This document shows positions 1-64,000 of a stretch of 64,000 bases of DNA, one piece after another (positions within the stretch are counted from its first letter, which is position 1; each line of letters opens with the position of its first letter). The position numbers and the translations under genes were made by a program. The stretch comes from Thermoflexus hugenholtzii JAD2 (GTDB lineage Bacteria; Chloroflexota; Anaerolineae; J036; Brachytrichaceae). The notes under the pieces were generated by a model that was not told the DNA's origin, did not search any database, and saw only the letters and a list, made by a program, of their open reading frames with translations. The DNA is taken from positions 1 to 64,000 of the forward strand of contig CAMDWA010000004.1 of assembly GCA_945877855.1 (NCBI GenBank). The letters are read 5' to 3'.

Positions 1-1602
1 ATCACTATTGATTTGCGCCGAGGCGTGAATCGCCGCGATTTTTTGCGGCTTAGCGCATTGCTGGGCGCTGGCATCGCCAGCGGGCTAGGTTTGTCGGCCT
101 GTGCACCTGCCGCAACACCCCCACCCGCAGCCCCCAGCGGGGCCGCCCCGGCCCCCGCCAAACCGAGCGGCCCCAATGGCACACTCACCATCGCGCAAGG
201 CGTTGATATTGAGAGCATCGATCCTTATATCACCACCAGCGGTGCGAGCAAGGGCATCATGTGGACGATTTTTGATCGCTTGGTTTACCGCGATATCAAT
301 TTAAAGGTGCAACCGGGCTTGGCACTAAGCTGGAAAAATGTGGATGACAATACTTGGGAATTTAAACTACGCGAAGGAGTGAAATTTCATAATGGCGAAG
401 CCTTTAACGCCGAAGCCGTGAAATATAGCTTTGCGCGTTTTGTTGACCCCAATATTAAGAATGGTTATGCCACTTTATTTAAGCCGGTGAAAGAAGTGGA
501 AGTGGTGAACGATAGCACGGTGCGGGTGAAGACCTCAGAGCCATTTGCCGAATTGGTAGAGGTGTTGGCCAGCTATTGCGAAATATTGCCACCCAAAGCC
601 GCCGCCGACAAAGATGCCTTTTACAAGAACCCCGTCGGCACTGGGCCATATAAATTTGTGTCATGGACGGCCAATGATAAATTTGTGGTCGAGGCGGCTG
701 GCCCACATTGGAGCGGTGAACCGCGTATGAAGCAGGTGGTCTTCCGCCCGATTCCCGATGGCACCACTCGTATTACCGAGTTGCGTTCGGGTGGGGTAGA
801 CATTATTACCAATGTGTCGCCACTTTTGTTGGGCAATTTGCAAAATCAGCCCGGGATTGCGCTTGAGCGGGCGACTGGCTCCGGCTCAATTATCCTCATC
901 CCTAATGTGACCAATAACCCGATGTTTGCCAAGAAGGAAGTGCGGCAAGCCTTGCAATATGCCATTGATAAAGAAGCCATTATCAAGACTGTGTTGCAAG
1001 GGGCAGCCGTGCCGCTGACTAGCCCCTTCCCCAAGGGTGTGGCCGGTGGTTTTGTCGATGATCTCAAGATGTATCCGTATGATCCAGACAAGGCCAAGTC
1101 GTTGCTGAAGCAAGCCGGGGCCGAAAACCTAAAGGTGGCATTTAAGGCCCCCAATGGGCGCTATTTGCAAGACAAGGCAGTAGCCGAGGCGATTGTGGGT
1201 CAACTGGATAAGGTTGGCATCAAGGCCGAACTTGAGACGATTGAGTGGAGCCAATATGTGCAGGGCATTATTGGCCGCAAGTATGAGCTGTTTTTGCTCA
1301 GCCAAGGCGGTGTGCAGGTTGGCCCAGCCGCCACCACCAACTGGAGCAGCAAAATCAAAGGCATCGCTTGGCAGGGTTATACCAATCCCGAAGCCGATGA
1401 TTTGATGGACAAGGCCGCGAAAACCGTTGACGGGGCACAGCGCCAAGCCACGTATGAGAAATTGATGCGTTTGGTTTGGGATGAGTCGCCGTGGATTTTC
1501 TTGTATCACCAACAAGATATTTATGGTTTGCGTGACCGTGTGAAGAATTTCAAAGCCACCTCTGAAGGTAGCTTGCGTCTTGAAAAGACGGAAGTGGTTT
1601 AA
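1..1602 (+). CDS. ABC transporter substrate-binding lipoprotein, family 5 (5' end at window edge)
   Basis: Extracellular binding protein of the SBP_bac_5 family (peptide, nickel, opine or glutathione uptake), tethered to the membrane and delivering ligand to an ABC permease that is not in the window. The N-terminus has a twin-arginine motif (NRRDFLRL), a hydrophobic stretch and a lipobox ending LSAC, followed by a Pro/Ala linker. The family core begins near TLTIAQGVDIESIDP and contains the typical LREGVKFHNGEAFNAEAV segment. The frame is open from base 1; the first start-like codon is TTG at 13, so the true start may lie upstream of the window. Its ligand cannot be read from sequence; nearby peptidases make peptides plausible. 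Confidence 0.85.
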   Translation: MTIDLRRGVNRRDFLRLSALLGAGIASGLGLSACAPAATPPPAAPSGAAPAPAKPSGPNGTLTIAQGVDIESIDPYITTSGASKGIMWTIFDRLVYRDINLKVQPGLALSWKNVDDNTWEFKLREGVKFHNGEAFNAEAVKYSFARFVDPNIKNGYATLFKPVKEVEVVNDSTVRVKTSEPFAELVEVLASYCEILPPKAAADKDAFYKNPVGTGPYKFVSWTANDKFVVEAAGPHWSGEPRMKQVVFRPIPDGTTRITELRSGGVDIITNVSPLLLGNLQNQPGIALERATGSGSIILIPNVTNNPMFAKKEVRQALQYAIDKEAIIKTVLQGAAVPLTSPFPKGVAGGFVDDLKMYPYDPDKAKSLLKQAGAENLKVAFKAPNGRYLQDKAVAEAIVGQLDKVGIKAELETIEWSQYVQGIIGRKYELFLLSQGGVQVGPAATTNWSSKIKGIAWQGYTNPEADDLMDKAAKTVDGAQRQATYEKLMRLVWDESPWIFLYHQQDIYGLRDRVKNFKATSEGSLRLEKTEVV

Positions 1603-1782
1603 GAAGGAAGAATCAAGAATCAAGAACTAAGAACTAAGAACTAAGAACTAAGAACCAAGAATCAAGATTAAAGACACTACTCGCCCTCATTGGGGGAGAG
1701 ATCAGGGTCGGGTGTTACTCTCAACTCTTAACTCTCAAATCTTCTATCTTGGCTCTTGGTTCTTGATTCTTGGTTCTTTTTC
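1601..1782. repeat. Facing heptamer arrays (AAGAACT type) before the amidohydrolase gene
   Basis: From the stop codon of the binding protein, ten 7-mers run without a break from 1601 to 1670 (AAGAATC, AAGAACT x4, AAGAACC and variants). From 1741 to 1782 six 7-mers of the opposite sense follow (CTTGGTT, CTTGATT and variants), and 1717-1740 has ACTCTCA/ACTCTTA 7-mers. The two sides are reverse complements, so a long imperfect hairpin can form. The array ends 4 nt before the probable ATG at 1787. Confidence 0.85.
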
Positions 1783-1786
1783 AATT

Positions 1787-2995
1787 ATGACAACCTTATT
1801 AACAAATTGCCATGTGATTCCATGCATCACCGAAGGTGAAGCGATTATTCATGATGCCGCTGTGCTGATTGAGGGTAAGCGGATTAAGGCCGTAGGTAAA
1901 GCGGCAGATTTTGGTGACAGCGAAGGAGTGCAAATTCGTGATCTGGGCGGGCGTTATGTGATGCCCGGGTTGATGAATATGCACGTGCATTTGGGGTTGT
2001 CGTTACCCGGGGCGACACAGGCCGCAGCCGCCAAAGAAACCGAGATGGACCTGTTTGCCCGTGCGCTTAAAAACGCACATGATGCCTTGCACGCTGGAGT
2101 GACATTTGTGCGCTGTGTGGGCGAAAAAAATGGGCTGGACTTTGCTTTGCGGCGGGCGTTTACCAGCGGTTTGTTGCAGGGGCCAAATATTGTTTGCGCT
2201 GGCCGCGCCGTCATCATCACCGGCGGGCATGGCTGGCAGGGGTATGGCAGCATCGAAGCCGACGGCGCCGACGAATGGCGCAAGGCGGCGCGCTCACAGC
2301 TAAAGCTGGGGGCCGATTTGGTCAAATTGATGATCACAGGCGGCATCGCTGGTGAACATGAGGCCATTCGTGACGCGCAAGCCACCTTTGACGAGATGCA
2401 AGCCGCATGTGAGGCCGCGCATAATGCTGGCAAACATGCCACCGCCCATGCTGGCTCGCCCAAAGCCATTCAAGATGGCATTAACGCTGGGCTTGATTGC
2501 ATCGAGCATGGCTACTTTTTAGATGACGCTACGGTTGAATTGATGATCAAAAAAGGCACGTGGTTGTGCCCAACCTTGTGCGTGAGCCGTGCCGAGCAAT
2601 ATATGCGCAATCTCGGCGTGCCGCAATACATGATCAACAAGAGTTTACGGGCGGGTGAAGACCACGCCAAGGCGTATCAATTGGGGTTAAACAGCGGTGT
2701 CAAAATTGCGATGGGCACCGATATGTTGCCGGGTGAGCCAAACGAAGGCACGGTGGCGACCTATCGCGAAATGGAATTTATGAGTGAATTGGGCATGGCT
2801 CCTCATCAGGTGTTGCTCTCAGCCACCCGTAACCCAGCCCAATTAAACCAGTTGGCTGATCAATTCGGCGCAGTGGCGGCTGGTTATCAGGCCGATTTGA
2901 TTGCGCTAACCGCCAACCCCGCCGAAAATACCCGCAATATTCGCAGTATTGATTGGGTGATGAAGGGTGGGGCGGTGTATCGTAATTTGGGCTAG
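1787..2995 (+). CDS. Amidohydrolase family protein (imidazolonepropionase/prolidase-like)
   Basis: Metal-dependent hydrolase of the amidohydrolase superfamily, probably cleaving a C-N bond in a cyclic amide, dipeptide or related compound. The N-terminal beta-sandwich is followed by the metal motif HVHLGL (in MPGLMNMHVH), a barrel with later His ligands in ATAHAG and IEHG, and the catalytic Asp in AMGTDMLPGE. Length, about 402 residues, fits the family. ATG 1787 is chosen because the protein from MTTLLTNCHVIP aligns with family N-termini; translation from 1712 would read through heptamer repeats. It lies 184 nt after a family-5 binding protein, which may supply the substrate, but the link is inference. 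Confidence 0.85.
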   Translation: MTTLLTNCHVIPCITEGEAIIHDAAVLIEGKRIKAVGKAADFGDSEGVQIRDLGGRYVMPGLMNMHVHLGLSLPGATQAAAAKETEMDLFARALKNAHDALHAGVTFVRCVGEKNGLDFALRRAFTSGLLQGPNIVCAGRAVIITGGHGWQGYGSIEADGADEWRKAARSQLKLGADLVKLMITGGIAGEHEAIRDAQATFDEMQAACEAAHNAGKHATAHAGSPKAIQDGINAGLDCIEHGYFLDDATVELMIKKGTWLCPTLCVSRAEQYMRNLGVPQYMINKSLRAGEDHAKAYQLGLNSGVKIAMGTDMLPGEPNEGTVATYREMEFMSELGMAPHQVLLSATRNPAQLNQLADQFGAVAAGYQADLIALTANPAENTRNIRSIDWVMKGGAVYRNLG

Positions 2996-3053
2996 AACAT
3001 GGATAAAGAGGATGGACAGGATTTTTATCCTGTCCATCCTCTTTATCCATGTT
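2996..3053. terminator. Perfect 27-bp hairpin with T-run, bidirectional terminator
   Basis: Arms 2996-3022 and 3027-3053 are exact reverse complements around the loop TTTT. On the plus strand the second arm runs into GTTTTTTAATTTT, a good Rho-independent signal for the amidohydrolase gene, which ends at 2995. The stop codon of the opposing gene (TAA on minus, 3043-3045) lies inside the right arm. The length and perfection exceed a normal terminator. Confidence 0.85.
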
Positions 3054-3459
3054 TTTTAATTTTGCCAATTTCAGCCAGCCTTGTTAATAAGCGGCGAATA
3101 TGACCCTGTGTGATCATGCTTGCCCAATGCCCGTCATTAAAGCGCTCGCCGCGTTGGCAATAGGTTAGCATGGTCTTAATTTGAGCTAAAGACGCATTTG
3201 CGACGAGGGTATGATCATTGAGCATTTGCCGGGCTTGGGCGGGGTCGTAGGCATAATCGCACCAACAGGCGCTGCTGGCGGTGCGGTAAAACGCCAACAC
3301 AGTTTCGTCATATTCGGGCCATGTTGTGTTTATTGAGCCATCAGCGTTACGTTGCCCCCCGCTCCATTTTTTAATCGGCTCAAACCCATCGGCATATAAC
3401 AGGGGTAAAAAGGCTACTAATGCCGCAATGTCTTCGGGGGTTGCTTGTGTTATTTGCAT
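3043..3459 (-). CDS. DUF6508-like hypothetical protein
   Basis: A 139-residue soluble protein with no signal peptide. The C-terminal stretch with GERFNDGHWASMI followed by GHIRRLLTRL resembles the signature I associate with DUF6508 proteins, which have no known function; this assignment is from memory. ATG 3459 (MQITQATPEDIAAL) is preferred over the upstream in-frame start at 3513, because the longer form would translate part of the inverted repeat at 3486-3564. Its last residues and stop codon come from the hairpin at 2996-3053. It is the downstream member of a minus-strand pair with the secreted protein at 3577. Confidence 0.7.
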   Translation of the reverse strand: MQITQATPEDIAALVAFLPLLYADGFEPIKKWSGGQRNADGSINTTWPEYDETVLAFYRTASSACWCDYAYDPAQARQMLNDHTLVANASLAQIKTMLTYCQRGERFNDGHWASMITQGHIRRLLTRLAEIGKIKKHG

Positions 3460-3485
3460 AGTCCCATTCGTAAAATGTCTTAATT

Positions 3486-3564
3486 TGTCTCTCACAAAGG
3501 TCACAAAAAACACAAAGGATTGATAAAAAGACCTTTGTGTTCTTTGTGCCTTTTGTGAGAGACG
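3486..3564. repeat. Imperfect inverted repeat with CACAAAGG-type units
   Basis: Arms of 33 nt (3486-3518 and 3532-3564) pair with about four mismatches around a 13-nt loop. Each arm is itself built of degenerate CACAAAGG/CACAAAAA units 8-10 nt long, the same construction principle as the heptamer arrays elsewhere in the window. It separates two minus-strand genes and could attenuate read-through. Confidence 0.75.
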
Positions 3565-3576
3565 TATTGCTTGCGC

Positions 3577-4113
3577 TTACGGTCGTGCCGCTGGCCGAGC
3601 CGGGCGGGGCTGAATATTGCGGCCTAAAAATGCCCACACTTCAGTTGGGCGAATATTGCGGTCATTGTAAACGGTGCGCACATACACTTGAGCTTCTTCG
3701 ACATTGCGATTGCCCGTGATACGAAACCACGTGGTGCGGGTGCTATAACCGCTGCGATATTGGGCGTAAACCCATTCGCCGCTGCGGTAGGCGGGCATCC
3801 AATCGCCCCAGCAAATGAATGAATCGCAGTGCTTGAGCCAAAAATCTGGCTCAACCGATGGTGATGGTGATGCATTGCCTTGTGGGTCGATGCCAATACC
3901 GATGTTGTCATCACAGGCGCTGCGAATTTCAATTCGCATAAACTGGTTGTCGGTGCTGCGGCGGCTGTCCCACATCCCCACTTGGCGTTGGGGGGCGCAA
4001 CTGGCGCTGGCGCTTTGGGTTGGTTGTGATAGCACATTTGCCATGAGTAATGGCACAAGCAACATTAATTGCAAAATTTTGTGTAGGGTGAGAACAAATA
4101 CTTGGGTTTTCAT
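3577..4113 (-). CDS. Small secreted protein of unknown function
   Basis: A 178-residue protein with a clear signal peptide (KTQ, then a hydrophobic core through about residue 28, probable cleavage near SQPTQSASA). The mature part has four Cys residues (near SCAPQ, SACDD, KHCDS, ICWGD), likely two disulfides, and is rich in aromatic residues and Arg (YRSGEWVYAQYRSGY, TTWFRI). The tail RPARPAARP is low complexity. I do not recognise a family. A Shine-Dalgarno AGGA about 8 nt before ATG 4113 supports the start. Its only close neighbour is the DUF6508-like gene downstream; nothing shows a shared task. Confidence 0.65.
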   Translation of the reverse strand: MKTQVFVLTLHKILQLMLLVPLLMANVLSQPTQSASASCAPQRQVGMWDSRRSTDNQFMRIEIRSACDDNIGIGIDPQGNASPSPSVEPDFWLKHCDSFICWGDWMPAYRSGEWVYAQYRSGYSTRTTWFRITGNRNVEEAQVYVRTVYNDRNIRPTEVWAFLGRNIQPRPARPAARP

Positions 4114-4197
4114 GGTCGTTATCCTAAATTTTGAACTGCTTCAGTAAATTTAGAATAGCGCCAATGACGTGTGAAAAGTTCACAAAAATTCACAACC

Positions 4198-5031
4198 CTA
4201 AGCCATAATCGACACCAATTTCAAGGTGTGACTCGCCAAGGTTAGATCACCTTGCAAGCTTACCAAAGGCAGGGCGGCCTCAATTGACATGCCTTTGCTA
4301 AATAAACGCCATGCTACCTCATCAGACATGATAAGGTGCGCCGAGGGCTTTTGAATGCCCCCTGTGAAGAGTTTCCAGCTATTTTGGGTATGCAATAACG
4401 CCCATACCCCACCCGCTGGCCCTGTGATTTCGACTGTGACCATTTTGCCATCATCATCGGCTATATTACGATAGGTGTGCGGTAACCCACGGATGAAAGT
4501 GTCGATTACCGGCGCTAGCCATTCGCGCGAGGCCAATATGGGCCAGCCGACAGCCTCGCGGATGTGTTGTTGGTGCAGCCATTTTTCGGTATATTCGCGG
4601 GCGATATCGAACCAGTTGGGTGGCAACGCATCGCTGGCCCATGCCACGCTAATCGGGGCTAAGGCGTACGGGGCGAGGCCATTAAAATGCTCATATAAAT
4701 GTTGATCGGTCAGTGCGAGCAATTCAATCAATATTTGGGGGCTGATACGTTTTGCCGCCTGTATCCACAAGGCATTTTCGCGGTTGATGAGGTCGAGCAG
4801 GTCGTCGTAACCGAGCGTTGGTTTGGGCGATGACGCAGGTTGTGGGCTAGGTTTTCCAATTCGCCCAAGATTGCCACCCAGCAAATGCGCCGCTACATCT
4901 TTTACCGTCCACGGGGCACATGCCGTCATTTTTGCCCAATCAGCAGGCGTTAGCGTTTTTAGCAGGCCGATTAACTCATGGCTAAGCGGCTGAAAAAGGT
5001 GGGTGGTATGAATAGGTTCAAGCGCCTTCAT
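4198..5031 (-). CDS. Maleylpyruvate isomerase N-terminal (MDMPI/DinB-like) domain protein
   Basis: A 277-residue protein of the DinB-like four-helix-bundle superfamily, closest in style to mycothiol-dependent maleylpyruvate isomerase family proteins. The first 50 residues have the pattern LTPADWAKMTACAPWTVKDVAAHLLG, whose His is a usual metal ligand. The C-terminal 90 residues resemble the SCP-like half of this family (WRLFSKGMSIEAALPLV). The gene overlaps the upstream M81 gene by ATGA (5028-5031), so the two are translationally coupled and probably co-expressed with csaA. The substrate is unknown. Many such proteins use mycothiol or bacillithiol, but no thiol-cofactor gene is nearby. Confidence 0.75.
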   Translation of the reverse strand: MKALEPIHTTHLFQPLSHELIGLLKTLTPADWAKMTACAPWTVKDVAAHLLGGNLGRIGKPSPQPASSPKPTLGYDDLLDLINRENALWIQAAKRISPQILIELLALTDQHLYEHFNGLAPYALAPISVAWASDALPPNWFDIAREYTEKWLHQQHIREAVGWPILASREWLAPVIDTFIRGLPHTYRNIADDDGKMVTVEITGPAGGVWALLHTQNSWKLFTGGIQKPSAHLIMSDEVAWRLFSKGMSIEAALPLVSLQGDLTLASHTLKLVSIMA

Positions 5032-6572
5032 GATTGCACATAAACAGTGGGCTGTAAATTGGGGATGGACTCATCGAGCGGAAAGAAAGGTCGCTGCATC
5101 CTTTGATAAGGTAAATGGCGGGTGGTGGCGGGAGTAGGGCCGGGCGTATCGACAATAAACGAGGCTTTGGCAACCCCAGCGTAGGCCATGTTGTAATTCA
5201 TGGGGTTTTTTACCCCCACAAATTTGGCTTGCCGCACATCCATACCCGCGCAGCGATATTGCTCATCGGCCCAATCGTAGGTTGGGCGCGACATAATGAG
5301 CACTTGAAATGGCCCAATTTGCAAGACAGCAGACAAGCCCATTTGCCCACGTGTGCCGCCATAAATACCACCACTATAGGTAAACTCGCCATCAAAAAGA
5401 TGACGCACCACCCCACTTACTTGCAGTGGCGCACCCCATTGGGCATCGACCGTATAACCGAGCGTGGTGTTGACTGTGCCACCAATGCCTGCCTTAGCGC
5501 AGGCTTGGGCGGCGGCTGGGTCAACCACCATTAACATGGTCGGTTCGGTTACGCCCAACTCGGTGAGGGTGCGCAAGAGGCTGACGCTGTCGCCAGCCGA
5601 GCCACCGCCGACACAATCGGCGGTATCGACCAACAAAATTGGGCCGCCACTGATACCGCGCCCACGTTGCACCGCATCGGCAACGGCATACAAGCGCGGT
5701 TCAAATTCAGTTCGTCGTGCCCAAATTTCATTTGCCAAACGGGTGGCTTCCCGCGCCGCAAGATCGGGGTCATTGTCGGTGATGACCAATGCGCCGCAGC
5801 CCATCTCGGGCAAATCGTTGTAAGGGTGCACATGTAAAATCGACACTGATAACACCCCTGTTTGCTTTTCCAATTCACGCGCGGCGGCGGTCAAGTAGGC
5901 CATTGGGCAGTTTTTGGCGTGCCAATCGCCCGAGGTGCGGCCATTGCCGCCGCCACACAAAATGGGCACTTTGGCAAAAGCCATGTTGGGGCGGGTGTGG
6001 CCTGCAATGGCTGGCAATAACAATTTGACCGCTTTTTCGCCGGTTTGATAGCAATCGTCGTGCGGGTAATGTTCAAACGCCAGCAGTGCGGTAGCATGGC
6101 TGACCATTGTTTGGGTGAAATGGGCATGTAAATCAAAGGTAGCGACAATCGGCACAGTTGGCCCGACAATGTGGCGCACTGCCATAATCAAATCCCCTTC
6201 CACATCTTCCACCCCCTCGGCCACCATCGAGCCGTGCATCGGCAAAATGATGCCATCAACCCCGCCATCACGCATGGCCTCACGCAAGGGCGTGAGCAAT
6301 AGGCTTTTGAGCGTGTCGTAACATTCGGCGCTGTTGATGGGGCCAGACACGCACCGCGCCGCCAGCAATGGCACAACTTGCACCGGCTGCCCACATTGCG
6401 CCAGCGCTGCCAAGATGCCAGCGATTTCAGAGTCGCTGTCGCGCAATTTAAACATATCGCCTCGTTCATAAATAAACGTATTGCGCCAAAGATCGAGGGT
6501 AGTGCGGGCCGCTAAAAAGGTGTTGGTCTCTTGAAAAATAGAGCCAATGGCAATGCGAAGGGGTGTTTTCAT
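5028..6572 (-). CDS. M81 family metallopeptidase (MlrC-like)
   Basis: A protein of the MlrC family (Pfam DUF1485 plus MlrC C-terminal domain), named for the zinc peptidase that degrades linearised microcystin fragments; most members have unknown natural substrates. About 514 residues, as usual. Visible motifs are IFQETNTF at the N-terminus, LPMHGSMV, the metal-site stretch DLHAHFT, and FEHYPHDDCYQTG. ATG 6572 (MKTPLRIAIG) matches family starts; the eight residues upstream are not needed. It follows csaA by 20 nt and overlaps the next gene by 4 nt, indicating one operon. With the M19 and M20 peptidases elsewhere in the window it fits a peptide-scavenging lifestyle. Confidence 0.88.
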   Translation of the reverse strand: MKTPLRIAIGSIFQETNTFLAARTTLDLWRNTFIYERGDMFKLRDSDSEIAGILAALAQCGQPVQVVPLLAARCVSGPINSAECYDTLKSLLLTPLREAMRDGGVDGIILPMHGSMVAEGVEDVEGDLIMAVRHIVGPTVPIVATFDLHAHFTQTMVSHATALLAFEHYPHDDCYQTGEKAVKLLLPAIAGHTRPNMAFAKVPILCGGGNGRTSGDWHAKNCPMAYLTAAARELEKQTGVLSVSILHVHPYNDLPEMGCGALVITDNDPDLAAREATRLANEIWARRTEFEPRLYAVADAVQRGRGISGGPILLVDTADCVGGGSAGDSVSLLRTLTELGVTEPTMLMVVDPAAAQACAKAGIGGTVNTTLGYTVDAQWGAPLQVSGVVRHLFDGEFTYSGGIYGGTRGQMGLSAVLQIGPFQVLIMSRPTYDWADEQYRCAGMDVRQAKFVGVKNPMNYNMAYAGVAKASFIVDTPGPTPATTRHLPYQRMQRPFFPLDESIPNLQPTVYVQS

Positions 6573-6592
6573 GTTTAATATAGTCGAAAAGA

Positions 6593-6949
6593 TCAACCAG
6601 CACGGGTTCCGTTCGGCACTGTGCGTTCGGGCATGGCTAAGACCGGTATGAGGCCATCGGCATACCCGATGTCAAATAACATGCCCTCTGAAACCTCGCC
6701 CATAATTTTTTTGTGAGGCAAATTGAGCACAAACAAGGCTTGTTTGCCCTCAATCTCCTTGGGGTCTTGGCGCTCTTGTTTCATGCCAACCAAAATATTG
6801 CGTTTGTGATCGCCAAAATCAACAATCAGGCGCAGCATCTTTTCTGAGTTTGGCATGTCCTCAACCCGTTCGATGGTGCCGACGCGAATGTCGATTTTTT
6901 TGAGCACATCAAAAGAAATTTTCGGTTTGATGGGGGCGATTTGTGTCAT
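6593..6949 (-). CDS. csaA: CsaA-like tRNA-binding domain protein
   Basis: A 118-residue protein consisting of one EMAP-II/Trbp-type oligonucleotide-binding fold, as in CsaA, which is proposed to act as an export chaperone or tRNA binder in the cytoplasm. Features are FDVLKKIDIRVGTI at the start, RNILVGMK in the middle, and the C-terminal block EGMLFDIGYADG followed by PVPNGTRAG-like residues (TVPNGTRAG). It heads the minus-strand operon with the M81 and MDMPI-type genes. A -10-like TACAAT lies only 6 nt before the ATG and no Shine-Dalgarno is visible, so the mRNA is probably leaderless. Confidence 0.88.
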   Translation of the reverse strand: MTQIAPIKPKISFDVLKKIDIRVGTIERVEDMPNSEKMLRLIVDFGDHKRNILVGMKQERQDPKEIEGKQALFVLNLPHKKIMGEVSEGMLFDIGYADGLIPVLAMPERTVPNGTRAG

Positions 6950-6955
6950 GGCGTT

Positions 6956-6961
6956 ATTGTA
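6956..6961 (-). promoter_or_regulatory. -10 box of csaA, leaderless layout
   Basis: On the minus strand TACAAT ends 6 nt before the csaA ATG at 6949. No clear -35 at 17 nt is visible. The distance places transcription start at or next to the start codon. Confidence 0.5.
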
Positions 6962-7028
6962 TCGCCTATGTTGGTAAAAAACGGCTCAAGATACCGCTGC
7001 CATTAGAAATGGCGCGCTGGGCTTACCA

Positions 7029-7072
7029 AGCCTGCCTTCGCAGGCTAAGAATTTAGACCGCGAAGGCGGTCT
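7029..7072. repeat. Inverted pair of 7-bp tetraloop hairpins
   Basis: Hairpin one, 7029-7046: AGCCTGC-CTTC-GCAGGCT. Hairpin two, 7055-7072: AGACCGC-GAAG-GCGGTCT. The loops are complementary. Reading the second on the other strand gives AGACCGC-CTTC-GCGGTCT, so the two differ at two stem positions with matching changes on the partner side. The pair lies between the aminotransferase fusion gene (ends 7105) and csaA, and may end transcription of the former. Confidence 0.8.
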
Positions 7073-7104
7073 TTGTTTCATTTGTCTATGAGGCCGTTCT
7101 TTTT

Positions 7105-9372
7105 TTAGCGCATTGCCGTCGCCAATACATTCGCCATTATTTCAATGGCAACTCCCGCCTCAGCGGGGTTAAGAATGAGCGGCGGCGCTAAGCGCACCGC
7201 ACTGGGGCCAGCGCTCAGCACCAGCAAGCCTTGCTCAAAAGCAATTTGTTGCACACGATCACGCAATTCACCATCTTCGCAATTGCCACCGGCCTGTTTC
7301 ACAAAATCGAGACCGATCATCAACCCGCGCCCGCGCACATCGCCCAAACGCGGGAACTCGGCCTTTAGCTCATTCATGCCATTCATTAACACCGACCCAA
7401 CATGGGCAGCGTTATTGGTTAGCTCGCGTTCAACCAAATCGAGCGTGGCATGGGCGGCGGCGCAAGATACGGCGTTGCCGCCAAACGTGCTGCCATGCGC
7501 CCCGGCTTGCCATGTCATCAATTCTTTGCGAAACAAGGTTGCGCTGAGCGGGTAGCCGCTGGCTAGGCCTTTGGCCAGCACTACCACGTCGGGTTCGATG
7601 CCCTCATGCTCAAAGGCAAAAAATTTGCCGGTGCGCCCAACCCCCGTTTGCACCTCGTCCATAATCAGCAAAATGCCATATTCTTTGGCTAAAGCCTGTA
7701 GTTTTTGAATAAACCCGGGCGGTGGCACAATATAACCGCCTTCACCTTGAATTGGCTCCATCACAATGGCGGCCACATCTTCGGGGGCACAACTGGTTTT
7801 AAACAGATGCTGAATATGCGCAAGCACGGCATCGCCACAGGTGGCGGCGCTGCTGCCCAAGGGCGGGCGAAATGGATTGGGGAATGGCACATGCGTCACG
7901 GGATATGCCATCGCCCCAAACCCTTTTCGATACTTGGGGTTGCTGGCTGTTAATGACAACGAACCAGCGCTACGCCCATGAAACGAACCTGTAAATGCCA
8001 TGAAGTTTGGGCGCTTGGTGTGATAACGCGCAAACTTCAAAGCCACCTCAATGCCTTCGGTGCCGCTGTTGCCAAAAAACACCTTATAGTTGTTGTTTAG
8101 CTTGGCGCTTAGGCGCTCTGCCAACGAAATAACCGGATCGTGCGGAAAAACTGCCGCGCACATATGCGTCATTTTTTGCGCCTGCTCGGTCACTGCCCGC
8201 ACCACGTGGGGGTGGGCATAGCCGGTCGTGCTGACGGCGATCCCGGCCATCAAATCCAAAAATTCATTGCCGTCCACATCCGTAATCCAAACGCCATTGC
8301 CGCGCTCGGCCACAATGGGTATACCCTTGCCGTTGCTGCTGCTCATCACTGCTGCCTCACGCGCCAGCGCCGCTTGGGCGCGTGGCCCGGGCAGGGCGGT
8401 TTTTACACTGGGGCGCTTGGGGTGAATGGGAGATGCAGCGGGCAGGTTGCCATTGAGATTGGGTTGGCGCACAGCGGTTTGGCTGCTAAAAGTGCTTTCA
8501 AAAATCTTGTCGGCATTACCGGCCTCAAAGCCCTCACGGCGCATGGCGCGGGTGATGTCGGTCTTGGCGATGTGGGCATAGGCTGGCATCACCCGCCGCT
8601 CGGCAAATTCGACATAGCTACCGGCGATCATGTGTTTTTCGCCACCGGCAAATTCGGCTTCGATCATTTCGGCCACTGTGCTCGATTGCAACAGCAGCCC
8701 ATCCGGGCTTTGCTTGACTTCGCCGCCGCTGGTGTTTAGTTGCACCCCATTGTGTTTTAAAAATTGGTTAAATTGGGCACAGGTGTCATACCCATTCGGC
8801 AAATTGTGCACACTAATGGTGTAATGATTGAGATAGTAGCGGTTATAAATGACCCATGCGGCATATTCGCTTTCGCCCATCAGGGTGCTAAATTCGGCAT
8901 AAGTGGGCAATGACCATAAAGAGCGGTGCAAAAAGCCATCAACGGCGGCGGCATCGTCTAAATTAAGCGCTAAAACAGGGTCGGTTTTAACCTGATCGGT
9001 ATATTGGGTGATGATGCGTTGTGCCGTGGCGCTTAGCTCGGTCACCCGTAATTCGCTGATAAAAATACGAGGAAATTGCGGGGTGGGGGGTGAATACCAG
9101 AAGGCGTCTAGCTTTTTTTGCGCAAAATGATATTTTTCGCGTCTTTCATAGCCATAATGTAAGAAGATTTTTTCGAGGCTTTGAATACCCAATTGTGGCA
9201 CACCCATGGTGCGAAAGGCAATATGATCGTTTTCGATATCATCGGCCCTGTTGATCAACCCTTCACGTTGCATTATTGTCGTAATGTGGGCGACATCGGG
9301 AACCCGTTGCTGATATCGCCGCATCAGCCCAGCTAAAACGTTGTGGAGGGTTGAAGATTGAGGTGTGTTCAT
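7105..9372 (-). CDS. Fusion of DUF1338 (2-oxoadipate dioxygenase type) and class III aminotransferase
   Basis: A two-domain enzyme of about 755 residues. Residues 1-305 match DUF1338, the family of HglS, an Fe(II) enzyme converting 2-oxoadipate to D-2-hydroxyglutarate in lysine catabolism; likely metal ligands are His in NDHIAFR, His in NHYTISV and Glu in SYVEFAER, plus the family block NADKIFEST. After a 40-residue linker, residues 345-755 form a fold-type I class III PLP aminotransferase, with FFGNSGTE, MDEVQTGVGRTG and the PLP lysine in VLAKGLASG (about residue 600). ATG 9372 is chosen over GTG 9384. The gene diverges from a LysR regulator across an 83-bp region. Lysine or 2-aminoadipate breakdown is the likely role; the amino donor is not determinable. 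Confidence 0.88.
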   Translation of the reverse strand: MNTPQSSTLHNVLAGLMRRYQQRVPDVAHITTIMQREGLINRADDIENDHIAFRTMGVPQLGIQSLEKIFLHYGYERREKYHFAQKKLDAFWYSPPTPQFPRIFISELRVTELSATAQRIITQYTDQVKTDPVLALNLDDAAAVDGFLHRSLWSLPTYAEFSTLMGESEYAAWVIYNRYYLNHYTISVHNLPNGYDTCAQFNQFLKHNGVQLNTSGGEVKQSPDGLLLQSSTVAEMIEAEFAGGEKHMIAGSYVEFAERRVMPAYAHIAKTDITRAMRREGFEAGNADKIFESTFSSQTAVRQPNLNGNLPAASPIHPKRPSVKTALPGPRAQAALAREAAVMSSSNGKGIPIVAERGNGVWITDVDGNEFLDLMAGIAVSTTGYAHPHVVRAVTEQAQKMTHMCAAVFPHDPVISLAERLSAKLNNNYKVFFGNSGTEGIEVALKFARYHTKRPNFMAFTGSFHGRSAGSLSLTASNPKYRKGFGAMAYPVTHVPFPNPFRPPLGSSAATCGDAVLAHIQHLFKTSCAPEDVAAIVMEPIQGEGGYIVPPPGFIQKLQALAKEYGILLIMDEVQTGVGRTGKFFAFEHEGIEPDVVVLAKGLASGYPLSATLFRKELMTWQAGAHGSTFGGNAVSCAAAHATLDLVERELTNNAAHVGSVLMNGMNELKAEFPRLGDVRGRGLMIGLDFVKQAGGNCEDGELRDRVQQIAFEQGLLVLSAGPSAVRLAPPLILNPAEAGVAIEIMANVLATAMR

Positions 9373-9410
9373 AATTGGAGTCACTTACGATGAAAATTTC
9401 TGATACAATC

Positions 9411-9427
9411 AATCAAAATTTTTGATT
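9411..9427. promoter_or_regulatory. Dyad AATCAAA-N3-TTTGATT, probable LysR operator
   Basis: A perfect 7-bp dyad lies midway between the divergent fusion gene (ATG 9372, minus) and the LysR gene (ATG 9456, plus). Position and A+T-rich inverted symmetry fit a LysR-type site controlling both directions. A TATTAT/ATTATA stretch directly before ATG 9456 may be the -10 of the regulator. Confidence 0.55.
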
Positions 9428-9455
9428 AAAAAAATTTAATTAATCATATTATACG

Positions 9456-10340
9456 ATGAACAAACCACTTGACCTTGATCAATTGGCTACATTTAAGGCG
9501 GTAGCGCAACAACTCAGTTTTACGGCGGCGGGTAAGGGGCTGGGTATGGCCCAGAGTAGCGTAACCGCCCAAATTCAAACGTTAGAGCGTCATGTGGGGG
9601 TGGCGTTGTTTGATCGGTTGGGCAAAAAAGTGGCGCTAACCGATGCCGGGCGCAAGCTGTTGGGGTATGCCGAACAATTGCTGACGATTGAGGCCGAGGC
9701 CCGTCAGATGATTGGTGGCGGCAATAGTGAGCAAATTCGGATTGGCGCGCCAGAGACATTGTTGGCGTATCGCTTGCCGTTGGTGTTGCGCCAATTTCGC
9801 CAAGCCATGCCCGGGGTGAAGCTGGTGCTGAAGCCCGGCATCAGTGCCCATTTGCGCGAAGAGGTGCGCGAGGGGCGGCTCGATTTTGCGTTTACGCTTG
9901 ACCATATTAGCCAACACCCGATGTTGCACAGCCAAGTGTTGCGCCCAGAGCCGGTGGTGCTGATCGCCCCGCCCAATCACCCACTAAGCCTGTTGCCAGC
10001 AGTGCACCCTGCCGATTTGAGTAACGAAACGCTGTTGCTGACCGAGGCCGGTGGCAGTTATCGCATGGCGTTTGAACATGCTTTGTCTGAGGCTGGGGTT
10101 GTGCCAGCCGATGTGCTGGAGTTTGCCAGCATTGAGGCCGAGATTCAGTGCGTCATGGCGGGGTTGGGCATTGCGGTTTTGCCCGAGGTGGCGGTGCGTG
10201 AAGATGTGGCGCGGCAGCGGGTGGCGATTTTGGCGTGGCAGGGGCTGCCGCTGGGCGGGTATATGCAAATGGTGTGGCACAAAGACAAGGTGTTTGGGGC
10301 GGCGTTGCAGGTGCTGCGTGATTTGGCGGGGGTGGGGTAA
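9456..10340 (+). CDS. LysR family transcriptional regulator
   Basis: A 294-residue DNA-binding regulator. Residues 5-65 are the LysR winged helix-turn-helix (LDQLATFKAVAQQLSFTAAG, then SSVTAQIQTLERHVGVALF), followed by a periplasmic-binding-like effector domain (from about residue 90). It is divergently transcribed from the DUF1338-aminotransferase gene, the classical layout for a LysR regulator and its target, with a dyad in the shared region. Lysine, 2-aminoadipate or 2-oxoadipate would be logical co-inducers, but this is inference. Its stop codon is followed without a gap by GGGGATT heptamers, which also encode the end of the convergent Fic gene. Confidence 0.92.
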   Translation: MNKPLDLDQLATFKAVAQQLSFTAAGKGLGMAQSSVTAQIQTLERHVGVALFDRLGKKVALTDAGRKLLGYAEQLLTIEAEARQMIGGGNSEQIRIGAPETLLAYRLPLVLRQFRQAMPGVKLVLKPGISAHLREEVREGRLDFAFTLDHISQHPMLHSQVLRPEPVVLIAPPNHPLSLLPAVHPADLSNETLLLTEAGGSYRMAFEHALSEAGVVPADVLEFASIEAEIQCVMAGLGIAVLPEVAVREDVARQRVAILAWQGLPLGGYMQMVWHKDKVFGAALQVLRDLAGVG

Positions 10341-10370
10341 GGGGATTAGGGATTGGGGATTGGGGATTGG
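10341..10370. repeat. GGGGATT heptamer array forming the 3' end of the Fic gene
   Basis: GGGGATT, AGGGATT, GGGGATT, GGGGATT and a trailing GG follow the LysR stop codon directly. On the minus strand the same bases encode the last Fic residues (SPIPNP) and its stop codon at 10346-10348. No facing array is visible here. Confidence 0.8.
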
Positions 10371-11701
10371 AGCGCTGCCCGAATACGTGCTAGGGCATAT
10401 TTAGTACATTCGGTAATAATTTGTTGTTTTTGTTCAGCATCAAGTGATTCTTCATATCGCTTTTCGATAATTTTACTTTCTCCATAGTGAATTAGGTATG
10501 CTGAGGGATAGAATTCAAACATGAGCTTAAATTTAAAAGCTGCTGATTGCTTGTTGCCATAATTAGGCTCGTTAAGATATACCATGATCGACAAGTTTTG
10601 AAAGTCATCTTTGCTGAGATTTTCCGGCTCTTGTTTCTCCTTTTCTAGCGTTTCATGCAGCCACCATCGATTATTGCCATGCCCGCTATTGTTTTTAAAT
10701 TCGATAAATCTGTTTTTGTTAAATAATTCATAAAACTGACTATGTTTTGCCTCGAATTGTTGAAATAAATCTCGAATACTATGTTCGTAAAGATCGTAGA
10801 TGACAGCATTATTGCGTAGCAAGGGGTTTTGGCTTTTTTGTGCTACGTGACGTTTGAAGATCGAAATTTCTTTATCAATATCGTCGGGTTCTTCGATGCT
10901 TTCGCCACGTGCGGCTTTGAGTGTGAGTTCTAGACTCCAAATGAGTTGACGGGCAATGTAATCGACGAAGGCAGCTTCATTGCCTGTGTCGGCTTGGTTT
11001 AGGGCAAATAGGTATTGGCGTTTGTCGGCAGATTTGATGATGACGGGTGGTAAGCCATGTTTTAGCAGAATGTAGTTCATCACCAAACGCGAAATTCGCC
11101 CATTGCCATCATCAAAAGGATGAATACGCACGAATTTGTAATGTAGTCGCGCCGCTAATTCGGCGGGATGCATATTGCCATTTTGTTCGGCTTCGCGTAA
11201 CCAGCGCATCAAATCGCCCATTAACATCGGCGTATCTATCACTGAAGCATATTCAAATATTTCGCCATTTTCAAGTCGCACCGAATTTGGATATTTTTTG
11301 TAGTTGCCGATCTTGATCAAGCGCCGTGTCGGCTGTCCATCGAGGGTGATGGCTTCTTTCCAAAAAGGCCGCACCAAAATTGTTTGGTGCAAAAGTTTAA
11401 TGTCTACTTCAGTGAGCGGTCGCTCGTAATCAGCCGCCCAAGTTTGAATTAATTTAAACGCCACGTCGTGCGCCTTCATCTCCTCAAATTCACGATAAAC
11501 GTGATTGCCTTGGGTTTTGTCGAAAATGAGCAACAAGGCTGTTTCCCCGTAGGTGAGCGTGTTGCCTTCGATGTGGTTAGAGTTATAGTTAAATTCGAGA
11601 CGAAATTTTTGATCCAGCTTTGTCTGAAATGTTGGGTTTATTGGCAACATTGCCGTTAAATTTTCTTTTAACGAATTAATCTGTTGAATCAAGTTTGTCA
11701 T
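10346..11701 (-). CDS. Fic family protein (probable AMP transferase)
   Basis: A 451-residue Fic-domain protein. The catalytic loop HPFDDGNGR at residues 194-202 is complete, so nucleotidyl (usually AMP) transfer to a hydroxyl side chain of a target protein is expected. An inhibitory-helix motif of the form S-x3-E-G is visible at residues 41-46 (SNHIEG), before the Fic core, as in class II, self-inhibited Fic proteins. The C-terminal 190 residues resemble no domain I recognise and contain an Asn/Lys/Phe-rich stretch. The final residues SPIPNP derive from a heptamer repeat. It is convergent to the LysR gene with no linked partner, so the target is unknown; a role in stress or defence is possible. 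Confidence 0.88.
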   Translation of the reverse strand: MTNLIQQINSLKENLTAMLPINPTFQTKLDQKFRLEFNYNSNHIEGNTLTYGETALLLIFDKTQGNHVYREFEEMKAHDVAFKLIQTWAADYERPLTEVDIKLLHQTILVRPFWKEAITLDGQPTRRLIKIGNYKKYPNSVRLENGEIFEYASVIDTPMLMGDLMRWLREAEQNGNMHPAELAARLHYKFVRIHPFDDGNGRISRLVMNYILLKHGLPPVIIKSADKRQYLFALNQADTGNEAAFVDYIARQLIWSLELTLKAARGESIEEPDDIDKEISIFKRHVAQKSQNPLLRNNAVIYDLYEHSIRDLFQQFEAKHSQFYELFNKNRFIEFKNNSGHGNNRWWLHETLEKEKQEPENLSKDDFQNLSIMVYLNEPNYGNKQSAAFKFKLMFEFYPSAYLIHYGESKIIEKRYEESLDAEQKQQIITECTKYALARIRAALQSPIPNP

Positions 11702-11825
11702 GGTTTTTTACAGCAATTTTGGGAAAGATGTTTGTATGCCCGCAATAACCGGCATCAACGCTAACGATATTTTAGCTGCGCTTTAAAAATCGGGTTTCTT
11801 CAAACACCCCGATTCGCAAATATCT

Positions 11826-13979
11826 TTAACGATCACGCAGCACTGCCAGCCACACCCGTTTGTCGAGTGTTTGGGGCAAAAGCGCATAGTGGGCCGTTAA
11901 GGTAGCGTCTTGGTTGGGGGTGTTAAACACGTGGGTGTTGGCGGCCCCATTGGCCCAACGCGCAAAAATGGCGGTTTGGCTGTTGGTAAATTGGGTGTCG
12001 GGCGCACGCAGGCTGAGGCTGTAATTGGCCCACGATGTAAATGTATGCGGGGTAGTAATGACGCGGCTATTGAGCAGCAGGCTGAGGCCGCTGGGTTGGG
12101 TGGCGAGGGTGATCTCGACCCGTTGTGGTTGCAAGGTGCGTGTGATGGTTTGGGCTAGGCCTTGCGAATCGGTGGCGGTGAGTTGCACTTCTAAATCGCT
12201 TTGCACTGCGTCTAAATCTTCGGGTGGTGGCATGGTAAACGAGAGCCGAGTGCCTTTTGTTGGGGCAATATAGGGGTGTGAATGGCTGTTTTGTGGGTTG
12301 TTTTGGTCAACATGATGCAGCAAAACACGCCATAACAATGCGTCGGCAGGCACAGCGCCATCTTCGGCATCGCTGGCGTTGGCTTGCAGGTGAATGGCTT
12401 GTTTGACGGCATAGGCGGCGGGTATGGCCTCATTCACAAAAGCCAAGTTGGGTGGGCTGTTCCCCACATCAACCCGCATTTCAAATACTTGCGAGGCCTC
12501 ATTTGCCGCATCTAACGCGGTGACGCTGGCGGTGTAAACACCGTTGGCGGCGTAGGTGTGGCTGATGGCGGCTGCGGTGCTGACGACATAGGTGCTGTTA
12601 TCGCCAAAACGCCAAATATAGCGCAGCGGGTCTTGATTGGCATCGCTGGCGTTGGCGGTGAATTGGACGGTGAGCGGGGCGGGGCCATAACTGGGGGCGG
12701 CGTTGGCGCTGACTTGGGGCGCAAGGTTGGCATTGCCGACATAATCGATGCGGTGTAATTCGCCGTGTGTGCCTTGGTAATAATTGTAAGTTAGGTAATA
12801 CAGCGCATTGTCGGCGGCGTTAAAACGCATCGACACAATCGCCCCTAAGTCGTAGCCAAATAAATCGGCATGAAAGCCAGCGGGGCCGGGGATGAGGGTG
12901 TAAATGCGCCCGCAGACGATATCGGCAAATAGATAATTGCCCTGAAAAGGCGACACCCAAGCTGTCGTTGGCACAAATGCGCCGCCGGTGATGCCCGAAC
13001 AGCCATTGCGGTGGCTATAGCTGTGAATTGGGTTGTTGAGGTTGGGCTGGGTTGCGCAGTCGGTGAATGAGTCTTTTTTGCATTCGCCCTCGCGCATGGG
13101 CCAGCCATAATTGGCGTTGGCGATGCCGTCGTTTATTTCTTCCCACGCGCCTTGGCCGACATCATGAATAAAAAATTGGCTGCTATTGGGTTTGAAACTA
13201 AGCCGCCAAGGGTTGCGCAGCCCATAGGCAAATATCTCTTGGCATGGGCCTGTGCCATTTTGCGGGGCGTTGGGGTTGCCGCAGCGCCGTGCGTTGGCGG
13301 TGGCGGCATAAGGGTTGGTTGGCGGGATGCTGCCATCGGGCGCAATGCGCAATATTTTGCCCGATAGCTCGCCTAAATTTTGTGCCAATTGCCCGCCTGT
13401 GCCAGAATCGCCCACCCCAAGGTATAAATAGCCGTCACCGCCAAAGCGTAAAGCCCCGCCATTGTGGTTGGCCATCACTGACAAAATAGCGTCAATAAGC
13501 ACCGTTTCACTGTTGGGGTCGATGACATTTGCCGCGTTTAAGGTAAAGCGTGACAAGCGGTTAACGGGTTTTAAGGAAGTTTCGCAGTCTGTTTTTTTGA
13601 CTTGGGCGCGATAGGTGTAATAGAGGTAAATGTAGCGATTTTGGGCAAAATTGGGGTCGATTTCAATCGCCGATAGCCCGCGTTCCCAGTTGTCGCAGGT
13701 TTGGGCCGAGAGATCGAGGGCGGGTGTTGGCAATACGTTGCCATTTTGTATGATGTAAACTCGCCCCGATTGCACCGCAACCAAAATGCGTTGGTCGGGC
13801 AAAATGGCAAAGTCGGTGGCTTCGTCTAAATTGGCGATGCGAGTATCGGCAAATCCGGCCTCAAGCACTGGGGTGCGGGCGTGGGTGAGGTTGGGTGTTG
13901 TGCTAAGGCTGGCGCTAAAACTGAGGATGAGCGTGAAAATGGCGCAAAGGGTGCGTGTGAGCTGCGATGAAGGCGACAT
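11826..13979 (-). CDS. Secreted PQQ-dependent sugar dehydrogenase with PKD domain
   Basis: About 717 residues. A signal peptide (hydrophobic core LCAIFTLILSFSASL) is followed by a six-bladed propeller of the glucose/sorbosone dehydrogenase family (about residues 40-420; NWERGLSAIEIDPNF, HNGGALRFGGDGYLYLGVGD, YGLRNPWRLSF and GAWEEINDG are typical). Such enzymes oxidise aldose sugars with PQQ outside the cytoplasm. Next comes a PKD domain (about 430-520; APLTVQFTANASD, WRFGDN) and a C-terminal beta-rich extension ending in a repeat-like tail. ATG 13979 is chosen because it directly precedes the signal peptide. No PQQ synthesis gene is in the window. It stands alone, divergent from pyrG. Confidence 0.87.
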   Translation of the reverse strand: MSPSSQLTRTLCAIFTLILSFSASLSTTPNLTHARTPVLEAGFADTRIANLDEATDFAILPDQRILVAVQSGRVYIIQNGNVLPTPALDLSAQTCDNWERGLSAIEIDPNFAQNRYIYLYYTYRAQVKKTDCETSLKPVNRLSRFTLNAANVIDPNSETVLIDAILSVMANHNGGALRFGGDGYLYLGVGDSGTGGQLAQNLGELSGKILRIAPDGSIPPTNPYAATANARRCGNPNAPQNGTGPCQEIFAYGLRNPWRLSFKPNSSQFFIHDVGQGAWEEINDGIANANYGWPMREGECKKDSFTDCATQPNLNNPIHSYSHRNGCSGITGGAFVPTTAWVSPFQGNYLFADIVCGRIYTLIPGPAGFHADLFGYDLGAIVSMRFNAADNALYYLTYNYYQGTHGELHRIDYVGNANLAPQVSANAAPSYGPAPLTVQFTANASDANQDPLRYIWRFGDNSTYVVSTAAAISHTYAANGVYTASVTALDAANEASQVFEMRVDVGNSPPNLAFVNEAIPAAYAVKQAIHLQANASDAEDGAVPADALLWRVLLHHVDQNNPQNSHSHPYIAPTKGTRLSFTMPPPEDLDAVQSDLEVQLTATDSQGLAQTITRTLQPQRVEITLATQPSGLSLLLNSRVITTPHTFTSWANYSLSLRAPDTQFTNSQTAIFARWANGAANTHVFNTPNQDATLTAHYALLPQTLDKRVWLAVLRDR

Positions 13980-14110
13980 TGGGTTATTATAGACAAGCTG
14001 ATCTCGCTTTTGCAGAATGCGCGTCTGGGGACGCGCACTAAGCACTGCGCGACTTGCTGATTTGTTGATTCGCCGATTTGAGATATTTCAACAGCCTTAT
14101 ATAAAGCGGT

Positions 14111-14124
14111 TACAATAAAATCCC
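14111..14124 (+). promoter_or_regulatory. -10 box and zero-length leader of pyrG
   Basis: TACAAT at 14111-14116 ends 8 nt before the GTG start of pyrG at 14125, and there is no Shine-Dalgarno between. This is the layout of a leaderless mRNA. Confidence 0.5.
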
Positions 14125-15777
14125 GTGAAAAAATTTATCTTCCTCACGGGTGGTGTCGTAAGTTCGGTTGGCAAAGGTGTAACAGCAGCGGCGATGGGCC
14201 GCGTGCTAAAAGCGCGTGGTTTGCGCGTTGCCATTCAAAAACTCGACCCTTATCTCAATGTAGATCCCGGCACGATGTCGCCCTATCAACATGGCGAAGT
14301 ATTTGTTACCGAAGACGGGGCAGAAACTGACCTCGACTTAGGGCATTATGAGCGGTTTACCGATGAAAACTTGACCCGCGCCAGCAACTTTACCACTGGG
14401 CAAGTGTATAACGAAGTGCTGCAAAAAGAGCGGCGCGGCGATTATCTCGGCAAAACCATTCAAGTCATTCCGCATGTTACAGGCGAGATCAAACGCCGCA
14501 TTGCCTTGGTTGCCAAAACCAATGCCGATGTGATTATTTGTGAAGTGGGCGGCACGGTAGGCGATATCGAAGCCATGCCGTTTCTCGAAGCCATTCGCCA
14601 AATGCGGCGCGATGTTGGGCGCGAGAACACCATGTATGTGCATGTCACCTTTTTGCCGATGATTGGCGCGACTGGTGAACAAAAAACCAAGCCATCGCAG
14701 CACAGTGTGCGTGACCTACGTGGGGCTGGCATTCAGCCCGATGCCATCATCGCCCGCAGCGATTTGCCGGTAGATGATGATGTGCGCAATAAATTGGCCC
14801 TGTTTTGCGATGTCGAACCACGCGCAGTGATTCCCATGCCAACCGTCAAAAGCCTGTATGAAGTGCCGGTATTGCTCGAGCAGTTGGGTTTTGGTGATTT
14901 GATTTGCGAGCGGATGGGCATTGCGCAAAGCCGCGCCGCCGATTTGAGCGCTTGGAAAACCATGATGCTGGCGGTGCAGCGCCCCAAACCCGAAATTAAG
15001 ATCGCCATTGTCGGCAAATATGCCGATTTACCCGATGCTTATTTTAGTGTGCGCGAGTCGCTTTATCATGCCGGCGTGGCGTGTGATCGTGATGTCAAGA
15101 TTGACTGGATCAACAGTGAACAATTGGAACGCGATAAGAATGGCGAGCTAATGGCGCGGGTGAAGGCGGCTCAGGGCATTGTGGTGCCGGGTGGTTTTGG
15201 CGAGCGCGGTATTGAGGGCAAAGTCAAGACGGCGCATTATGCGCGCGAGCATAAAGTGCCGTATCTCGGCTTGTGTTTGGGGATGCAAATTATGTGTATT
15301 GAATTTGCGCGGCATGTGTTGCACACCGACGAGGTGAATAGCACCGAATTCGACCCTGCGACTGCCCATCCGATCATCGACCTGATGCCAGATCAGCGTG
15401 ACATTAGCGATATGGGGGGCACCATGCGTTTGGGCGCATACCCATGTAAATTGACCCCAAATACGAAGGCTTATCACGCTTATGCCGCCGCCGAGGCCGA
15501 ATCGGCTGAGGCAGTGGCAACGGAGCAGGCGATTACCATTCACGAGCGTCATCGTCATCGTTATGAGTTCAACAATCAATATCGCAAACAACTCAGCGAT
15601 GCTGGCATGATCTTTAGCGGGGTTTCTCCCGATAATCATCTGGTAGAGATCAGCGAATTTCGAGATCATCCGTTTATGCTGGGCAGCCAATTTCACCCTG
15701 AATTTAAGAGCCGACCGAATCGCCCCCATCCTTTGTTTAAGGCCTTTATCGAGGCGTGTATTGCTAGAATAGATTAG
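14125..15777 (+). CDS. pyrG: CTP synthase
   Basis: Converts UTP, ATP and glutamine to CTP, the last step of pyrimidine nucleotide synthesis, in the cytoplasm. The 550-residue length is normal. The N-terminal amidoligase half starts KKFIFLTGGVVSSVGKG and contains the phosphate-binding and Mg-binding segments (QKLDPYLNVDPGTMSP, CEVGGTVGDIE). The glutaminase half has the nucleophile Cys in LGLCLGMQ and the catalytic His-Glu in QFHPEFKSRP. The start is GTG 14125, since residues from MKKFIF align with the family. It is monocistronic, divergent from the sugar dehydrogenase, with a hairpin after the stop. Confidence 0.98.
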   Translation: MKKFIFLTGGVVSSVGKGVTAAAMGRVLKARGLRVAIQKLDPYLNVDPGTMSPYQHGEVFVTEDGAETDLDLGHYERFTDENLTRASNFTTGQVYNEVLQKERRGDYLGKTIQVIPHVTGEIKRRIALVAKTNADVIICEVGGTVGDIEAMPFLEAIRQMRRDVGRENTMYVHVTFLPMIGATGEQKTKPSQHSVRDLRGAGIQPDAIIARSDLPVDDDVRNKLALFCDVEPRAVIPMPTVKSLYEVPVLLEQLGFGDLICERMGIAQSRAADLSAWKTMMLAVQRPKPEIKIAIVGKYADLPDAYFSVRESLYHAGVACDRDVKIDWINSEQLERDKNGELMARVKAAQGIVVPGGFGERGIEGKVKTAHYAREHKVPYLGLCLGMQIMCIEFARHVLHTDEVNSTEFDPATAHPIIDLMPDQRDISDMGGTMRLGAYPCKLTPNTKAYHAYAAAEAESAEAVATEQAITIHERHRHRYEFNNQYRKQLSDAGMIFSGVSPDNHLVEISEFRDHPFMLGSQFHPEFKSRPNRPHPLFKAFIEACIARID

Positions 15778-15785
15778 GAATGCTG

Positions 15786-15818
15786 TCAGGGGCGCCGTCA
15801 TCTTGACGGCGCTCCTGA
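15786..15818 (+). terminator. GC-rich hairpin after pyrG
   Basis: Arms of 15 nt with one bulge-type mismatch (TCAGG-G-GCGCCGTCA, loop TCT, TGACGGCGC-T-CCTGA) start 9 nt after the pyrG stop. No U-run follows, so termination efficiency is uncertain. Confidence 0.6.
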
Positions 15819-15855
15819 TGGTGTTCCAGTTATGGAAAGTGGGTTGTCATCACTG

Positions 15856-15861
15856 TATAAT
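15856..15861 (+). promoter_or_regulatory. -10 box of the tyrosine recombinase gene
   Basis: A consensus TATAAT ends 9 nt before ATG 15871. No Shine-Dalgarno is present, again suggesting a leaderless transcript. The -35 region is weak. Confidence 0.5.
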
Positions 15862-15870
15862 CTTTGACGT

Positions 15871-16743
15871 ATGGAATGGCAACCCGCTATTGAGGCTTTT
15901 CTGGTCGAAGTGAAATCGCGTGAAACATCGTCGATGAATACTTTGCATGCTTATAAAAATGATTTGGCGCAATTGGTCGATCATTTATCGCAAATTGTGA
16001 GTGGCGAGGGCGCGTGGGCCGCTGTGACAATTGAAAACCTTGAATCGTATATCGCACAAATGACGATAAAAGGCTATTCAAATGCAACCATTGCACGAAA
16101 ACTAGCCGCAGTTAAAACTTTTTTTCGCTGGTTGATGGATAGCGGCTATACCCAAACAAACCCAGCCCAGCGTTTGGCCTCACCAAAATTGACCAAACAG
16201 CCCCCACATTTGTTAACGCAAACCGAAGTGGCTCATTTGATCGCTTCGGCTGGCGCGGCTGGTCAGCCACGCGCTTTGCGTGATCAGGCCTTATTGTCGG
16301 TTTTATATAGCACGGGGATGCGTGTCTCTGAAGTCATTCGACTCAAGTTGAGCGAATTAGACTTGGAGAATAAGCGGGTATTTTGTCGTGGGCGCGGTCA
16401 ATTGCAGCGCCATGTGCCATTAACCGCCCAAACAGTGGATCATATTGCCAACTATTTGGCGAATGGGCGTAATGAATTAATTGGCAGCAAACCTTCAGAT
16501 AGCGTTTTCCTCAACCCGATGGGCGTAGGGCTAACTCGCCAAGCGGTATGGATGATGATTAAACATCACGCTCAAACTGCAAAAATTACGAGTGTGGTTA
16601 CGCCACACACCCTGCGCCATTCACGCGCATCGCATATGGTGAATAGCGGCGAAGACCCACGTCGTGTGCGCGAGTGGTTGGGTCATGCCAATCTATCGAC
16701 AACACAATCTTATATTTCGAAGGCAGTAGTCAGTAATCAGTAG
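15871..16743 (+). CDS. Tyrosine recombinase (XerC/XerD-like)
   Basis: A 290-residue site-specific recombinase with an N-terminal SAM-like core-binding domain (1-105) and C-terminal catalytic domain. Catalytic positions: Arg151 (STGMRVSEV), His246 and Arg249 (HTLRHS), His272 (LGHANLS) and the Tyr nucleophile 281 (TTQSYIS). The beta-hairpin that normally carries a catalytic Lys (GKG in XerD) reads RGRGQLQR, that is, Arg in its place. The last six residues, AVVSNQ, and the stop are encoded by a CAGTAGT heptamer array, so the original C-terminus has been replaced. It could act in chromosome dimer resolution or belong to an integrative element; no attachment site or cassette array was found. Confidence 0.88.
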   Translation: MEWQPAIEAFLVEVKSRETSSMNTLHAYKNDLAQLVDHLSQIVSGEGAWAAVTIENLESYIAQMTIKGYSNATIARKLAAVKTFFRWLMDSGYTQTNPAQRLASPKLTKQPPHLLTQTEVAHLIASAGAAGQPRALRDQALLSVLYSTGMRVSEVIRLKLSELDLENKRVFCRGRGQLQRHVPLTAQTVDHIANYLANGRNELIGSKPSDSVFLNPMGVGLTRQAVWMMIKHHAQTAKITSVVTPHTLRHSRASHMVNSGEDPRRVREWLGHANLSTTQSYISKAVVSNQ

Positions 16744-16815
16744 TCAGTAGCCAGTATTTGAGGCTCAACAATAAATATAACATTCTTGCGCAAAATCAAT
16801 CTGACTACTGACTAC
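16724..16815. repeat. CAGTAGT heptamer array with facing TGACTAC copies
   Basis: Five 7-mers (CAGTAGT, CAGTAAT, CAGTAGT, CAGTAGC, CAGTATT) occupy 16724-16758, and two complementary-sense 7-mers (TGACTAC x2) lie at 16802-16815. The first array starts inside the recombinase reading frame and supplies its stop codon. Confidence 0.82.
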
Positions 16816-16831
16816 TCCCTAACAATTATTT

Positions 16832-17926
16832 ATGACTCCACTTATCATTGATGCCCATCTCGACCTTGCATATAACGCCCAAAATTTTAAACGCGATTAT
16901 CGACATGGCGTGGCGACGATGCGCAAACTTGAAGAAGGCCAGATGCCTGAAAAGGTGAATGGTGAATGCACGGTTGGCTACCCCGACATGATGCGCGGTC
17001 ATGTTGGCTTGGCATTCGGCACCATTTTTGTTGAGCCAGCCAAGAGCGGCATGGCTGCTTCAGACAAAGGCTATACCACCACCTATCGTGATGCCGCCGA
17101 GGCCCACGCCCAAGGCATGGCACAGCTCGATTATTATTATCGCTTGGCCGATCAAGAGCCACGTATTCGGTTGGTGACGACGCGCAAAGATTTAGAAGAA
17201 GTGGTGGCGCAATGGCATCCCAATCCAACCGCGGTCAAACCCATTCGCCGCCAAATTGGTCTTGTGCCGCTGATGGAAGGAGCCGACCCGATTCGTGAAC
17301 CCAAAGAGCTTGAGCGTTGGGTTGAGCGTGGTATTCGGATTGTAGGATTGGCGTGGAGTGAAACCCGTTATTCGGGCGGCACACGTGCACCGGGCGGGTT
17401 GACAAAAATTGGGTTTGAATTGTTGGACATGATGGCGCAATATGGCACGATTCTCGACCTGAGCCACATGGCCGAAAAGGCCGTTTTTCAAGCGCTTGAG
17501 CATTTTGAAGGCAAACACATTATTGCCAGCCACAGCAACCCACAAAAAATTACCCCGACTGACCGACATTTGCCCGACCGCGCCATCGAGATTTTGGCTG
17601 AACGCGGTGGTGTGATGGGCGTGGTGTTATTTAACGCCTTTCTGAAATATGATTGGAATCGCGGCAAAAAACATGAGGTTACGCTCGATCATGTTTTGCG
17701 TTGTGTTGATCATGTTTGCCAACTGACCGGCAACGCCAACCATGTTGGCATTGGTAGCGATTTTGACGGTGGGTTTGGTCGCACGGCGATTCCTAATGAA
17801 TTAGATAGCATTCGTGATTTGCACAAAATTGGCGATATGCTCAGCCAACATGGCTATAGCGCCTTCGATATTGAGAATATTATGGGTGGCAATTGGTTGC
17901 GGGTGCTGCGCGGTGCCCTAAAATAA
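16832..17926 (+). CDS. Membrane dipeptidase-like M19 family zinc peptidase
   Basis: A 364-residue member of peptidase family M19 (renal dipeptidase type), which cleaves dipeptides and in bacteria often D-amino-acid dipeptides, using two zinc ions in a TIM barrel. Visible ligands and motifs are DAHLDLAYN at the N-terminus, DLSHMAEKA, IIASHSNPQ, the DRHLPDR stretch and GIGSDFDGG near the C-terminus. No signal peptide or anchor is seen, so the enzyme is probably cytoplasmic. The SDR gene starts 4 nt after its stop, so the two form an operon. The start at ATG 16832 sits just after the facing heptamer array. Confidence 0.9.
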   Translation: MTPLIIDAHLDLAYNAQNFKRDYRHGVATMRKLEEGQMPEKVNGECTVGYPDMMRGHVGLAFGTIFVEPAKSGMAASDKGYTTTYRDAAEAHAQGMAQLDYYYRLADQEPRIRLVTTRKDLEEVVAQWHPNPTAVKPIRRQIGLVPLMEGADPIREPKELERWVERGIRIVGLAWSETRYSGGTRAPGGLTKIGFELLDMMAQYGTILDLSHMAEKAVFQALEHFEGKHIIASHSNPQKITPTDRHLPDRAIEILAERGGVMGVVLFNAFLKYDWNRGKKHEVTLDHVLRCVDHVCQLTGNANHVGIGSDFDGGFGRTAIPNELDSIRDLHKIGDMLSQHGYSAFDIENIMGGNWLRVLRGALK

Positions 17927-17930
17927 AGTC

Positions 17931-18686
17931 ATGCAAAAATCCATCATCGTGACCGGCGGCGGGTCGGGCATTGGCAAAAATGTGTGCGAGGCTTTGGCGA
18001 ATGAAGGCTATGGGGTGTTGGTGGCCGATTTGCGGCTGGATGCCGCCCAACAAACAGCGCAAGCGCTGGCAGCTCAGGGCCATTTGGCTACCGCGTGTGC
18101 CGTTGATATTGCTAGCCAAAGCGATTGTGCAGCAATGGCACAGGCCGCCGTTGCTGCTTTTGGGCGGGTCGATGGCTTGGTCAATTGTGCTGGCATCAGC
18201 AAACCGGTTGACTCGTTGGTTTGCAGCGCCGACGATTGGCAACGTATGATCGACATTCAACTGAATGGCGCATTTTTTGCGGCGCAGGCGGTTGGGCAAC
18301 AATTGGTGGCGCAAGGCACGGGTGGGGCATTGGTGTTTATTTCATCGACCAATGCCGAGGCTGCTTTTCCGCGCCGCGCCTCATATTGCGCGGCCAAGGC
18401 TGGGGTTGCCATGCTGACCAAGGTGCTGGCAATTGAATGGGCGCAGCATCAAATCCGCGTTAATGCGGTTGGCCCGGCTTATGTTGAGACTGAAATGACC
18501 TTGCGCAATATCGCCGCCGGTAATGTCAGCCGTGAGGCCATCGAGAAGCGCATACCGCTGGGGCGCTTGTGCAAACCGGGCGATGTGGCCGATGCGGTCT
18601 CGTTTTTGCTGTCAGACAAATCGAGTTTCATCACCGGCCAGTCGTTGTATGTTGATGGGGGGTGGTTGGCGTATGGGTATTTTTGA
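17931..18686 (+). CDS. Short-chain dehydrogenase/reductase
   Basis: A 251-residue SDR oxidoreductase of the classical type. The NAD(P)-binding TGGGSGIG lies at residues 8-15, Asp in VADLRLDA after beta-2 suggests NAD(H) preference, NCAG is at the usual place, and the catalytic Ser (FISSTNA), Tyr and Lys (SYCAAK) are present. The C-terminus has the family pattern SSFITGQSLYVDGG. The gene is 4 nt from the M19 dipeptidase and probably co-transcribed, though the chemistry linking them is unclear. Substrate unknown; sugar alcohols, hydroxy acids or acyl thioesters are all possible. Confidence 0.9.
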   Translation: MQKSIIVTGGGSGIGKNVCEALANEGYGVLVADLRLDAAQQTAQALAAQGHLATACAVDIASQSDCAAMAQAAVAAFGRVDGLVNCAGISKPVDSLVCSADDWQRMIDIQLNGAFFAAQAVGQQLVAQGTGGALVFISSTNAEAAFPRRASYCAAKAGVAMLTKVLAIEWAQHQIRVNAVGPAYVETEMTLRNIAAGNVSREAIEKRIPLGRLCKPGDVADAVSFLLSDKSSFITGQSLYVDGGWLAYGYF

Positions 18687-18708
18687 ATTGCGATAAACTA
18701 TCTGCGTT

Positions 18709-20073
18709 ATGCGTATCGAAAAGATTTATCTTCGACACATTGGTCCATTTGAAGAAATTACGATTGATTTGCCCAAGGGTAATGACCCTAAACGCGCCGA
18801 TACTTATATTTTTACTGGCTTGAATGGCAGCGGTAAAAGCACAATTCTTTATGCGGTGGCGGCGGCGTTAGGGGCTGGCGTATCAAATACCGGTGAAGAA
18901 CATATTTCGCGGCGCATGTGGGATGATCGTAGTTTAGCTGCTATATCGGTTGATGGCGAAATTGTTATTGTTTCTAAAAATACTTCTGAGATTGACTTAA
19001 TAAACCCGCTGTTGAAATATGAAAATGTTGAATCTTTTACATCTTTTGCCAGTTCCTCATTTGTTACTTTGCGCACAGTTTTAAAAAGTAATATAAGACA
19101 GAATTTACATGAAATAGAATCTTTTAATCGCAAATATGAAGAAAGGGGAGTAACGGTCTCACATAGTTTTACACCTGTATTTGCCTATGCTGGTTATCGC
19201 ACATTTGAGTCTTATAAACTTAATGCTATTCAAGATTTAACGCAATCTCCACTTGCAAATAGTTTGTCATTTATTAAAATCGGCAGCACCCAACAAATTG
19301 CACAATGGATTGCCAACACAGATTATAAAGAAGCAATCTACCGGCGTAACGGCGATCATGTTAAGGCTGATCAGCAAAAGGCGGCGATTGAGCGCATTAA
19401 TACAGCAATCAGTGAAATATCGGGCATCAATTTACGTTTTGTGGTGAATATTGACCCGATTAATGTTTTGGTTAAGCAGAATAATACAGAAACAACGTTG
19501 GATTTATTGCCAGATGGACTGAAAGCTATTTCCAGCTTTCTTGCTGATTTGTTAATGCGGCTAGACCGTCTGCCTTTACACCCTGACTACCTAAATCCAC
19601 TTGACCGGCCTTTTATTTTGTTGCTTGATGAAATCGAAATCCATCTACATGCCAAATGGCAACGTCAAGTTTTGCCAGTGGTGCAAAAATTGTTCCCGAA
19701 TGCGCAAATTCTTCTATCTACCCATTCCCCCTTTGTGGTTGGTTCAGCGTTTGATGCGCATATTATTCAGCTTAAAACAGAAGGTGGAAAAACGACTGGT
19801 TATGAATTGTTTGATACACAGGTCGGGCAAAGCTATGACGCAATTTTGCGGTTAATTTTTGATTTAACCGAGCGATTCGACCCAGATACTGAGCGCCGTT
19901 ATCGAGAATTTGAGCAATTGGGTGATGCTGTTTTAGCAAATAAAGCCGATTTTGATCGCGATTTGTTGCCTATGGCCCAGCAATTGGCAAGTGTGAGTTT
20001 AGAAGTTGGTGACTTGGTGGCTATCAAAGTAAATCAAATTCGTCGTCAGATGAAGTTGACTGTTCGCAAATGA
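18709..20073 (+). CDS. ptuA: Septu-like ATPase (PtuA)
   Basis: A 454-residue SMC/RecF-like ABC ATPase. Walker A GLNGSGKST is at residues 37-45, the Walker B-type stretch LLLDEIEIHLH lies near residue 305 and is followed by the His-switch STHSPF. It overlaps an HNH endonuclease gene by ATGA, the gene order and coupling of Septu (PtuA/PtuB) anti-phage systems, in which the ATPase complex controls the nuclease. Base composition is visibly more A+T-rich than flanking metabolic genes, and the pair sits between an SDR and an opposing amylosucrase gene, which suggests acquisition by transfer. Retron Ec78-type systems use similar pairs, but no reverse transcriptase is adjacent. Confidence 0.85.
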   Translation: MRIEKIYLRHIGPFEEITIDLPKGNDPKRADTYIFTGLNGSGKSTILYAVAAALGAGVSNTGEEHISRRMWDDRSLAAISVDGEIVIVSKNTSEIDLINPLLKYENVESFTSFASSSFVTLRTVLKSNIRQNLHEIESFNRKYEERGVTVSHSFTPVFAYAGYRTFESYKLNAIQDLTQSPLANSLSFIKIGSTQQIAQWIANTDYKEAIYRRNGDHVKADQQKAAIERINTAISEISGINLRFVVNIDPINVLVKQNNTETTLDLLPDGLKAISSFLADLLMRLDRLPLHPDYLNPLDRPFILLLDEIEIHLHAKWQRQVLPVVQKLFPNAQILLSTHSPFVVGSAFDAHIIQLKTEGGKTTGYELFDTQVGQSYDAILRLIFDLTERFDPDTERRYREFEQLGDAVLANKADFDRDLLPMAQQLASVSLEVGDLVAIKVNQIRRQMKLTVRK

Positions 20074-20696
20074 AATCTTTTCAACGTCACCCAGCACCAG
20101 AGGTGCTCATTAAAAATCATGCTAAGTGGACGCAGCAGTATCAGCAAAAGGTGATTGAGAATCCCAACAAGCCAAGTGTGGTTTTTGATTGGCCGAGGGT
20201 AAATGGTCAACGGGTTTCTGAACAACTGATTTTTATTTTAGAACAGCAAACTCAATTTCATTGTTCATACTGTGATGGTGGGTATCGGTTGAGAGGCACG
20301 ATTGATCATTTTAAGCCAAAGTCAGATACCCGTTTTATTCAGCACGCATTTGATTGGGACAATTTATATGTGGCTTGTAAAGACTGCCAAGACTTTAAGC
20401 GTAGTAAATATGACGATGTTTTATTGCGTCCCGACGATCCCGATTTTCATTTTGAGAAGTATTTTGAGTATGATTTTTGGCGGCACGAGATTCACCCTCA
20501 GAAGCTGGCTTCGCTCGAAGATCAACATCGTGCCCAAATAACGATTGATGTGTTGTGTTTAAATCACCCGAAACGTTGTGAAACACGTCGTGCGCAATTC
20601 AAATTAAGCCGTAATTCAATGTTAAATGATAAAGATTTTGAGATTGATATATGTAACTATCGTTTTATTTTGGAATTGCCGGAAGTATCATTGTGA
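20070..20696 (+). CDS. ptuB: Septu-like HNH endonuclease (PtuB)
   Basis: A 208-residue HNH nuclease. The zinc-binding pairs Cys65/Cys68 (HCSYCDGG) and Cys103/Cys106 (ACKDCQDFK) frame the active core, with the metal-binding His80 in TIDHFKPKS and the Asn in DWDNLYVAC. This arrangement is the one seen in PtuB and in retron-associated HNH effectors. It starts within the last codons of ptuA (4-nt overlap), so the two are coupled. Its 3' end overlaps the convergent amylosucrase gene by 9 bp, so the insertion left no spacer. Predicted role: DNA degradation upon phage sensing. Confidence 0.85.
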   Translation: MKSFQRHPAPEVLIKNHAKWTQQYQQKVIENPNKPSVVFDWPRVNGQRVSEQLIFILEQQTQFHCSYCDGGYRLRGTIDHFKPKSDTRFIQHAFDWDNLYVACKDCQDFKRSKYDDVLLRPDDPDFHFEKYFEYDFWRHEIHPQKLASLEDQHRAQITIDVLCLNHPKRCETRRAQFKLSRNSMLNDKDFEIDICNYRFILELPEVSL

Positions 20697-22640
20697 AATG
20701 AGCCACATCATCTGATAAGGCTTTATAACAAGCGATTGTGTCAAATCAACCAAATCACCGCTGATGATATCGCGGGCGAAGTTGGGCAAGGGCTGCCCAT
20801 GCAGCCACACGGTTGGCGTGTGTTCGCTAAAGTTGGCGACGACTAAGACTTTGGCATTTTCGTGTTTGCGTTCAAAAGCCAACACGTGGTCGCTGTTGGT
20901 GTAAATCAAATGGCGTTGATTTCCGCCAAATGCAGGGGTGTTTTTGCGAAGTTGGACGAGATGGCTTAAGGCCTGATAAATAGCTCCTGCCGGTGTGCCG
21001 ATGTCGCTGCGTTGGCTATAAGCCTGGATGTCGGCCTTGGGGCGATGCACCCAGCGGCTATCGTGCTTTTTGTGCGGGTCTGTGGCAAAGTCATAATCGT
21101 TGAGCGTGCCAACTTCATCCCCCAAATAAATGAGTGGAATGCCACCAAAAGCCAAGGCCACGCCATGCAATAACACAATACGGCGGATGGCGTGCTGATG
21201 GGTGAGATGTTTGGCGGGTTGCTCAAGGCCGGTTAACGAAGCACACATGCCCGAAATCCGACAATCGCCGGTCTTGGGGTTTTCTTGAAATGGCAAGCCT
21301 TGGGCAAAGCTGCCCGGAAACCGTGAGGTGTAAAATGAATTGAGAAAACGGCGATGATCATAACCATTGATGCCGAGTTCTGCCGCATCTTCGTCGCTAA
21401 AGGTCCAGCCGATATCATCATGACAGCGCACATAATTAATCCATGCTGCCTCGGCAGGCAAATTAAAGCGCCCCTTTTCTAACGATTTGCGTAATAAACG
21501 CACTTGGCGGGTTGCTAATGATTCCCATAATAAGGCCATCAGCAATGGGTTGTAACTCAGTTGACATTCACCCGCCGAGATGTATTTCACCACGTCGTCG
21601 GGGTGCACAATGGCCTCAGATTTAAACAGCAACGATGGTGAAGCGATGCGGCACATCGTGTTGAAGGCTTGGATAAGGGTATGGGCTTGTGGCAAATTTT
21701 CACAGGTTGTGCCCATTTGTTTCCAAATAAAAGCCACTGCATCCATACGCAAAATCTCGACCCCGATATTGGCGATGAACAGCATTTCTTCTGACATGGC
21801 ATTAAACACGGCTGGGTTCGCGTAATTTAGATCCCATTGAAAAGTGTGAAATGTTGTCCAAATCCATTCTTGTGATTTTAGATTTTGGCTGCTGGCTTCT
21901 GATGTCTGACTGACTACTGACTTCTGACTTCTGATATCTGGTAGCGGCGAAAATGCGCCCGGGTGTTCATCGGGGAAAATTTCACGCAGGGTGCGCTCAT
22001 ATTGGTCGGGCAGGGTGCGATCAGGGAAGATAAGGTAAAAATCGCGGTAGTATGGATCACCGGCCAAGGCTTTTTGCGCCCAGATATGCTCGTTGCTGGT
22101 GTGGTTAAAAATAAAATCGAGGCACAAAGCGATCCCGTTGGCGCGTAATGCATCGGCCAAGGCCATCAGTTGTGACATATTACCGAGGTCTGGGTAGACT
22201 TCGCGGTAGCTACTTACGGCATAGCCGCCGTCGCTGTTGTCTTTTGGCGCGTTAAACAACGGCATCAGATGTAAATACGTTAGGCCTAATTCTTTGAAAT
22301 AGGGAATTTTTGCGTAAATACCACTTAAATCGCCAGCAAAAAGATCGACGTAACATACGCCCCCAAGGTGTTGTTGTGACTGAAACCAGGCTGAGTTTTG
22401 TTCGCGCTGGGCATCGCGTGATTTGAGTGCCGTTGGGCGGGCCAGCCACATCTTGGCTGCGGTCACAAGAATCGACTCAAGTTGCCATGGGAAATCGGGG
22501 TTGGCCCCATATAACGCATGTAAATGTTGATAGAGGGTCGGATAATGTTGGTTGAGTCGGGTTACAAATTGTTGCCACGTTGGGCATTGTGTGTCTGCGC
22601 CTGTCTTTAATGCAATGCGCTCAAGAATTTCATGTTTCAT
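20688..22640 (-). CDS. ams: Amylosucrase (GH13 subfamily 4)
   Basis: A 650-residue glucan-forming enzyme that transfers glucose from sucrose to build alpha-1,4-glucan and releases fructose. It follows the Neisseria enzyme closely: nucleophile Asp300 (ILRMDAVAF), acid/base Glu342 (FKSEAIVHP), transition-state Asp near 408 (RCHDDIGWTF), and typical stretches such as TFQWDLNY and IYLGDEVGTLND. Between GAFSPLPD and EWIWTTF there is an in-frame insert of about 22 residues rich in Ser, Gln and Lys, encoded by ten heptamer repeats. It is the last gene of the sugar operon; ATG 22638-22640 directly adjoins the stop of the cupin gene. Confidence 0.93.
   Translation of the reverse strand: MKHEILERIALKTGADTQCPTWQQFVTRLNQHYPTLYQHLHALYGANPDFPWQLESILVTAAKMWLARPTALKSRDAQREQNSAWFQSQQHLGGVCYVDLFAGDLSGIYAKIPYFKELGLTYLHLMPLFNAPKDNSDGGYAVSSYREVYPDLGNMSQLMALADALRANGIALCLDFIFNHTSNEHIWAQKALAGDPYYRDFYLIFPDRTLPDQYERTLREIFPDEHPGAFSPLPDIRSQKSVVSQTSEASSQNLKSQEWIWTTFHTFQWDLNYANPAVFNAMSEEMLFIANIGVEILRMDAVAFIWKQMGTTCENLPQAHTLIQAFNTMCRIASPSLLFKSEAIVHPDDVVKYISAGECQLSYNPLLMALLWESLATRQVRLLRKSLEKGRFNLPAEAAWINYVRCHDDIGWTFSDEDAAELGINGYDHRRFLNSFYTSRFPGSFAQGLPFQENPKTGDCRISGMCASLTGLEQPAKHLTHQHAIRRIVLLHGVALAFGGIPLIYLGDEVGTLNDYDFATDPHKKHDSRWVHRPKADIQAYSQRSDIGTPAGAIYQALSHLVQLRKNTPAFGGNQRHLIYTNSDHVLAFERKHENAKVLVVANFSEHTPTVWLHGQPLPNFARDIISGDLVDLTQSLVIKPYQMMWLISQ
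21873..21942. repeat. Heptamer array inside the amylosucrase gene
   Basis: Ten consecutive 7-mers (for example GACTGAC, TACTGAC, TTCTGAC, TTCTGAT) fill 70 nt with no facing array. They encode the extra Ser/Gln-rich loop between the SPLPD and EWIWTTF segments of amylosucrase without breaking the frame. Confidence 0.8.
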
Positions 22641-23024
22641 TTACAATTCTGCCCATGTTGGAATAACACAAATAAACCCTAGAGGTTCATTGCCAACTGC
22701 TTCAAATTGGTGAATTTCGTTGCTATCTGTAAAAACGGAATCGCCGGTATTAAGCTCGTGCCATGCGTCATTGAGCATTACGCGACCTTTGCCTTGCACA
22801 ATGACCACCCCATGTTGATGGGGGTGTTGGTCATAGGCTGTTTTGCCGCCGGGCGGCACCGTGAAATAACGCACGATAAAATCTTTTGCCCCATCGGCTT
22901 TTCCCACTAATACTTGTTTCGTGATGTCAGCCGAGGCATCAGATCGATATTCGGTGACAGGCACTTGTGGATACTGCCAAGTCGCTGCATTTGCTTGCGC
23001 CGTTTGATGATTAATTTTTGCCAT
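22641..23024 (-). CDS. Single-domain cupin protein
   Basis: A 127-residue cupin_2 protein. The first cupin motif carries the metal-binding residues HPHQHG with Glu missing from its usual place but a Tyr/Asp context (AYDQHPHQHGVVIVQGKG is the local pattern), and the second motif has His in NEIHQF. Such proteins bind a metal and act as sugar isomerases, sensors or dioxygenases; the specific job is not readable. It begins inside the last codons of the trehalase gene (14-nt overlap) and ends directly before the amylosucrase start, so it belongs to the alpha-glucoside operon. Confidence 0.82.
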   Translation of the reverse strand: MAKINHQTAQANAATWQYPQVPVTEYRSDASADITKQVLVGKADGAKDFIVRYFTVPPGGKTAYDQHPHQHGVVIVQGKGRVMLNDAWHELNTGDSVFTDSNEIHQFEAVGNEPLGFICVIPTWAEL

Positions 23025-24327
23025 AGATATTATTGATATCTGATGTTGTGTTCAAAACAGATAATCGCTTTTTGAAATTGATATAAACGCCGTTTGTCCA
23101 ACCAAAGCCTTTGACCGTGCCATAAACACCGTGCGCGGGCGGGGTATTTGGTTTAATGACGTTGTATTTTTCCAGCAACGTATGGTCTCGTTTAAAACCA
23201 TCTTCACAGGTTTGGCACCAACGTTGCCGAATATCATTTGCCTCATTCATATAGCCATATCGATCTAGCCCTTCAGTGACTAACCATTGTAATGGTGCCC
23301 AGCCGTTGGGTGTGGCCCATTGATGATTGTTGCTGGTCGATAGAGAGGTGAGCAGGCCACCCTCGGCTAAAAATTGTGGCAACCAGCGGTTAACGATGTC
23401 ATTGGCTTGGGCTTGGGTGGCCCAACCTGCCCATAATGGGTAAAAGCCAGCTAACGAGGCATGAAAATTGGGGCGTTTCTCGACCCAGTTGTAATCATAA
23501 AAAAAGCCATGATCTTCATGCCAAAAAATAGTTTGCATTGTTTGGGCGCGGGCTTGGGCTATTTTGCGCCACTCTTCACTTAATGCGATATTGCCTAACA
23601 TCTCCGCCATCTCAGCGATGTCGTTTTCAGCGACATATAAAATGCTATTCAGACACACCGGCACATAATCGAGCCAGCGACCAGCTTCGCCGCCTGCTAT
23701 ATCACCGCCACAACGTGCCGAGTGATCCCAGCCGCTTTCGCATGATGCCATAATATGTAAGGCATTCACATCGGCATAGCGATTGAGTGCTGAGTGCTGA
23801 GTGCTGAGTGCTGAGTCATTAGGATGTACAGGGATTTCGACATTTTCCCTTGCGGTTTCCAGTTTAACAATTCGCCGATAGCCAGGCGGCAGTGTTTCAT
23901 TCATCCAAAAACCATCATGCTCACGAATGGCCGCAGCCAGCATTCGTTTTAAGAAAGCGGTTTCATCATGAGGCGCATTTTTTTTGACAATGGCATGGGC
24001 TAAACGCACAAGGCGCGTAAAAAATGGCGGTTGACTGCGCGACGTGAAATAATAGCGCGTGCCATTGGGCACAAACCCAAAACGCTCAATCAGATAAGCC
24101 ATATTTTCAGCCATATCGATCACCCGTTGCTCATGGCGGGTGTCGATCACACCTAAGGCGATAAAATAACTGTCCCAATAATACATTTCTTGGAACATGG
24201 GGTTGCTGGGGTCGGCAGCCGGAATGAGATAAGGTCGAGGCACGCCAATAAGCGTGCCTGTATCTGCCCTATTTTCACGGGTGACTAAATCCCAGAATGT
24301 GTCAAGATAAGCGTTTAATTGCATCAT
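23011..24327 (-). CDS. treA: Trehalase-like glycoside hydrolase (GH37)
   Basis: About 438 residues, probably hydrolysing alpha,alpha-trehalose to two glucose units in the cytoplasm (no signal peptide). Family signatures are visible: FQEMYYWDSYF, YFTSRSQPPFF, ESGWDHSAR with the catalytic Asp, QWATPNGWAP, LEKYNV with the Glu that from memory corresponds to the E. coli catalytic Glu496, and GFGWTNGV. It is shorter than E. coli TreA. A heptamer array adds NDSALSTQHSAL some 15-20 residues before the catalytic GWD. The start overlaps the GH1 stop (TGATG). Other alpha-glucosides cannot be excluded as substrates. Confidence 0.85.
   Translation of the reverse strand: MMQLNAYLDTFWDLVTRENRADTGTLIGVPRPYLIPAADPSNPMFQEMYYWDSYFIALGVIDTRHEQRVIDMAENMAYLIERFGFVPNGTRYYFTSRSQPPFFTRLVRLAHAIVKKNAPHDETAFLKRMLAAAIREHDGFWMNETLPPGYRRIVKLETARENVEIPVHPNDSALSTQHSALNRYADVNALHIMASCESGWDHSARCGGDIAGGEAGRWLDYVPVCLNSILYVAENDIAEMAEMLGNIALSEEWRKIAQARAQTMQTIFWHEDHGFFYDYNWVEKRPNFHASLAGFYPLWAGWATQAQANDIVNRWLPQFLAEGGLLTSLSTSNNHQWATPNGWAPLQWLVTEGLDRYGYMNEANDIRQRWCQTCEDGFKRDHTLLEKYNVIKPNTPPAHGVYGTVKGFGWTNGVYINFKKRLSVLNTTSDINNIYGKN
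23785..23819. repeat. GAGTGCT heptamer array inside the trehalase gene
   Basis: Four identical GAGTGCT units and one GAGTCAT are in tandem and in frame, encoding the Ser/Ala/Gln-rich stretch SALSTQHSAL on the minus strand. No facing array is present. Confidence 0.82.
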
Positions 24328-25661
24328 CAATCACGGCTCGCCAGTTTTTTAAATGCCCATCCGCTATCTTTGACAGTGCGTTTTTGAGTCGCATAATCGA
24401 CATGCACAATGCCAAACCATTGCTGATAGCCTTTTGCCCATTCAAAATTATCCATCAGCGACCATGCAAAATAACCACGCACATCGGCCCCTTTTTGAAT
24501 GGCTTGGTGTGTGGCTGCGACATGCCCCAACAAATAGGCGGTTCGGCGTTCGTCATGAATGCGCGATGTGCCATCGGTGCTCACCAATTGATCGGCAAAT
24601 GACGACCCGTTTTCGGTCACATACATTGGCACTTTGCCGCGTGTTTCTTGATGCAGGCGCATTAATAAGCTATGAAGCCCCTCTGGGGCCACTTCCCAAT
24701 CCATCAAGGTGTGTTCGGCTGATTGGTTTCGCACACGCACTGGCTGGCCGTTTTGCAAACGATATCGCCCGACGGTATAGTTGTTAATTCCTAAAAAGTC
24801 GTTGTGTTGGGCGATTAACGCCATGTCGCCGGGTTGAATATTGGGGGCATCCGTGCCGCTTTGGGCCATTAATTCAGGTGAATAGTAGCCACGAAAGACC
24901 GGATAAGTGAACCAGCCGTGAAATGGGTCTTGTACATCGGCCAACCGTGCTGCTTCGACATCGTCGGGGTTGTTGGCATCGAAGGGCAAGCACGGCTCAT
25001 AATTGAGCACAATGCCGACTTTGGCTGGCTGGCTGGCGCAGGCCCGCACCGCTTGCATGGCTCGCCCGTGCGCCAACAAGGTATGGTGCGCCGCTTGACG
25101 GGCCAATTTGCCATTACGCAGACCGGGCGCATGTTCGCCAATTTCGTGGCTGAGGAAGGACACACACCAAGGCTCATTAATCGTCATCCATTGGGTGACG
25201 CGATCTCCCAATGTGCGGGCCATGAGCGCGGCATAATCGGCAAACCATTCGGCGATATCGCGGTTCGCCCAGCCGCCGCGATATTGCAGAGCGCTGGGTA
25301 GATCCCAATGGTAAAGCGTGGCATATGGCTCGATACCGGCTTCGAGCAAGCCGTCCACCAGCTTGTCGTAAAAATCCAGCCCGCGCCGTTCGACACGGCC
25401 TGTGCCATCGGGCAATACACGAGGCCACGCGATGCTAAATCGGTAAGCATTGGCGTTGAGCGATTTGATCAGCTTAATATCATCTTGCCAAAGATGATAA
25501 TGATCGCAGGCCACAGCGCCGTTGCTGCCATCGATGATCTTGCCGGGGGTGTCACAAAAATCATCCCAGATACTGCGCCCACGCCCGTCTTCATTCACGG
25601 CCCCTTCGATCTGATACGATGAGGTGGCAACACCCCATGTGAAATTATTTGGAAACGTCAT
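24327..25661 (-). CDS. GH1 beta-glucosidase
   Basis: A 444-residue retaining glycosidase of family GH1, cytoplasmic, probably splitting cellobiose or other short beta-glucosides. The acid/base Glu is in TINEPW (about residue 163) and the nucleophile Glu in YVTENG (about 350); the N-terminal FTWGVATSSYQIEG and the aglycone-side SLMDNFEWAKGY are typical. The gene overlaps the upstream GH32 gene by about 17 nt and the downstream trehalase gene by 3 nt, so it is translated as part of the operon. A beta-specific enzyme among alpha-glucoside genes suggests the transporter or operon serves several disaccharides. Confidence 0.93.
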   Translation of the reverse strand: MTFPNNFTWGVATSSYQIEGAVNEDGRGRSIWDDFCDTPGKIIDGSNGAVACDHYHLWQDDIKLIKSLNANAYRFSIAWPRVLPDGTGRVERRGLDFYDKLVDGLLEAGIEPYATLYHWDLPSALQYRGGWANRDIAEWFADYAALMARTLGDRVTQWMTINEPWCVSFLSHEIGEHAPGLRNGKLARQAAHHTLLAHGRAMQAVRACASQPAKVGIVLNYEPCLPFDANNPDDVEAARLADVQDPFHGWFTYPVFRGYYSPELMAQSGTDAPNIQPGDMALIAQHNDFLGINNYTVGRYRLQNGQPVRVRNQSAEHTLMDWEVAPEGLHSLLMRLHQETRGKVPMYVTENGSSFADQLVSTDGTSRIHDERRTAYLLGHVAATHQAIQKGADVRGYFAWSLMDNFEWAKGYQQWFGIVHVDYATQKRTVKDSGWAFKKLASRD

Positions 25662-27096
25662 CATTTGTTGGTGATTCTCCCACTGTATTTTTCATTGACC
25701 ATATCTCACATTTTTGCAGAAAAACAGACCCTCGGTTGCAATGAATCGTGATGTTTTTGCTATCTTCGCGCAGCGGGTAAATGCGCCCACTTAAACATGT
25801 GCCTTGGTTCGCATACACCTCGACCACCGAAACATCGATAAAAATACGCAATTTCAATGTCTCGCCTTGTGCCAAAAGCATTGGCGAGGCATTGGCTTGC
25901 CCGCTGGCGCTATTTTGGCGTGAATGGGTTGTGTCTAACCATAAACTTTGATGGACATGATCATACGAGATGCTCGTGCGTTCTTCTTTATTGGGCGAAT
26001 GACAGACGGTCACCATAATTTGCCCTGCGTCACCGGGGGCAATTTCGAGATTGATTTCGCAGCAATTTGATTGCACGGGCAAAGTGACTGGCTGTTGGTC
26101 GTGAATGGCTTGCGGCGCGGATTGATGGACTTCGCCGCGCAATAGCTCAACTTCAGTTGCGGGTTGGCTGATAATTTTTTTGCCATCGGCAGAAAGTGAC
26201 AATACGCGTGGCAAAGTCATTACGCCATTCCAAGTATCGGCGCTTTGCTCGTGGCTGGGGCGTGATTCGCGCAGCCAGCCAATCATGATGCGTCGCCCAT
26301 CCTCAGCCGTAAACGATTGTGGCGCCCACATGGCTGTGCCATAGTCGAGTATGCCTTGGGCATGGGGCGTGAGCTGATTGTTGCGCCATTCACCCAAAAC
26401 GTAATGCACTTGGTTGAGTGGAATGGGCGAAATACATAAAGCCATGTTAGGGGCTTGGTTGGGGTGGGGCAGGCTAAAAAAATCGGGGCATTCCCACATT
26501 GTGCCGCTATTGTGGCCGGCGTTTGGCAAATCATTGCTTTGCAGTGCAATGCCAACATAATCCCACTCAAGCAAATTGGCCGAAGTGTAATGAAAAACAC
26601 AACCGCCTTGCCCACGAATGCCGCTGCCGATCAATTGATGCCATTGTCCATTTTCTTTCCATACAGTGTGATCACGAAACCCAACAATGTTGAGGTGGCT
26701 GGGAGGCTGAATGATAGGATTAAGCGGATATTTTTGCCATGTTTGCAAATTGGCATCGCCAAAGGCCAAAGCTGGCACTTGTGGTGTGTAGTTGGGCGCG
26801 GCTACACCCGTGTAAATGATGGTAGGCGTGCCATCATCGGCGATCACACAGCACCCGCTAAACACCCCACCAGCATCATAGGCGCTTTTGTCGTCTGAGG
26901 GTGCGAGCGCAATGGGGTGATGTTGCCAGTGTATTAAATCGTGGCTGGTGGCGTGCCCCCAGTGCATATTGGCCCATACACTGCTATAAGGGTTATGCTG
27001 GTAAAACAGATGATACACGCCATTGTGCTGAATCAAGCCATTGGGGTCATTGAGCCAGCCTTTGGGCGCGGTAAAGTGGTAGCGTGGGCGATACAT
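25645..27096 (-). CDS. GH32 beta-fructofuranosidase (invertase or sucrose-6-phosphate hydrolase type)
   Basis: A 483-residue GH32 enzyme releasing fructose from sucrose or short fructans. The nucleophile is Asp17 in WLNDPNG, the acid/base Glu is in WECPDFF, and the RDP motif is read as FRDH, a variant also known in this family. A beta-sandwich C-terminal domain ends with DVSVVEVYANQG. ATG 27096 (MYRPRYHF) is the natural start; an in-frame extension to 27285 would translate the GTAATTC heptamers and is rejected. No signal peptide, so it acts after uptake. Phosphorylated sucrose is unlikely as substrate because import here is by ABC transport, not PTS. Confidence 0.92.
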   Translation of the reverse strand: MYRPRYHFTAPKGWLNDPNGLIQHNGVYHLFYQHNPYSSVWANMHWGHATSHDLIHWQHHPIALAPSDDKSAYDAGGVFSGCCVIADDGTPTIIYTGVAAPNYTPQVPALAFGDANLQTWQKYPLNPIIQPPSHLNIVGFRDHTVWKENGQWHQLIGSGIRGQGGCVFHYTSANLLEWDYVGIALQSNDLPNAGHNSGTMWECPDFFSLPHPNQAPNMALCISPIPLNQVHYVLGEWRNNQLTPHAQGILDYGTAMWAPQSFTAEDGRRIMIGWLRESRPSHEQSADTWNGVMTLPRVLSLSADGKKIISQPATEVELLRGEVHQSAPQAIHDQQPVTLPVQSNCCEINLEIAPGDAGQIMVTVCHSPNKEERTSISYDHVHQSLWLDTTHSRQNSASGQANASPMLLAQGETLKLRIFIDVSVVEVYANQGTCLSGRIYPLREDSKNITIHCNRGSVFLQKCEIWSMKNTVGESPTNDDVSK

Positions 27097-27100
27097 AATT

Positions 27101-27168
27101 GAATTACGAATTACGAATGAGATCGCAAGTTCCCAAATTCGTAATTCGTAATTTGTAATTCGTAATTG
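27101..27168. repeat. Facing GAATTAC / GTAATTC heptamer arrays
   Basis: GAATTAC x2 and GAATGAG at 27101-27121 face GTAATTC, GTAATTT, GTAATTC, GTAATTG at 27141-27168. The arrays are reverse complements and fill the 74-nt gap between the permease and GH32 genes, so they could weaken or stabilise the operon mRNA at this junction. Confidence 0.85.
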
Positions 27169-27170
27169 TA

Positions 27171-28268
27171 TTAGCCTTTGACGCTGCCTGCGAGGAGGCC
27201 GCGAATGAAATAACGTTGCATTGAGAAGAACACGATCAGCGGCACAAGCATGGTGACAAAGGCCCCTGCCGTCAGGTAATGCCAATCTTGCCCACGTGAG
27301 CCAATCATATCGGTGAGGCGGGCTGTCATGACACGCAGGTTGCCGCTGGGGCCAAGGAATATGAGGCTGACGAGGAAGTCATTCCACACCCAAATGAATT
27401 GGAAGATGGCGAATGATGCCAAGGCTGGCACGCTGAGTGGCAGAACCAATCGCGTAAAAGTAGTGAAATGAGATGCGCCGTCAATGTAGGCAGCTTCCAT
27501 CGTTTCACGCGGGAGCTGCGAAATGTAGTTGTAGAGCAAATAAGTGGCGAGCGGCAAGCCGAAGGTGACGTGGGCTAACCACACCGCCAAATACGATCCG
27601 TTGATTTCGAGCCTAGCGAAGTCGCGCAGAATGGGAACCATGGCCACTTGCAGTGGCACAACCAACAATGCGACAACGGCGACGAACAAAATTTTGCGTC
27701 CGATGAAGTTCATCCATGAGAAGGCATAGGCCGCAAAGGCAGCGATGAGGATGGGCAAAATGGTAGACGGAATAGCGACGACGGCAGTGTTAATCATCGA
27801 AGGGCCAATGTCGTTGCCTTGGATTTGACGTGATGTGCCGTCTGCTTGCTTTTCTTGGAATTGATCGCCCAAGATCACAGCGCGATAGTTGTCGAGTGTG
27901 AAGCGGGTGTCCATTGTCCAGCGCTGTTCTTCGACAAAAATGGTGCCGAGGCGACGATTGCCTTCCCATTTTAGGCGTTTGCCGTTGGCTTCGACACCCG
28001 CTCGGAATTGTTCGAAGGTGGCGCTCACGCCTTCAATGGTGATGGGTTTGTCGGGGTCTGTGCCAGTCGGCGCGGGCATTTCGCTTATTTTTACCCATGC
28101 CTGATGAGGCAAGATATACCACCAACCACTTTCGGCAATGGCACGACTGGTGCGGAATGAGGATACCAACAACCCAATCGTAGGCAAAATCCATAGAAAG
28201 CAAATGAGTGCTAACGAGATGTTTACGATCAAACTCGAAGTGCGTTTGTTGCGTGAATAAGATTTCAT
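27171..28268 (-). CDS. aglG: Alpha-glucoside ABC transporter permease, AglG-like
   Basis: A 365-residue inner-membrane permease of the MalG type. The permease-ATPase contact loop is visible as EAAYIDGASHFTTFTRLVLPL. Between the first membrane helix (about 15-35) and the second (near 155) is a large extracytoplasmic insert of about 110 residues (SGWWYILPHQAW at its start), the feature that marks AglG-type permeases. ATG 28268 is supported by a strong Shine-Dalgarno (CAGGAG, 5 nt spacing). It partners the permease directly upstream and the AglE-like binding protein. No ATPase gene lies in the operon, so a shared MsiK/MalK-type ATPase must be encoded elsewhere. Confidence 0.88.
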   Translation of the reverse strand: MKSYSRNKRTSSLIVNISLALICFLWILPTIGLLVSSFRTSRAIAESGWWYILPHQAWVKISEMPAPTGTDPDKPITIEGVSATFEQFRAGVEANGKRLKWEGNRRLGTIFVEEQRWTMDTRFTLDNYRAVILGDQFQEKQADGTSRQIQGNDIGPSMINTAVVAIPSTILPILIAAFAAYAFSWMNFIGRKILFVAVVALLVVPLQVAMVPILRDFARLEINGSYLAVWLAHVTFGLPLATYLLYNYISQLPRETMEAAYIDGASHFTTFTRLVLPLSVPALASFAIFQFIWVWNDFLVSLIFLGPSGNLRVMTARLTDMIGSRGQDWHYLTAGAFVTMLVPLIVFFSMQRYFIRGLLAGSVKG

Positions 28269-28280
28269 GTTGCTCCTGAT

Positions 28281-29426
28281 TTATTTGCGATTTTGGGCCA
28301 ACTGACGAAGGTTATAGGCCATGACTGGAATAACCGCGATGAGCAAAAGGGTAGCAATTGCTGCGCCCCAGCCAATGTTGCGATTGGCGAAAAGCTGGCG
28401 GTAAAACTGCGTGCCGATCACCTCAGTGCTAAATTGCCCGCCGGTCATGCCCATGACCAAATCGAAAATCTTGAGCATGAAAATGATGATCGTAGTGGTG
28501 ACGGTGACGATGGTACCCCAAATATAGGGCAGCAAAATGTTGAAAAAGATGCGCAATTCAGTGGCGCCATCGATGCGCCCAGCTTCAAGCAATTCTTCTG
28601 GCACGCCTTTCAAGGCTGCCGAGAAAATCACCATGCAAAAGCCAGTTTGCATCCAAACCACCACGATAATGAGCCATAAGTTATTCCAAGGCTGGTTATA
28701 TTGCAGCCAAGCCTGTGGCTCGCCACCCAATGTGGTGACGATGGCATTTAGCAAGCCAATTTGGTTTGAACCCTCTGGCGCATAATAGTAGATGAAACGA
28801 AAGATAACGGCTGCGCCGACGAAGGAAATGGCCATTGGCATAAATACAATGGCGCGGGCGACGGTTTCAAATTTGCTGCGATCCGCTAGTGTCGCAATCA
28901 GCAGCCCCAATGAAACGCAAAAGAATGTGCCTAACACAATCCATAAAATTGTGTTGCGAAATGAATCCCACATATCTGACACAGTAAAGGTGTCGATATA
29001 ATTTTGCAGACCGACAAAGATTTCGCCATCGCGATCATAAAAACTAAGTATCACGGTGCGAATGGTTGGAATGATGTAAAGAAAGATTAACAGCACTGCC
29101 ATTGGTCCAACAAAGACATAGGGCAATAACCAGCGTTTGGGTGTTTCAGGCAATTCCTCAACCACCCCATTTGCGGCCCAAAATAGTGCGGCCATCCCAC
29201 CGACCCCTAGCAAAATGGCAAAAATACCGTTGATGAGCTTGCCAGCCGGGGTTGCGTTGTCAAATACGCTTTGGGCGAATTTTGCGAGTGCATCAGTGCG
29301 TTCGGGCACGGCCTGCGCTCTTAGCAAATCGAAACCGATATAGAGTGCGGCGATGACGATCGCCAGCATAATTAGCGCGGTAAAAAGTCGAGTGGGACGA
29401 AACCCATAGCTGCTAGTGGTGCTCAT
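28281..29426 (-). CDS. aglF: Alpha-glucoside ABC transporter permease, AglF-like
   Basis: A 381-residue MalF-type inner-membrane permease. Hydrophobic segments begin near LFTALIMLAIVIAALYI, with FVGPMAVLLIFLYIIPTIRT and later helices as in AglF proteins. The coupling loop is LLEAGRIDGATELRIFFNILLP. ATG 29426 (MSTTSSYGF) is taken; an upstream in-frame start at 29474 would add 16 polar residues. The next gene begins 12 nt after its stop. It forms the heterodimeric channel with the AglG-like protein. Confidence 0.88.
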   Translation of the reverse strand: MSTTSSYGFRPTRLFTALIMLAIVIAALYIGFDLLRAQAVPERTDALAKFAQSVFDNATPAGKLINGIFAILLGVGGMAALFWAANGVVEELPETPKRWLLPYVFVGPMAVLLIFLYIIPTIRTVILSFYDRDGEIFVGLQNYIDTFTVSDMWDSFRNTILWIVLGTFFCVSLGLLIATLADRSKFETVARAIVFMPMAISFVGAAVIFRFIYYYAPEGSNQIGLLNAIVTTLGGEPQAWLQYNQPWNNLWLIIVVVWMQTGFCMVIFSAALKGVPEELLEAGRIDGATELRIFFNILLPYIWGTIVTVTTTIIIFMLKIFDLVMGMTGGQFSTEVIGTQFYRQLFANRNIGWGAAIATLLLIAVIPVMAYNLRQLAQNRK

Positions 29427-29478
29427 AGGAATGGGGGGATATGAATTGGGCGACTCTGATGAGCCGCCCAACACTGTG

Positions 29479-29555
29479 ATTAGTTGATTAAGGGGTTAAT
29501 TGACCATTCGTGACTTGTGAGTCATAAATCAACCAATCAACCAATCATCTAATCA
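29479..29555. repeat. Facing arrays with AATCAACC 8-mers between aglE and aglF
   Basis: AATCAACC, AATCAACC, AATCATCT, AATCAACC (8-nt period) occupies about 29527-29558 and faces the complementary-sense GATTAGTTGATTAAGG at 29479-29494. It fills the 160-nt gap between the binding-protein and permease genes, a place where operons of this kind often have an RNA structure that lowers downstream expression. Confidence 0.75.
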
Positions 29556-29586
29556 ACCATATAAACATCTACGTAAGTAGTACGTT

Positions 29587-32319
29587 TTACTTCTTCGGCC
29601 AGCTCTTGTCCACTTCGTCAGCAAACTGATCGAGGGTGAGTTTGCCGGTCACATAGTCGGTGCCGAGCTTCCAGAAGCTGCCTGCGCCAACTTCGCCGGG
29701 CATCAGGTCTGATGCGTCGAAGCGCACGGCGGTTGCACCTTGGATGATGCTACCAATCTTGGCTTCAACTTTGCTGCCATACATTTCTGGCTTGGCATCG
29801 TTATGCGGGCTGATCGCGCCACCTTGCTTGAGCCAACCCTTAAGATGTTCGGCGCTGGTCATGTATTGCATCACGGCGCGAACTTCGGGGCGGTCGTTGA
29901 ACATCGCCATGATGTCACCAGCGACGAGCACTGGGCTGCCATACTTGGTATCCAAGCCGGGCATATAGAAGAAGTCGTAGTCGGCTTCCTTCACATCCTT
30001 GGGGAAGAAGGCGGTGATGAAGTTGCCTTGCTTGTGCAACCAGCACTTGGGTGCGGGCTTGTCAAACATGGCCTTGGGGGCATCGCCGAAGCTGGTTACA
30101 GCAATATTCTTGCGACCGCCGAGCACATTCTTGTCGTCGAACCAAATCTTGGCGACTTCGCCGACGGCTTTCTTCACTTCGGGGCTGTTGAACTTGAGTT
30201 CATTCTTCACCCACTTGTCATAGTTTTCTGGGGTGGTGGTGCGCAGCATCATTTCTTCGACCCAGTCGGTGAAGGCCCAGCCAGTGGCTGCGCCAGATTC
30301 GATACCAACACACCAAGGGGCATCGCCGTCTTTCTTGATCTGCTCTTGTAACTTAACCAATTCATCCCAAGTGGTTGGAACCTTATATCCAGCCTTGTCG
30401 AAGGCGGCCTTTGGATACCATACCAAGCTCTTGCCGTTTACACGTTCCCACACGCCAGCCATGACTGGCTTGCCATCTTTGCCGGGCATGGTTGCCATAT
30501 CGAGCCAAGCCTTGCCGTAGTTCTTCTTAATCCAATCTTGGTTGAGCACGTTGTTGAGGTCAACCACCTTGCCTTGGGCGACGAAGCGGGCCAAGAAGCC
30601 GGGTTGTGGGAAGTCGGCGATGTCTGGGGCTTTGCCCGAATCGACCGCGATGTTGATTGACTTCTCGAATTCCTTGGTGCCGATGTATTCGATCACCATG
30701 CCGGTCTTGTCGGCGAATTCTTTCATGGTGTTGTTGAAGCGCACGGCATCTTCGCCCGAGAATGCGCCGTCAATCACCACTTTCTTGCCCTTATATTCGC
30801 CCTTGAGCGCGGCATCATATTCTTTGCCCAAGCTTGCGGCACCAGCTGCACCCGATGATTTCGGCCAGCTCTTGTCCACATCGGCGGCAAATTGATCAAT
30901 CGTGAGTTTGCCAGTCACATAGTCGGTGCCGAGCTTCCAGAAGCTGCCTGCGCCAACTTCACCGGGCATCAAGTCTGATGCGTCGAAGCGCACGGTGCTG
31001 GCTTTCTGGATGATGCTACCAATCTTGGCTTCCACTTGGCTGCCATACATTTCTGGCTTGGCATCGTTGTGTGGGCTGATTGCGCCACCTTGCTTGAGCC
31101 AAGTCTTGAGGTTTTCGGCAGTGGTCATGGCTTGCATCACGGCGCGAACTTCGGGGCGGTCGTTGAACATCGCCATGATGTCACCAGCGACGAGCACTGG
31201 GCTACCATAGGCTGGGTCTAGACCGGGCATATAGAAGAAGTCGTAGTCGGCTTCCTTCACATCCTTGGGGAAGAAGGCGGTGATGAAGTTGCCTTGCTTG
31301 TGCAACCAGCACTTGGGTGCGGGCTTGTCAAACATGGGCTTGGGCGCATCGCCGAAGCTGGTTACGGCAATATTCTTGCGGCCACCGAGCACGTTCTTGT
31401 CGTCGAACCAAATCTTGGCGACTTCGCCGACGGCTTTCTTCACTTCGGGGCTGTCGAACTTGAGTTCATTCTTCACCCACTTGTCATAGTTTTCTGGGGT
31501 GGTGGTGCGCAGCATCATTTCTTCGACCCAGTCGGTGAAGGCCCAGCCAGTGGCTGCGCCAGATTCGATACCAATGCACCAAGGGGCGTCGCCGTCTTTC
31601 TTAATTTGCTCTTGCAAAGCGACCAATTCGGTCCAAGTGGTTGGAACCTTATAGCCAGCCTTGTCGAAGGCGGCCTTTGGATACCACACCAAGCTCTTGC
31701 CGTTCACACGTTGCCACACACCGCTCAATTGCGCCTTGCCATCTTTATTGGTCATGGTGGCCATGTCAAGCCAGCTCTTGCCATAATTCTTCTTCAAGAA
31801 TTCGGCATCAAGTTTGTCGCTTAGGTCAACTACTTTGCCTTGGGCAACGAAGCGGGCCATAAAGCCGGGTTGTGGGAAGTCGGCGATGTCTGGGGCCTTG
31901 CCTGAGTCAACCGAAATGTTGATCGACTTTTCAAATTCCTTGGTGCCGATGTACTCGACGGTGATGCCAGACTTGTCGGAGAAATCCTTCATAGCGGCAT
32001 TAAAGCGCACGGCATCTTCGCCCGAGAATGCGCCATCAACAACGACTTTCTTGCCCTTATATTCGCCTTTTAACGCGGCATCATATTCTGCGCCGGGGCT
32101 GCTGCCAGCAACACGGGGTACGGCGGTTGGCTTGGGCACATCGGTTGGTTTGGGCGCTGCAGTTGGGGCTGGCGCTTGGGTGGGGGCGGGCACTGCCGTT
32201 GCGGCAGGCTTCGGGGCCTCGGTCGGCTTTGGTGGGGCCGCCGTTGGGGTGGGTGATGCACATGCGGCCATCAAGGTCGCGCCTGCAATCATCCAGCTCA
32301 GGGATTTATAGTTTTTCAT
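29587..32319 (-). CDS. aglE: AglE-like alpha-glucoside binding lipoprotein with two tandem binding domains
   Basis: A 910-residue lipoprotein: signal peptide with lipobox near LMAACAS, Pro/Ala/Thr/Lys linker to about residue 72, then two consecutive family-1 binding domains of about 410 residues each. Both copies contain AFSGEDAVRF, IADFPQPGF, WYPKAAFDKAGYKVPTTW, ESGAATGWAFTDWVEEMM and LMPGEVGAGSFWKLGTDY, which follow AglE-type alpha-glucoside binding proteins. A short SSGAAGAASLG linker joins the copies. Ordinary members have one domain, so this is a recent in-frame duplication with a period of 1266 nt (422 codons). It heads the transport operon below the LacI gene. Predicted ligands: sucrose, trehalose or maltose. 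Confidence 0.92.
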   Translation of the reverse strand: MKNYKSLSWMIAGATLMAACASPTPTAAPPKPTEAPKPAATAVPAPTQAPAPTAAPKPTDVPKPTAVPRVAGSSPGAEYDAALKGEYKGKKVVVDGAFSGEDAVRFNAAMKDFSDKSGITVEYIGTKEFEKSINISVDSGKAPDIADFPQPGFMARFVAQGKVVDLSDKLDAEFLKKNYGKSWLDMATMTNKDGKAQLSGVWQRVNGKSLVWYPKAAFDKAGYKVPTTWTELVALQEQIKKDGDAPWCIGIESGAATGWAFTDWVEEMMLRTTTPENYDKWVKNELKFDSPEVKKAVGEVAKIWFDDKNVLGGRKNIAVTSFGDAPKPMFDKPAPKCWLHKQGNFITAFFPKDVKEADYDFFYMPGLDPAYGSPVLVAGDIMAMFNDRPEVRAVMQAMTTAENLKTWLKQGGAISPHNDAKPEMYGSQVEAKIGSIIQKASTVRFDASDLMPGEVGAGSFWKLGTDYVTGKLTIDQFAADVDKSWPKSSGAAGAASLGKEYDAALKGEYKGKKVVIDGAFSGEDAVRFNNTMKEFADKTGMVIEYIGTKEFEKSINIAVDSGKAPDIADFPQPGFLARFVAQGKVVDLNNVLNQDWIKKNYGKAWLDMATMPGKDGKPVMAGVWERVNGKSLVWYPKAAFDKAGYKVPTTWDELVKLQEQIKKDGDAPWCVGIESGAATGWAFTDWVEEMMLRTTTPENYDKWVKNELKFNSPEVKKAVGEVAKIWFDDKNVLGGRKNIAVTSFGDAPKAMFDKPAPKCWLHKQGNFITAFFPKDVKEADYDFFYMPGLDTKYGSPVLVAGDIMAMFNDRPEVRAVMQYMTSAEHLKGWLKQGGAISPHNDAKPEMYGSKVEAKIGSIIQGATAVRFDASDLMPGEVGAGSFWKLGTDYVTGKLTLDQFADEVDKSWPKK
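29594..32089. repeat. 1266-nt-period tandem duplication within aglE
   Basis: Two units of about 1230 nt (29594-30823 and 30860-32089) are nearly identical over long stretches. Differences are clustered, for example the segment before KKNYGK (DLSDKLDAEF versus DLNNVLNQDW) and the stretch before RVNGKSLVWYP, which suggests divergence followed by partial gene conversion. Confidence 0.92.
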
Positions 32320-32473
32320 TATCCTTCTTCGTCCTATTTTTTGCTTTTAGCGCATCGCGTTTTGCGATTTGCTTTTGACTTTATTGGTTGCTTTGCTCAT
32401 TTTATTTCTGATTGAGTAAGAACCAATGAACCAACAATAATTTTTTGCTTGTGCAAAATTAACTGAAACTTGC

Positions 32474-33604
32474 TCAAATAACAGGGTGTTGCCGATCTAG
32501 TGAATGTGCTGTGCTGGCACGCAAAACCAAATCGACTGGCACTTTTTCGTGAATGACCTTTTCGGCATCGTCATCAATGAATGATTGATGCGACAGGCTG
32601 CTGTTTTCTTTTTTGCTTTCGGTGCTTAATATACTTAAGGTCTCTAATAATAAGGTTGCGCCGCGTTCGCCAGATAACCGTAATGATTGATTAATGGTTG
32701 TCAGGCTTAGGTGTTCCGCCAATTCAATATCGTCGTAGCCGACGACAGATAAATCTTCAGGCACACGCAAGCCCATTGAGCGGGCGGCTTGCATCACCCC
32801 CATTGCTTGAAAATCGCTAGCGGCAAAAATAGCCGTTGGTGGGCGATTACTACGCATGAGTTGTAACGTAAATGCTTTAACGGTGTTGCCATTTTTTGAG
32901 CCAATGGCAAAATTATTGTCAACGCAAACATAGTCATCTTTAAATGCAATATTGGCGTTTTGTAATGCTTGTTTATAGCCTTTGAGCCTGCGTGCCGATG
33001 AAGTCGCCTCAAAATTAAGGGTATCTTTGAGTGGGCCACCTATAAATGCAATTTTGTTATGTCCCAATTCAATCAAGTGGTTTACGGCTTTGGCTGCGCC
33101 TTCTTCGCTGTTTTCGCTAATGGAATGAAACTGTGGGTGATGGCTATCAACCAACACCACCGGCAAATTAAAGCGTTTAAGCGCATTGACATCATTGTCG
33201 TTCGGTGTCATCGACACAACAATTACACCGTCACAACGGTCTGGGCGGGGTACCTCATTAAAATATTGGGCACGACGGCGGGCCGATTCAACATTGTAAA
33301 CAATGAGGTCGTAATCGCTATCTTCGAACACGCCCACAATCCCGCGTAAGCGCTCGACGAAGGAAGGGCGTGTGAAAAACGGCACAATACAGGCAATGGT
33401 GAATGTTTTGCCCCATGAAAGCTTGCGGGCATTGGGGCTTGGCACAAAATTTAACTCATCGATTGCTGTTTGCACGATCTTGCGGGTGCTATCACTCACG
33501 GGGGCCGTGTTATTAAGCACTCGGCTGACTGTTGCCGTAGCTACGCCCGCACGTTTTGCAACATCATGGATGGTGGTAATTTGGGCTGTAGCAGTATTTT
33601 TCAT
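32474..33604 (-). CDS. LacI family transcriptional regulator
   Basis: A 376-residue repressor. The helix-turn-helix and hinge helix are at the N-terminus (TTIHDVAKRAGVATATVSRV, then VSDSTRKIVQTAIDELNFVPS), followed by a periplasmic-binding-type sugar-sensing domain. ATG 33604 is chosen because family proteins begin a few residues before the HTH; the upstream frame to 33655 would translate its own operator. Two tandem palindromes containing GAAA-CG-GGTTTC-like half-sites lie directly before the start, suggesting autoregulation. Gene order places it as regulator of the alpha-glucoside operon (aglEFG, GH32, GH1, trehalase, cupin, amylosucrase). Confidence 0.93.
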   Translation of the reverse strand: MKNTATAQITTIHDVAKRAGVATATVSRVLNNTAPVSDSTRKIVQTAIDELNFVPSPNARKLSWGKTFTIACIVPFFTRPSFVERLRGIVGVFEDSDYDLIVYNVESARRRAQYFNEVPRPDRCDGVIVVSMTPNDNDVNALKRFNLPVVLVDSHHPQFHSISENSEEGAAKAVNHLIELGHNKIAFIGGPLKDTLNFEATSSARRLKGYKQALQNANIAFKDDYVCVDNNFAIGSKNGNTVKAFTLQLMRSNRPPTAIFAASDFQAMGVMQAARSMGLRVPEDLSVVGYDDIELAEHLSLTTINQSLRLSGERGATLLLETLSILSTESKKENSSLSHQSFIDDDAEKVIHEKVPVDLVLRASTAHSLDRQHPVI

Positions 33605-33609
33605 GCAAT

Positions 33610-33634
33610 GAAACCGGTTTCTGAAAGCGGTTTC
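33610..33634. promoter_or_regulatory. Tandem LacI-type operators before the regulator gene
   Basis: GAAACCGGTTTC (33610-33621) is a perfect 12-bp palindrome with the central CG typical of LacI-family sites. A second copy GAAAGCGGTTTC (33623-33634, one mismatch) follows with a 13-bp period. A third half-site GGTTTCA lies near 33664. No clear copy was found before aglE. Confidence 0.7.
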
Positions 33635-33725
33635 ATTATATGCTGTTTTATACAATTGTCAAGGTGGTTTCATATTTTTTTAATTATTGAATTAACTTGA
33701 CAGTGTTAGATTAAGAAAGACATAT

Positions 33726-33782
33726 GCCGATTTCACGATATCTCCCTATGGCTACGGCATAGGGAGATATCGTGAAATCGGC
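33726..33782. repeat. Perfect 25-bp hairpin, TTTCACGAT family, copy 1
   Basis: Arms 33726-33750 and 33758-33782 are exact reverse complements around GCTACGG. The arm contains TTTCACGATATCTCCC, shared in part with the hairpins at 35486 and 52217. The sequence GCGAAAAC follows, and related GAAAC/AAAACC tails follow the other copies. Confidence 0.85.
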
Positions 33783-33873
33783 GAAAACTTGTTCACATTT
33801 GCTAACGTGACATTGTTAAGTTAGTGGTAAAAATATTTTTGCACCTATAACCAACATACTATCTCATACGAAC

Positions 33874-34032
33874 AATACCTTCGCCATCTCGCCCGTGAAT
33901 GAATTCACGGTCTAAAAATTTCAAACGCGCTAAAGCGCGTTCGCCGCAATCTTAATGCGTTTTAACGCATTTGTTTGTTTCAGGTCGTGAATTCATTCAC
34001 GGGCAGGCAATCGCAAATTGGCGAGGGTATTG
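33874..34032. repeat. Composite palindromic element with four tetraloop hairpins
   Basis: Outer arms 33874-33885 (AATACCTTCGCC) and about 34020-34031 pair with one mismatch; next inside, 19-nt arms 33891-33909 and 33986-34004 are exact reverse complements. Within lie four small hairpins with 4-nt loops: 33893-33910 (loop TGAA), 33924-33941 (AACGCGC, loop TAAA), 33954-33971 (AATGCGT, loop TTTA) and 33986-34001 (loop TTCA). Loops of one and four, and of two and three, are complementary. Confidence 0.82.
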
Positions 34033-34074
34033 ACGAAGCTAGCATATTAGTTATGGGTATCGCACGAAGCTGGA

Positions 34075-35430
34075 CTAAAACTCATGCAACAACATGCCAT
34101 AGGCCATTTGACAACGGTCAAAGCTTTCGAGCCGCCAAAATTCATTGGGGGCATGCAGTTGTTCATCTTCAAGCGTAAACCCCATTGTGGCGGGCTGCAC
34201 GCCTAGCTCACGTTCAAACACGGCATAAACTGGTACGCTGCCGCCTACCCGCACATAATATGGGTCGCTGCCATACAATTCTGATAAGACACCTTGCACG
34301 AGGATGTTTGATCGGTGATCGGGTGCCATTAGGAAGGGATGTGCGCCGCTGCTTTTCTCAACTTCGACTCGCACGCCCGGCGGCGTATGATGGTGAATAT
34401 GGGTTTCAATTAAATCGGCAATATGCTCAGGGTTTTGGTCTGCCACCAAGCGGCAGGTAATTTTGGCATGAGCCGAAGCTGGGATGATGGTTTTGCTGCC
34501 AGCCCCTTGAAAACCACCCCAAATGCCATTGACATCGAGGGTTGGGCGCGCCCACATGCGCTCAAGTGGGCTATAGCCGGGTTCGCCGCTGAGTGCGGTC
34601 ACCCCCACTGTTTTTTGAATGGCAATTGGGTCAAAGGGCACTGCCGCAAGATGGGCACGATCTTGGTCGGTGAGTGGGCGCACGTCATCATAAAACCCAT
34701 TTACCAACACTTTGCCTTCGGGGCTGCGCAACGAGGCCAAAATATGCGCTAAGGCGGTGGTTGGGTTTTGAATGGTGGCCCCAAACAAGCCTGAATGTTG
34801 GTCGGTTTTAGGACCAAAGACATTAATTTGCAATTTGGCCATGCCTTTTAGCCCCACCAAGATCCCGGCGGCGCGTTCACCCCATTGTAGGCCATCCATG
34901 CTAAAAATATGATCGCAGGCCAAAAGATCACGATGCAGGGCAATGGCTGGGCCAAGGGTGGGGCTGCCAATTTCTTCTTCGCCTTCAAAAATACATTTTA
35001 CATTGACATCGAATTTACCGGCGGTGCGCAAAATGGCTTCGAGTGTTTGCACCGTTGCAATAATATTACCTTTATCATCAGACGCGCCACGCCCATAGAT
35101 TTTGCCATCGCGGATTTGTGGCTCGAAGGGTGGGCTAACCCATTGATCGAGAGGATCGACAGGTTGGACATCGTAATGCCCATATAACAAGATGGTGGGT
35201 TTGTTGGGGGCATGTAGCCAATCGGCATACACGGCTGGATGCCCAGCCGTATTGATGAGCATTGCATGATTCATGCCAGCCGTATCGAGCCGTGTTTTTA
35301 ACCATTCGGCGGCACGGCGCACATCATTTTTGTGCTGCGGCAAGGCCGAGATGCTGGGAATGCTTACAAAGTCGATTAACTCTTGAATAAATCGGGTGCG
35401 GTTATTGGAAAGATAGGTTTGCCAAGACAT
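34075..35430 (-). CDS. M20 family dipeptidase
   Basis: A 451-residue zinc aminoacyl-peptidase of the M20 family (dipeptidase/ArgE/CPG2 group), cytoplasmic. The metal and catalytic motifs are present: GHYDVQP near residue 83 (His ligand and catalytic Asp), GRGASDDKG (bridging Asp), EGEEEIGSP (catalytic Glu pair) and a late His within HAPNEF. The dimerisation domain lies between about 200 and 330. It stands alone, bracketed by two copies of the same long hairpin family (33726 and 35486). A TATAAA box 7 nt before the ATG and no Shine-Dalgarno suggest a leaderless mRNA. It adds to the peptide-degrading theme of the window. Confidence 0.93.
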   Translation of the reverse strand: MSWQTYLSNNRTRFIQELIDFVSIPSISALPQHKNDVRRAAEWLKTRLDTAGMNHAMLINTAGHPAVYADWLHAPNKPTILLYGHYDVQPVDPLDQWVSPPFEPQIRDGKIYGRGASDDKGNIIATVQTLEAILRTAGKFDVNVKCIFEGEEEIGSPTLGPAIALHRDLLACDHIFSMDGLQWGERAAGILVGLKGMAKLQINVFGPKTDQHSGLFGATIQNPTTALAHILASLRSPEGKVLVNGFYDDVRPLTDQDRAHLAAVPFDPIAIQKTVGVTALSGEPGYSPLERMWARPTLDVNGIWGGFQGAGSKTIIPASAHAKITCRLVADQNPEHIADLIETHIHHHTPPGVRVEVEKSSGAHPFLMAPDHRSNILVQGVLSELYGSDPYYVRVGGSVPVYAVFERELGVQPATMGFTLEDEQLHAPNEFWRLESFDRCQMAYGMLLHEF

Positions 35431-35485
35431 ACTGCATTTTATAGTGTTTGTGCTGACTAGAGCAAATTTCTAAAAGATGAAGGGC

Positions 35486-35540
35486 TGGTTTCACGATCTA
35501 TCTCCCACAGCTACACTGTGGGGGATAGATCGTGAAACCA
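35486..35540. repeat. 25-bp hairpin, TTTCACGAT family, copy 2
   Basis: Arms 35486-35510 and 35516-35540 pair with a single mismatch around CTACA. Shares TTTCACGAT and ATCTCCC with the copy at 33726 and the GCTAC apex. Confidence 0.85.
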
Positions 35541-35713
35541 ACAAAACCTTTCATCAACTCGGAATCTGTTCTAAAGATAATTGATATGGGCAAGCCTGAT
35601 TTTGGCTAAATAGATCAATGTTTAACCGATAGCTGTAAAGATAATTTTAATGTGAGAATCGGAGAATGAATCTTAATAAAATTTGACAAATATTCAAATT
35701 TACTGTTTTTGTA

Positions 35714-35742
35714 TTGACAAAAATGGTGTATAGGCCTAAGAT
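35714..35742 (+). promoter_or_regulatory. Consensus-like promoter of the serine protease gene
   Basis: TTGACA (35714-35719), a 17-nt spacer and TAAGAT (35737-35742). Transcription would begin near 35749, giving a leader of about 30 nt to ATG 35780. Confidence 0.6.
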
Positions 35743-35779
35743 GAAAAAACTTTAAAGTTTGATTTAACCATTTTATAAC

Positions 35780-37267
35780 ATGTGCAGCTATCACATCTAT
35801 CATTGCTTTCATCGTGCGCAGAGGGTTATAAGGCTATTTGTCATTATTGCTGTGTTTTTGTCGCTTTGTTTATATGTATTGGTAAGTAAGGCCGAGGTGA
35901 CAGCTCCCAATATCTTTGGTGGCGAAGAAGCCGCCCCCAACGCTTACCCTTGGCAAGTAATGTTAACGGATGCGAATGCCGACTTTGGTGAGTATCGTTG
36001 CGGTGGCACATTGATTAATGAATGGTGGGTATTGACAGCAGCCCATTGTTTAGAAAAAAATGTAAACGACTATGTGCCAACCATTGGCTCGCCCAACGAT
36101 TTTAAAATTATTGCTGGCCGACACAACCGTTATGTGGCGGCGACCACTGATCAAGAAAGTGCGGTGGCGCAAATTATGGTGCACCCTTCTTATACGTCGG
36201 CCTATGTATTAAGATCATCTCGGGGTAAATATGATTATGATATTGCCTTGCTGCGGCTTGTAAAACCGATGCGTTTGAGCGAGCAAGTGCGCCCGCTGCA
36301 ATTGTTTGATTCGCTGACGGCCTCACTTGTGACGACAGATACATGGGCTGTTTCGGTGGGTTGGGGGTCAACCGAGCAAAGTTGGCGCGAGATTAAATTG
36401 TCATCTGTGCTGCGTCAAGCCAGGCTAAAAGTGTCGGTGATTGGCGAGAAGTTTTTGTCGGCGGCTGATCGGGATGTAGGGGTGCGCTCGGGTGATAGCG
36501 GTAGCAGTTTGCTGGTAATGGATGCGGAGGGGCGCTGGGTATTAATTGGGGTTGCGAGCCTTTCTACTGGTTTTACCCGCGTGGCAACTTATGTTGAATG
36601 GATCGCCCAGACAATACAGATGACGCCCAAATTGTTTTTGCCCTTAGCTGGCAAAATTTTGATTGCCGAAGATTGGGATGTGCGTGGTATTTGGGGCGCA
36701 GTGACATCAGTGGGGCAGCCGGTGGCCAATGTAGAGGTTGGCTTGTTTAAAGACAATGGTTATTTCGATAACGCGCTGCGCCCAATTAAGACCACAACGA
36801 CGGATAAATACGGTATTTACCAGTTCTATGAGGTTCCCACATTGAATACGGGTTATTATCGGGTGCGGTATATCAATCGAAATAACCCTAAATATTTGGC
36901 TTATTGGCAGGCCATCCCTAAAATATCTAATTATGAAGCGGGCAATACGATTCATGGCGGATCTTTTGATATTGCAAATGTTGATTTGCGTTATCCGATT
37001 CAAGACAAAATTGGCCTTGATGACCCATTATTATTTTATTGGGAATCGCGTTTCTTAGATGAACGTGGTGAAAGCTATCAGGTTGAGATTTTTGATGTGT
37101 TGACCCAAACCCTTATATTTACTTCGCCTTATATAGAAAACGGCAAACATTATTGGCTTAATCTTAATGAGTTGCCCGTTGTTAAAGGTTATTATCGCTG
37201 GCAATTGCGTATTCAATCACCAACGGGTGAAGGTTTGGCTTATCAGTTGCCGGTATTTAAGCCATGA
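35780..37267 (+). CDS. Secreted trypsin-like serine protease (S1) with C-terminal beta-domains
   Basis: A 495-residue exported protease. A basic N-terminus and hydrophobic helix (about 17-38) form a signal or anchor. The S1 domain starts at FGGEEAAPNAYPWQVML, with His in TAAHC, Asp in YDYDIALLRL and Ser in RSGDSGSSLL. The oxyanion stretch lacks the usual GDSGGP, and the Cys that normally precedes the Ser is missing. After FLPLAGKI, residues 295-495 form one or two beta-sandwich domains of the Cna-B/carboxypeptidase-regulatory type (VGQPVANVEVGLF, TTTTDKYGIYQF). It is followed by deoxysugar genes; co-transcription is possible (25-nt gap) but function may be separate. Confidence 0.82.
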   Translation: MCSYHIYHCFHRAQRVIRLFVIIAVFLSLCLYVLVSKAEVTAPNIFGGEEAAPNAYPWQVMLTDANADFGEYRCGGTLINEWWVLTAAHCLEKNVNDYVPTIGSPNDFKIIAGRHNRYVAATTDQESAVAQIMVHPSYTSAYVLRSSRGKYDYDIALLRLVKPMRLSEQVRPLQLFDSLTASLVTTDTWAVSVGWGSTEQSWREIKLSSVLRQARLKVSVIGEKFLSAADRDVGVRSGDSGSSLLVMDAEGRWVLIGVASLSTGFTRVATYVEWIAQTIQMTPKLFLPLAGKILIAEDWDVRGIWGAVTSVGQPVANVEVGLFKDNGYFDNALRPIKTTTTDKYGIYQFYEVPTLNTGYYRVRYINRNNPKYLAYWQAIPKISNYEAGNTIHGGSFDIANVDLRYPIQDKIGLDDPLLFYWESRFLDERGESYQVEIFDVLTQTLIFTSPYIENGKHYWLNLNELPVVKGYYRWQLRIQSPTGEGLAYQLPVFKP

Positions 37268-37292
37268 TTAGGTCAAAGGTTCTAGCTTCTTT

Positions 37293-38747
37293 TTGCGCGA
37301 TAATGGGTTAACTTTGCAGGCGACATATTCAACCAATGCCATATTAGGGCTAACCCCTCAGATCAGTGCCCATGATTTTCAACTTTCAGCACGCACTTTG
37401 GCTACGTCACAAGCTAATCTTGAAACTTGTTTGCAATGGCACGCCGAACATGTTAAGCGTGCTCAATTTAATGTTCGGCAAATCCCATTTTCACAACTAA
37501 CCGACTGGAAATTTGACGAAAATACTGGCGATTTGATGCATAGCTCGGGTCGTTTTTTTCGGGTGCAAGGGCTGCGGGCTAAAACCGATTTGGCCCATTT
37601 AAATGGTTGGGAGCAGCCGATTGTCAATCAACCCGAATTTGGCATTTTGGGTATTATTGTCAAATATTTTGAGGGTATCCCTCATTTGCTCATGCAGGCC
37701 AAAGTTGAGCCGGGTAATGTCAATTCGGTGCAATTATCGCCTACGGTTCAGGCCACCCGCAGTAATTACACCCGTGTGCATAAAGGTAAAACCCCGCTTT
37801 ACTTAGAGTATTTTATTGACCGCACAAGATCACGATTTATTATCGATACGTTGCAAACCGAGCAAAATTCGCGCTTTTTGGGTAAGCGTAACCGCAATAT
37901 GGTGGTGCAGGTCGATGAAGATTTCCCCATCGATGAGCATTTTTGTTGGGTAACCCTTGGTCAAATTCGGCGGCTTATGCAAATTGACAACATGGTCAAT
38001 ATGAATGCGCGCTCGGTCATTGCCTGTATGCCGCTTGAATCTAGCTTGAAGACATCGCCATTGTTGCCACCCGATTCATCATTTTCAAGTGTTTTGTGGC
38101 GTTCGATCAATGCAACTGAATCGTTGCATAGCCAAAATGATGTGTTGAGTTGGTTAACCGAGCAAAAAGCCATCCATGAGCTAACCATTGATCTGCTGCC
38201 CCTACGCACTTTGCGTCAATGGCAATATACCGAAACCGAGATTAAACATTGCAGTGGCAACTCATTTTCGATTATCGCGGTTGCGGTCGAGGCCCAGCGC
38301 GAAGTAGCAAATTGGTCGCAACCGATTGTGGCGCAGTCGAATATTGGTTTGGCGGGGTGGTTAGCGCAGCAAATCGATGGGGTTTTGCATGTTTTGGTGC
38401 AGGCTAAGATCGAAGTCGGCAATTTAGATATTGTCGAAATGACAAGCACGCTGTCTTATTTAGAGCGCATCGATATGCTGACGAGCAACTGGCGGCCCGC
38501 TTTTATCGATTATTTCATTAACCCACCCGCCAACCGAGTACGATTTTCAAGTATTCAATCTGAAGAAGGCGGGCGATTTTATCGTATGCTCAACCGTTAT
38601 ATGTTGGTGGAAATGCCCGAAGATGAACAAATCGACGTGCCACCCGGTTTTATTTGGATGACGTTGCGCCAAGTTTTAGAATTTGTGCGCTTAGGTTTTT
38701 TTAGTGTTGAAGCGCGTAGCCTGTTGGCCTGTTTAGATTTGGCATAA
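37293..38747 (+). CDS. NDP-hexose 2,3-dehydratase
   Basis: A 484-residue enzyme of the family that removes the C2 hydroxyl of dTDP-4-keto-6-deoxyglucose as the first step to 2,6-dideoxysugars (TylX3/EvaA group). The typical internal duplication is visible: each half has a block ending in LMQAKVEPGN or LVQAKIEVGN, followed by SPT/TST and the SNYTRVHKGK-type stretch, and a late FCWVTLGQI or FIWMTLRQV. The start is uncertain: no ATG is placed well, and TTG 37293 is the only start before the conserved part, with a stop codon 24 nt upstream. The partner reductase follows 11 nt downstream. No NDP-sugar synthase or 4,6-dehydratase is in the window. Confidence 0.88.
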   Translation: MRDNGLTLQATYSTNAILGLTPQISAHDFQLSARTLATSQANLETCLQWHAEHVKRAQFNVRQIPFSQLTDWKFDENTGDLMHSSGRFFRVQGLRAKTDLAHLNGWEQPIVNQPEFGILGIIVKYFEGIPHLLMQAKVEPGNVNSVQLSPTVQATRSNYTRVHKGKTPLYLEYFIDRTRSRFIIDTLQTEQNSRFLGKRNRNMVVQVDEDFPIDEHFCWVTLGQIRRLMQIDNMVNMNARSVIACMPLESSLKTSPLLPPDSSFSSVLWRSINATESLHSQNDVLSWLTEQKAIHELTIDLLPLRTLRQWQYTETEIKHCSGNSFSIIAVAVEAQREVANWSQPIVAQSNIGLAGWLAQQIDGVLHVLVQAKIEVGNLDIVEMTSTLSYLERIDMLTSNWRPAFIDYFINPPANRVRFSSIQSEEGGRFYRMLNRYMLVEMPEDEQIDVPPGFIWMTLRQVLEFVRLGFFSVEARSLLACLDLA

Positions 38748-38758
38748 CATGATTTTTT

Positions 38759-39706
38759 ATGCGAGTTTTATTAATTGGTTATTCACGCATCGCCCAAAAA
38801 CGGGCTTTACCCGCCTTGCATGGGTTGCCAGAGGTGGCTTCAATTGATATTGCTACCCAGCGTCAGCTCGACCCTGTGCTTTTACGGGCGCAACACCCTA
38901 AACTAAATGCGGTTTATTTTGATTACGCCCAAGCTTTGCGTGAAAGCAATGCCGATTTGGTGTATGTATCGACCGTCAATAGTGACCATGCGTATTGGGT
39001 TGAGCAAACCTTAAATGCCAATCGGCATGTGGTGGTTGATAAACCCGCCTTTATTCGCCTTGACGATGCCAAACGTTTGACAGCGTTGGCACAGACCAAA
39101 AAATTATGCCTCGCCGAGTGCATCGTTTTTCGCCATCACCCCCAAGCCATTGCTGCCAAACAAGCATTTGCCAGTGCCAATATTCGTCCGAGTAAGGCGA
39201 TCGCAACATTTAGTTTCCCGATGTTCGCCGCCGATAATTTTCGCTTGAATAAACAACAAGGCGGTGGGGCGTTATTTGATCTTGGCCCCTATGCCATTGG
39301 TGCAGGTAACTATGCTTTTGATGCCCGCCCGATCGATATTCAGTGTCGAGTAACTGCTTGGCATAACGAGGTTGATGTGGCATTTAGCCTAATGGCAACC
39401 TATCCGAACCAGCAGGTGTTGATAGGCCATTTTGGATTTAACACTGAATATTGCAATACGCTTGAATTATTGGGCACAGGCATGTATGTGCGTTTTGATA
39501 AGGCCTTCACCACCTTACCCACAGCCGATACTGTGTTGCAAATTCGCGCCAATAATCAGCCGCGTGAGTTATTCCCGGCGCGAGGTGATAATTTTGCCCT
39601 GTTTTTTGGCGAGGTGATAGCGCGTATTCAAGCTGGCACACACCAACAATTTGCCCAGAATTTATTGGATGATGCTACAGATCTTTTGTCTCTGATTGAC
39701 AAATAA
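38759..39706 (+). CDS. Gfo/Idh/MocA family oxidoreductase (probable NDP-sugar 3-ketoreductase)
   Basis: A 315-residue NAD(P)-dependent oxidoreductase. The Rossmann motif at the N-terminus is LLIGYSRIAQKRA; VDKPAF (the lysine of the EKP-type motif) lies near residue 97, and the C-terminal domain has the GGALFDLGPYAIG block. Directly after an NDP-hexose 2,3-dehydratase, the known partner reaction is reduction of the unstable 3,4-diketo sugar to a 2,6-dideoxy-4-keto sugar, so this is the likely 3-ketoreductase. The gap is only 11 nt, supporting an operon. Without context the family alone would not reveal the substrate. Confidence 0.87.
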   Translation: MRVLLIGYSRIAQKRALPALHGLPEVASIDIATQRQLDPVLLRAQHPKLNAVYFDYAQALRESNADLVYVSTVNSDHAYWVEQTLNANRHVVVDKPAFIRLDDAKRLTALAQTKKLCLAECIVFRHHPQAIAAKQAFASANIRPSKAIATFSFPMFAADNFRLNKQQGGGALFDLGPYAIGAGNYAFDARPIDIQCRVTAWHNEVDVAFSLMATYPNQQVLIGHFGFNTEYCNTLELLGTGMYVRFDKAFTTLPTADTVLQIRANNQPRELFPARGDNFALFFGEVIARIQAGTHQQFAQNLLDDATDLLSLIDK

Positions 39707-39734
39707 AATAAAGATCGACTTCGCTGCACCGCTA

Positions 39735-39800
39735 AAACATCGGATGTCTAAGCGCGAGTCGCGGCTACAACATCAAGCTGCGCTTAGACATCCGATGTTT
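39735..39800. repeat. Perfect 21-bp hairpin between convergent genes
   Basis: Arms 39735-39755 and 39780-39800 are exact reverse complements (outer end AAACATCGGATG) around a 24-nt loop containing GCGGCTACAAC. It separates the reductase (plus) and glycosyltransferase (minus) genes. No U-run follows either arm, so it may not be a simple terminator. Confidence 0.82.
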
Positions 39801-39821
39801 GCGCTAATGTAATTAGCCTTT

Positions 39822-41045
39822 CTAAAGACAACTTTGCAAAATACGTAAACGTGGTTCAATTTGAGCCTCGCTGCCAAACACACGGCGAAAAGTAGTGCTG
39901 CCTTGTTGGCCCAAAGCACATAAATCGTCATAACGATTAAGATAATCGTCGATGATGTCGCTAATTTGAGCGACATCATAAGGCACAATGACGATATCTT
40001 CACCATCTTTGAGCGCCATATTTTGCCCAAGTTTATCGGTTACAAATACGGCGACCCCACAGATGCCAGCCTCGATACATGACCCGTTGGGGAATGAATC
40101 AAATGCGCCGGGTTGCAATTTGCCGGGCGCACTCGGCGACAAAATAATATCCATGCCCGCATAAAATTCTGGGAAGAAATCGGTGCGTTGGGTTCCGTAA
40201 TAAGTGATATTTGCGCCGATCTCGCTGATATCCATTTCGCTGCCGTCGAAACGTCCGATCACGTGAAAGCGCACATCTGACCGACGTTTGCACAAGGCTT
40301 TGGCGGTTTCAATAAAAACATCATAGCCTTTATCTTCGCCACGTGGCATATATTTTGTGCCAACAAAGCAAATATCAAACGTGTTTTTGGCTTGGCCAAA
40401 TTTACGGCGGGTAGGTAATTGTTTGCTCAAATAATCTGATGCCGTGACAACCCCATACACAAACTCCATTTTGGCTGGGTCAATATAGGCTCCAGAATTG
40501 ATAAAATCACGGGCGACGTTTTGGGTGACGATGATTTTGCGGAAATAAGGTGAATCATTAATCCGCCGCAATTTTTGAATGGTCTTGGGGTCATCTAAAA
40601 AGAACCCGCCTAACGTGTAGAGTGTAAATGCAAATGGGATGTGGTCTCGTTCGATAATGGGCAAGAATGCCATCACTTGATCTAAAAACATCAGATAAGC
40701 CAAGCCCCCTTGCAATTTTCGATAGGGGTTAAAGGCTTGCACCCGCCCACGATATTGAGGAAAACGTTGTTCGTAATTGCTGATGACTTGGGCAATGCCA
40801 CGATTATCGCCCGCCACAAACAACGCCGACCCTGTTGAATAAACTTTAGTGTCACTTAATCGATCAAAATAAGTGTGAAACTCGGCTACCCGAAAGCCCG
40901 AATATTCATTTGGGAAAATATTGTCTAAGACAATAAGGCGTTTTGGGTTTTTGGGTGTGGTTAATCGGCTGCTGAGAAAAGCGGGTGTGTCGGCTAATAC
41001 TAAACGGCGGAATCGGTTTGGTGCGCGGCGAAGGCGTTCAATCAT
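39822..41045 (-). CDS. Glycosyltransferase (GT4-like)
   Basis: A 407-residue cytoplasmic enzyme with a GT-B layout. The C-terminal nucleotide-sugar domain shows FDICFVGTKY, DVRFHVIGRF, then PGAFDSFPNGSCIEAGICGV, where the E in CIEAG corresponds to the conserved EX7E region of GT4 enzymes. The N-terminal half is less conserved. Donor and acceptor are unknown. It is convergent with the deoxysugar genes, so it may attach a 2,6-dideoxysugar to a surface glycan, but neither co-transcription nor specificity is shown. It ends a minus-strand group with the MgtC-like and lspA genes 28 nt upstream. Confidence 0.82.
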   Translation of the reverse strand: MIERLRRAPNRFRRLVLADTPAFLSSRLTTPKNPKRLIVLDNIFPNEYSGFRVAEFHTYFDRLSDTKVYSTGSALFVAGDNRGIAQVISNYEQRFPQYRGRVQAFNPYRKLQGGLAYLMFLDQVMAFLPIIERDHIPFAFTLYTLGGFFLDDPKTIQKLRRINDSPYFRKIIVTQNVARDFINSGAYIDPAKMEFVYGVVTASDYLSKQLPTRRKFGQAKNTFDICFVGTKYMPRGEDKGYDVFIETAKALCKRRSDVRFHVIGRFDGSEMDISEIGANITYYGTQRTDFFPEFYAGMDIILSPSAPGKLQPGAFDSFPNGSCIEAGICGVAVFVTDKLGQNMALKDGEDIVIVPYDVAQISDIIDDYLNRYDDLCALGQQGSTTFRRVFGSEAQIEPRLRILQSCL

Positions 41046-41073
41046 GACAGATTTTCATTATCGCATACCCCAT

Positions 41074-41775
41074 TCAGGCTTTCCAGTCTACTTGAATGAC
41101 ACCCGGACAAGTGAGGGTGGCTTGAATCACACGTTGTGAGAGGGCAAAGAGACCTGATTTTTTAAATTTTAATTCGCAAGCCAAAGTTTTTTGGGCGCTT
41201 TGCAAATCGTAATTAATTTCCATCCGTTTAATCCGCACCCCTTCGGCCTCAATTTTTGACTTTAACTCATTATCACTGACGCTATCAATATGTAATTTGA
41301 TCGTAATAATGGCATAAAAGTCGTTTTTGACCCGATTCTCAAATCGGGGCACAATAAAAAGCGCCACTAACATCACCGCCAAGCCCATTGTGCCGAGCAA
41401 ATATTGCCCATCGCCAAATGTTAACCCTAAAATAGTGGTCATCCAAAGTGTGGCGGCGGTAGTAACGCCTTGCACACGGTTGCCATTACGAATAATGCTG
41501 CCTGCCCCAATGAAGCCGATGCCACTTAAAATGCCAGCGGCTAAACGTGCAGGGTCTGGTCTGGGTATGGCAGCGCCGTGCGTGATTAGAACAGATTCGA
41601 CATAAAAACGCTCAGATAAGATCATGGCAACGCAGGCAGCAACCCCTACAATCATGACTGTGCGCAACCCGGCGGCCCGGCCATGACTTTCCCGCTCTAA
41701 ACCAATAGCGGTGCTGGCTATTAATGTGCATCCAATCCGCAGCAAAAGGTCGAAAAAGCCATAAGGTTCAAGCAT
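41074..41775 (-). CDS. MgtC/SapB family membrane protein
   Basis: A 233-residue protein with four or five membrane helices in the first 140 residues, containing the family pattern GLERESHGRAAGLRT and GVTTAATLW, and a soluble ACT-like C-terminal domain (from about 150). MgtC-type proteins act in adaptation to low Mg2+, acid or osmotic stress and can modulate ATP synthase, though they are not proven Mg2+ transporters. ATG 41775 (MLEPYGFFDLLL) is preferred; the frame reaches 41820 but those residues are Ser-rich and atypical. It overlaps the lspA stop by 8 nt, hence coupled translation. Confidence 0.87.
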   Translation of the reverse strand: MLEPYGFFDLLLRIGCTLIASTAIGLERESHGRAAGLRTVMIVGVAACVAMILSERFYVESVLITHGAAIPRPDPARLAAGILSGIGFIGAGSIIRNGNRVQGVTTAATLWMTTILGLTFGDGQYLLGTMGLAVMLVALFIVPRFENRVKNDFYAIITIKLHIDSVSDNELKSKIEAEGVRIKRMEINYDLQSAQKTLACELKFKKSGLFALSQRVIQATLTCPGVIQVDWKA

Positions 41776-42277
41776 TGCGTTCACGCCAAAAACTGATGAT
41801 GATGAGGAATACGACACCAATAAAAATGCAGCTATCGGCTATATTAAAAACAGCAAAATTAAAGTCAATTTCAGGGATTTGAAAATGAAAAAAATCGGTG
41901 ACATAGCCCTGTCGTAACCGGTCAATCAGGTTGCCAATAATGCCACCCATTTGCAACCCTAATGCTAGGCGTGTTTGCCAGTCTTCGGCTGGCAAACGTG
42001 GCGTATAAAATAAAATGACCCCACACACAACGATGCCAACCACAATGAAGAACATGCCGCCATTTTGAAACATGCTAAATGCCGCCCCTGTATTTTGGGT
42101 GTGCGTAAAAATAAAATAAGGGGCTATGGCCGAGATGGGATAGGCTGAGGTCCCAACTGGCATCAGGTCTTCAATCAAGCGTTTTGAACCTTGGTCGGCG
42201 ATGATTGTAAAGAGGGCTGTAATCAGCAGGGTTAAATTATGTGGGCGTAACAAGGTCTGGCGTACAGGGGTTGACAT
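41768..42277 (-). CDS. lspA: Lipoprotein signal peptidase (signal peptidase II)
   Basis: A 169-residue membrane aspartyl peptidase that cleaves the signal peptide of prolipoproteins after diacylglyceryl transfer. Four membrane helices are visible; the catalytic Asp residues are in GNLIDRLRQGYVTDF and FNIADS, with NTGAAFS in the conserved region. It matures the many binding lipoproteins in this window. An upstream TATAAT on the minus strand (42297-42302) lies 20 nt before the ATG. The next gene, MgtC-like, overlaps its stop codon. Confidence 0.96.
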   Translation of the reverse strand: MSTPVRQTLLRPHNLTLLITALFTIIADQGSKRLIEDLMPVGTSAYPISAIAPYFIFTHTQNTGAAFSMFQNGGMFFIVVGIVVCGVILFYTPRLPAEDWQTRLALGLQMGGIIGNLIDRLRQGYVTDFFHFQIPEIDFNFAVFNIADSCIFIGVVFLIIISFWRERNA

Positions 42278-42435
42278 TATCTAAAATACAAAGCTGATTA
42301 TATACTCCGTCTGTTTTGAAAGTTGTAGTTACATCCCAATCAAACAGGTAAAAGGAATTTAGGTCGAAATCATGACATTACATCTTTTTTTGGGGGTAGG
42401 ATGTATCGATTGAAATAACACCAAAACATCAACCC

Positions 42436-42472
42436 AGCGATTTGATCCTAATAACATTAAGATCAAATCGCT
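42436..42472. repeat. 12-bp hairpin between lspA and the PDZ gene
   Basis: Arms AGCGATTTGATC (42436-42447) and GATCAAATCGCT (42461-42472) are exact around a 13-nt A+T-rich loop. The rest of the 231-bp gap contains the lspA promoter region and T-rich sequence, nothing coding. Confidence 0.65.
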
Positions 42473-42508
42473 AGATTGACATGCTCACTGATGATAACTG
42501 GAACAGAC

Positions 42509-42901
42509 TTAGGGTTGTTCAATTGGTCTAAACTTTAACGCGGGTAATTGCCGCTCGCCCAGCGTGATTTTTACCCGTAGTTGACGATTATTTCGCAGAA
42601 TCTTAATCGCAATGGTTTTGCCGGGCCGCTGACTAGCGATCATGCCCATTAGGGCATCGCGGTTTGGCAATTGAGTGCGCCCGATGCTGTGAATAACATC
42701 ACCGGCTAGCAGACCCGCTTTTGCGGCTGGGCTACCGATGATGACGCGTTTTACAATGATAGGTTGAGTCTCTGCTTCGGGCGCTTGGACAGTTTCGCTA
42801 TCCAACTCTACCCCAAGAAAAGGCAATGAACCCTGAACGTTACCATTTGTCACCATTTTTTGTGAGACTATACCGAAGGTGTGACCATTTGTATTTAACA
42901 T
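42509..42901 (-). CDS. Orphan PDZ-domain protein
   Basis: A 130-residue protein made almost entirely of one PDZ domain: LGVELD near residue 30, IIVKRVIIGSPAAKAGLLAGDVIHSIG (written here as the family carboxylate-binding and GD-loop region, about 48-73), and VKITLGER near the end. The first 20 residues (LNTNGHTFGIVSQKM) resemble the end of an HtrA/DegP protease domain just after its GNSGGP motif, but no protease domain lies upstream; a stop codon occurs 30 nt before the ATG. It may be a decayed HtrA or an independent peptide-binding module. No signal peptide is visible. Confidence 0.7.
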   Translation of the reverse strand: MLNTNGHTFGIVSQKMVTNGNVQGSLPFLGVELDSETVQAPEAETQPIIVKRVIIGSPAAKAGLLAGDVIHSIGRTQLPNRDALMGMIASQRPGKTIAIKILRNNRQLRVKITLGERQLPALKFRPIEQP

Positions 42902-42977
42902 GGTTCCAAATACCAGTCTGTAGAATACTCAATAATGATTAATGTATCCTGAGATATAGGTGGGGTGTTGATAATTA

Positions 42978-44675
42978 TTACGGATTTGGGGTGCGGGTGG
43001 GGGTGCTGGTTTTAGGTGGGCGTAATAAATCGATGATGCTGCTGCCACCCGCAAGGGCACGGGTCGGGGTTACTGTTGGTGTGGATGGCGGCAACGAGGT
43101 TGGGGTACGGGTTGCAGTGGGGGTGAATGTTGGCGTGGCAGTGTTGCGTGGGGTTGCACTTGGGATGCTGGTTGTTGTTGGCGCAGGTGTATTTGATGGC
43201 AACGGTGTTAGGCTAGGGGTTGGCGTTGGTGTAACAGGGGGAGGAATTAATTGCCAATCTATTTTGATACGGCCTCGTCCACTACGATTAACATAAAAGA
43301 CCTGCATGTTATAGCTGCCGAGTGCATTAATGGGCACTTCGATAGCGCGTTCAATTGTGCCTCCGCTATTATTTAGTTCGTTAATAATATTTGCATTGTT
43401 AATCAGAATCGCCACGCCGCTATCGGCAATGATATTGAACACATATCGCCCTGTGCGTGTAATATTAAGCGTGCTATCCCATTTGACCGAGAAGCCATCG
43501 AATGCAACACCCGGTGGGGGCAAGGCCAATGACCAATCCATGTCGATTTGTGGGTCTAGGCTTTTATAAATCACATTGCCTGTGTGTTGTAAGCTATTGT
43601 AATATTTGCCTTGGAAGGTGCCGGGGGCGGCATTGACTTTGCGCCATGTCACTTCTATGGTGGCATTAAATTGCTCTTCCATATATTCCACTCGTATAGG
43701 ATGTGGCCCAGCGGTGACAAATTGTGAGATGAGGATGGTGCGGAGTGGGCCGGAGCGAAATTCAATTGGCGATGAGATGAGTTTGTTGTCGAAGAATAGC
43801 CGCACCCCATCATCGACTTTGATCATAAATTCATATTGATCAGCATCGGGGAAAATTTCGGTGCGTTCCCAAATTGCTGAGAAGTTATCGACAGGGACAT
43901 TTGGTGAGGGTGATCCCTCGCCCCAACTAAAGGCTAGATCTTTGACCGGTGCCGCCTCAAAAACCACATTGCCTGTTAGGTCTTTATTGGCGTAAAAACG
44001 CCCAAACCAATAACTCGTTGCGTTGGTGGGCACTGGTGTGAGTGGGGCTGGGGTATTGGTTGGCGGAATGGGTGTGGTTGTTACAAGGTCCAGCGGGGTG
44101 AACGTTGGGGTTTCTTGAATAGGCACAGGCAGTGCTGTCATCAATGGCGGCAATAATGTAACTGGCGCAGGTGGTGTAATGCCGCTGCCGCATGAGCGGG
44201 CCGTAATACCGCCGGTGACCAAGCTTTTATCAATTTGCAATACAGCACAGGTTAGGCGTTTGTCTGAGCTAGCGCGGGCACGAATAAAATAGGGTGGGCT
44301 TAGATTGGTAGGGATACGCAGATTATTTAAGACAAAGGTGCCATCGGCTTTTACGCGGTTATCGCCCAAGGCTTCACCAATCAGGGTCCAGCGTTCGATT
44401 GGTGCGTTTTCGCTGCTCGATAAAAAAATATCAATGCTGTCTTCGGGTTTAAATCTATTGCCTTTTATCGTAAACGGTTGAATGAGAACAAAATCACCTA
44501 CAATTGATAATTCACCTGCCGCCCAAGGGTTGGGGGTGATGGAGGGCGTGACAAGGGCAAATTTAAAAATGGGGAGAGAGGCATTTGCCACTAAGCAACC
44601 TGCGATTGCAGCGACGCCAATAATAAATGATACGGCTGCGATCAGGTATTGTGCAAATCGTTTCTCTGTATCCAT
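42978..44675 (-). CDS. Membrane-anchored PA14-domain protein with Thr/Pro linkers
   Basis: A 565-residue surface protein. One N-terminal membrane helix (about 10-32) anchors it; residues 50-155 form a beta-domain with two Cys; two PA14 carbohydrate-binding-type domains follow (about 220-345, with WFGRFYANKDLTG and VDDGVRLFFDN; and about 350-480, with FQGKYYNSLQHTG and ADSGVAILINN). Pro/Thr-rich linkers of the TPTPTP type separate domains and form the tail. Such proteins bind glycans or adhere to surfaces. It lies upstream of the PDZ gene on the same strand with a 76-nt gap; cooperation is not shown. Confidence 0.82.
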   Translation of the reverse strand: MDTEKRFAQYLIAAVSFIIGVAAIAGCLVANASLPIFKFALVTPSITPNPWAAGELSIVGDFVLIQPFTIKGNRFKPEDSIDIFLSSSENAPIERWTLIGEALGDNRVKADGTFVLNNLRIPTNLSPPYFIRARASSDKRLTCAVLQIDKSLVTGGITARSCGSGITPPAPVTLLPPLMTALPVPIQETPTFTPLDLVTTTPIPPTNTPAPLTPVPTNATSYWFGRFYANKDLTGNVVFEAAPVKDLAFSWGEGSPSPNVPVDNFSAIWERTEIFPDADQYEFMIKVDDGVRLFFDNKLISSPIEFRSGPLRTILISQFVTAGPHPIRVEYMEEQFNATIEVTWRKVNAAPGTFQGKYYNSLQHTGNVIYKSLDPQIDMDWSLALPPPGVAFDGFSVKWDSTLNITRTGRYVFNIIADSGVAILINNANIINELNNSGGTIERAIEVPINALGSYNMQVFYVNRSGRGRIKIDWQLIPPPVTPTPTPSLTPLPSNTPAPTTTSIPSATPRNTATPTFTPTATRTPTSLPPSTPTVTPTRALAGGSSIIDLLRPPKTSTPTRTPNP

Positions 44676-44824
44676 TGATAAGCGTTTATTTTATGTCAAA
44701 ATCACGGCACATTGACAATTTGGGGGTGGCTATGTGACAGCAGTTTTGGGCATTCACTTTTTTAGACCCCTCTTATTTTTTAGGCAATGACCTAACAGTT
44801 TACAATAAGCTTATCCCCAACTTT

Positions 44825-45667
44825 ATGAATAATCAATCCACAATAAGAACGAGTCATGATGCCTACGCTTTGTTAGCGCGTTATTACGACCTGCAACATA
44901 GCGCCCTCATCGATGATATCCCCATGTATTTAAACTTAGCCCGCCAATATAAGCAAGCTGAGACCCGCGCAACGAAGCTGTCGCCAGTGACAGTGCTTGA
45001 AATTGGATGTGGAACAGGTCGGATTATGGCCCCTTTGGTGAGTGTTGGTATTCATGTCATTGGGGTTGATGAATCTGAAGAGATGTTAGCCATTGCGCGT
45101 GAACGTCTGAGCCAAATTCACAATGCAAAATACACGCTTATTACTGCTGATGCCTGCACCCTGCAATTAGAACAGACCTTTGATATGGTTGTGATTGCGC
45201 TCAATACATTTTTACATAACCTTACTCGTGAGAATCAATTGGCAATGTTGCGCACGGCCTATGCCCATTTGCGGGTGGGGGGATCATTGGTGATCGATTT
45301 ACCCCCAAATGATGAAATGGCGAATCAGCCCGATGATGGTGAATTTGAATTTGAAGCGCGTATTATTGACCCGATTCGGCATACTGAGATCAATAAATAT
45401 GTGTCAAGCCGTCTATTTTGGGCCAATCAAGAGCAGTCGCTGCATTACCGTATTGAAGAGCTTCAGCAAAACCAAAAAATGCAAGAAACCCAAGTTGAAT
45501 TTCGCTTGCGGCATGTTTTTCGTTTTGAAATGGATTTGTTGTTAATGATGGCTGGGTTTTCATCCGATCAATGCCAGTGGTATGGAAATTATGATCTTGA
45601 TTCATATGATGTCGTAGGGGCACATATGGATGCAAATGCCCGTATGGTCGTCATTGCAAAAAAATAA
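44825..45667 (+). CDS. Class I SAM-dependent methyltransferase
   Basis: A 280-residue methyltransferase with the Rossmann-like SAM site: motif I VLEIGCGTGRIMAPL (about residues 60-75), the acidic end of beta-2 in GVDESEEML, and motif VVIALNTFLHNL further on. Acceptor unknown. The histidine-kinase gene begins 1 nt after its stop codon, so they form an operon, which is an uncommon pairing. A TACAAT box about 17 nt before the ATG may be its promoter. Confidence 0.87.
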   Translation: MNNQSTIRTSHDAYALLARYYDLQHSALIDDIPMYLNLARQYKQAETRATKLSPVTVLEIGCGTGRIMAPLVSVGIHVIGVDESEEMLAIARERLSQIHNAKYTLITADACTLQLEQTFDMVVIALNTFLHNLTRENQLAMLRTAYAHLRVGGSLVIDLPPNDEMANQPDDGEFEFEARIIDPIRHTEINKYVSSRLFWANQEQSLHYRIEELQQNQKMQETQVEFRLRHVFRFEMDLLLMMAGFSSDQCQWYGNYDLDSYDVVGAHMDANARMVVIAKK

Positions 45668-45668
45668 T

Positions 45669-47090
45669 ATGCCAATCCGCACCCGTTTAACCATTTTATA
45701 TGGCACAATTCTCACTGTCATGTTGTCGGTGTTTGGGGCAGCGGTGTTTGCTATTGTGTCAGTGACCTTGCCCCGCACCGTAGATACCGTGCTGCGCGAG
45801 ACCGCCAATGCCATTCTTGAACAAAGTTCTGGCCCGATTGATACGCTGGTTATTCGCGATTTTCCAAGTTTAGATAGCTTAACCGATGTAGGCGTGGCGG
45901 TGCAAGTCATTAACTTAGAGGGCAAAGTCGTTAATTCAAATCTTAAAGGCAGTTTTAGTGGTTATTTAGACCCGGCCTCTGTGCAATCGGCCTTAAGTGT
46001 GCCAAATGGCCCTTACCGCGAATATCAAACTACCGTGCGGTTGCGTGGCACGCGCCCATTACGGGTCTTTACCTATCCAATTCTTGGCTTACAGTCAGAG
46101 CAGGTTTTCGGTTATATTCAATTAGGCCGCCAAATCGATGACCTTGAGAGCGCCATTCAGAGCTTGCTCTTTAGTTTGTTAATCGTTGGCATCGTTGGGG
46201 TGGTGCTTTCGGCGGCGGCTGGCGCGGCAATGGCACAGCGCGTGTTGGGGCCAGTCGATGAAATTACCCGTGCTGCCCTCGAAATTTCACGCGCCGATGA
46301 TTTAAACCGACGTGTGCCAGTGACCAGTAATGATGAAGTTGGACGCATGGGGATGGCCTTTAATGAAATGTTGGAACGCCTACAATCGCTCTTTCGCGTC
46401 CAGCAACGTTTGGTGGCCGATGTTTCACATGAACTGCGCACCCCATTAACAGTGGTGCGCGGCAACGCCGAATTGATGTATGCGATGGGGTGCGCCGATA
46501 TCGAATCGATTCAGGCGATTGTGAAAGAAAGCGAACGCATGACCCGCATGGTTAGCAATTTGCTGTTGCTTTCACAAGCCGATTCGGGGCAGTTGCCCAT
46601 GAAGGTTAAACCACTTGATTTGGGTTCGATCTTAGAAGACATTGAGCGCAGCGCCAATATTATGTCGGCCGGCCGGCATGAAATTCGCATTAATGTGTGT
46701 GGCGATTTGATTGTGCGCGGGGATGAAGACCGCATGAAGCAAGTATTGTTGAATTTAGTGGATAACGCCATTAAACATACCCCCGCCGATGGCCGCATTA
46801 CGATTTCTGCCGATTGTTTGATGGGGCCAGACAAAAACCACCAACAAATAAAACTGAGCGTTAGCGATACAGGACCCGGCATCCCTGCGCCCGATTTGCC
46901 CCATGTGTTTGACCGTTTTTACCGTGTCGATAAATCACGCTCGCGTGAATTGGGCGGTGCTGGGTTAGGGCTGGCGATTGTGCGTTCAATCGTCGAGGCG
47001 CATGGGGGGCATATTGATGTTGAGAGCGTGTTAGGCGAAGGCACCACTTTTAATGTGTGGTTGCCAGCGTATGAGCCAAATGTGGTTTAG
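45669..47090 (+). CDS. HAMP-containing sensor histidine kinase
   Basis: A 473-residue membrane sensor: helix one about 7-32, extracytoplasmic sensor about 33-155, helix two about 165-192, HAMP to about 245, HisKA with the phospho-accepting His in DVSHELRTP, and a HATPase domain (N box NLVDNAIKH, G1 DTGPGIP, F box DRFYRVDKSRS, G2 GGAGLGLAI). ATG 45669 fits because MPIRTRLTILYG is the natural N-terminus and the upstream stop is at 45665-45667. The probable partner regulator (48509) is on the same strand but separated by an opposing MFS gene. It overlaps that gene tail-to-tail by 4 bp. Confidence 0.92.
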   Translation: MPIRTRLTILYGTILTVMLSVFGAAVFAIVSVTLPRTVDTVLRETANAILEQSSGPIDTLVIRDFPSLDSLTDVGVAVQVINLEGKVVNSNLKGSFSGYLDPASVQSALSVPNGPYREYQTTVRLRGTRPLRVFTYPILGLQSEQVFGYIQLGRQIDDLESAIQSLLFSLLIVGIVGVVLSAAAGAAMAQRVLGPVDEITRAALEISRADDLNRRVPVTSNDEVGRMGMAFNEMLERLQSLFRVQQRLVADVSHELRTPLTVVRGNAELMYAMGCADIESIQAIVKESERMTRMVSNLLLLSQADSGQLPMKVKPLDLGSILEDIERSANIMSAGRHEIRINVCGDLIVRGDEDRMKQVLLNLVDNAIKHTPADGRITISADCLMGPDKNHQQIKLSVSDTGPGIPAPDLPHVFDRFYRVDKSRSRELGGAGLGLAIVRSIVEAHGGHIDVESVLGEGTTFNVWLPAYEPNVV

Positions 47091-48397
47091 GCGCGGCGGC
47101 GGGCCAAAGGCAACATTTGGGTGATGGAAAATGCGAACGCCACACCACACACCCCAAACATGGCGGCATAACCAAACACATCAATAATCACCACAATGAT
47201 ACTTGTGGCGATCATGATTATACCGATCAATGTGTTGGTCAGGCCAAACCAAGTTGATCGCTCGGCGGGTGGGGCAATTTCCATCACCATTGGCCCGCCC
47301 GATACTTGAATGGCGGTATTGGTGAGGCCACTTAAGACGAAAAACACCGGTACCAACATTTGCGAAATGCCAAGTGGTAAGACGATCATGATGCCGATAC
47401 CGCACATTACCACCCCAGCAATGCCCGATAAGATCAAATTGAAGGGGTTGCCTTTGGTCGCGCTGATGCGCCCAAAGATAAAATTGCTGACAAAATTTGA
47501 GGCAATGGTCACCGAAACCATCGCGCCCAAAAAGCCATCGCTAATATTTAACACCCGTTTGGCATAAACCGTAATAAATGGAATGGCTGCGATCCCGATG
47601 GCAATACTTAAGCGCCCAATCAAAAATTGACGATAATGATCTTGGGTGCGGATGATTTCGCGGCCACGTGTGAGTTGTTCACGCAGGTTAAATTTGGGGA
47701 TGGGATTATCATCGGGTGGCTCGATGGTTAGGCCATAAGACCAATAGCTAAGTGCGAAAAATACGGTTGCAAGCGCAAACAAGAGCGCGTAATTGCGCGG
47801 GTAAATGAGCAATCCTTGCCCAATTTGCCCTGTTAACACCAAGACCACAATGCCACTGCCCAAAATACCCATTAAAGTGCCGAAGCCATTGCGCATGGCA
47901 AATAACATGCCCCGTTTATTGGCTGGAATGGTTTTTGAGGTGACGATCATCCAGGGTAAACCGCTTAGGCCATCGGACAAAGAGATAAAGACGATGCATA
48001 AGAAAAATAACCCTAAAATAAGGCTAGGATCGTGCAGCAAAAATGCGCCTATGACCATAATGAGCCATGCCACCAGCCGAATAAACGCATTGCGTTTATA
48101 AAAAACGATCTTAACGCGATATTGCTCAATAAAAGGGGCGGCAAAAAATTGCGGCAAAAACCAGCCGGTTTGACGCATCGGCGCTAGCAGGGCGATCAGG
48201 GTATTTGAGGTGGTTAATTGGCTTAAAAAGGCCGTCATTACCACGCGCGTATCGACCAATGATTCGCCAAACGCATAAAATAAGGCGTTGCCCATGCTAT
48301 AAATAAAGTTGCGGCGATAAAGTTTATCGACTTCAGCCACTTGGTTAAAGGTTTGGCTCATGGGGGTCTGGTCGGGCGGGCTGGATATTTGCGACAT
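47087..48397 (-). CDS. MFS transporter
   Basis: A 436-residue integral membrane protein with about 12 predicted helices (for example LVAWLIMVIGAFLL, ILGLFFLCIVFISLSDG, MVLPLGISQMLVPVFFVLSGL-like stretches). The segments around residue 110-150 (LSDGLSGLPWMIVTSKTIPANKRG) match the MFS signature region between helices four and five. Substrate unknown. It is read against the kinase and regulator on each side, overlapping the kinase gene by 4 bp at the 3' ends and sharing a 111-bp divergent region with the regulator gene, so it may be a regulatory target. Confidence 0.87.
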   Translation of the reverse strand: MSQISSPPDQTPMSQTFNQVAEVDKLYRRNFIYSMGNALFYAFGESLVDTRVVMTAFLSQLTTSNTLIALLAPMRQTGWFLPQFFAAPFIEQYRVKIVFYKRNAFIRLVAWLIMVIGAFLLHDPSLILGLFFLCIVFISLSDGLSGLPWMIVTSKTIPANKRGMLFAMRNGFGTLMGILGSGIVVLVLTGQIGQGLLIYPRNYALLFALATVFFALSYWSYGLTIEPPDDNPIPKFNLREQLTRGREIIRTQDHYRQFLIGRLSIAIGIAAIPFITVYAKRVLNISDGFLGAMVSVTIASNFVSNFIFGRISATKGNPFNLILSGIAGVVMCGIGIMIVLPLGISQMLVPVFFVLSGLTNTAIQVSGGPMVMEIAPPAERSTWFGLTNTLIGIIMIATSIIVVIIDVFGYAAMFGVCGVAFAFSITQMLPLARRRA

Positions 48398-48508
48398 TAT
48401 TTTGTGAGGAAGGGCGCAAATTATAATGATGATAGATTAGACCTTTAGAATTATTAGAATTATTCGAATAAACGCCGCACACAATTGGCGTAAAATCAGC
48501 AGAACTTT

Positions 48509-49225
48509 ATGGCAACGCCTCAAAATCAAGACGCAAAAATGGTACTCGTGGTCGATGATGAACCACGCATGATTAATTTCATCCGCATGAACCTCGAAAT
48601 TGAACGGTTTCAGGTGATTTCGGCCAAAGATGGCTTAGAAGCCGTGCGGAAAACCCGTGAAATGTTGCCCGATTGCGTATTGTTAGATGTCATGATGCCT
48701 GAAATGGACGGTTTTGAGACATTGCGTTCGATTCGCGAAGAAAGCACAGTTCCGGTGATTATGTTGACCGCCCGAAATGATGAAGAAGACAAGGTAAAAG
48801 GTTTGTCTTTGGGGGCCGATGATTACATTACCAAGCCATTTAGCCCGCGTGAATTGGTGAGCCGTGTCAAAGCTGTGATTCGCCGTTCAGAATTGCCATC
48901 TCAAGTTGAAAAATCTCTCGTTAAAGTCGATGAGCATTTGTCGATTGACTTTAACCGACGCGAGGTGATTATTGACAACGAGCCGGTAAAATTGCGCCCG
49001 ACTGAATGGCGCTTGCTTTATCATTTGGTGCAAAATGCTGGTTGGGTGGTGCCGCACGAAACCTTGCTTTCAAAAGTATGGGGTTGGGAATATCAAGACG
49101 AAACACAATATCTTCGTCTTTACATTACTTATTTGCGTCAAAAAATTGAAAAAGATTTGGCAAATCCGCACTATATCCTCACCGAGCGCGGTGTTGGTTA
49201 TCGTTTTGTTGATTTTAAAAAATAA
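48509..49225 (+). CDS. OmpR-family response regulator
   Basis: A 238-residue regulator. Receiver domain residues 10-125: acidic pair in VVDDEPR, phospho-acceptor Asp60 ([11 protein letters not shown]), Thr in MLTARN and Lys in [10 protein letters not shown]. Winged-helix DNA-binding domain about 140-235 ([39 protein letters not shown]). It is the likely partner of the kinase at 45669, from which an opposing MFS gene separates it. Downstream are 177 nt without a recognisable signal before tal-pgi. Confidence 0.95.
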
Positions 49226-49386
49226 GTGGATTTTGACATTACGTCTTTAGGGTTTACCCACTTAGGGCCGCAAAGGCACAAAAATAACTAAAATGCGTCA
49301 ATCTGACGGTGAAAAAACATTTTCTTAGTCAGCTAATCGTAGGTAAATCGCCCATAAGATCGATTATTTTTGCGCTAGAACGGTTC

Positions 49387-49392
49387 TATAAT
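49387..49392 (+). promoter_or_regulatory. -10 box of tal-pgi
   Basis: Consensus TATAAT ends 10 nt before ATG 49403 (7 nt before an in-frame GTG at 49400). No Shine-Dalgarno is present, so a leaderless mRNA is likely. Confidence 0.5.
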
Positions 49393-49402
49393 CGTTAGCG
49401 TG

Positions 49403-52210
49403 ATGGATGCCCTCAATTCTAATAATCCTAATATTCAAGTCCAGTCACTCGGACAAAGCTTCTGGTATGACAATATTCAACGTAGTCTCATCCAGAACGG
49501 TGAATTGCGTCAGCTCATTGAAGATTATGGTGTTTTAGGCATTACCTCAAATCCAGCCATTTTTGAAAAGGCAATTGTATCGAGCAGCGATTATGATTTG
49601 GACATACTCGAATTGGCACAAAGCTGTGATGACGCAAAATGCATCTATGAGCGCTTTGCCATTGCCGATATTCAGGCTGCCGCCGATATGCTCGAACCCA
49701 TTTATGAGCAAACACAAGGGTTAGATGGTTATGTCAGCCTTGAAGTTTCGCCATTTTTGGCGCGTGATTGCAATGGCACGATTGCCGAAGCCCGTCGTTT
49801 GAATCGTGAAGTCGCCCGCAAAAATTTAATGGTGAAGGTTCCTGCAACGTCTGAATGTATCCCTGCAATCCAGCAGCTTATTGAAGATGGCATTAATATC
49901 AACGTTACCCTCATTTTTTCGTTAGATGGTTATGAGCAGGTGGCACGCGCCTTTATTGCGGGGTTGGCTGCTCGCGCCCAAAAAGGCCAATCGTTGAATG
50001 TGGCCTCTGTCGCATCATTTTTTGTCAGCCGTGTTGATGTGTTGGTAGATAAATTGCTCGACGAGAAAATTGCCCTTGCGCCTGAGCAAGAAAAAGCCCA
50101 TTTGATTACCCTTAAAGCCAAGTCTGCTATTGCTAACGCTAAATTGGCCTATGAAATTTTCACACGTATTTTTGCAGAAAAAGAATGGCAGGCATTGGCA
50201 AAACAAGGCGCTCGCCCACAACGGGTATTGTGGGCCAGCACCAGCACCAAGAACCCGACTTTGCCAGCCACTTATTATGCCGATGCACTCATCGGCCCAC
50301 AAACGGTCAATACCCTGCCGCCTGCCACATTAAAGGCTTTTCGTAGTCAGGGCACTGTGTCAACCACCCTCACCCGTGATCTGAAAGCCGCGCACAAGGT
50401 GATGAAGGATTTGGCTGCGGCGGGTATTTCGATGCAGCAAGTATGGCAAAAACTGCAAGATGACGGCGTAACTTTATTTGCCGATGCCTTTAAGTCATTA
50501 TTGGCTAGTGTTGATGGCAAACTCGCCGCCGTTGCAGTGCGTGGGCATGGCAGCAATTTGGGTGATGCCGAGGCCTATGTCGGCGAATTGGTTAAATTGA
50601 AGGCAGCGGCCAAAGTGTGGGCTAAAGATGCGACCTTTTGGAGCACTGAACCTGAGCATGTTAAATTGATTAACAACCGTTTGGGTTGGTTAAATAGCAC
50701 GACGTTTATGCGTGACCGCATCGCCGAAATTAAAAAACTGCGCGAAGATGTGATTGCGGCTCGCTACACAGATGTGATTGTGTTGGGCATGGGCGGCAGC
50801 GCCCTTGCGGCAGAAACGTTGCGCCAGCTATTTGCTGCCAAATCAACGGCTGAAAAAGCCAAATTGCGGCTACACGTGTTAGATACCACAGACCCCATTA
50901 CGGTGCGGCATTTAACCGAATCGATTGACGATTTATGCAAGACGCTTTTTATTGTCGCCAGCAAATCGGGCAGCACGATTGAAATTACCTCGTTTTACAC
51001 CCATTTTCGCAGCAAAATGGATGCATGTGCGGGCGAGGCGGCGGGTATGCACTTTGTCGCTATTACCGATGAAAACACCCCATTACAACAATTAGCCGCC
51101 GCAGAACAATTTCGGCATGTTTTTATTAACCCGGCGAATATGGGGGGCCGTTATTCAGCATTGTCCTATTTTGGGCTGGTTGCGGCGGGTTTGATGGGCC
51201 TGAATCTTGATATGTTGCTGGATCGTGCTGAGGCGATGGCACGCGCTTGTAAATATGATAGCGAAGTAAACCCGGGCTTGTGGCTGGGGGCCATAATAGG
51301 CGGGGCAGCGCTAATTGGGCGCGATAAATTGACATTTATCATGTCGCCCCAAATCGCCAGTTTTGGGTTGTGGGTGGAACAACTAATTGCCGAAAGCACC
51401 GGCAAACGTGATCGCGGTGTCGTGCCGATTATTGGCGACGAAGCCAATTTAAAGCAGGTTGATCGTTTGGGCAAAGATCGGTTGTTTGTGCATTTTAAAA
51501 TGGCGGGTGATATCACGCACGATAAATTGATTGGTGTCCTTAAAAAGGCGGGTATGCCGTTGATCGAGATTACGCTGGCAGATTTGTTTGATATTGGGGC
51601 CGAGTTCTTCCGCTGGCAATTCGCTACCGCCGTTGCAGGGGCGGTATTGGGGGTTAATCCATTCGATGAACCGAATGTGGCTGAGAGCAAGATCAACACC
51701 AAGCGTTTGTTGGGTGAATATGAGCGGACCGGCCAATTTATGATTGAGGCTAGCAGTCGTAGCCCGAATGGTCAATTAAACAAATTTTTGCGCAGCGCCA
51801 AGGCGGGTGATTACGTCTCGGTGCAGGCTTATCTGCCTTATTTGCCCCAAGTTGATGATTTGTTGCAAAAACTGCGTGTGAGCATTGGCACACGTTATGG
51901 CGCACCGGTGACGGTTGGCTATGGCCCGCGTTTTTTGCATAGCACTGGTCAATTACACAAGGGTGGGGCCAATAATATTGTGGTGCTGCAACTCACCTAT
52001 GATGCCGATCAAGACATGGGTATTCCGGGCGAGCCATATACTTTTGGCACGCTCATGCGGGCGCAAGCCTTGGGTGATTACGAGGCACATCGCGCTCATT
52101 TTCATCGCGTGATGCGTTTGCATCTGGGCAAAGACCCTGCCGCAGCCCTCAAAAAATTGGTTAAATCGGCCAAAGGTCAAGTTCGTAAGCCCGTTACTAA
52201 GAAGGTGTGA
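49403..52210 (+). CDS. Bifunctional transaldolase / glucose-6-phosphate isomerase
   Basis: A 935-residue fusion joining two reactions at fructose-6-phosphate. Residues 1-370 are transaldolase (Schiff-base Lys in NLMVKVPATSE, about residue 145; early GITSNPAIFEKAI; KNPTLPATYYADALIG). Residues about 400-930 are a glucose-6-phosphate isomerase of the SIS type (VLGMGGSALAAETL, VASKSGSTIEI, NMGGRYSALS, a catalytic His/Glu region FLHSTGQLHKGG). Fusions of this kind are known in several bacterial groups. It links glycolysis, the pentose phosphate pathway and the glucose released by the hydrolases in this window. GTG 49400 is a possible alternative start. Confidence 0.96.
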   Translation: MDALNSNNPNIQVQSLGQSFWYDNIQRSLIQNGELRQLIEDYGVLGITSNPAIFEKAIVSSSDYDLDILELAQSCDDAKCIYERFAIADIQAAADMLEPIYEQTQGLDGYVSLEVSPFLARDCNGTIAEARRLNREVARKNLMVKVPATSECIPAIQQLIEDGININVTLIFSLDGYEQVARAFIAGLAARAQKGQSLNVASVASFFVSRVDVLVDKLLDEKIALAPEQEKAHLITLKAKSAIANAKLAYEIFTRIFAEKEWQALAKQGARPQRVLWASTSTKNPTLPATYYADALIGPQTVNTLPPATLKAFRSQGTVSTTLTRDLKAAHKVMKDLAAAGISMQQVWQKLQDDGVTLFADAFKSLLASVDGKLAAVAVRGHGSNLGDAEAYVGELVKLKAAAKVWAKDATFWSTEPEHVKLINNRLGWLNSTTFMRDRIAEIKKLREDVIAARYTDVIVLGMGGSALAAETLRQLFAAKSTAEKAKLRLHVLDTTDPITVRHLTESIDDLCKTLFIVASKSGSTIEITSFYTHFRSKMDACAGEAAGMHFVAITDENTPLQQLAAAEQFRHVFINPANMGGRYSALSYFGLVAAGLMGLNLDMLLDRAEAMARACKYDSEVNPGLWLGAIIGGAALIGRDKLTFIMSPQIASFGLWVEQLIAESTGKRDRGVVPIIGDEANLKQVDRLGKDRLFVHFKMAGDITHDKLIGVLKKAGMPLIEITLADLFDIGAEFFRWQFATAVAGAVLGVNPFDEPNVAESKINTKRLLGEYERTGQFMIEASSRSPNGQLNKFLRSAKAGDYVSVQAYLPYLPQVDDLLQKLRVSIGTRYGAPVTVGYGPRFLHSTGQLHKGGANNIVVLQLTYDADQDMGIPGEPYTFGTLMRAQALGDYEAHRAHFHRVMRLHLGKDPAAALKKLVKSAKGQVRKPVTKKV

Positions 52211-52216
52211 TTATTG

Positions 52217-52271
52217 GCCAATTTCACCATCTCCCCGAAAGCGTCGCTTTCGGGGAGATGGTGAAATTGGC
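52217..52271. repeat. Perfect 26-bp hairpin, TTTCACGAT family, copy 3
   Basis: Arms 52217-52242 and 52246-52271 are exact reverse complements around GTC, 6 nt after the tal-pgi stop. Shares ATTTCAC-AT-CTCCC with the copies at 33726 and 35486, but its apex differs. Confidence 0.85.
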
Positions 52272-52290
52272 GAAACCTTTTATCCCTAAA

Positions 52291-52316
52291 ATTGGGCGCG
52301 TCACAACGCGCCCAAT
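52291..52316. terminator. 11-bp GC-rich hairpin between tal-pgi and cmk
   Basis: ATTGGGCGCGT, loop CACA, ACGCGCCCAAT; it lies 2 nt beyond the cmk stop. Could end both convergent transcripts, though no long U-run follows. Confidence 0.6.
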
Positions 52317-52318
52317 GC

Positions 52319-52996
52319 TCATTCTGCAATATAACTTGCGATGATGCCATACATTTTTGCAATAGCTTGGGGTTGTTGCAAATGGGTTGTGTTAATGATG
52401 ATTGCATCGTCGGCTGGGCGTAGCGGTGAGGTGGCACGTGATGAATCGGTATGATCACGTTGGCGCATGGCGGCTAGCACGTCTTCATAATGGCTGTTTT
52501 GCCCACGTTTTAGTGCTTCATAATGTCGGCGTTGTGCCCGTGCCTCAACTGAGGCAGTTAAATAAATTTTGATGGGCGCATTGGGCAGCACGACAGTGCC
52601 GATATCGCGCCCAGCCATAATAATATTGCCTTTCTCGCCAATTCGCCGTTGTTGCGCAACCATCAATTCACGCACTTTGGCATAAGCTGAAATTTGTGAG
52701 ACACCAGCGTCTACTTTAGCTTGACGAATTTGCCACGTCACATCTTGCCCATCCAAAACCACATCGGCTTGTCGCCCATCATCGATGCTGGCTGGCCCAA
52801 CTTCAATATTAATTTTTTCGGCCAATTGGGTGCACGCTGCTTCATCTGCCAAATCAATGCCAGATTGAATGGCGGCTAAGGTGGCCGCCCGATACATGAT
52901 GCCAGTATCAAAATATAAATAGCCTAATTTTTTAGCGACTTCAGCCGCCACCGAGCTTTTACCTGACGCGGCAGGTCCATCAACTGCAATTTGCAT
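52319..52996 (-). CDS. cmk: Cytidylate kinase
   Basis: A 225-residue nucleoside monophosphate kinase phosphorylating CMP and dCMP. P-loop DGPAASGKSS at residues 6-15; the CMP-binding stretch FDTGIMYRAAT; the family block IIMAGRDIGTVVLPNAPIKIYLTAS-like region (GRDIGTVV visible) and the LID region near RRHYE. It complements pyrG in CTP/dCTP supply. A TAATAT box 9 nt before the ATG with no Shine-Dalgarno fits a leaderless transcript. Confidence 0.96.
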   Translation of the reverse strand: MQIAVDGPAASGKSSVAAEVAKKLGYLYFDTGIMYRAATLAAIQSGIDLADEAACTQLAEKINIEVGPASIDDGRQADVVLDGQDVTWQIRQAKVDAGVSQISAYAKVRELMVAQQRRIGEKGNIIMAGRDIGTVVLPNAPIKIYLTASVEARAQRRHYEALKRGQNSHYEDVLAAMRQRDHTDSSRATSPLRPADDAIIINTTHLQQPQAIAKMYGIIASYIAE

Positions 52997-53005
52997 AGGG
53001 CGGTG

Positions 53006-53011
53006 ATATTA
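53006..53011 (-). promoter_or_regulatory. -10 box of cmk
   Basis: TAATAT on the minus strand ends 9 nt before ATG 52996; no ribosome-binding site between. Confidence 0.45.
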
Positions 53012-53033
53012 CCAGAAGTTGTGAGGTAGCTTT

Positions 53034-53143
53034 GAGCCGTGAGCTTTGAGCCTTGAGCCTTGACACACGAGTCACGAGTCATAGTCATGTAGTATGAGCC
53101 GAAAGCTCAAAGCTCAAGGCTCATGGCTCATAGATCATGGCTC
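53034..53143. repeat. Facing GAGCCTT / AAAGCTC heptamer arrays
   Basis: GAGCCGT, GAGCTTT, GAGCCTT x2, GACACAC, GAGTCAC, GAGTCAT run unbroken from 53034 to 53082 and face AAAGCTC x2, AAGGCTC, ATGGCTC, ATAGATC, ATGGCTC at 53102-53143. The arrays are reverse complements around a 19-nt centre, between cmk and the SIS-domain gene. Confidence 0.88.
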
Positions 53144-53148
53144 CCAAC

Positions 53149-54210
53149 CTACTGCGTCACCGTCACTTTACTTACGCCGCGAGAGACATCGGGATTATAG
53201 CCTTTGAGCAAAGACAAATGTAGCGCAAACAGTTGCCCCGCGATGATGAAGGCGATATTGCTGGTGAGGGCGCTGGCATCAATAACACAATGTGCTTCGG
53301 CGGCTTGGCTGGCTTCGCGGGTAGCGATAACCAGTGGCTGTGCGCCGCGTTCACGGGCTTTGCGCAATAATTCGACTGTGGTTTCGAGCGTGGCATCGTG
53401 ATTGAGCAGTACGATCATGGCATAGCCGGGCTGCACCAGCGCCAATGGCCCGTGCATAAAATCTGCTGCCGAATAAGCCTCGGCGGTAATGAAGGTGGTC
53501 TCCTTGAGCTTAAGCGCCATCTCTTGGGCGGCGCTATAACAATAGCCGCGCCCAATCACTGCCGCCCGTTCCGCAAAGCGCCATTCACGCGCATATTGGG
53601 CAAGGCTAGCCTCAAGTGCCAATGCGCTGCTGGCTTCATCGGCGATCTCAGCGGTCTTTAGCACCGCCGAGGTTTTATTGGCAGACGTCAAGGCATTGGT
53701 CAACATGGCATAAGTCATGCATTGGCCTGTGACGGTTTTGGTGGCCGCTAGTGCTTTTTCTAGCCCGGCATTTAGCAATACATTATGCTCAGCGGCTTGG
53801 GTTAAGGGGGAGTCGGGCGTATTGGTAACGCCAAGTGTGATTGCGCCTTGGGTGCGGGCGGTCTCAACCACTTTGACGATATCGAGCGAATGCCCACTTT
53901 GTGACACCCCCACCACCAAGGCTTGCGATAGGCGGGGTGGTGTTTTATACAGCGTATAAAGCGATGGTGCGGCCAAGGCAACGGGCAAGCCAGCCATACT
54001 TTCGAGCAGATATTTGCCATAAACAGAGGCGTTATCACTGCTGCCACGCGCTGCCAATACCGCGTAACTGCAAGGTTGGCGTTGCACATGTGCGGCTACA
54101 TCCGCAATGACAGGCTGAACCGAGGCATGTAGTTGTGTCAGCACTTTAGGTTGTTCAAAAATTTCGGCACGCATGAGGTGTCCGCGGGTGTCGGGAGTGG
54201 ATGATGACAT
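53149..54210 (-). CDS. SIS-domain aminosugar isomerase/deaminase-like protein
   Basis: A 353-residue protein with two sugar-isomerase (SIS) domains like the isomerase half of GlmS and AgaS/NagB-II enzymes, without the glutaminase domain. Visible are LAARGSSDNASVYGKYLLE, GVSQSGHSLDIVK, the AATKTVTGQ block, and the C-terminal GYNPDVSRGVSKVTVTQ tail typical of GlmS-like proteins (KSVTVE end). It follows nagA by 16 nt, so it most likely converts glucosamine-6-phosphate to fructose-6-phosphate and ammonia, the step after deacetylation. No classical nagB is seen. Confidence 0.88.
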   Translation of the reverse strand: MSSSTPDTRGHLMRAEIFEQPKVLTQLHASVQPVIADVAAHVQRQPCSYAVLAARGSSDNASVYGKYLLESMAGLPVALAAPSLYTLYKTPPRLSQALVVGVSQSGHSLDIVKVVETARTQGAITLGVTNTPDSPLTQAAEHNVLLNAGLEKALAATKTVTGQCMTYAMLTNALTSANKTSAVLKTAEIADEASSALALEASLAQYAREWRFAERAAVIGRGYCYSAAQEMALKLKETTFITAEAYSAADFMHGPLALVQPGYAMIVLLNHDATLETTVELLRKARERGAQPLVIATREASQAAEAHCVIDASALTSNIAFIIAGQLFALHLSLLKGYNPDVSRGVSKVTVTQ

Positions 54211-54226
54211 GGTTATAGTTGCTGTT

Positions 54227-55513
54227 TTACTTTAAGATGTCGTTAAGTCTTGAAGATCGTGCTTTATCAAGATCAAGGTCAATTTGCTTTTGCTGTTGAT
54301 GCCATTGTTGAAAACCATCAAAATCTAAGTTTTCTTGTTTTATAGAAAAGATGTTACCTTGGGTGAAAGTGTGCTTGACACATAATCTGTCATCAAGAAT
54401 AACCAAATCGGCATCATAACCAAGTGCGATTTTGCCTTTGCAATGCCCCATACCGATAGATGCCGCGGGGGTATGCGAACACATTAACGCGGCTTCGGGC
54501 AAAGTGCAGCCGGTGGTGTGAATAATATTGCGTAGTGCTACATCCATTGTTAGCAGCGAACCAGCCAAGGCTCCGTTGGGCATACGCGCTACTTGATCTT
54601 TAACGATGACGGTTTGATCAACCATGCGATATTCACCATCGCCCAAACCAGTGGCACGAATGGCATCGCTGATAACGGCGAGCTTGGTCGCGCCTTTGCA
54701 TTGATAGAGCGCCCGCATCGCCGCTGGATGCACATGAATGCCATCGGCGATCAATTGGGCATACACGGGCGTATCCATCACCGCGCCTACTAGCCCCGGC
54801 TCACGATGATGTAGTCCGCGCATGGCATTGAAGGTATGGGTGCTTTGATTTGCCCCACGTGCAAAAAATGTGAGGGCTTGATCGTAGGTGCAGTCGGTAT
54901 GCCCAAGCGCAACGGCTGCGCCATGGGCTAGGGCATAATCGAGCAGGGCTAGGTTTTCGGGGGCAGCTTCGGGGGCCATTGTTATCAATTTAACAATGCC
55001 GCTGGCAAACCAATTTTCATATTCGGCTGGGTTAGCAGGGCGTACAAAGGTTGCATCTTGAGCACCGCGCCATTTTGTATTAATGTAGGGGCCTTCGAGA
55101 TGCACCCCAAGCAATTTTGCACCGTTTAGGCTGCCGTCCGTTTGAACTTTTTGCGCAACATTGAGCACCGTGTCAATATCGTTTTGGTTGGCGGTGACGG
55201 TAGTAGCCAGCCAACCCGTCACCCCATGCGCGGCAAAAAACGCGCTCATGGTGGCAAACGCCGCAGGCGTGGCATCCATTGTATCGGCCCCATTGCCGCC
55301 ATGCACATGGGTATCGACAAAACCCGGCATGACGATGTCGTGGGTGGCATCGATGATGTTTGCGCCTTGGGGCGGGTCGATGTGGGCTGCGATCTCGACA
55401 ATTTTGCCATTGTGCAGCAATAGACACATGTCGCGTTCAATGCGATCTGGCAGCACCAGTTGGGCGCATTTTAATAAGCTGGTTGTGTTTGCCGTATTTT
55501 GTAGATTAGACAT
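54227..55513 (-). CDS. nagA: N-acetylglucosamine-6-phosphate deacetylase
   Basis: A 428-residue amidohydrolase removing acetate from GlcNAc-6-phosphate. The metal-site motif FVDTHVHGGNG, the Glu in HLEGPYI, His in ALGHTDCT, THTFNAM and the catalytic Asp in ISDAIRATG are all present, as are the substrate-binding HHREPGL residues. It follows two ABC permease genes by 16 nt in the GlcNAc operon and feeds the SIS-domain enzyme downstream. A kinase for GlcNAc is not in the window. Confidence 0.95.
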   Translation of the reverse strand: MSNLQNTANTTSLLKCAQLVLPDRIERDMCLLLHNGKIVEIAAHIDPPQGANIIDATHDIVMPGFVDTHVHGGNGADTMDATPAAFATMSAFFAAHGVTGWLATTVTANQNDIDTVLNVAQKVQTDGSLNGAKLLGVHLEGPYINTKWRGAQDATFVRPANPAEYENWFASGIVKLITMAPEAAPENLALLDYALAHGAAVALGHTDCTYDQALTFFARGANQSTHTFNAMRGLHHREPGLVGAVMDTPVYAQLIADGIHVHPAAMRALYQCKGATKLAVISDAIRATGLGDGEYRMVDQTVIVKDQVARMPNGALAGSLLTMDVALRNIIHTTGCTLPEAALMCSHTPAASIGMGHCKGKIALGYDADLVILDDRLCVKHTFTQGNIFSIKQENLDFDGFQQWHQQQKQIDLDLDKARSSRLNDILK

Positions 55514-55529
55514 TCTGTGTTACTCGGGC

Positions 55530-56402
55530 TTAGCCCTTAACCGCGCCGACGGTGAGACCGGCTTCGATGCGATCTTGGAAGATGATGTAGATGAGCAACG
55601 CTGGGATGGTGACGATGACGACGGCAGCGAACATACCGCTTAGGTCGCTCTCGTAGCCTTGTTTGGCTTGTAAGAAATAAAGCCCTTGCGAAAGCAAATA
55701 ACGTGATTGGCCTTCTGGCAAGCCTTCATTGGTCATCAACACGGTCGGCAAAATAAATTGATTCCATTGACCCAAAAAGTTAAAAATGCCTGCCGAGATG
55801 AGGCCGGGTTTGGCGAGTGGCAACATGACATCGAAGAAAATTTGGAAATGGCTGGCGCCATCAATGGTGGCGGCTTCGCTCAATTCTTTAGGCAAGGTTT
55901 TGAAAAAACCAACCAAGAAGAAGATGGTAAAGGGTAACGAAAAGGCCACATAAACCAAGCTGAGGCCAAAATAGGTGTTGCGCAACCCTAAATAATCGGT
56001 GACAAAATAAAGTGGCACCAAGGCCAAAAACATCGGGAACATCATGCCAGACAAAAATAGGTAGAAAATAACCGACTTGCCACGAAAACTGTAGCGTGCC
56101 AGCACATAAGCCACCATTGCCGATAACAACAGGGTTAAAAATAGGGACGGTAACATGACGGCGAAGGTGTTAAACATGAATTGTCCCAACTGCGCTTTAA
56201 CCCAAGCACGGCTAAAGTTGTCCCATAATAATTGCGCAGGCAAGCCCCACGGGCTGAAGAAGATCTCTTGGTCGCTTTTTAGCGAACTCATGAGCGCCCA
56301 CAACATTGGCATTACCACAGTGACAGACCAAAAGAGCAAAACGATGTAAATGATAACTTTTGCAAAGGAAAAGCCTTTGCTGAACATGGTTGGTTGGCTC
56401 AT
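55530..56402 (-). CDS. ABC transporter permease, GlcNAc/chitobiose operon (MalG type)
   Basis: A 290-residue inner-membrane permease with about six helices. The ATPase-coupling loop is SEAATIDGASHFQIFFDVMLPL. It lies between the MalF-type permease (23 nt upstream) and nagA, and pairs with the NgcE-like binding protein; by position it corresponds to NgcG. The ATPase is absent and must be shared. Confidence 0.9.
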   Translation of the reverse strand: MSQPTMFSKGFSFAKVIIYIVLLFWSVTVVMPMLWALMSSLKSDQEIFFSPWGLPAQLLWDNFSRAWVKAQLGQFMFNTFAVMLPSLFLTLLLSAMVAYVLARYSFRGKSVIFYLFLSGMMFPMFLALVPLYFVTDYLGLRNTYFGLSLVYVAFSLPFTIFFLVGFFKTLPKELSEAATIDGASHFQIFFDVMLPLAKPGLISAGIFNFLGQWNQFILPTVLMTNEGLPEGQSRYLLSQGLYFLQAKQGYESDLSGMFAAVVIVTIPALLIYIIFQDRIEAGLTVGAVKG

Positions 56403-56425
56403 AATGTTTGATTAAGGCAAAAAAG

Positions 56426-57316
56426 TTAATATTCGAGCACTTCTTTGCGGGTGCTGGTTAGGGTAAAAAATGAAAGCCCAAGGATGATAAACATCATCAC
56501 GACCGCCATAGCGATGCCATAGCTAAAATCACCATTTTCAAACGCTGTTTCGTAAATATAGGTCGATAACACATCGGCGGCGCGGCTGGTGGCGGCAATG
56601 CGCCCAGAGGTGATGACCATGACCATCGCATACAAATCCATTGCTGCAATGGCGATAAAGACGAGGCCGGTGCGCACAGTCTCCCACAAGAGCGGGATGG
56701 TGACTTGGAAGAAAACCACTGGCAACGAAGCCCCGTCCAGTTTGGCGGCTTCATAATATTCAGTCGGAATTCCCATCATGCCAGCAATGAATAACACCAT
56801 GTAAAAACCAATCGATTGCCACACGACAACGACCAAAATGCACCAAAAAATAGTAGCTGAATCGCCAAGCCAAGGGAATGATTCCCATGCCTTAATGCCT
56901 AAAAGCTTAATAATGCCATTTAAAACACCAAATTGAGGATTATAAATAAAGCTCCACAACACGGCAATGATCACAACAGACATCACTTGTGGGAAGAAGA
57001 ACGCGATGCGAAAGAAGCGTGAACCGCGCACCCCTTGGGTAAACCAAAATGCAAACACCAGTGCAATGCTGATAGTAACAATGGGCAAAAGCACGACAGC
57101 AATAGCGTTGTGGCTTAAGGCATTCCAAAAATTTTCGTCATCCCACAATTTGATGAAGTTATTGATGCCGTTAAAGCGAATATTGGCTGAAAGCCCTTTC
57201 CAGCGTGTAAATGCAAATATCATTGACCCAAGATAAGGGACGATCACAAATACGAGATAAAGCAGCACAGGTGCGACTAAAAATGAGAGGATAAAGGTGT
57301 TCTTTCCCTGTTTCAT
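56426..57316 (-). CDS. ABC transporter permease, GlcNAc/chitobiose operon (MalF type)
   Basis: A 296-residue membrane protein with six helices, beginning FILSFLVAPVLLYLVFVIVP. The coupling loop reads YEAAKLDGASLPVVFFQVTIPLL. By position it corresponds to NgcF. A Rho-independent terminator stands just upstream (57337-57365), so it is likely expressed at a lower level than the binding protein. Confidence 0.9.
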   Translation of the reverse strand: MKQGKNTFILSFLVAPVLLYLVFVIVPYLGSMIFAFTRWKGLSANIRFNGINNFIKLWDDENFWNALSHNAIAVVLLPIVTISIALVFAFWFTQGVRGSRFFRIAFFFPQVMSVVIIAVLWSFIYNPQFGVLNGIIKLLGIKAWESFPWLGDSATIFWCILVVVVWQSIGFYMVLFIAGMMGIPTEYYEAAKLDGASLPVVFFQVTIPLLWETVRTGLVFIAIAAMDLYAMVMVITSGRIAATSRAADVLSTYIYETAFENGDFSYGIAMAVVMMFIILGLSFFTLTSTRKEVLEY

Positions 57317-57336
57317 GGCAAAAATAGATTAAAAAA

Positions 57337-57365
57337 GACGAGGCGGACAAAACCCGCCTCGTCTC
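57337..57365 (-). terminator. Attenuating terminator between binding-protein and permease genes
   Basis: AGACGAGGCGG and CCGCCTCGTCT pair exactly (11 bp) around 7 nt. On the minus strand the stem is followed by TTTTTT, a textbook Rho-independent signal located inside the operon. Confidence 0.85.
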
Positions 57366-57404
57366 ACGTTGCATAACGTATCAGAAATTTGACTAGGGTT
57401 TAGT

Positions 57405-58934
57405 CTAGCGCTTGAATTTCTTGACTTCTGGGTCTTTGGCAACCTTATCGGCTACTTTTTGCATTTCATCCAAGAAGCCTTCGGGCTTGATCTTGCCGGT
57501 CATCAATTCACCCATGCGTTGTTCAATGCCTTTGCTGATGGCTGAATACCAGTTCGGCGATTGGAACACGACATTGGCTCCCTTGGAATTGGCAACGGCG
57601 GCAATGGCCGATTTTGTGCCCGATGAAATCTTGGCGCCTTCGGTGGCGTTTGCCACTGGCATCAACGAATTGACATTCTCAGCAAACCACTTGGCTGATG
57701 AGCGTGACAACATTGTGCGCAGATATTCCATGCCATGCTTGGGGTTCTTGGCCTTGGCTGGCACAAAGAAACCTTCGCCGCCGTCGGCCTGGAGGGCTTC
57801 TTGAACGCCTTTGCCATCGGTGTAGCCTGGGATTGGGTTGACCACCATATCGAAACCGGCTGGGGTGACGGTTTTTTCTTCGTTCTCTAACCAGGTGCCA
57901 CAGGGAAGGAAGGCGGCTTTGCCTTGCAAGAAGGCGGCTTGTGATTCGCGGTGGGTGAGACCAGCGGTGCCGGGCATGATGTAGCCCTTGTCCCACAACG
58001 CATACAGGTCTTGGGTGGCGCGCAACACATCGGGGTTCTTCCATGCATTGGCCTCTAGGTTGTCGATCGCCTTCAAGGCATTCTCACCCGCGGCTTTGCT
58101 CACCAATTGGTTCCACACAATGCCCCAAATGTAGTAGGGGTATTTGCCTTGATACGTCCACGGGGACATCTTGCCTTCTTTTTTGATGGCTTCGCACAGG
58201 TCCAACATTTCCTTCCATGTCTTAGGATACTTGTAACCGGCTTTTTCAAAGCCTGATGATGAGTTCCAAATGCCTGAAATGGTGTAAGCAATGTTGACAT
58301 ACATTTGCTTGCCGTCATACACGCCGCCATTTTGCGAACCGGGGAACAAGGTGTCTTTGAACATTTTGCCCGGGGTGTCGAGTGCGGGTGAATTCATCAA
58401 TTCGGCCAAATCGAGACATTGGCCTTCGTTGACCAAGTCGGCCCATGGGAACATACCAGCGCCGCTGTTATCAATGACATCGGGTGGGTTGCCACCGACA
58501 AAGCGTGGGCGCAAGGTTTCTTGCACTTTTTGCAACGAGGTTACTTTGACCTTGACCCCGTTAGCGCCGTGCACATCTTCCATCAACTTGGCGGCATACT
58601 TAATGTAGTCATCGCCAAAGCCACCGGCGAAGAATTGTCCGTCCACTTCGGCGGCACCCAGCTTATATGGGTTGCGCGCAGCATCATCTACTGGGAAGGG
58701 CAACGCCAGCTTGGGGGCATCAGTTGGCTTGGGGACAGCCGTTGGCGCAGGCGCGGTGGTCGGCGCAGGTGCGGCTGTTGGTGGTGGAGCGGTGGTGGCT
58801 GCAGGCTTGGGGGCCTCGGTTGGCTTGGGGGCGGCAGTGGGTGTAGCTGCGGGCGCACAAGCAGCCAAAGCAGCGCTGCTGCCTACGACTGAGGCCAAGC
58901 TAATAAAACGACGGCGAGTTAAATTTTGTGACAC
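57405..58934 (-). CDS. ngcE: NgcE-like N-acetylglucosamine/chitobiose binding lipoprotein
   Basis: A 509-residue family-1 binding protein. The N-terminus has a twin-arginine motif (TRRRFISLAS), hydrophobic core and lipobox LAAC, then a Pro/Ala/Thr linker to about residue 75. The core carries GGFGDDYIKYA, QKVQETLRPRFVGGNPPDV and DNSGAGMFPWADLV, stretches I associate with NgcE from Streptomyces, which binds GlcNAc and diacetylchitobiose. The start is GTG 58934, supported by a strong Shine-Dalgarno (AAAGGAG, about 5 nt spacing). Location in one operon with nagA supports the ligand. Confidence 0.9.
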   Translation of the reverse strand: MSQNLTRRRFISLASVVGSSAALAACAPAATPTAAPKPTEAPKPAATTAPPPTAAPAPTTAPAPTAVPKPTDAPKLALPFPVDDAARNPYKLGAAEVDGQFFAGGFGDDYIKYAAKLMEDVHGANGVKVKVTSLQKVQETLRPRFVGGNPPDVIDNSGAGMFPWADLVNEGQCLDLAELMNSPALDTPGKMFKDTLFPGSQNGGVYDGKQMYVNIAYTISGIWNSSSGFEKAGYKYPKTWKEMLDLCEAIKKEGKMSPWTYQGKYPYYIWGIVWNQLVSKAAGENALKAIDNLEANAWKNPDVLRATQDLYALWDKGYIMPGTAGLTHRESQAAFLQGKAAFLPCGTWLENEEKTVTPAGFDMVVNPIPGYTDGKGVQEALQADGGEGFFVPAKAKNPKHGMEYLRTMLSRSSAKWFAENVNSLMPVANATEGAKISSGTKSAIAAVANSKGANVVFQSPNWYSAISKGIEQRMGELMTGKIKPEGFLDEMQKVADKVAKDPEVKKFKR

Positions 58935-59084
58935 AGTTCTCCTTTTAATAATAAAACGTCATTGCTAAATTAAATATACAATTGTGTGAAATTGCATTTT
59001 CAATGCGAATAGTTTACCCGATTAATAAATCTACTCAGCAATACTTAACCCAATTGTATAGATTTATTCATGTTTGTCAAGTAT

Positions 59085-59103
59085 CAATCACAAACAATCA
59101 CAA
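59085..59103. promoter_or_regulatory. Putative DeoR operator before ngcE
   Basis: CAATCACAA occurs twice in tandem (59085-59093 and 59095-59103); the 12-mer AAACAATCACAA (59092-59103) is repeated exactly at 60001-60012 upstream of the regulator gene. Lies about 150 nt before the ngcE start in the 244-bp gap. Confidence 0.55.
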
Positions 59104-59178
59104 AATAGTGAGTGTTTTGGGTTTAATGCCATTTTTTGTTTGCTAGCTTCGTGTAAATTTGACAACATGTGATTGTAT

Positions 59179-59958
59179 TTACACTTTGATTACTTTTTTA
59201 TCTAATGCCAATAATTGTTTTTCAATTTCTGGGTTGAGTAAGCTATCTGTGACAATCGTATTGACAACATTAATGGATGCGAGCAAGCCTGCTGATATTT
59301 GCCCAAATTTTGTATGATCGGCAACCACAATTAACTCACGACCTGCTTTAATAATGGCGCGCCCGGTGGATGTTTCGGGCAAATATTTATTGGTAATGCC
59401 ACCGTTAATATCGATGGCAAATACCCCCATGATAACTTTCGCTGGGCGCACTTCAGATAGTGTCAGTTCGGCCAAATGCCCCATAAATGATAATTCGCTG
59501 CGTCGCAACACGCCACCCAATGCAATTAGGGTTACACCTTGAGCGTCTATGAGCGTATTCATCACCAAAAGCGAATTGGTGATCACCGTTAAGTTTTTAT
59601 GGTCAACGAGATGTCGGGCGACTTCGAGCGTGGTTGTGCCGCTGCCCAGAAAAATAACATCGCCTTCATCAATTAAGGCTGCTGCGGCTTTGCCGATGCG
59701 TTTTTTAGCCTCGGCTTGCTCAGAGGCGCGTTGTAAGGTGGGCAAATCGGGTGGCGCATGTTGGTTTGCCATTGCGCCACCATGAAAACGTTGAATTTTT
59801 CCCTGCTCGGCCAAAATTTCAAGATCGCGGCGGGCTGTCGCCGGGCTGATTGAAAATTGGGCACGCAGTTGATCGATGGTTACACGTTGATTTTTTTCGA
59901 TAAATTGTGTAATCAGCTCTTGACGTTCAAGGTTAGAGAGGGTGACAGGCGTTTCCAT
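59179..59958 (-). CDS. DeoR family transcriptional regulator
   Basis: A 259-residue repressor-type protein. HTH in the first 60 residues (LSNLERQELITQFIEKNQ, VTIDQLRAQFSISPATARRD, then GKIQRFHGGA), followed by the DeoR sugar-phosphate sensor domain (DEGDVIFLGSGTTTLEVARHL, GGVLRRSELSFMG, VVADHTKFG). Directly upstream of the GlcNAc operon on the same strand; a phosphorylated aminosugar is the likely inducer. It has a near-consensus promoter (TTGACA-N17-TATGCT) 8 nt from the ATG, making the mRNA leaderless, with a probable operator overlapping it. Confidence 0.93.
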   Translation of the reverse strand: METPVTLSNLERQELITQFIEKNQRVTIDQLRAQFSISPATARRDLEILAEQGKIQRFHGGAMANQHAPPDLPTLQRASEQAEAKKRIGKAAAALIDEGDVIFLGSGTTTLEVARHLVDHKNLTVITNSLLVMNTLIDAQGVTLIALGGVLRRSELSFMGHLAELTLSEVRPAKVIMGVFAIDINGGITNKYLPETSTGRAIIKAGRELIVVADHTKFGQISAGLLASINVVNTIVTDSLLNPEIEKQLLALDKKVIKV

Positions 59959-59966
59959 GCACCCTA

Positions 59967-60012
59967 AGCATACGCTAGAAATCGCTCAATGTCAATACAA
60001 AAACAATCACAA
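59967..60012 (-). promoter_or_regulatory. Promoter and putative operator of the DeoR gene
   Basis: On the minus strand TTGACA (59990-59995) and TATGCT (59967-59972) are 17 nt apart; ATG 59958 follows the -10 after 8 nt. The 12-mer AAACAATCACAA (60001-60012, plus strand) directly upstream matches the site before ngcE, consistent with autoregulation. Confidence 0.65.
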
Positions 60013-60025
60013 TTAATCTAAAACG

Positions 60026-60529
60026 TTAAGGGCGATAAGGGGCTTCGTCATCAATATTGCCAACAAATTGCCCTAAATCGCGATGCCCCAACATTTGCCG
60101 AATGGCTTGATTTTCGCCGTTGTGATACCAATAGTGATAGACCATACGCAAGAGCATTGATCCCCAAATTTTGCTGCTGGGTCTGCCTTTTACAATCACA
60201 GGTGAATTGAGCATCTCGGTGGTCACGGTGTCGAGCCATGCATCGGAGGCGGCTGTAATTTCATCATAGGCGGCCCAAACTGCATCGAGCGCTGGGGTGC
60301 TGGCGGGTGCGCCATTGGCAAATTGCTCATTGATCCAAGGCAATAACGTCTTGTTTTGGGCCAGCATCAGCCAATAGCGTTGTTCTTGCCATGCTAAATG
60401 CCCAATATTCCAGCTCAAGCAATTCATTGGCATAAACCGTTGTTGGGCTTCGGCATCTGTGATGCCGATTAACCCGCGTTTAAACTCGCTGCGCGTAAAG
60501 CGCAATTGGTCGATAAGTGGGTGTGTCAT
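60026..60529 (-). CDS. DinB family protein
   Basis: A 167-residue four-helix-bundle protein of the DinB/YfiT-like superfamily. Likely metal-binding His residues are in NIGHLAWQE (helix two) and YHYWYHNGE (late helix). Such proteins are metal-dependent enzymes, often thiol-S-transferases, but most lack known substrates. It is monocistronic, opposite to the toxin-antitoxin genes upstream. The tail FVGNIDDEAPYRP is family-like. Confidence 0.85.
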   Translation of the reverse strand: MTHPLIDQLRFTRSEFKRGLIGITDAEAQQRFMPMNCLSWNIGHLAWQEQRYWLMLAQNKTLLPWINEQFANGAPASTPALDAVWAAYDEITAASDAWLDTVTTEMLNSPVIVKGRPSSKIWGSMLLRMVYHYWYHNGENQAIRQMLGHRDLGQFVGNIDDEAPYRP

Positions 60530-60565
60530 ATTTTATTGCTTATACCATAAAATTTGTTTTTAATC

Positions 60566-60585
60566 ACACTAAATTAGTGTATACT
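60566..60585 (+). promoter_or_regulatory. Promoter with dyad, toxin-antitoxin operon
   Basis: ACACTA-AAT-TAGTGT (60566-60580) overlaps the -10 box TATACT (60580-60585), which ends 8 nt before ATG 60594. An operator overlapping the promoter is expected for autoregulation by the antitoxin; the transcript is probably leaderless. Confidence 0.6.
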
Positions 60586-60593
60586 AAATTCGT

Positions 60594-60815
60594 ATGATTA
60601 AGAATATTACTTTGTCTGATGAAGAGGCTGTCATTGAACAAGCCCGGCGGCGTGCATCTGAAGAAGGTAAAACTTTGAATGAATTGTTTCGTGCGTGGTT
60701 AGCGAGTTATGTGTCTCGCCCTGAATCTGTAAATGAATATCGAGATTTAATGAAGCGATTAACGCATGTGAAACCCGGTAGAAAATTTTCGCGTGATGAG
60801 GCAAACGAACGATGA
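60594..60815 (+). CDS. Ribbon-helix-helix antitoxin (VapB-like)
   Basis: A 73-residue protein. The N-terminal strand KNITLSDEE and helix pair (EQARRRASEEGKTLNELFRAWL) have the ribbon-helix-helix pattern; the C-terminal tail would wrap the toxin. It overlaps the PIN-domain toxin gene by 4 nt (ATGA), the usual antitoxin-first coupling, and has a dyad over its promoter. Confidence 0.87.
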   Translation: MIKNITLSDEEAVIEQARRRASEEGKTLNELFRAWLASYVSRPESVNEYRDLMKRLTHVKPGRKFSRDEANER

Positions 60816-61252
60816 TAAATATTGATAATATCAAGGGGAAATATTTTATTGATACCAACGTTCTTATTTATTCTTTTGACCAAGATGAGCCGATAAAGAT
60901 GGCGGCTGCCCAAAATATTATTCAACATGCATTGTTTACACAACAAGGCATGATTAGTACGCAGGTTGTGCAAGAATTTCTAAATTTAACGACTCGAAAA
61001 TTTGCTCAATATTTATCTATAGGCGAATCAAAGGAATATACAGCTAAAGTGCTGGCTGTGTTATGTAAATCATTTCCATCACTATCATTTTACGAGCGGG
61101 CTTTAAATTTACATCAAGAAATGAGTATTGCGTTTTATGATGCATTAATTTTGACTGCAGCGATTGATGCAAATTGTAATGTGTTGCTTTCTGAAGATTT
61201 CCAACATCAACGAGTCGTTAGAGGAATAAAAATTGTTAACCCATTCGTTTAA
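60812..61252 (+). CDS. PIN-domain toxin (VapC-like ribonuclease)
   Basis: A 146-residue PIN-domain protein, predicted Mg2+-dependent RNase acting on tRNA, rRNA or mRNA. Acidic residues are in place: Asp14 (FIDTNVLIY), Glu in VVQEFLN, Asp in FYDALILTAA and the late SEDFQ. It is coupled to the RHH antitoxin upstream. The pair is more A+T-rich than its neighbours, compatible with horizontal acquisition. Confidence 0.9.
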   Translation: MINIDNIKGKYFIDTNVLIYSFDQDEPIKMAAAQNIIQHALFTQQGMISTQVVQEFLNLTTRKFAQYLSIGESKEYTAKVLAVLCKSFPSLSFYERALNLHQEMSIAFYDALILTAAIDANCNVLLSEDFQHQRVVRGIKIVNPFV

Positions 61253-61263
61253 TAATCTGCTTT

Positions 61264-61767
61264 ATGATGATTCATCTCCAACCCATCACCCCCGTTAATT
61301 GGCGACAGGCCATTAAGCTAAAAGTTGCGCCTGCGCAGCAAGAATTTATCGCGTCGAATGTTTACTCAATCGCGCAATCAAAATTTGATGAAATTGATGC
61401 TGATGGCACGGTCTGGCGGTTAACGCCATTGGCTATTTATGCCGATGATACGATGATTGGCTTTGCCATGTTCGGTTTGGAGCAAACCCAACAGTTGGCT
61501 GGCTATATTTTTAGCTTTATGATCGATGCTGATCAGCAAGGCAAAGGGCATGGTAAAGCCGCTTTTAAATTGCTGTTGGCGCATATGTTGGCCGAAGCGC
61601 CAGCCACGACGCGCTATTTTGATATTAGTTATCACCCCGATAACCATGTTGCCCGCAATTTATATGCTAAATTTGGTTTTGTTGAGACCGGCGAGATCAT
61701 ATATGGTGAAGTGATAGCGAAATGTGAGATTTCACGCCACCCCAAAACTCAGCCCCAACTGGCGTAG
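61264..61767 (+). CDS. GNAT N-acetyltransferase (BltD/spermidine-like)
   Basis: A 167-residue acetyltransferase using acetyl-CoA. The CoA-binding motif is QQGKGHGKAAFKLLL, preceded by FSFMIDAD, and the C-terminal YAKFGFVETGEI fits the fold. The N-terminal VAPAQQEFIASNVYSIAQ is typical of the spermine/spermidine acetyltransferase branch (BltD, PaiA-like). It follows the toxin gene by 11 nt but is probably unrelated in function. Its 3' end overlaps the convergent Rieske gene by 36 bp. Confidence 0.87.
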   Translation: MMIHLQPITPVNWRQAIKLKVAPAQQEFIASNVYSIAQSKFDEIDADGTVWRLTPLAIYADDTMIGFAMFGLEQTQQLAGYIFSFMIDADQQGKGHGKAAFKLLLAHMLAEAPATTRYFDISYHPDNHVARNLYAKFGFVETGEIIYGEVIAKCEISRHPKTQPQLA

Positions 61768-62730
61768 CCAGGTGCGATAAGCAATGGCGACGCGGTCTGA
61801 TTTGAGATGCAATTCGGCTTGCAGGTCAAGTGGCAGCAATTCAGGGCGTTGCTCTTCGACAATGGCACGGTCTTCTTCAAAAATTGCGGCGATGCGTGGC
61901 AAATATTCAACCCCAAGCCCGTGCGCATCTTTGCGCGTGTTGGTCGCCACAATAAACCAACCCGTGCTGTCTAACTCATCATGTGGGGTGATGGTCAAGA
62001 TCATGCCATTTTGTGGCGCTAAACCATCACTTCGCATAGGCATATGTTTGGTGAAATGGGCTGTAAGAGGGCGAAATGCGTGATAGGTATAGGTCACTTT
62101 GCCCGACACACCGCCAAATGGATCGGGCTGATAAACCAAAATCGGGTCTGATTCTATGCCGTTGGGAGTGATGCGGGCTTCAAAATCGCCTAATTCTGGT
62201 TTGTTGGGGTCGCCCAACATGCCTTCGTGCACAAATGGAAAATGGGCTGCATCGAGATAATTTTCGATGAGGCGTGGCCCATTGGCTTTGATGTGCGGAA
62301 ATGGGCCGCACACTGCGCCGACGAACCCCGCGGTGTCCCATTCTGGGAAAGGTGGAATATCGTTGGCGGGTGTGCCAAGACAAGCCCAAACCAGCCCATA
62401 CCGCACTTTGGCAGCATAAGTTTTGACCCTTGCTTTGGCAGGCGGGGTTTGTTCGGGGTGCGCGGGCATTCGCACACATGCGCCATCGCTGTTATAGGTC
62501 CAACCGTGATAAGGGCATTGCAGACAGCCATTAATGATTTTGCCGCGTGAGAGTTTGGCCCCGCGATGAATACATAGATCTTGCCAAACCTGAATATGAT
62601 CGGTTTGCAGGTCACGCCAAACGACAAGGTCTTCACCTAGCAAACGCATCCGCAAAACGGAGGTAGTGGCAAGTTGTTCAAGGCTGGCGACAGGGTGCCA
62701 ATCATTTAGGAGAACAGGATCTTGGATCAT
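61732..62730 (-). CDS. Rieske non-heme iron oxygenase, alpha subunit type
   Basis: A 332-residue oxygenase component. The Rieske [2Fe-2S] ligands are Cys53/His55 (CIHRGAKL) and Cys72/His75 (CPYHGW). The mononuclear iron site is in YLDAAHFPFVHEG (two His; the third, acidic ligand further on). It belongs to the vanillate demethylase/phenylpropionate dioxygenase-like branch and would hydroxylate or demethylate an aromatic or other ring, needing a separate reductase not seen here. A GNAT gene lies 20 nt upstream on the same strand. Confidence 0.9.
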   Translation of the reverse strand: MIQDPVLLNDWHPVASLEQLATTSVLRMRLLGEDLVVWRDLQTDHIQVWQDLCIHRGAKLSRGKIINGCLQCPYHGWTYNSDGACVRMPAHPEQTPPAKARVKTYAAKVRYGLVWACLGTPANDIPPFPEWDTAGFVGAVCGPFPHIKANGPRLIENYLDAAHFPFVHEGMLGDPNKPELGDFEARITPNGIESDPILVYQPDPFGGVSGKVTYTYHAFRPLTAHFTKHMPMRSDGLAPQNGMILTITPHDELDSTGWFIVATNTRKDAHGLGVEYLPRIAAIFEEDRAIVEEQRPELLPLDLQAELHLKSDRVAIAYRTWLRQLGLSFGVA

Positions 62731-62750
62731 ATGAGGGTAAATTGTAATGG

Positions 62751-63296
62751 CTAAATTTCGAGATTTTTAGACATTACAAAATCGTGAAAGTGAATGTCAT
62801 TGACCCAAACCGACGTGTGACCAGTGACTAAAAAACCATGTTTTCGGTAAAATGCGATGGCGCGTTGATTGTGTTCCCATACGCATAACCAAATCAGGGG
62901 GATGGTTTTGGCGCGTGCCAACGCGATTGCGGCAGCCAATAACTGTGCCGCCAAACCTTTGCTGTGATGGCTGGGCGAGACGTAAAAACGTTCAATCTCG
63001 ATTGCATTGTGCGGGGGCACAGTCTGGCTTTTGGGGGGCGATACGCCATAGCACATTTGGTTAACCCCGACCACATGCCCATTTACCCGCGCCAAATGGC
63101 TAAAGCGGTTGGGCTGTTGTAGCAGATTTTTAACTTCGGTCGGGTTGAATGTGTCATTTAGGTATTGGGTGAGGGTGGGTTGGGGGATGGCGCTGCCGTA
63201 AGTGTGGGCAAAAACATGCGCCATAAAGGGTGCAATGTCGGGCGCATCATCGGGGCGGGCGAGGGTGATTTCTGGATGATTGCCTGTGTGTGTCAC
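62751..63296 (-). CDS. GNAT N-acetyltransferase
   Basis: A 181-residue acetyltransferase. The acetyl-CoA motif is PSHHSKGLAAQLLAAAIALA (Q/R-x-x-G-x-A form), followed by WLCVWEHNQRAIAFYRKHGF, a clear GNAT ending. Substrate unknown; protein N-termini, aminoglycosides or small amines are possible. It precedes the Rieske gene by 20 nt on the same strand and is divergent from the PotC-like gene. Confidence 0.9.
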   Translation of the reverse strand: MTHTGNHPEITLARPDDAPDIAPFMAHVFAHTYGSAIPQPTLTQYLNDTFNPTEVKNLLQQPNRFSHLARVNGHVVGVNQMCYGVSPPKSQTVPPHNAIEIERFYVSPSHHSKGLAAQLLAAAIALARAKTIPLIWLCVWEHNQRAIAFYRKHGFLVTGHTSVWVNDIHFHDFVMSKNLEI

Positions 63297-63373
63297 GTGA
63301 TGTTTAGAAGTTGTGGTGTTGGAAATAGAGTAAATTATAGAGTGAGATTAATGCGATAATTCAGAGTGCTAAT

Positions 63374-64000
63374 ATGAACACGGCCCAAAAATCTACCATG
63401 ATTCTGGTTGGCGAGCATGAGCCAGCGCACCCATTGCCGCGCAAAGGTAAACGCGGTTTTGGCCGATTTGCGCTTGCATTGACTGCCTTCGCCACATTTG
63501 CATTTTTATACGTGCCTATTGGGGTTCTCATTTTATTTTCGTTCAACAATGCCCGTAATAGCATCGAGTGGCGTGGTTTTACCCTGCAATGGTATGAAAA
63601 GATGCTGACGAATGATGCCTTGATCGAGGCGGCGGTCAACTCACTCATCATTGCTACGTTGTCAACGTTTGGGGCGACGGTTATTGGCACATTAACGGCA
63701 TTGGCGATGGAGCGTTATCAGTTTAAGGGCAAATTGGTGTGGGATGGGTTGCTGTATATGCCCGTGATCATCCCTGAAGTGGTGGCCGGTGTGTCATTAT
63801 TGATGTTTTTTGCCTTGATCGGGATTGAACGCGGGTTATTGACGTTGGTTGTGTCGCATATTGCGTTTTCAATGCCCTTTGTTTATTTAACTGTGCGGGC
63901 GCGTTTGGCCGATTTTGACCGGCGGGTAGAAGAGGCGGCGGCTGATCTTGGGGCCAATGATTGGCAAACTTTTTGGCGCATTACGTTCCCCTTGCTTTTG
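63374..64000 (+). CDS. potC: Polyamine-type ABC transporter permease PotC, cut by window edge
   Basis: The frame from ATG 63374 is open to base 64000 (209 codons). The product has a polar N-terminus of about 30 residues, then a helix (FATFAFLYVPIGVLILFSFN), the segment FTLQWYEKML typical of PotC after the first helix, and further helices. The coupling loop starts VEEAAADLGANDWQTFWRIT, the PotC form of the EAA motif, immediately before the edge. It is expected to import spermidine/putrescine or a related solute, with PotA, PotB and PotD homologues presumably beside it outside the window. Confidence 0.9.
   Translation, partial: MNTAQKSTMILVGEHEPAHPLPRKGKRGFGRFALALTAFATFAFLYVPIGVLILFSFNNARNSIEWRGFTLQWYEKMLTNDALIEAAVNSLIIATLSTFGATVIGTLTALAMERYQFKGKLVWDGLLYMPVIIPEVVAGVSLLMFFALIGIERGLLTLVVSHIAFSMPFVYLTVRARLADFDRRVEEAAADLGANDWQTFWRITFPLLL

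Follow-up and report, generated by a model that had tools for sequence, protein, structure and literature searches.

Inward-facing heptamer cassettes built from a reused set of units in an Anaerolineae genome

The heptamer arrays of the Anaerolineae (Chloroflexota) MAG analysed here are heptameric simple-sequence-repeat cassettes, a class that includes the GGGAATC pairs of Xanthomonas and the STRR of cyanobacteria. Each cassette is composed of two arms of about four heptamers that face each other across a free loop. The units are drawn from a small set specific to the genome, and every unit keeps to one orientation in its pairs. In arms of the commonest unit, the phase is constant at the outer end, whereas the inner end and the loop are variable. 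Established cassettes pass down vertically with gain or loss of whole units and an occasional flip of the loop; over longer times, another unit takes over the intergenic slot. The reading that we favour, at slightly under an even chance, is that these are dispersed, mostly neutral palindromic cassettes, copied or inserted within a lineage by a process that recognises the arm and remodelled by 7-nt slippage.

Heptamer repeats have been on record since the STRR, and were reportedly covered by a survey of prokaryotic simple sequence repeats in 2007; Mrazek and co-workers are said to have proposed slippage for heptanucleotide repeats. To our knowledge, earlier work on heptamer repeats always dealt with one unit or lineage each and read them as products of slippage or as G-quadruplexes. 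A search of open-access literature by unit sequence found no paper with AATTACG tandem letters, and CAGTAGT tandem letters only in an unrelated primer paper.

Heptamer arrays of the window

In a lag test with a threshold of 18 matches in 21, the window (the whole 64,000-nt stretch of DNA analysed) yielded nine arrays of period 7 and one of period 8; the test returned no arrays at lags 3–6 and 9–13. No period-7 array arose in 60 fourth-order Markov simulations of the window. Direct inspection confirmed the coordinates of the eight array loci listed in the first-pass annotation, and also the facing reverse-complement partner that it had described at five of them (1601, 16724, 27101, 29479 and 53034). 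An Rfam scan of the window gave no match at gathering thresholds.

The left arm of the AAGAACY pair (1601–1667, + strand) begins at the stop codon of an upstream SBP_bac_5 gene (13–1602) and is followed by a loop (1668–1746) that contains a second short repeat (ACTCTCAAATCTTA); the right arm (1747–1778, − strand) has the unit TCTTGGT, reverse-complementary to the left arm, and ends beside a downstream amidohydrolase gene. The CAGTAGT left arm (16724–16756, +) overlaps a phage-integrase-family gene (15871–16743) at its 3′ end and faces a right arm (CTGACTACTGACTACT) at 16801–16816 (−); REEB501 has 20 bp fewer at the left arm. At the AATTACG locus, the left arm (27101–27118, +) has two units compared with about 10 in AQU-02, the right arm reads CGTAATT (27136–27167, −), and the loop between them (27119–27135) is inverted in AQU-02 relative to the window genome and REEB501. 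The period-8 relative consists of a left arm of degenerate GGTTGATT (29479–29503, +) and a right arm of the 8-mer AATCAACC (29527–29559, −). The GAGCCKT-family pair has a left arm of AGCYDTG (53028–53066, +), a loop (53067–53100) that is inverted in REEB501 relative to the window genome, and a GGCTCAT-family right arm (53101–53143, −) that ends 6 nt from the neighbouring SIS-domain gene (53149–54210, −).

A LysR gene has the single GGGGATT array (10341–10370, +), G-rich on the + strand, at its stop codon. The non-intergenic loci of the window, 21873–21942 and 23785–23819, both lie within genes. The first is a TTCTGAC array (−) in frame within an alpha-amylase gene (20688–22640, −); REEB501 lacks about 18–21 bp of it, and in AQU-02 a second heptamer, GATTTTA, adjoins it. 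The second, a GAGTGCT array (23784–23819 as mapped here, +) in frame within a trehalase gene (23011–24330, −), is missing in REEB501 and AQU-02, where this variable linker has a different sequence.

Genome-wide census and unit set

In 1.23 Mb of the window genome, sampled in stretches, we identified 193 period-7 and 29 period-8 arrays; multiples of 7 or 8 excepted, there were almost no arrays of other periods. These counts, together with the Markov simulations, bear out that the arrays are genuine and greatly exceed chance, with period 7 dominant and period 8 second. A reverse-complement partner was found within 150 bp at 93 of 140 array loci, compared with five in a reversed-unit control, so the facing layout that was first noticed in the window is the rule across the genome.

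The recurring units included AATTACG, TTAATGG, AAGGATG, AAAGTGG and AGCCATG, among others. AATTACG accounted for 27 arrays, AACCATT for 23 and AAGGATG for 14, and CAGTAGT occurred at about 20 further sites. The first-pass annotation had considered the units unrelated between loci; the census shows a reused set instead. Four G3 tracts on either strand, as needed to be G-quadruplex-capable, were present in only 6 of the 193 arrays, and we therefore rejected a quadruplex requirement: with most units devoid of G-tracts, the preference for four units does not need one.

Orientation, arm length and phase

Facing pairs in nine unit families of the window genome were inward in 67 cases and outward in none, and none of 20 units showed mixed orientation. 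The purine-majority strand forms the 5′ arm in 19 of 20 unit families. GATTTTA, AGCTTTG and AAAAGCT are exceptions to this rule, which is strong, not absolute, and hence is not claimed as a law. The number of units per arm peaks at 4–5. AATTACG arms begin at one phase, with a random base before the first unit, and most of them (128 of 162 foreign and 24 of 28 own arms) show no further match outside that unit. The outer phase has lower entropy than the inner for AATTACG, AATGGTT and AAGGATG; in AGCCATG and AAAGTGG the fixed outer phase is weaker or absent. Through its outer phase, AATTACG has the terminal inverted repeats with fixed ends that are typical of MITEs. Arms of the same locus agree in their unit variants no better than arms of different loci, a result on which an origin of the second arm as a mirror copy was rejected and which also counts against cassette copying.

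These features could alternatively result from the healing of breaks, in which both 3′ ends would be extended with the same templated heptamer, in a telomerase-like manner, and then joined. This process would account for inward pairs with one outer phase, for arms that are independent and hold about four units, and for free loops. The fixed outer and variable inner boundary, the non-mirrored arms with unrelated loops and the purine majority of the 5′ arm all agree with it, as do some coding arrays that replace sequence rather than add to it (L046:9483 and the trehalase array). Nevertheless, we regard break healing as distinctly unlikely, because the many units of one genome would each need a template, there are exceptions to the purine rule, and the drafts of the array-bearing AQU-02 and REEB501 yielded no reverse transcriptase genes.

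Orthologous sites in congeners

The window genome belongs to the same genus as AQU-02 and REEB501. All three are fragmented MAGs, and some contigs terminate in arrays. An assembly or sequencing artefact, for which such fragmentation might speak, has a practically negligible probability: orthologous arrays recur in independent MAGs and differ there from species to species, and the same cassettes occur in genomes of isolates, namely Chitinophaga niastensis, Nostoc linckia and Pseudanabaena.

Comparison with REEB501 (flanks about 92–97% identical) showed all comparable scored facing pairs to be occupied in both species, whereas AQU-02 (about 75–82% identity) had one unit replaced by another at orthologous sites. 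The vertical conservation that had been named in advance as evidence against a spreading repeat family thus applies at short range (REEB501, about 5% divergence) and gives way at longer range (AQU-02, about 20% divergence) to unit switching, which the first-pass annotation had proposed to look for. We found no recent empty sites among the orthologous sites compared in the host genus, and some orthologous gaps carried other palindromic elements instead of arrays. In the congener G002, the genome contained no AATTACG tandem match and 92 kb contained no period-7 array. This patchy occurrence inside one genus counts for cassette copying.

Local slippage alone, in which sites prone to hairpins would make DNA polymerase slip by 7 nt and similar units would arise by convergence in independent arrays, accounts for several of these observations. 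Orthologous arrays differ in length by whole 7-nt units, a variant unit has reached neighbouring units in REEB501 (GTGATTC, three times), both arms at one site have drifted from AAAGTGG to AAGTGGC/AAGTGCT, loops are not homologous, and period 7 ranks first with period 8 second. It leaves unexplained, however, the recurrence of the same units at dozens of loci and in further phyla, the single orientation of each unit and the one starting phase of AATTACG arms. We therefore consider it rather unlikely as the sole cause and retain slippage as a remodelling step of the cassette reading.

Genomic position and possible machinery

The arrays were localised to 94 tandem, 14 convergent and 7 divergent gaps and to 20 coding sites, and the median distances to the two flanking genes were 7 and 6 nt; this distribution counts for the cassette reading. 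Such positions, only a few nt away from the stop and start codons of genes that run in the same direction, would also suit hairpins selected to act in polycistronic mRNA (in processing, stability or attenuation) or as protein sites, with selection keeping period and orientation. Consistent with such a role, the window pairs fold well above shuffles (z −2.9 to −6.7), and sites remain occupied while the unit changes. Against it stand the arrays within genes, the drift in unit number and type, the substitution of other palindromic elements at orthologous gaps and the congener without arrays where sampled. Intrinsic terminators are unlikely, since convergent gaps show no enrichment (14 of 115, versus about 16% expected). 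Overall, we judge selected structures to be quite improbable as the explanation.

Two candidate enzyme families were considered as co-varying machinery, and neither tracks the arrays within the genus. Counts of the Y1 transposase PF01797 in these incomplete drafts were five in the window genome, five in AQU-02, none in REEB501 and three in the array-free G002; RVT_1 (PF00078) genes were found in the window genome only (three copies), with none detected in the AQU-02 and REEB501 drafts. The lack of a candidate enzyme that tracks the arrays counts against the cassette-copying reading.

Loops

Loops of same-unit pairs in the window genome resemble each other in no more than a weak shared word, and we observed no loop homology across phyla. 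Plain transposon-like copying predicts alike loops, and these results argue against it. A core hairpin common to the loops was rejected, as shared 7-mers did not exceed the shuffled maximum and no hairpin signature was prominent. TCGCAAG/CTTGCGA is common to a few loops in the window genome. In Prevotellaceae Pc512_bin92, about a dozen cassette copies have an identical 24-nt loop; whole-cassette copying is directly seen in this one genome. A conserved cassette including its loop, as in REPIN/RAYT systems, is accordingly present in Pc512_bin92 and absent from the host genus.

Other phyla, isolates and phages

The AATTACG pair recurs in about ten phyla and in phages, with 116 inward and 2 outward pairs in 30 whole genomes, and TTARTGG pairs recur in Bacteroidota, so that at least two unit families keep the same orientation in other phyla. 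The idea of a mechanism spreading a period and a symmetry rather than a sequence is not supported by these data. Because units are reused, their orientation is fixed and both are the same in other phyla, a specific sequence is being spread or rebuilt. A widespread enzyme system that writes purine-rich heptamers on 3′ ends at breaks, from an RNA or protein template, might produce this pattern; the ends would then be joined and the inward arrays would be scars, with AATTACG and TTAATGG as the commonest products across phyla. We hold this proposal to be very unlikely.

Phage structural operons carry cassettes in gaps between genes, and at the site of one such cassette a phage relative has an overlapping stop-start, which counts for cassette copying. 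No target duplication was seen at this filled/empty pair (L469/L470), which is too diverged to be decisive. A Trichormus variabilis plasmid had 8 arrays in 200 kb and no facing pairs, in agreement with the near-absence of such repeats that has reportedly been published for Nostoc plasmids.

Relation to known repeat systems

The GGGAATC heptamers of Xanthomonas form 70–75 convergent pairs per genome with a four-unit preference and an inward-facing G-rich strand; they lie mainly between aligned ORFs, are depleted between divergent ORFs, and are kept vertically with length variation (Rehm et al, 2015, PMC4692102). The present pairs are likewise convergent, of about four units, and located between aligned ORFs with few in divergent gaps. 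They differ in having many unit families per genome, most without G-tracts, and also in the inversion of loops, the switching of units and the single outer phase. The first-pass annotation was right to point to the cyanobacterial STRR literature, as GGGGATT and AATTACG units are both found in Nostoc linckia. As in STRR or LSSR, these are degenerate 7-nt tandem arrays above chance, scattered mostly outside genes, that change length by whole units; here, in another phylum, facing pairs are the rule, whereas Nostoc PCC 7120, with the heptamer GGGGA(C/T)T, has few (PMC4692102).

TAACTGA repeats of Beggiatoaceae, cyanobacteria and Bacteroidetes also share one heptamer unit between distant phyla in a patchy manner, with horizontal transfer suspected (MacGregor, 2015, PMC4679880). 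Those, however, are direct repeats, almost all of which lie unpaired in front of start codons (PMC4679880), and 1.23 Mb of the window genome contained no TAACTGA dimers. REPIN/REP elements with RAYT transposases are short palindromic intergenic cassettes that multiply within a genome (PMC3116915), and resemble ours in having two inverted recognition parts with a variable middle between genes; the arms here are instead heptamer arrays of many sequences, and Y1 presence does not track them. MITEs are similar in their inverted-repeat ends, small size, location in gaps between genes and patchiness. They differ in that no target duplication was seen here (in one diverged phage pair) and loops are not conserved in the host genus.

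Interpretation

Based on these comparisons, we propose that the cassettes multiply by sequence-specific copying or insertion that would recognise the arm, in a REPIN-like or MITE-like manner. Slippage by 7 nt in replication of hairpin-forming DNA may both keep the arms regular and alter them, and recombination between the arms would flip the loop. The cassettes are probably neutral passengers for the most part; short gaps within runs of co-directional genes would tolerate them, while they would be purged from promoters and coding sequence.

The rules described here (unit set, orientation, about four units, outer phase and free loop) hold for non-quadruplex units. With unit and orientation shared by distant phyla and by phages, they are hard to obtain from slippage alone, and the old oddity of heptamer repeats becomes testable.

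Heptamer arrays in the window and across the genome

The window, which corresponds to contig 4 of the assembly (4.43 Mb, 246 contigs, 78.7% complete), contains nine period-7 arrays and one period-8 array according to lag analysis. The eight loci named in the first-pass annotation were all located by tandem-repeat, sequence and lag analyses, and five of the eight are facing pairs (two reverse-complement arms around a loop), as it had described. The period-7 signal also exceeded that of simulated sequence, with nine arrays in the window and none in 60 fourth-order Markov simulations. Based on Pfam, ordinary genes flank the arrays, except that those at 21873-21942 and 23785-23819 are read in frame within an alpha-amylase and a trehalase gene, respectively. 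Predicted folding of four window pairs gave z-scores of -2.9 to -6.7, a result expected of facing arrays. Among the window genes, a single ORF at 7105-9384 combines aminotransferase class-III and 2-oxoadipate dioxygenase/decarboxylase (HGLS) domains, a possible fusion, and a one-frame ORF at 49400-52210 contains transaldolase and phosphoglucose isomerase domains.

Lag analysis of 1.23 Mb of this genome identified 193 period-7 and 29 period-8 arrays; periods other than 7, 8 and their multiples were nearly absent. At this scale the initial view that units are unrelated between loci did not hold. Units recur: AATTACG in 27 arrays, AACCATT (equivalent to TTAATGG) in 23, AAGGATG in 14, AAAGTGG in 10, and AGCTATG and AGCCATG in 7 each, and further units besides these six also recur.

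Architecture of the facing pairs

A reverse-complement partner was present within 150 bp at 93 of the 140 array loci, compared with 5 in the reversed-unit control. Pair orientation is fixed per unit: nine unit families of the window genome comprise 67 inward and no outward pairs, none of its 20 exact-unit families shows mixed orientation, and in 19 of these the first-read arm is the purine-majority strand (exceptions were of the GATTTTA and AGCTTTG types). Random local slippage as the origin of the arrays would account for their period and for length change but not for the way in which the same oriented units are used again and again, and we give it less weight.

Arms usually comprise four to five units. 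AATTACG arms have a single start phase with a random base preceding the first unit (24 of 28 of the window genome's arms and 128 of 162 arms from other genomes), and their inner ends, unlike the outer ends, are variable. By a looser method, the outer phase was fixed for AATTACG, AATGGTT and AAGGATG, and no fixed outer phase was seen for AGCCATG or AAAGTGG. Loops in the window genome span 0–60 nt and are mostly unrelated. Because unit variants common to both arms of a locus were in no excess over those common to arms from different loci, neither arm is a recent copy of its partner. If the two 3' ends of a break were each extended on a template, the pairs would face inward with a single outer phase, their arms would be independent and their loops unrelated; this reading has no candidate enzyme and also receives less weight.

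Using gene positions inferred with a simple codon-based gene model, we assigned 94 array loci to co-directional gaps, 14 to convergent gaps, 7 to divergent gaps, 20 to coding sequence and 5 to stretch ends. Array-holding gaps have a median length of 99 nt, and the median distance between array and neighbouring gene is 7 nt on the upstream side and 6 nt on the downstream side. Divergent gaps are depleted of arrays (7 observed versus about 18–24 expected). Convergent gaps show no enrichment, which disfavours a role as terminators.

Change between congeners

The flanks of the congener REEB501 are ∼92–97% identical to the window genome and those of the congener AQU-02 ∼75–82%. The facing pairs compared between the window genome and REEB501 are present in both, and they differ by whole units, point changes or insertions of other small elements. 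REEB501 has 20 bp less of the CAGTAGT arm at 16724 and, depending on alignment, 17–21 bp less of the alpha-amylase array, and it lacks the trehalase array. Loops are inverted at the 53034 pair in REEB501 and at the 27101 pair in AQU-02, where one arm of the latter pair has ∼10 units versus two in the window genome. These comparisons document slippage-type change and loop inversion.

Unit switching in orthologous gaps, for which the first-pass annotation had proposed a check, was also found. Several gaps hold a different unit in AQU-02 (coordinates in analysed stretches): AATTACG against GATTTTA at L046:10178, GGAAACT against AGAGTTG at L046:5644, AAAGTGG against AAGTGGC/AAGTGCT in both arms at L046:9161, AGCCATG against AATTACG at L044:11553 and, within a gene, CATCCTT against AAGAACC at L036:4763. 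In a third congener, G002, AATTACG tandem matches are absent from the genome and the 92 kb read contain no period-7 array.

Other small elements were also observed. A palindrome-rich element of about 140–160 bp at window positions 33882-34023 (CGTGAATGAATTCACG, AACGCGCTAAAGCGCGTT, ATGCGTTTTAACGCAT) has more than 20 copies of 80–94% identity in REEB501. Long hairpins at 33726-33791 and 52216-52277 belong to the family [G/C]CCGATTTCAC..GTGAAATCGG / CCAATTTCAC..GTGAAATTGG, with 27 similar hairpins in the 1.23 Mb; the family occupies orthologous gaps where congeners have heptamer arrays. Arrays are landing sites for other elements. A ∼91 bp element (L046:11700-11790) and a ∼165 bp element (L033 copy at 17932-18224), the latter seemingly flanked by a duplication of ATTATGAAT, are inserted in heptamer arrays of the window genome; REEB501 lacks both.

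Occurrence beyond the genus

A search for the inward AATTACG pair across ∼85,000 species genomes returned at least 106 stretches. By record name, the matches listed include Bacteroidota (Prevotellaceae, Parabacteroides, Chitinophaga), Cyanobacteriota (Planktothrix, Pseudanabaena, Nostoc), Chloroflexota, Acidobacteriota, Planctomycetes, Desulfobacterota, Ignavibacteriae, Latescibacterota, Gemmatimonadota, Clostridiales and Peribacteraceae. Thirty whole genomes from these matches, preselected for at least one inward pair and including AQU-02 and REEB501, contain 116 inward versus two outward matches, both of the latter representing one junction found in two Pseudanabaena. TTARTGG pairs face inward in AQU-02, REEB501 and a Dysgonamonadaceae MAG; a Prevotellaceae MAG has TTAGTGG pairs. 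Occurrence is patchy, since in a 400-genome sample of the phylum the exact TTAATGG pair was confined to the window genome. Other genomes have unit sets of their own, again with period 7, and we found no loop homology across phyla.

About a dozen cassettes (arms plus loop) of Prevotellaceae Pc512_bin92 have a single 24-nt loop in common; whole cassettes have therefore been copied in this genome, the only one in which we observed cassette dispersal. It also contains a higher-order array (L382:10738-10865), in which a 46-bp unit carrying four AATTACG heptamers is present in three direct copies. Transposon-like copying explains the data in part: it accounts for the unit sets, fixed ends, orientation, patchiness and Prevotellaceae copies, but leaves the unrelated loops of the window genome unexplained, and no enzyme tracking the arrays was found among reverse transcriptase and Y1 transposase genes searched within the genus.

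All three AATTACG pairs found in IMG/VR face inward. Two are located in structural-operon gaps, one in the major head protein to head-tail adaptor region and the other before a tail assembly protein. At the tail-assembly gap, a 60%-identical relative has an overlapping stop-start, with neither an array nor a sign of target duplication. In relatives of the phage with the head-protein-gap pair, this gap holds short palindromes of other kinds or is nearly empty; one phage gap hosts different small repeats in related contigs. In viral contig L391, the gap after the major head protein gene carries the palindromic repeat CCCTTCGACGGGCTCAGGG; a related phage contig has an AATTACG pair at this place.

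Mechanism and relation to known heptamer repeats

We give most weight to dispersed palindromic cassettes, which would spread via recognition of their arms; the arms would be remodelled by slippage, and recombination between arms would further remodel the cassettes. The enzyme and the birth step of the cassettes are conjectural.

Facing pairs of the heptamer GGGAATC, which favour four units and lie between aligned ORFs, have been reported from Xanthomonas and linked to G-quadruplexes (PMC4692102). The arrays described here, in contrast, mostly lack quadruplex potential: four G3 tracts are present in 6 of 193 arrays and the AATTACG unit has none, so a four-unit preference does not require a quadruplex. 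TAACTGA is a heptamer common to several phyla (PMC4679880). A text search of open-licence literature found no description of AATTACG pairs. The present arrays unite facing pairs, as in Xanthomonas, with a cross-phylum unit, as for TAACTGA, and add to both cases orientation, phase, loop inversion and unit switching.

What the first reader, a model, noticed from the sequence alone, without database searches (positions are those of the whole stretch)
7105..9372. DUF1338 dioxygenase fused to a class III aminotransferase
Seen: one uninterrupted frame with all key residues of both domains. Known: HglS-type DUF1338 enzymes act on 2-oxoadipate, a transamination product of 2-aminoadipate. Inference: the fusion channels an amino acid to D-2-hydroxyglutarate in two steps. 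Class III enzymes usually attack the terminal amine, while the 2-oxoadipate route needs the alpha-amine, so either the aminotransferase has alpha specificity, as some archaeal relatives do, or the fusion covers non-adjacent steps. The divergent LysR gene with a dyad suggests substrate induction.
Basis: partly seen in the sequence, partly recalled or inferred. Interest (0 to 1): 0.66.

Follow-up and report, generated by a model that had tools for sequence, protein, structure and literature searches.

The report
Fused lysine-breakdown enzyme: aminotransferase plus oxygenase
One bacterial gene joins an amino-group-removing enzyme to the oxygenase that turns 2-oxoadipate into D-2-hydroxyglutarate in lysine breakdown; both enzymes are of known kinds, but the joining was found only in one genus of Chloroflexota and is probably a two-step catalyst for the end of that pathway.

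Summary
Window 9372-7105 (minus strand) is one open frame of 755 codons: a DUF1338/HglS domain (PF07063, E 9e-65), a 16-residue linker and a complete class III aminotransferase (PF00202, E 5e-122). A second genome of the genus carries the same fusion (85% identical), with a divergent LysR gene, so it is not an assembly or frameshift artefact. The oxygenase half is close to rice FLO7, a proven 2-oxoadipate dioxygenase, and keeps its metal triad and substrate arginine. In Calidithermus both proteins are separate genes 13 bases apart, with ends that match the fusion's. Relatives of the DUF1338 gene sit beside lysine-dehydrogenase-like, piperideine-6-carboxylate-dehydrogenase or (once, 3.7 kb away) LysN-type genes, which ties it to lysine breakdown. 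What the aminotransferase uses is open. It is in the subfamily of archaeal ornithine/lysine omega-aminotransferases, one of which accepts 2-oxoadipate, and it fails the models for 2-aminoadipate and lysine-6 aminotransferases. I favour 2-aminoadipate to 2-oxoadipate to D-2-hydroxyglutarate (0.55). The main rival is that the aminotransferase half removes lysine's terminal amine. This is a new domain arrangement of known enzymes, not a new kind of system.

The parts
7105..9372 (-). fusion ORF, 755 aa: DUF1338/HglS-type oxygenase joined to a class III aminotransferase
   Evidence: second species L044
8464..9372 (-). oxygenase part, residues 1-303; metal triad H50, H183, E255, substrate arginine R54
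   Evidence: PF07063 219.9 bits; PDB 6w1k E 3.7e-61; same end (QTAVRQ) as the separate Calidithermus protein
8416..8463 (-). interdomain linker, residues 304-319 (PNLNGNLPAASPIHPK), different and shorter in L044
   Evidence: comparison with Calidithermus ends and with L044
7108..8415 (-). class III aminotransferase part, residues 320-755; K601, D572, R467, E544, R727
   Evidence: PF00202 407.9 bits; NF004426 581.5 bits, cut-off 552; alignments
9411..9427 (.). dyad AATCAAAA-T-TTTTGATT containing a T-N11-A LysR-type box; candidate operator
   Evidence: partly conserved in L044; 3.4% of shuffles
9456..10340 (+). divergent LysR-family regulator gene, the only neighbour seen conserved with the fusion
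   Evidence: PF00126 and PF03466; 79% identical ortholog in the same place in L044

Best explanation
It is a bifunctional catabolic enzyme for the end of the lysine (2-aminoadipate) route. The aminotransferase half would move the alpha-amine of L-2-aminoadipate to 2-oxoglutarate, giving 2-oxoadipate and glutamate. The Fe(II) oxygenase half then uses O2 to convert 2-oxoadipate to D-2-hydroxyglutarate and CO2. Oxidation of D-2-hydroxyglutarate by a separate dehydrogenase would return the 2-oxoglutarate used by the first half, so the net change is 2-aminoadipate to glutamate. Supported by sequence: both folds, their catalytic residues, the fusion, and the lysine context of this DUF1338 clade. Inferred: the aminotransferase's substrate, any channelling, induction through LysR, and the dehydrogenase step.
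For: The oxygenase half aligns with FLO7 (6w1k), whose 2-oxoadipate activity and 2-oxoadipate-bound structure are published, and it keeps the arginine that the authors take as the marker of this reaction (PMC7286885). In 35 of 77 related loci a saccharopine/lysine-dehydrogenase-like gene, and in 27 of 77 an aldehyde dehydrogenase, lies within 400 bp on the same strand; the representative tested is over the cut-off of the L-piperidine-6-carboxylate dehydrogenase equivalog. Such operons supply the steps to 2-aminoadipate and lack the step to 2-oxoadipate, which is what an adjacent aminotransferase would add. In one Deinococcales contig that role is probably filled by a LysN-type 2-aminoadipate aminotransferase 3.7 kb from DUF1338. 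In two Calidithermus species the pair is separate neighbouring genes (13 nt apart in L047), beside a GntR gene. A 53% identical GntR gene stands beside a DUF1338/aldehyde dehydrogenase/LysDH-like cluster in L103. The aminotransferase has the Glu/Arg pair (E544, R727) plus R467 of glutamate-using class III enzymes, and archaeal TK2101 is listed as accepting 2-oxoadipate. The window genome has a piperideine-6-carboxylate dehydrogenase (786.9 bits, cut-off 730).
Against: The aminotransferase fails the 2-aminoadipate transaminase model NF049976 (288.8 bits, cut-off 650) and shares NF004426 with an ornithine/lysine omega-aminotransferase. Close relatives in the same family (L045, L046; 66% and 64%) occur in genomes where no DUF1338 was found, so the aminotransferase lineage is not tied to 2-oxoadipate. 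No D-2-hydroxyglutarate dehydrogenase of the YdiJ type was found among the FAD-oxidase_C proteins, only GlcD-like ones. Piperideine-6-carboxylate dehydrogenase occurs in 17 of 28 family members, so it is no specific sign. No biochemical data exist.
Confidence: 0.55

Rival explanations
1. The aminotransferase half is a lysine (or ornithine) omega-aminotransferase that makes 2-aminoadipate semialdehyde, so the fusion joins the first and last committed steps of the route; the dehydrogenase and the 2-aminoadipate aminotransferase are separate enzymes.
For: Same NCBIfam family as PH1423 (7vno, 705 bits), whose listed donors are ornithine and lysine. The genome shows no LysDH-like gene (its only PF16653 hit lies in a protein that looks like homospermidine synthase by eye) and no lysine-6-transaminase over cut-off; the fusion is the best hit in the genome to that model (177.8 bits, cut-off 520.8). 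In other lineages the direct partner of DUF1338 is often the enzyme that removes lysine's terminal amine (LysDH-like; kinase plus phospholyase-like).
Against: It would join non-adjacent steps. The segment THMCAAVFPHDP differs from the HAAGTDYYNP of PH1423 and resembles GabT, so PH1423's preference may not carry over. The genome is only 79% complete, so absences are weak.
Confidence: 0.25
2. One aminotransferase active site serves both ends: it takes the terminal amine from lysine and, after the separate dehydrogenase step, the alpha-amine from 2-aminoadipate, handing 2-oxoadipate to the oxygenase.
For: TK2101 of the archaeal relatives is listed with lysine as donor and 2-oxoadipate as acceptor, which suggests one active site can handle both C6 ends; no LysDH-like or lysine-6-transaminase gene was found in the genome.
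Against: No kinetic data, and TK2101 was recorded with 2-oxoadipate as acceptor, the reverse of the catabolic direction.
Confidence: 0.12
3. The fusion is a chance or neutral joining of two neighbouring genes, and the aminotransferase acts on an unrelated omega-amino acid (for example GABA or 3-aminoisobutyrate).
For: GabT-like segment in the active-site region; the nearest relatives without DUF1338 lie near acyl-CoA carboxylase genes (L045, L046).
Against: The pairing recurs in another phylum as a tight two-gene unit, and both halves keep all catalytic residues in two fused species (halves 81% and 88% identical).
Confidence: 0.06
4. The C-terminal half is an amino-acid racemase of the archaeal type rather than an aminotransferase.
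For: Its best PDB hit by sequence is an alanine/serine racemase (9wqz).
Against: Fails the racemase model (338.6 bits, cut-off 639). The racemase has Q and D where this protein has R467 and E544.
Confidence: 0.02

Closest known systems
FLO7 / HglS, 2-oxoadipate dioxygenase/decarboxylase (PF07063, hydroxyglutarate synthase)
   Same: Fold family, His-His-Glu metal triad and substrate arginine; FLO7 (6w1k) is the closest solved structure.
   Different: FLO7 and HglS are not described as fused to an aminotransferase; no activity has been measured here.
Archaeal ornithine/lysine omega-aminotransferases PH1423 (7vno) and TK2101
   Same: PH1423 and this protein are both over the NF004426 cut-off; the Glu/Arg pair and R467 are shared.
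   Different: Separate tree clade; active-site segment THMCAAVFPHDP instead of HAAGTDYYNP; fused to an oxygenase. TK2101's own sequence was not compared here.
Calidithermus DUF1338 + class III aminotransferase gene pair (L047, L048)
   Same: Both proteins 61-72% identical to the two halves, same order, same ends, 13 nt apart in L047.
   Different: Two proteins, and a GntR rather than LysR neighbour. A common origin of the pairing is neither shown nor rejected (AU p 0.105).
2-aminoadipate aminotransferases: class III type (NF049976) and LysN/AADAT type (class I)
   Same: Proposed reaction; a LysN-type gene lies 3.7 kb from DUF1338 in Deinococcales contig L149.
   Different: The fusion is far below the NF049976 cut-off, and LysN belongs to another aminotransferase class (PF00155).

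Membership tests
PF07063 2-oxoadipate dioxygenase/decarboxylase (HglS/FLO7) | profile match over the curated cut-off | tested here: met
   219.9 bits, cut-off 25
PF07063 2-oxoadipate dioxygenase/decarboxylase (HglS/FLO7) | His-His-Glu metal triad | tested here: met
   H50, H183, E255 aligned to 6w1k
PF07063 2-oxoadipate dioxygenase/decarboxylase (HglS/FLO7) | arginine that binds the distal carboxylate (Arg74 HglS, Arg64 FLO7) | tested here: met
   R54
PF07063 2-oxoadipate dioxygenase/decarboxylase (HglS/FLO7) | O2-dependent conversion of 2-oxoadipate to D-2-hydroxyglutarate | not testable with these tools
   needs an assay
NF004426 class III aminotransferases (contains PH1423) | score over the curated cut-off | tested here: met
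   581.5 bits, cut-off 552; PH1423 705 bits
NF004426 class III aminotransferases (contains PH1423) | PLP lysine, aspartate and Glu/Arg pair | tested here: met
   K601, D572, E544, R727
NF004426 class III aminotransferases (contains PH1423) | omega-transamination of ornithine or lysine | not testable with these tools
   needs an assay
2-aminoadipate transaminase NF049976 | score over the curated cut-off | tested here: not met
   288.8 bits, cut-off 650
L-lysine 6-transaminase TIGR03251 | score over the curated cut-off | tested here: not met
   177.8 bits, cut-off 520.8
alanine/serine racemase NF004171 | score over the curated cut-off | tested here: not met
   338.6 bits, cut-off 639; residues at the aligned R467 and E544 also differ from 9wqz

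The most novel reading that the evidence does not exclude
One polypeptide acts at both ends of lysine's conversion to D-2-hydroxyglutarate: the same aminotransferase site takes the terminal amine from lysine and later the alpha-amine from 2-aminoadipate, then passes 2-oxoadipate to the attached oxygenase, leaving only one separate dehydrogenase in the route.
Probability: 0.12. Interest if true: 0.6.

Novelty: new variant of a known kind. Interest (0 to 1): 0.4.

Why it matters
The aminotransferase that feeds 2-oxoadipate to DUF1338 enzymes is missing from most of the gene clusters seen here. A fusion names a candidate, of a subfamily now labelled only 'acetyl ornithine aminotransferase family'. 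It turns pathway membership of that subfamily into a simple assay, and it offers a natural single-chain catalyst for D-2-hydroxyglutarate. No description of the fusion was found in the searched papers, but that library is partial.

Tried and rejected
Racemase reading: rejected on model score and residues. Artefact of assembly or frameshift: rejected by the second species. Piperideine-6-carboxylate dehydrogenase as a co-occurrence marker: present in 17 of 28 family members, so uninformative. Its absence by cut-off in the Deinococcota and Chloroflexaceae genomes tested is also not informative, since DUF1338 neighbours in Deinococcota are more distant aldehyde dehydrogenases. One origin of the pairing in Calidithermus and in this genus: the tree separates the DUF1338 parts, but holding them together is not rejected (p 0.105). 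The promoter scan found nothing. Structure prediction of the whole chain was not run: the mixed alignment misplaces the aminotransferase rows (A3), and both folds are already clear from sequence. The mBio 2019 Pseudomonas putida paper and the TK2101 paper are not held, so the TK2101 substrates rest on a table in PMC9986279. A note of mine (item d) that the palindromes at 7030-7072 recur elsewhere was wrong: the reverse-strand positions are the same site.

Full report
OBSERVATION. The minus-strand frame 9372-7105 is a single open frame of 755 codons. Pfam assigns PF07063 (now named 2-oxoadipate dioxygenase/decarboxylase) to residues 13-262 and PF00202 (class III aminotransferase) to residues 347-750, both far over cut-off. 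The window lies in a 4.4 Mb draft genome of 246 contigs, 79% complete. A second species of the same genus (G001; public contig JAHBAL020000412, Anaerolineae AQU-02) has the same fusion at 85% identity, with an ortholog of the LysR gene (79%) divergent beside it. The downstream neighbours differ, so the conserved unit is LysR plus fusion. The two halves are 81% and 88% identical between the two species. The linker is PNLNGNLPAASPIHPK here and shorter and different in L044, as expected for a tether.

HOW RARE. Within the family, 2 of 28 genomes have any DUF1338 domain, both in this genus and both fused. In a draw of 400 genomes of the phylum, 13 have DUF1338 and only the window's is in a long frame; the others are 206-329 aa. 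A scan of the 84,980-species collection gave one other fused record, L044. It used short peptide patterns, so distant fusions could be missed. In 111 genomes of the Calidithermus order, 12 have DUF1338, none in a frame over 366 aa.

ANATOMY OF THE OXYGENASE HALF. By sequence its nearest solved structure is 6w1k, which I identify as rice FLO7 from the paper's account of that structure and from my own knowledge; FLO7 was solved with 2-oxoadipate bound and converts it (PMC7286885). H50, H183 and E255 fall on the metal ligands and R54 on the arginine that holds the distal carboxylate. In that paper the arginine is the specificity determinant and the basis for predicting the same reaction across the family. 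I put about 0.93 on 2-oxoadipate as its substrate.

ANATOMY OF THE AMINOTRANSFERASE HALF. It carries the PLP lysine (K601), D572, and the R467, E544 and R727 set that class III enzymes use to bind glutamate and 2-oxoglutarate (alignments; roles from established knowledge of GABA and ornithine aminotransferases). It is over the cut-off of NF004426 and below those of the 2-aminoadipate, lysine-6 and racemase models. PH1423, characterised as an ornithine aminotransferase that also takes lysine, scores 705 bits on NF004426. A table in PMC9986279 lists TK2101, the Thermococcus ornithine omega-aminotransferase, with 2-oxoadipate among its acceptors. So the subfamily plausibly handles lysine at the terminal amine and 2-aminoadipate/2-oxoadipate at the alpha position. 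The window protein and its clade differ from PH1423 in one active-site segment, which looks like GabT, so specificity cannot be read off. The clade holds the two fusions, two stand-alone family relatives (L045, L046), a Deinococcales protein and the Calidithermus proteins (support 99/100).

CONTEXT. In 77 related DUF1338 loci, mostly Bacteroidota, a saccharopine/lysine-dehydrogenase-like gene stands within 400 bp on the same strand in 35 and an aldehyde dehydrogenase in 27. The Chitinophaga aldehyde dehydrogenase tested is over the L-piperidine-6-carboxylate dehydrogenase cut-off. L149 (Deinococcales) has DUF1338, an aldehyde dehydrogenase and a LysN/AADAT-type aminotransferase. Calidithermus has DUF1338 and the class III aminotransferase 13 nt apart. 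Its GntR neighbour is 53% identical to one beside a DUF1338, aldehyde dehydrogenase, LysDH-like cluster in L103. These contexts tie this DUF1338 clade to lysine and 2-aminoadipate breakdown. They leave open whether the class III enzyme replaces the LysDH-like step or supplies the 2-aminoadipate step.

MECHANISM. Favoured: L-2-aminoadipate + 2-oxoglutarate gives 2-oxoadipate + glutamate (aminotransferase half); 2-oxoadipate + O2 gives D-2-hydroxyglutarate + CO2 (oxygenase half). The dehydrogenase step that would regenerate 2-oxoglutarate is assumed; the genome has GlcD-like candidates only. Fusion of adjacent steps is the usual pattern, and this is the step missing from the clusters. I give it 0.55, against 0.25 for the lysine omega-amine reading and 0.12 for both.

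ORIGIN. The ends of the separate Calidithermus proteins (QTAVRQ stop; MKPSVK start) match the two sides of the fusion linker, so the fusion joins two whole proteins. The DUF1338 tree does not group the fusion with Calidithermus, but grouping is not rejected. One transfer of a gene pair, or two independent pairings, are both possible; the second would strengthen the functional link.

NOVELTY. Both halves are known kinds. The arrangement is not in the papers found. I rate it a new variant of a known kind, of moderate interest.

Noticed in passing
L112:4918-7227 (+) and L094:4837-7188 (+): A phosphotransferase (APH) domain fused to an ethanolamine-phosphate/phosphohydroxylysine phospholyase-like class III domain (closest PDB 6tor) lies directly upstream of DUF1338; in L112 an aldehyde dehydrogenase follows. 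This looks like a hydroxylysine-breakdown operon in Bacteroidota.
   Followed up: partly
L047..L123 (77 DUF1338 loci): A saccharopine/lysine-dehydrogenase-like gene (356 aa in L122, with no NCBIfam match) is the commonest direct neighbour of DUF1338 in these mostly Bacteroidota loci (35 of 77).
   Followed up: partly
L045:1899-3218 and L046:407-1717: Closest stand-alone relatives of the fused aminotransferase, in genomes with no DUF1338 found; both contigs also carry a biotin-carboxylase-like gene near by, and L045 a carboxyltransferase and a thiolase (read by eye), so they may serve another omega-amino acid.
   Followed up: no
L103:5222-5875: GntR regulator 53% identical to the one beside the Calidithermus gene pair, here next to DUF1338, aldehyde dehydrogenase and LysDH-like genes: a candidate lysine-catabolism regulator.
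   Followed up: partly
window 7029-7072: Two adjacent short palindromes (AGCCTGCCTTCGCAGGCT and AGACCGCGAAGGCGGTCT) lie 3' of the fusion, each found once in the window; possibly a terminator or a repeat element.
   Followed up: no
L044:1520-1610: The spacer between LysR and the fusion in the second species holds a roughly 60-base hairpin, absent from the window, that looks like a small inserted inverted repeat.
   Followed up: no
window 5028-6596 (-): M81/MlrC-family metallopeptidase gene (best NCBIfam hit is microcystinase MlrC at 164 bits, far below its cut-off of 999), next to a small tRNA-binding-domain gene (6593-6949).
   Followed up: no
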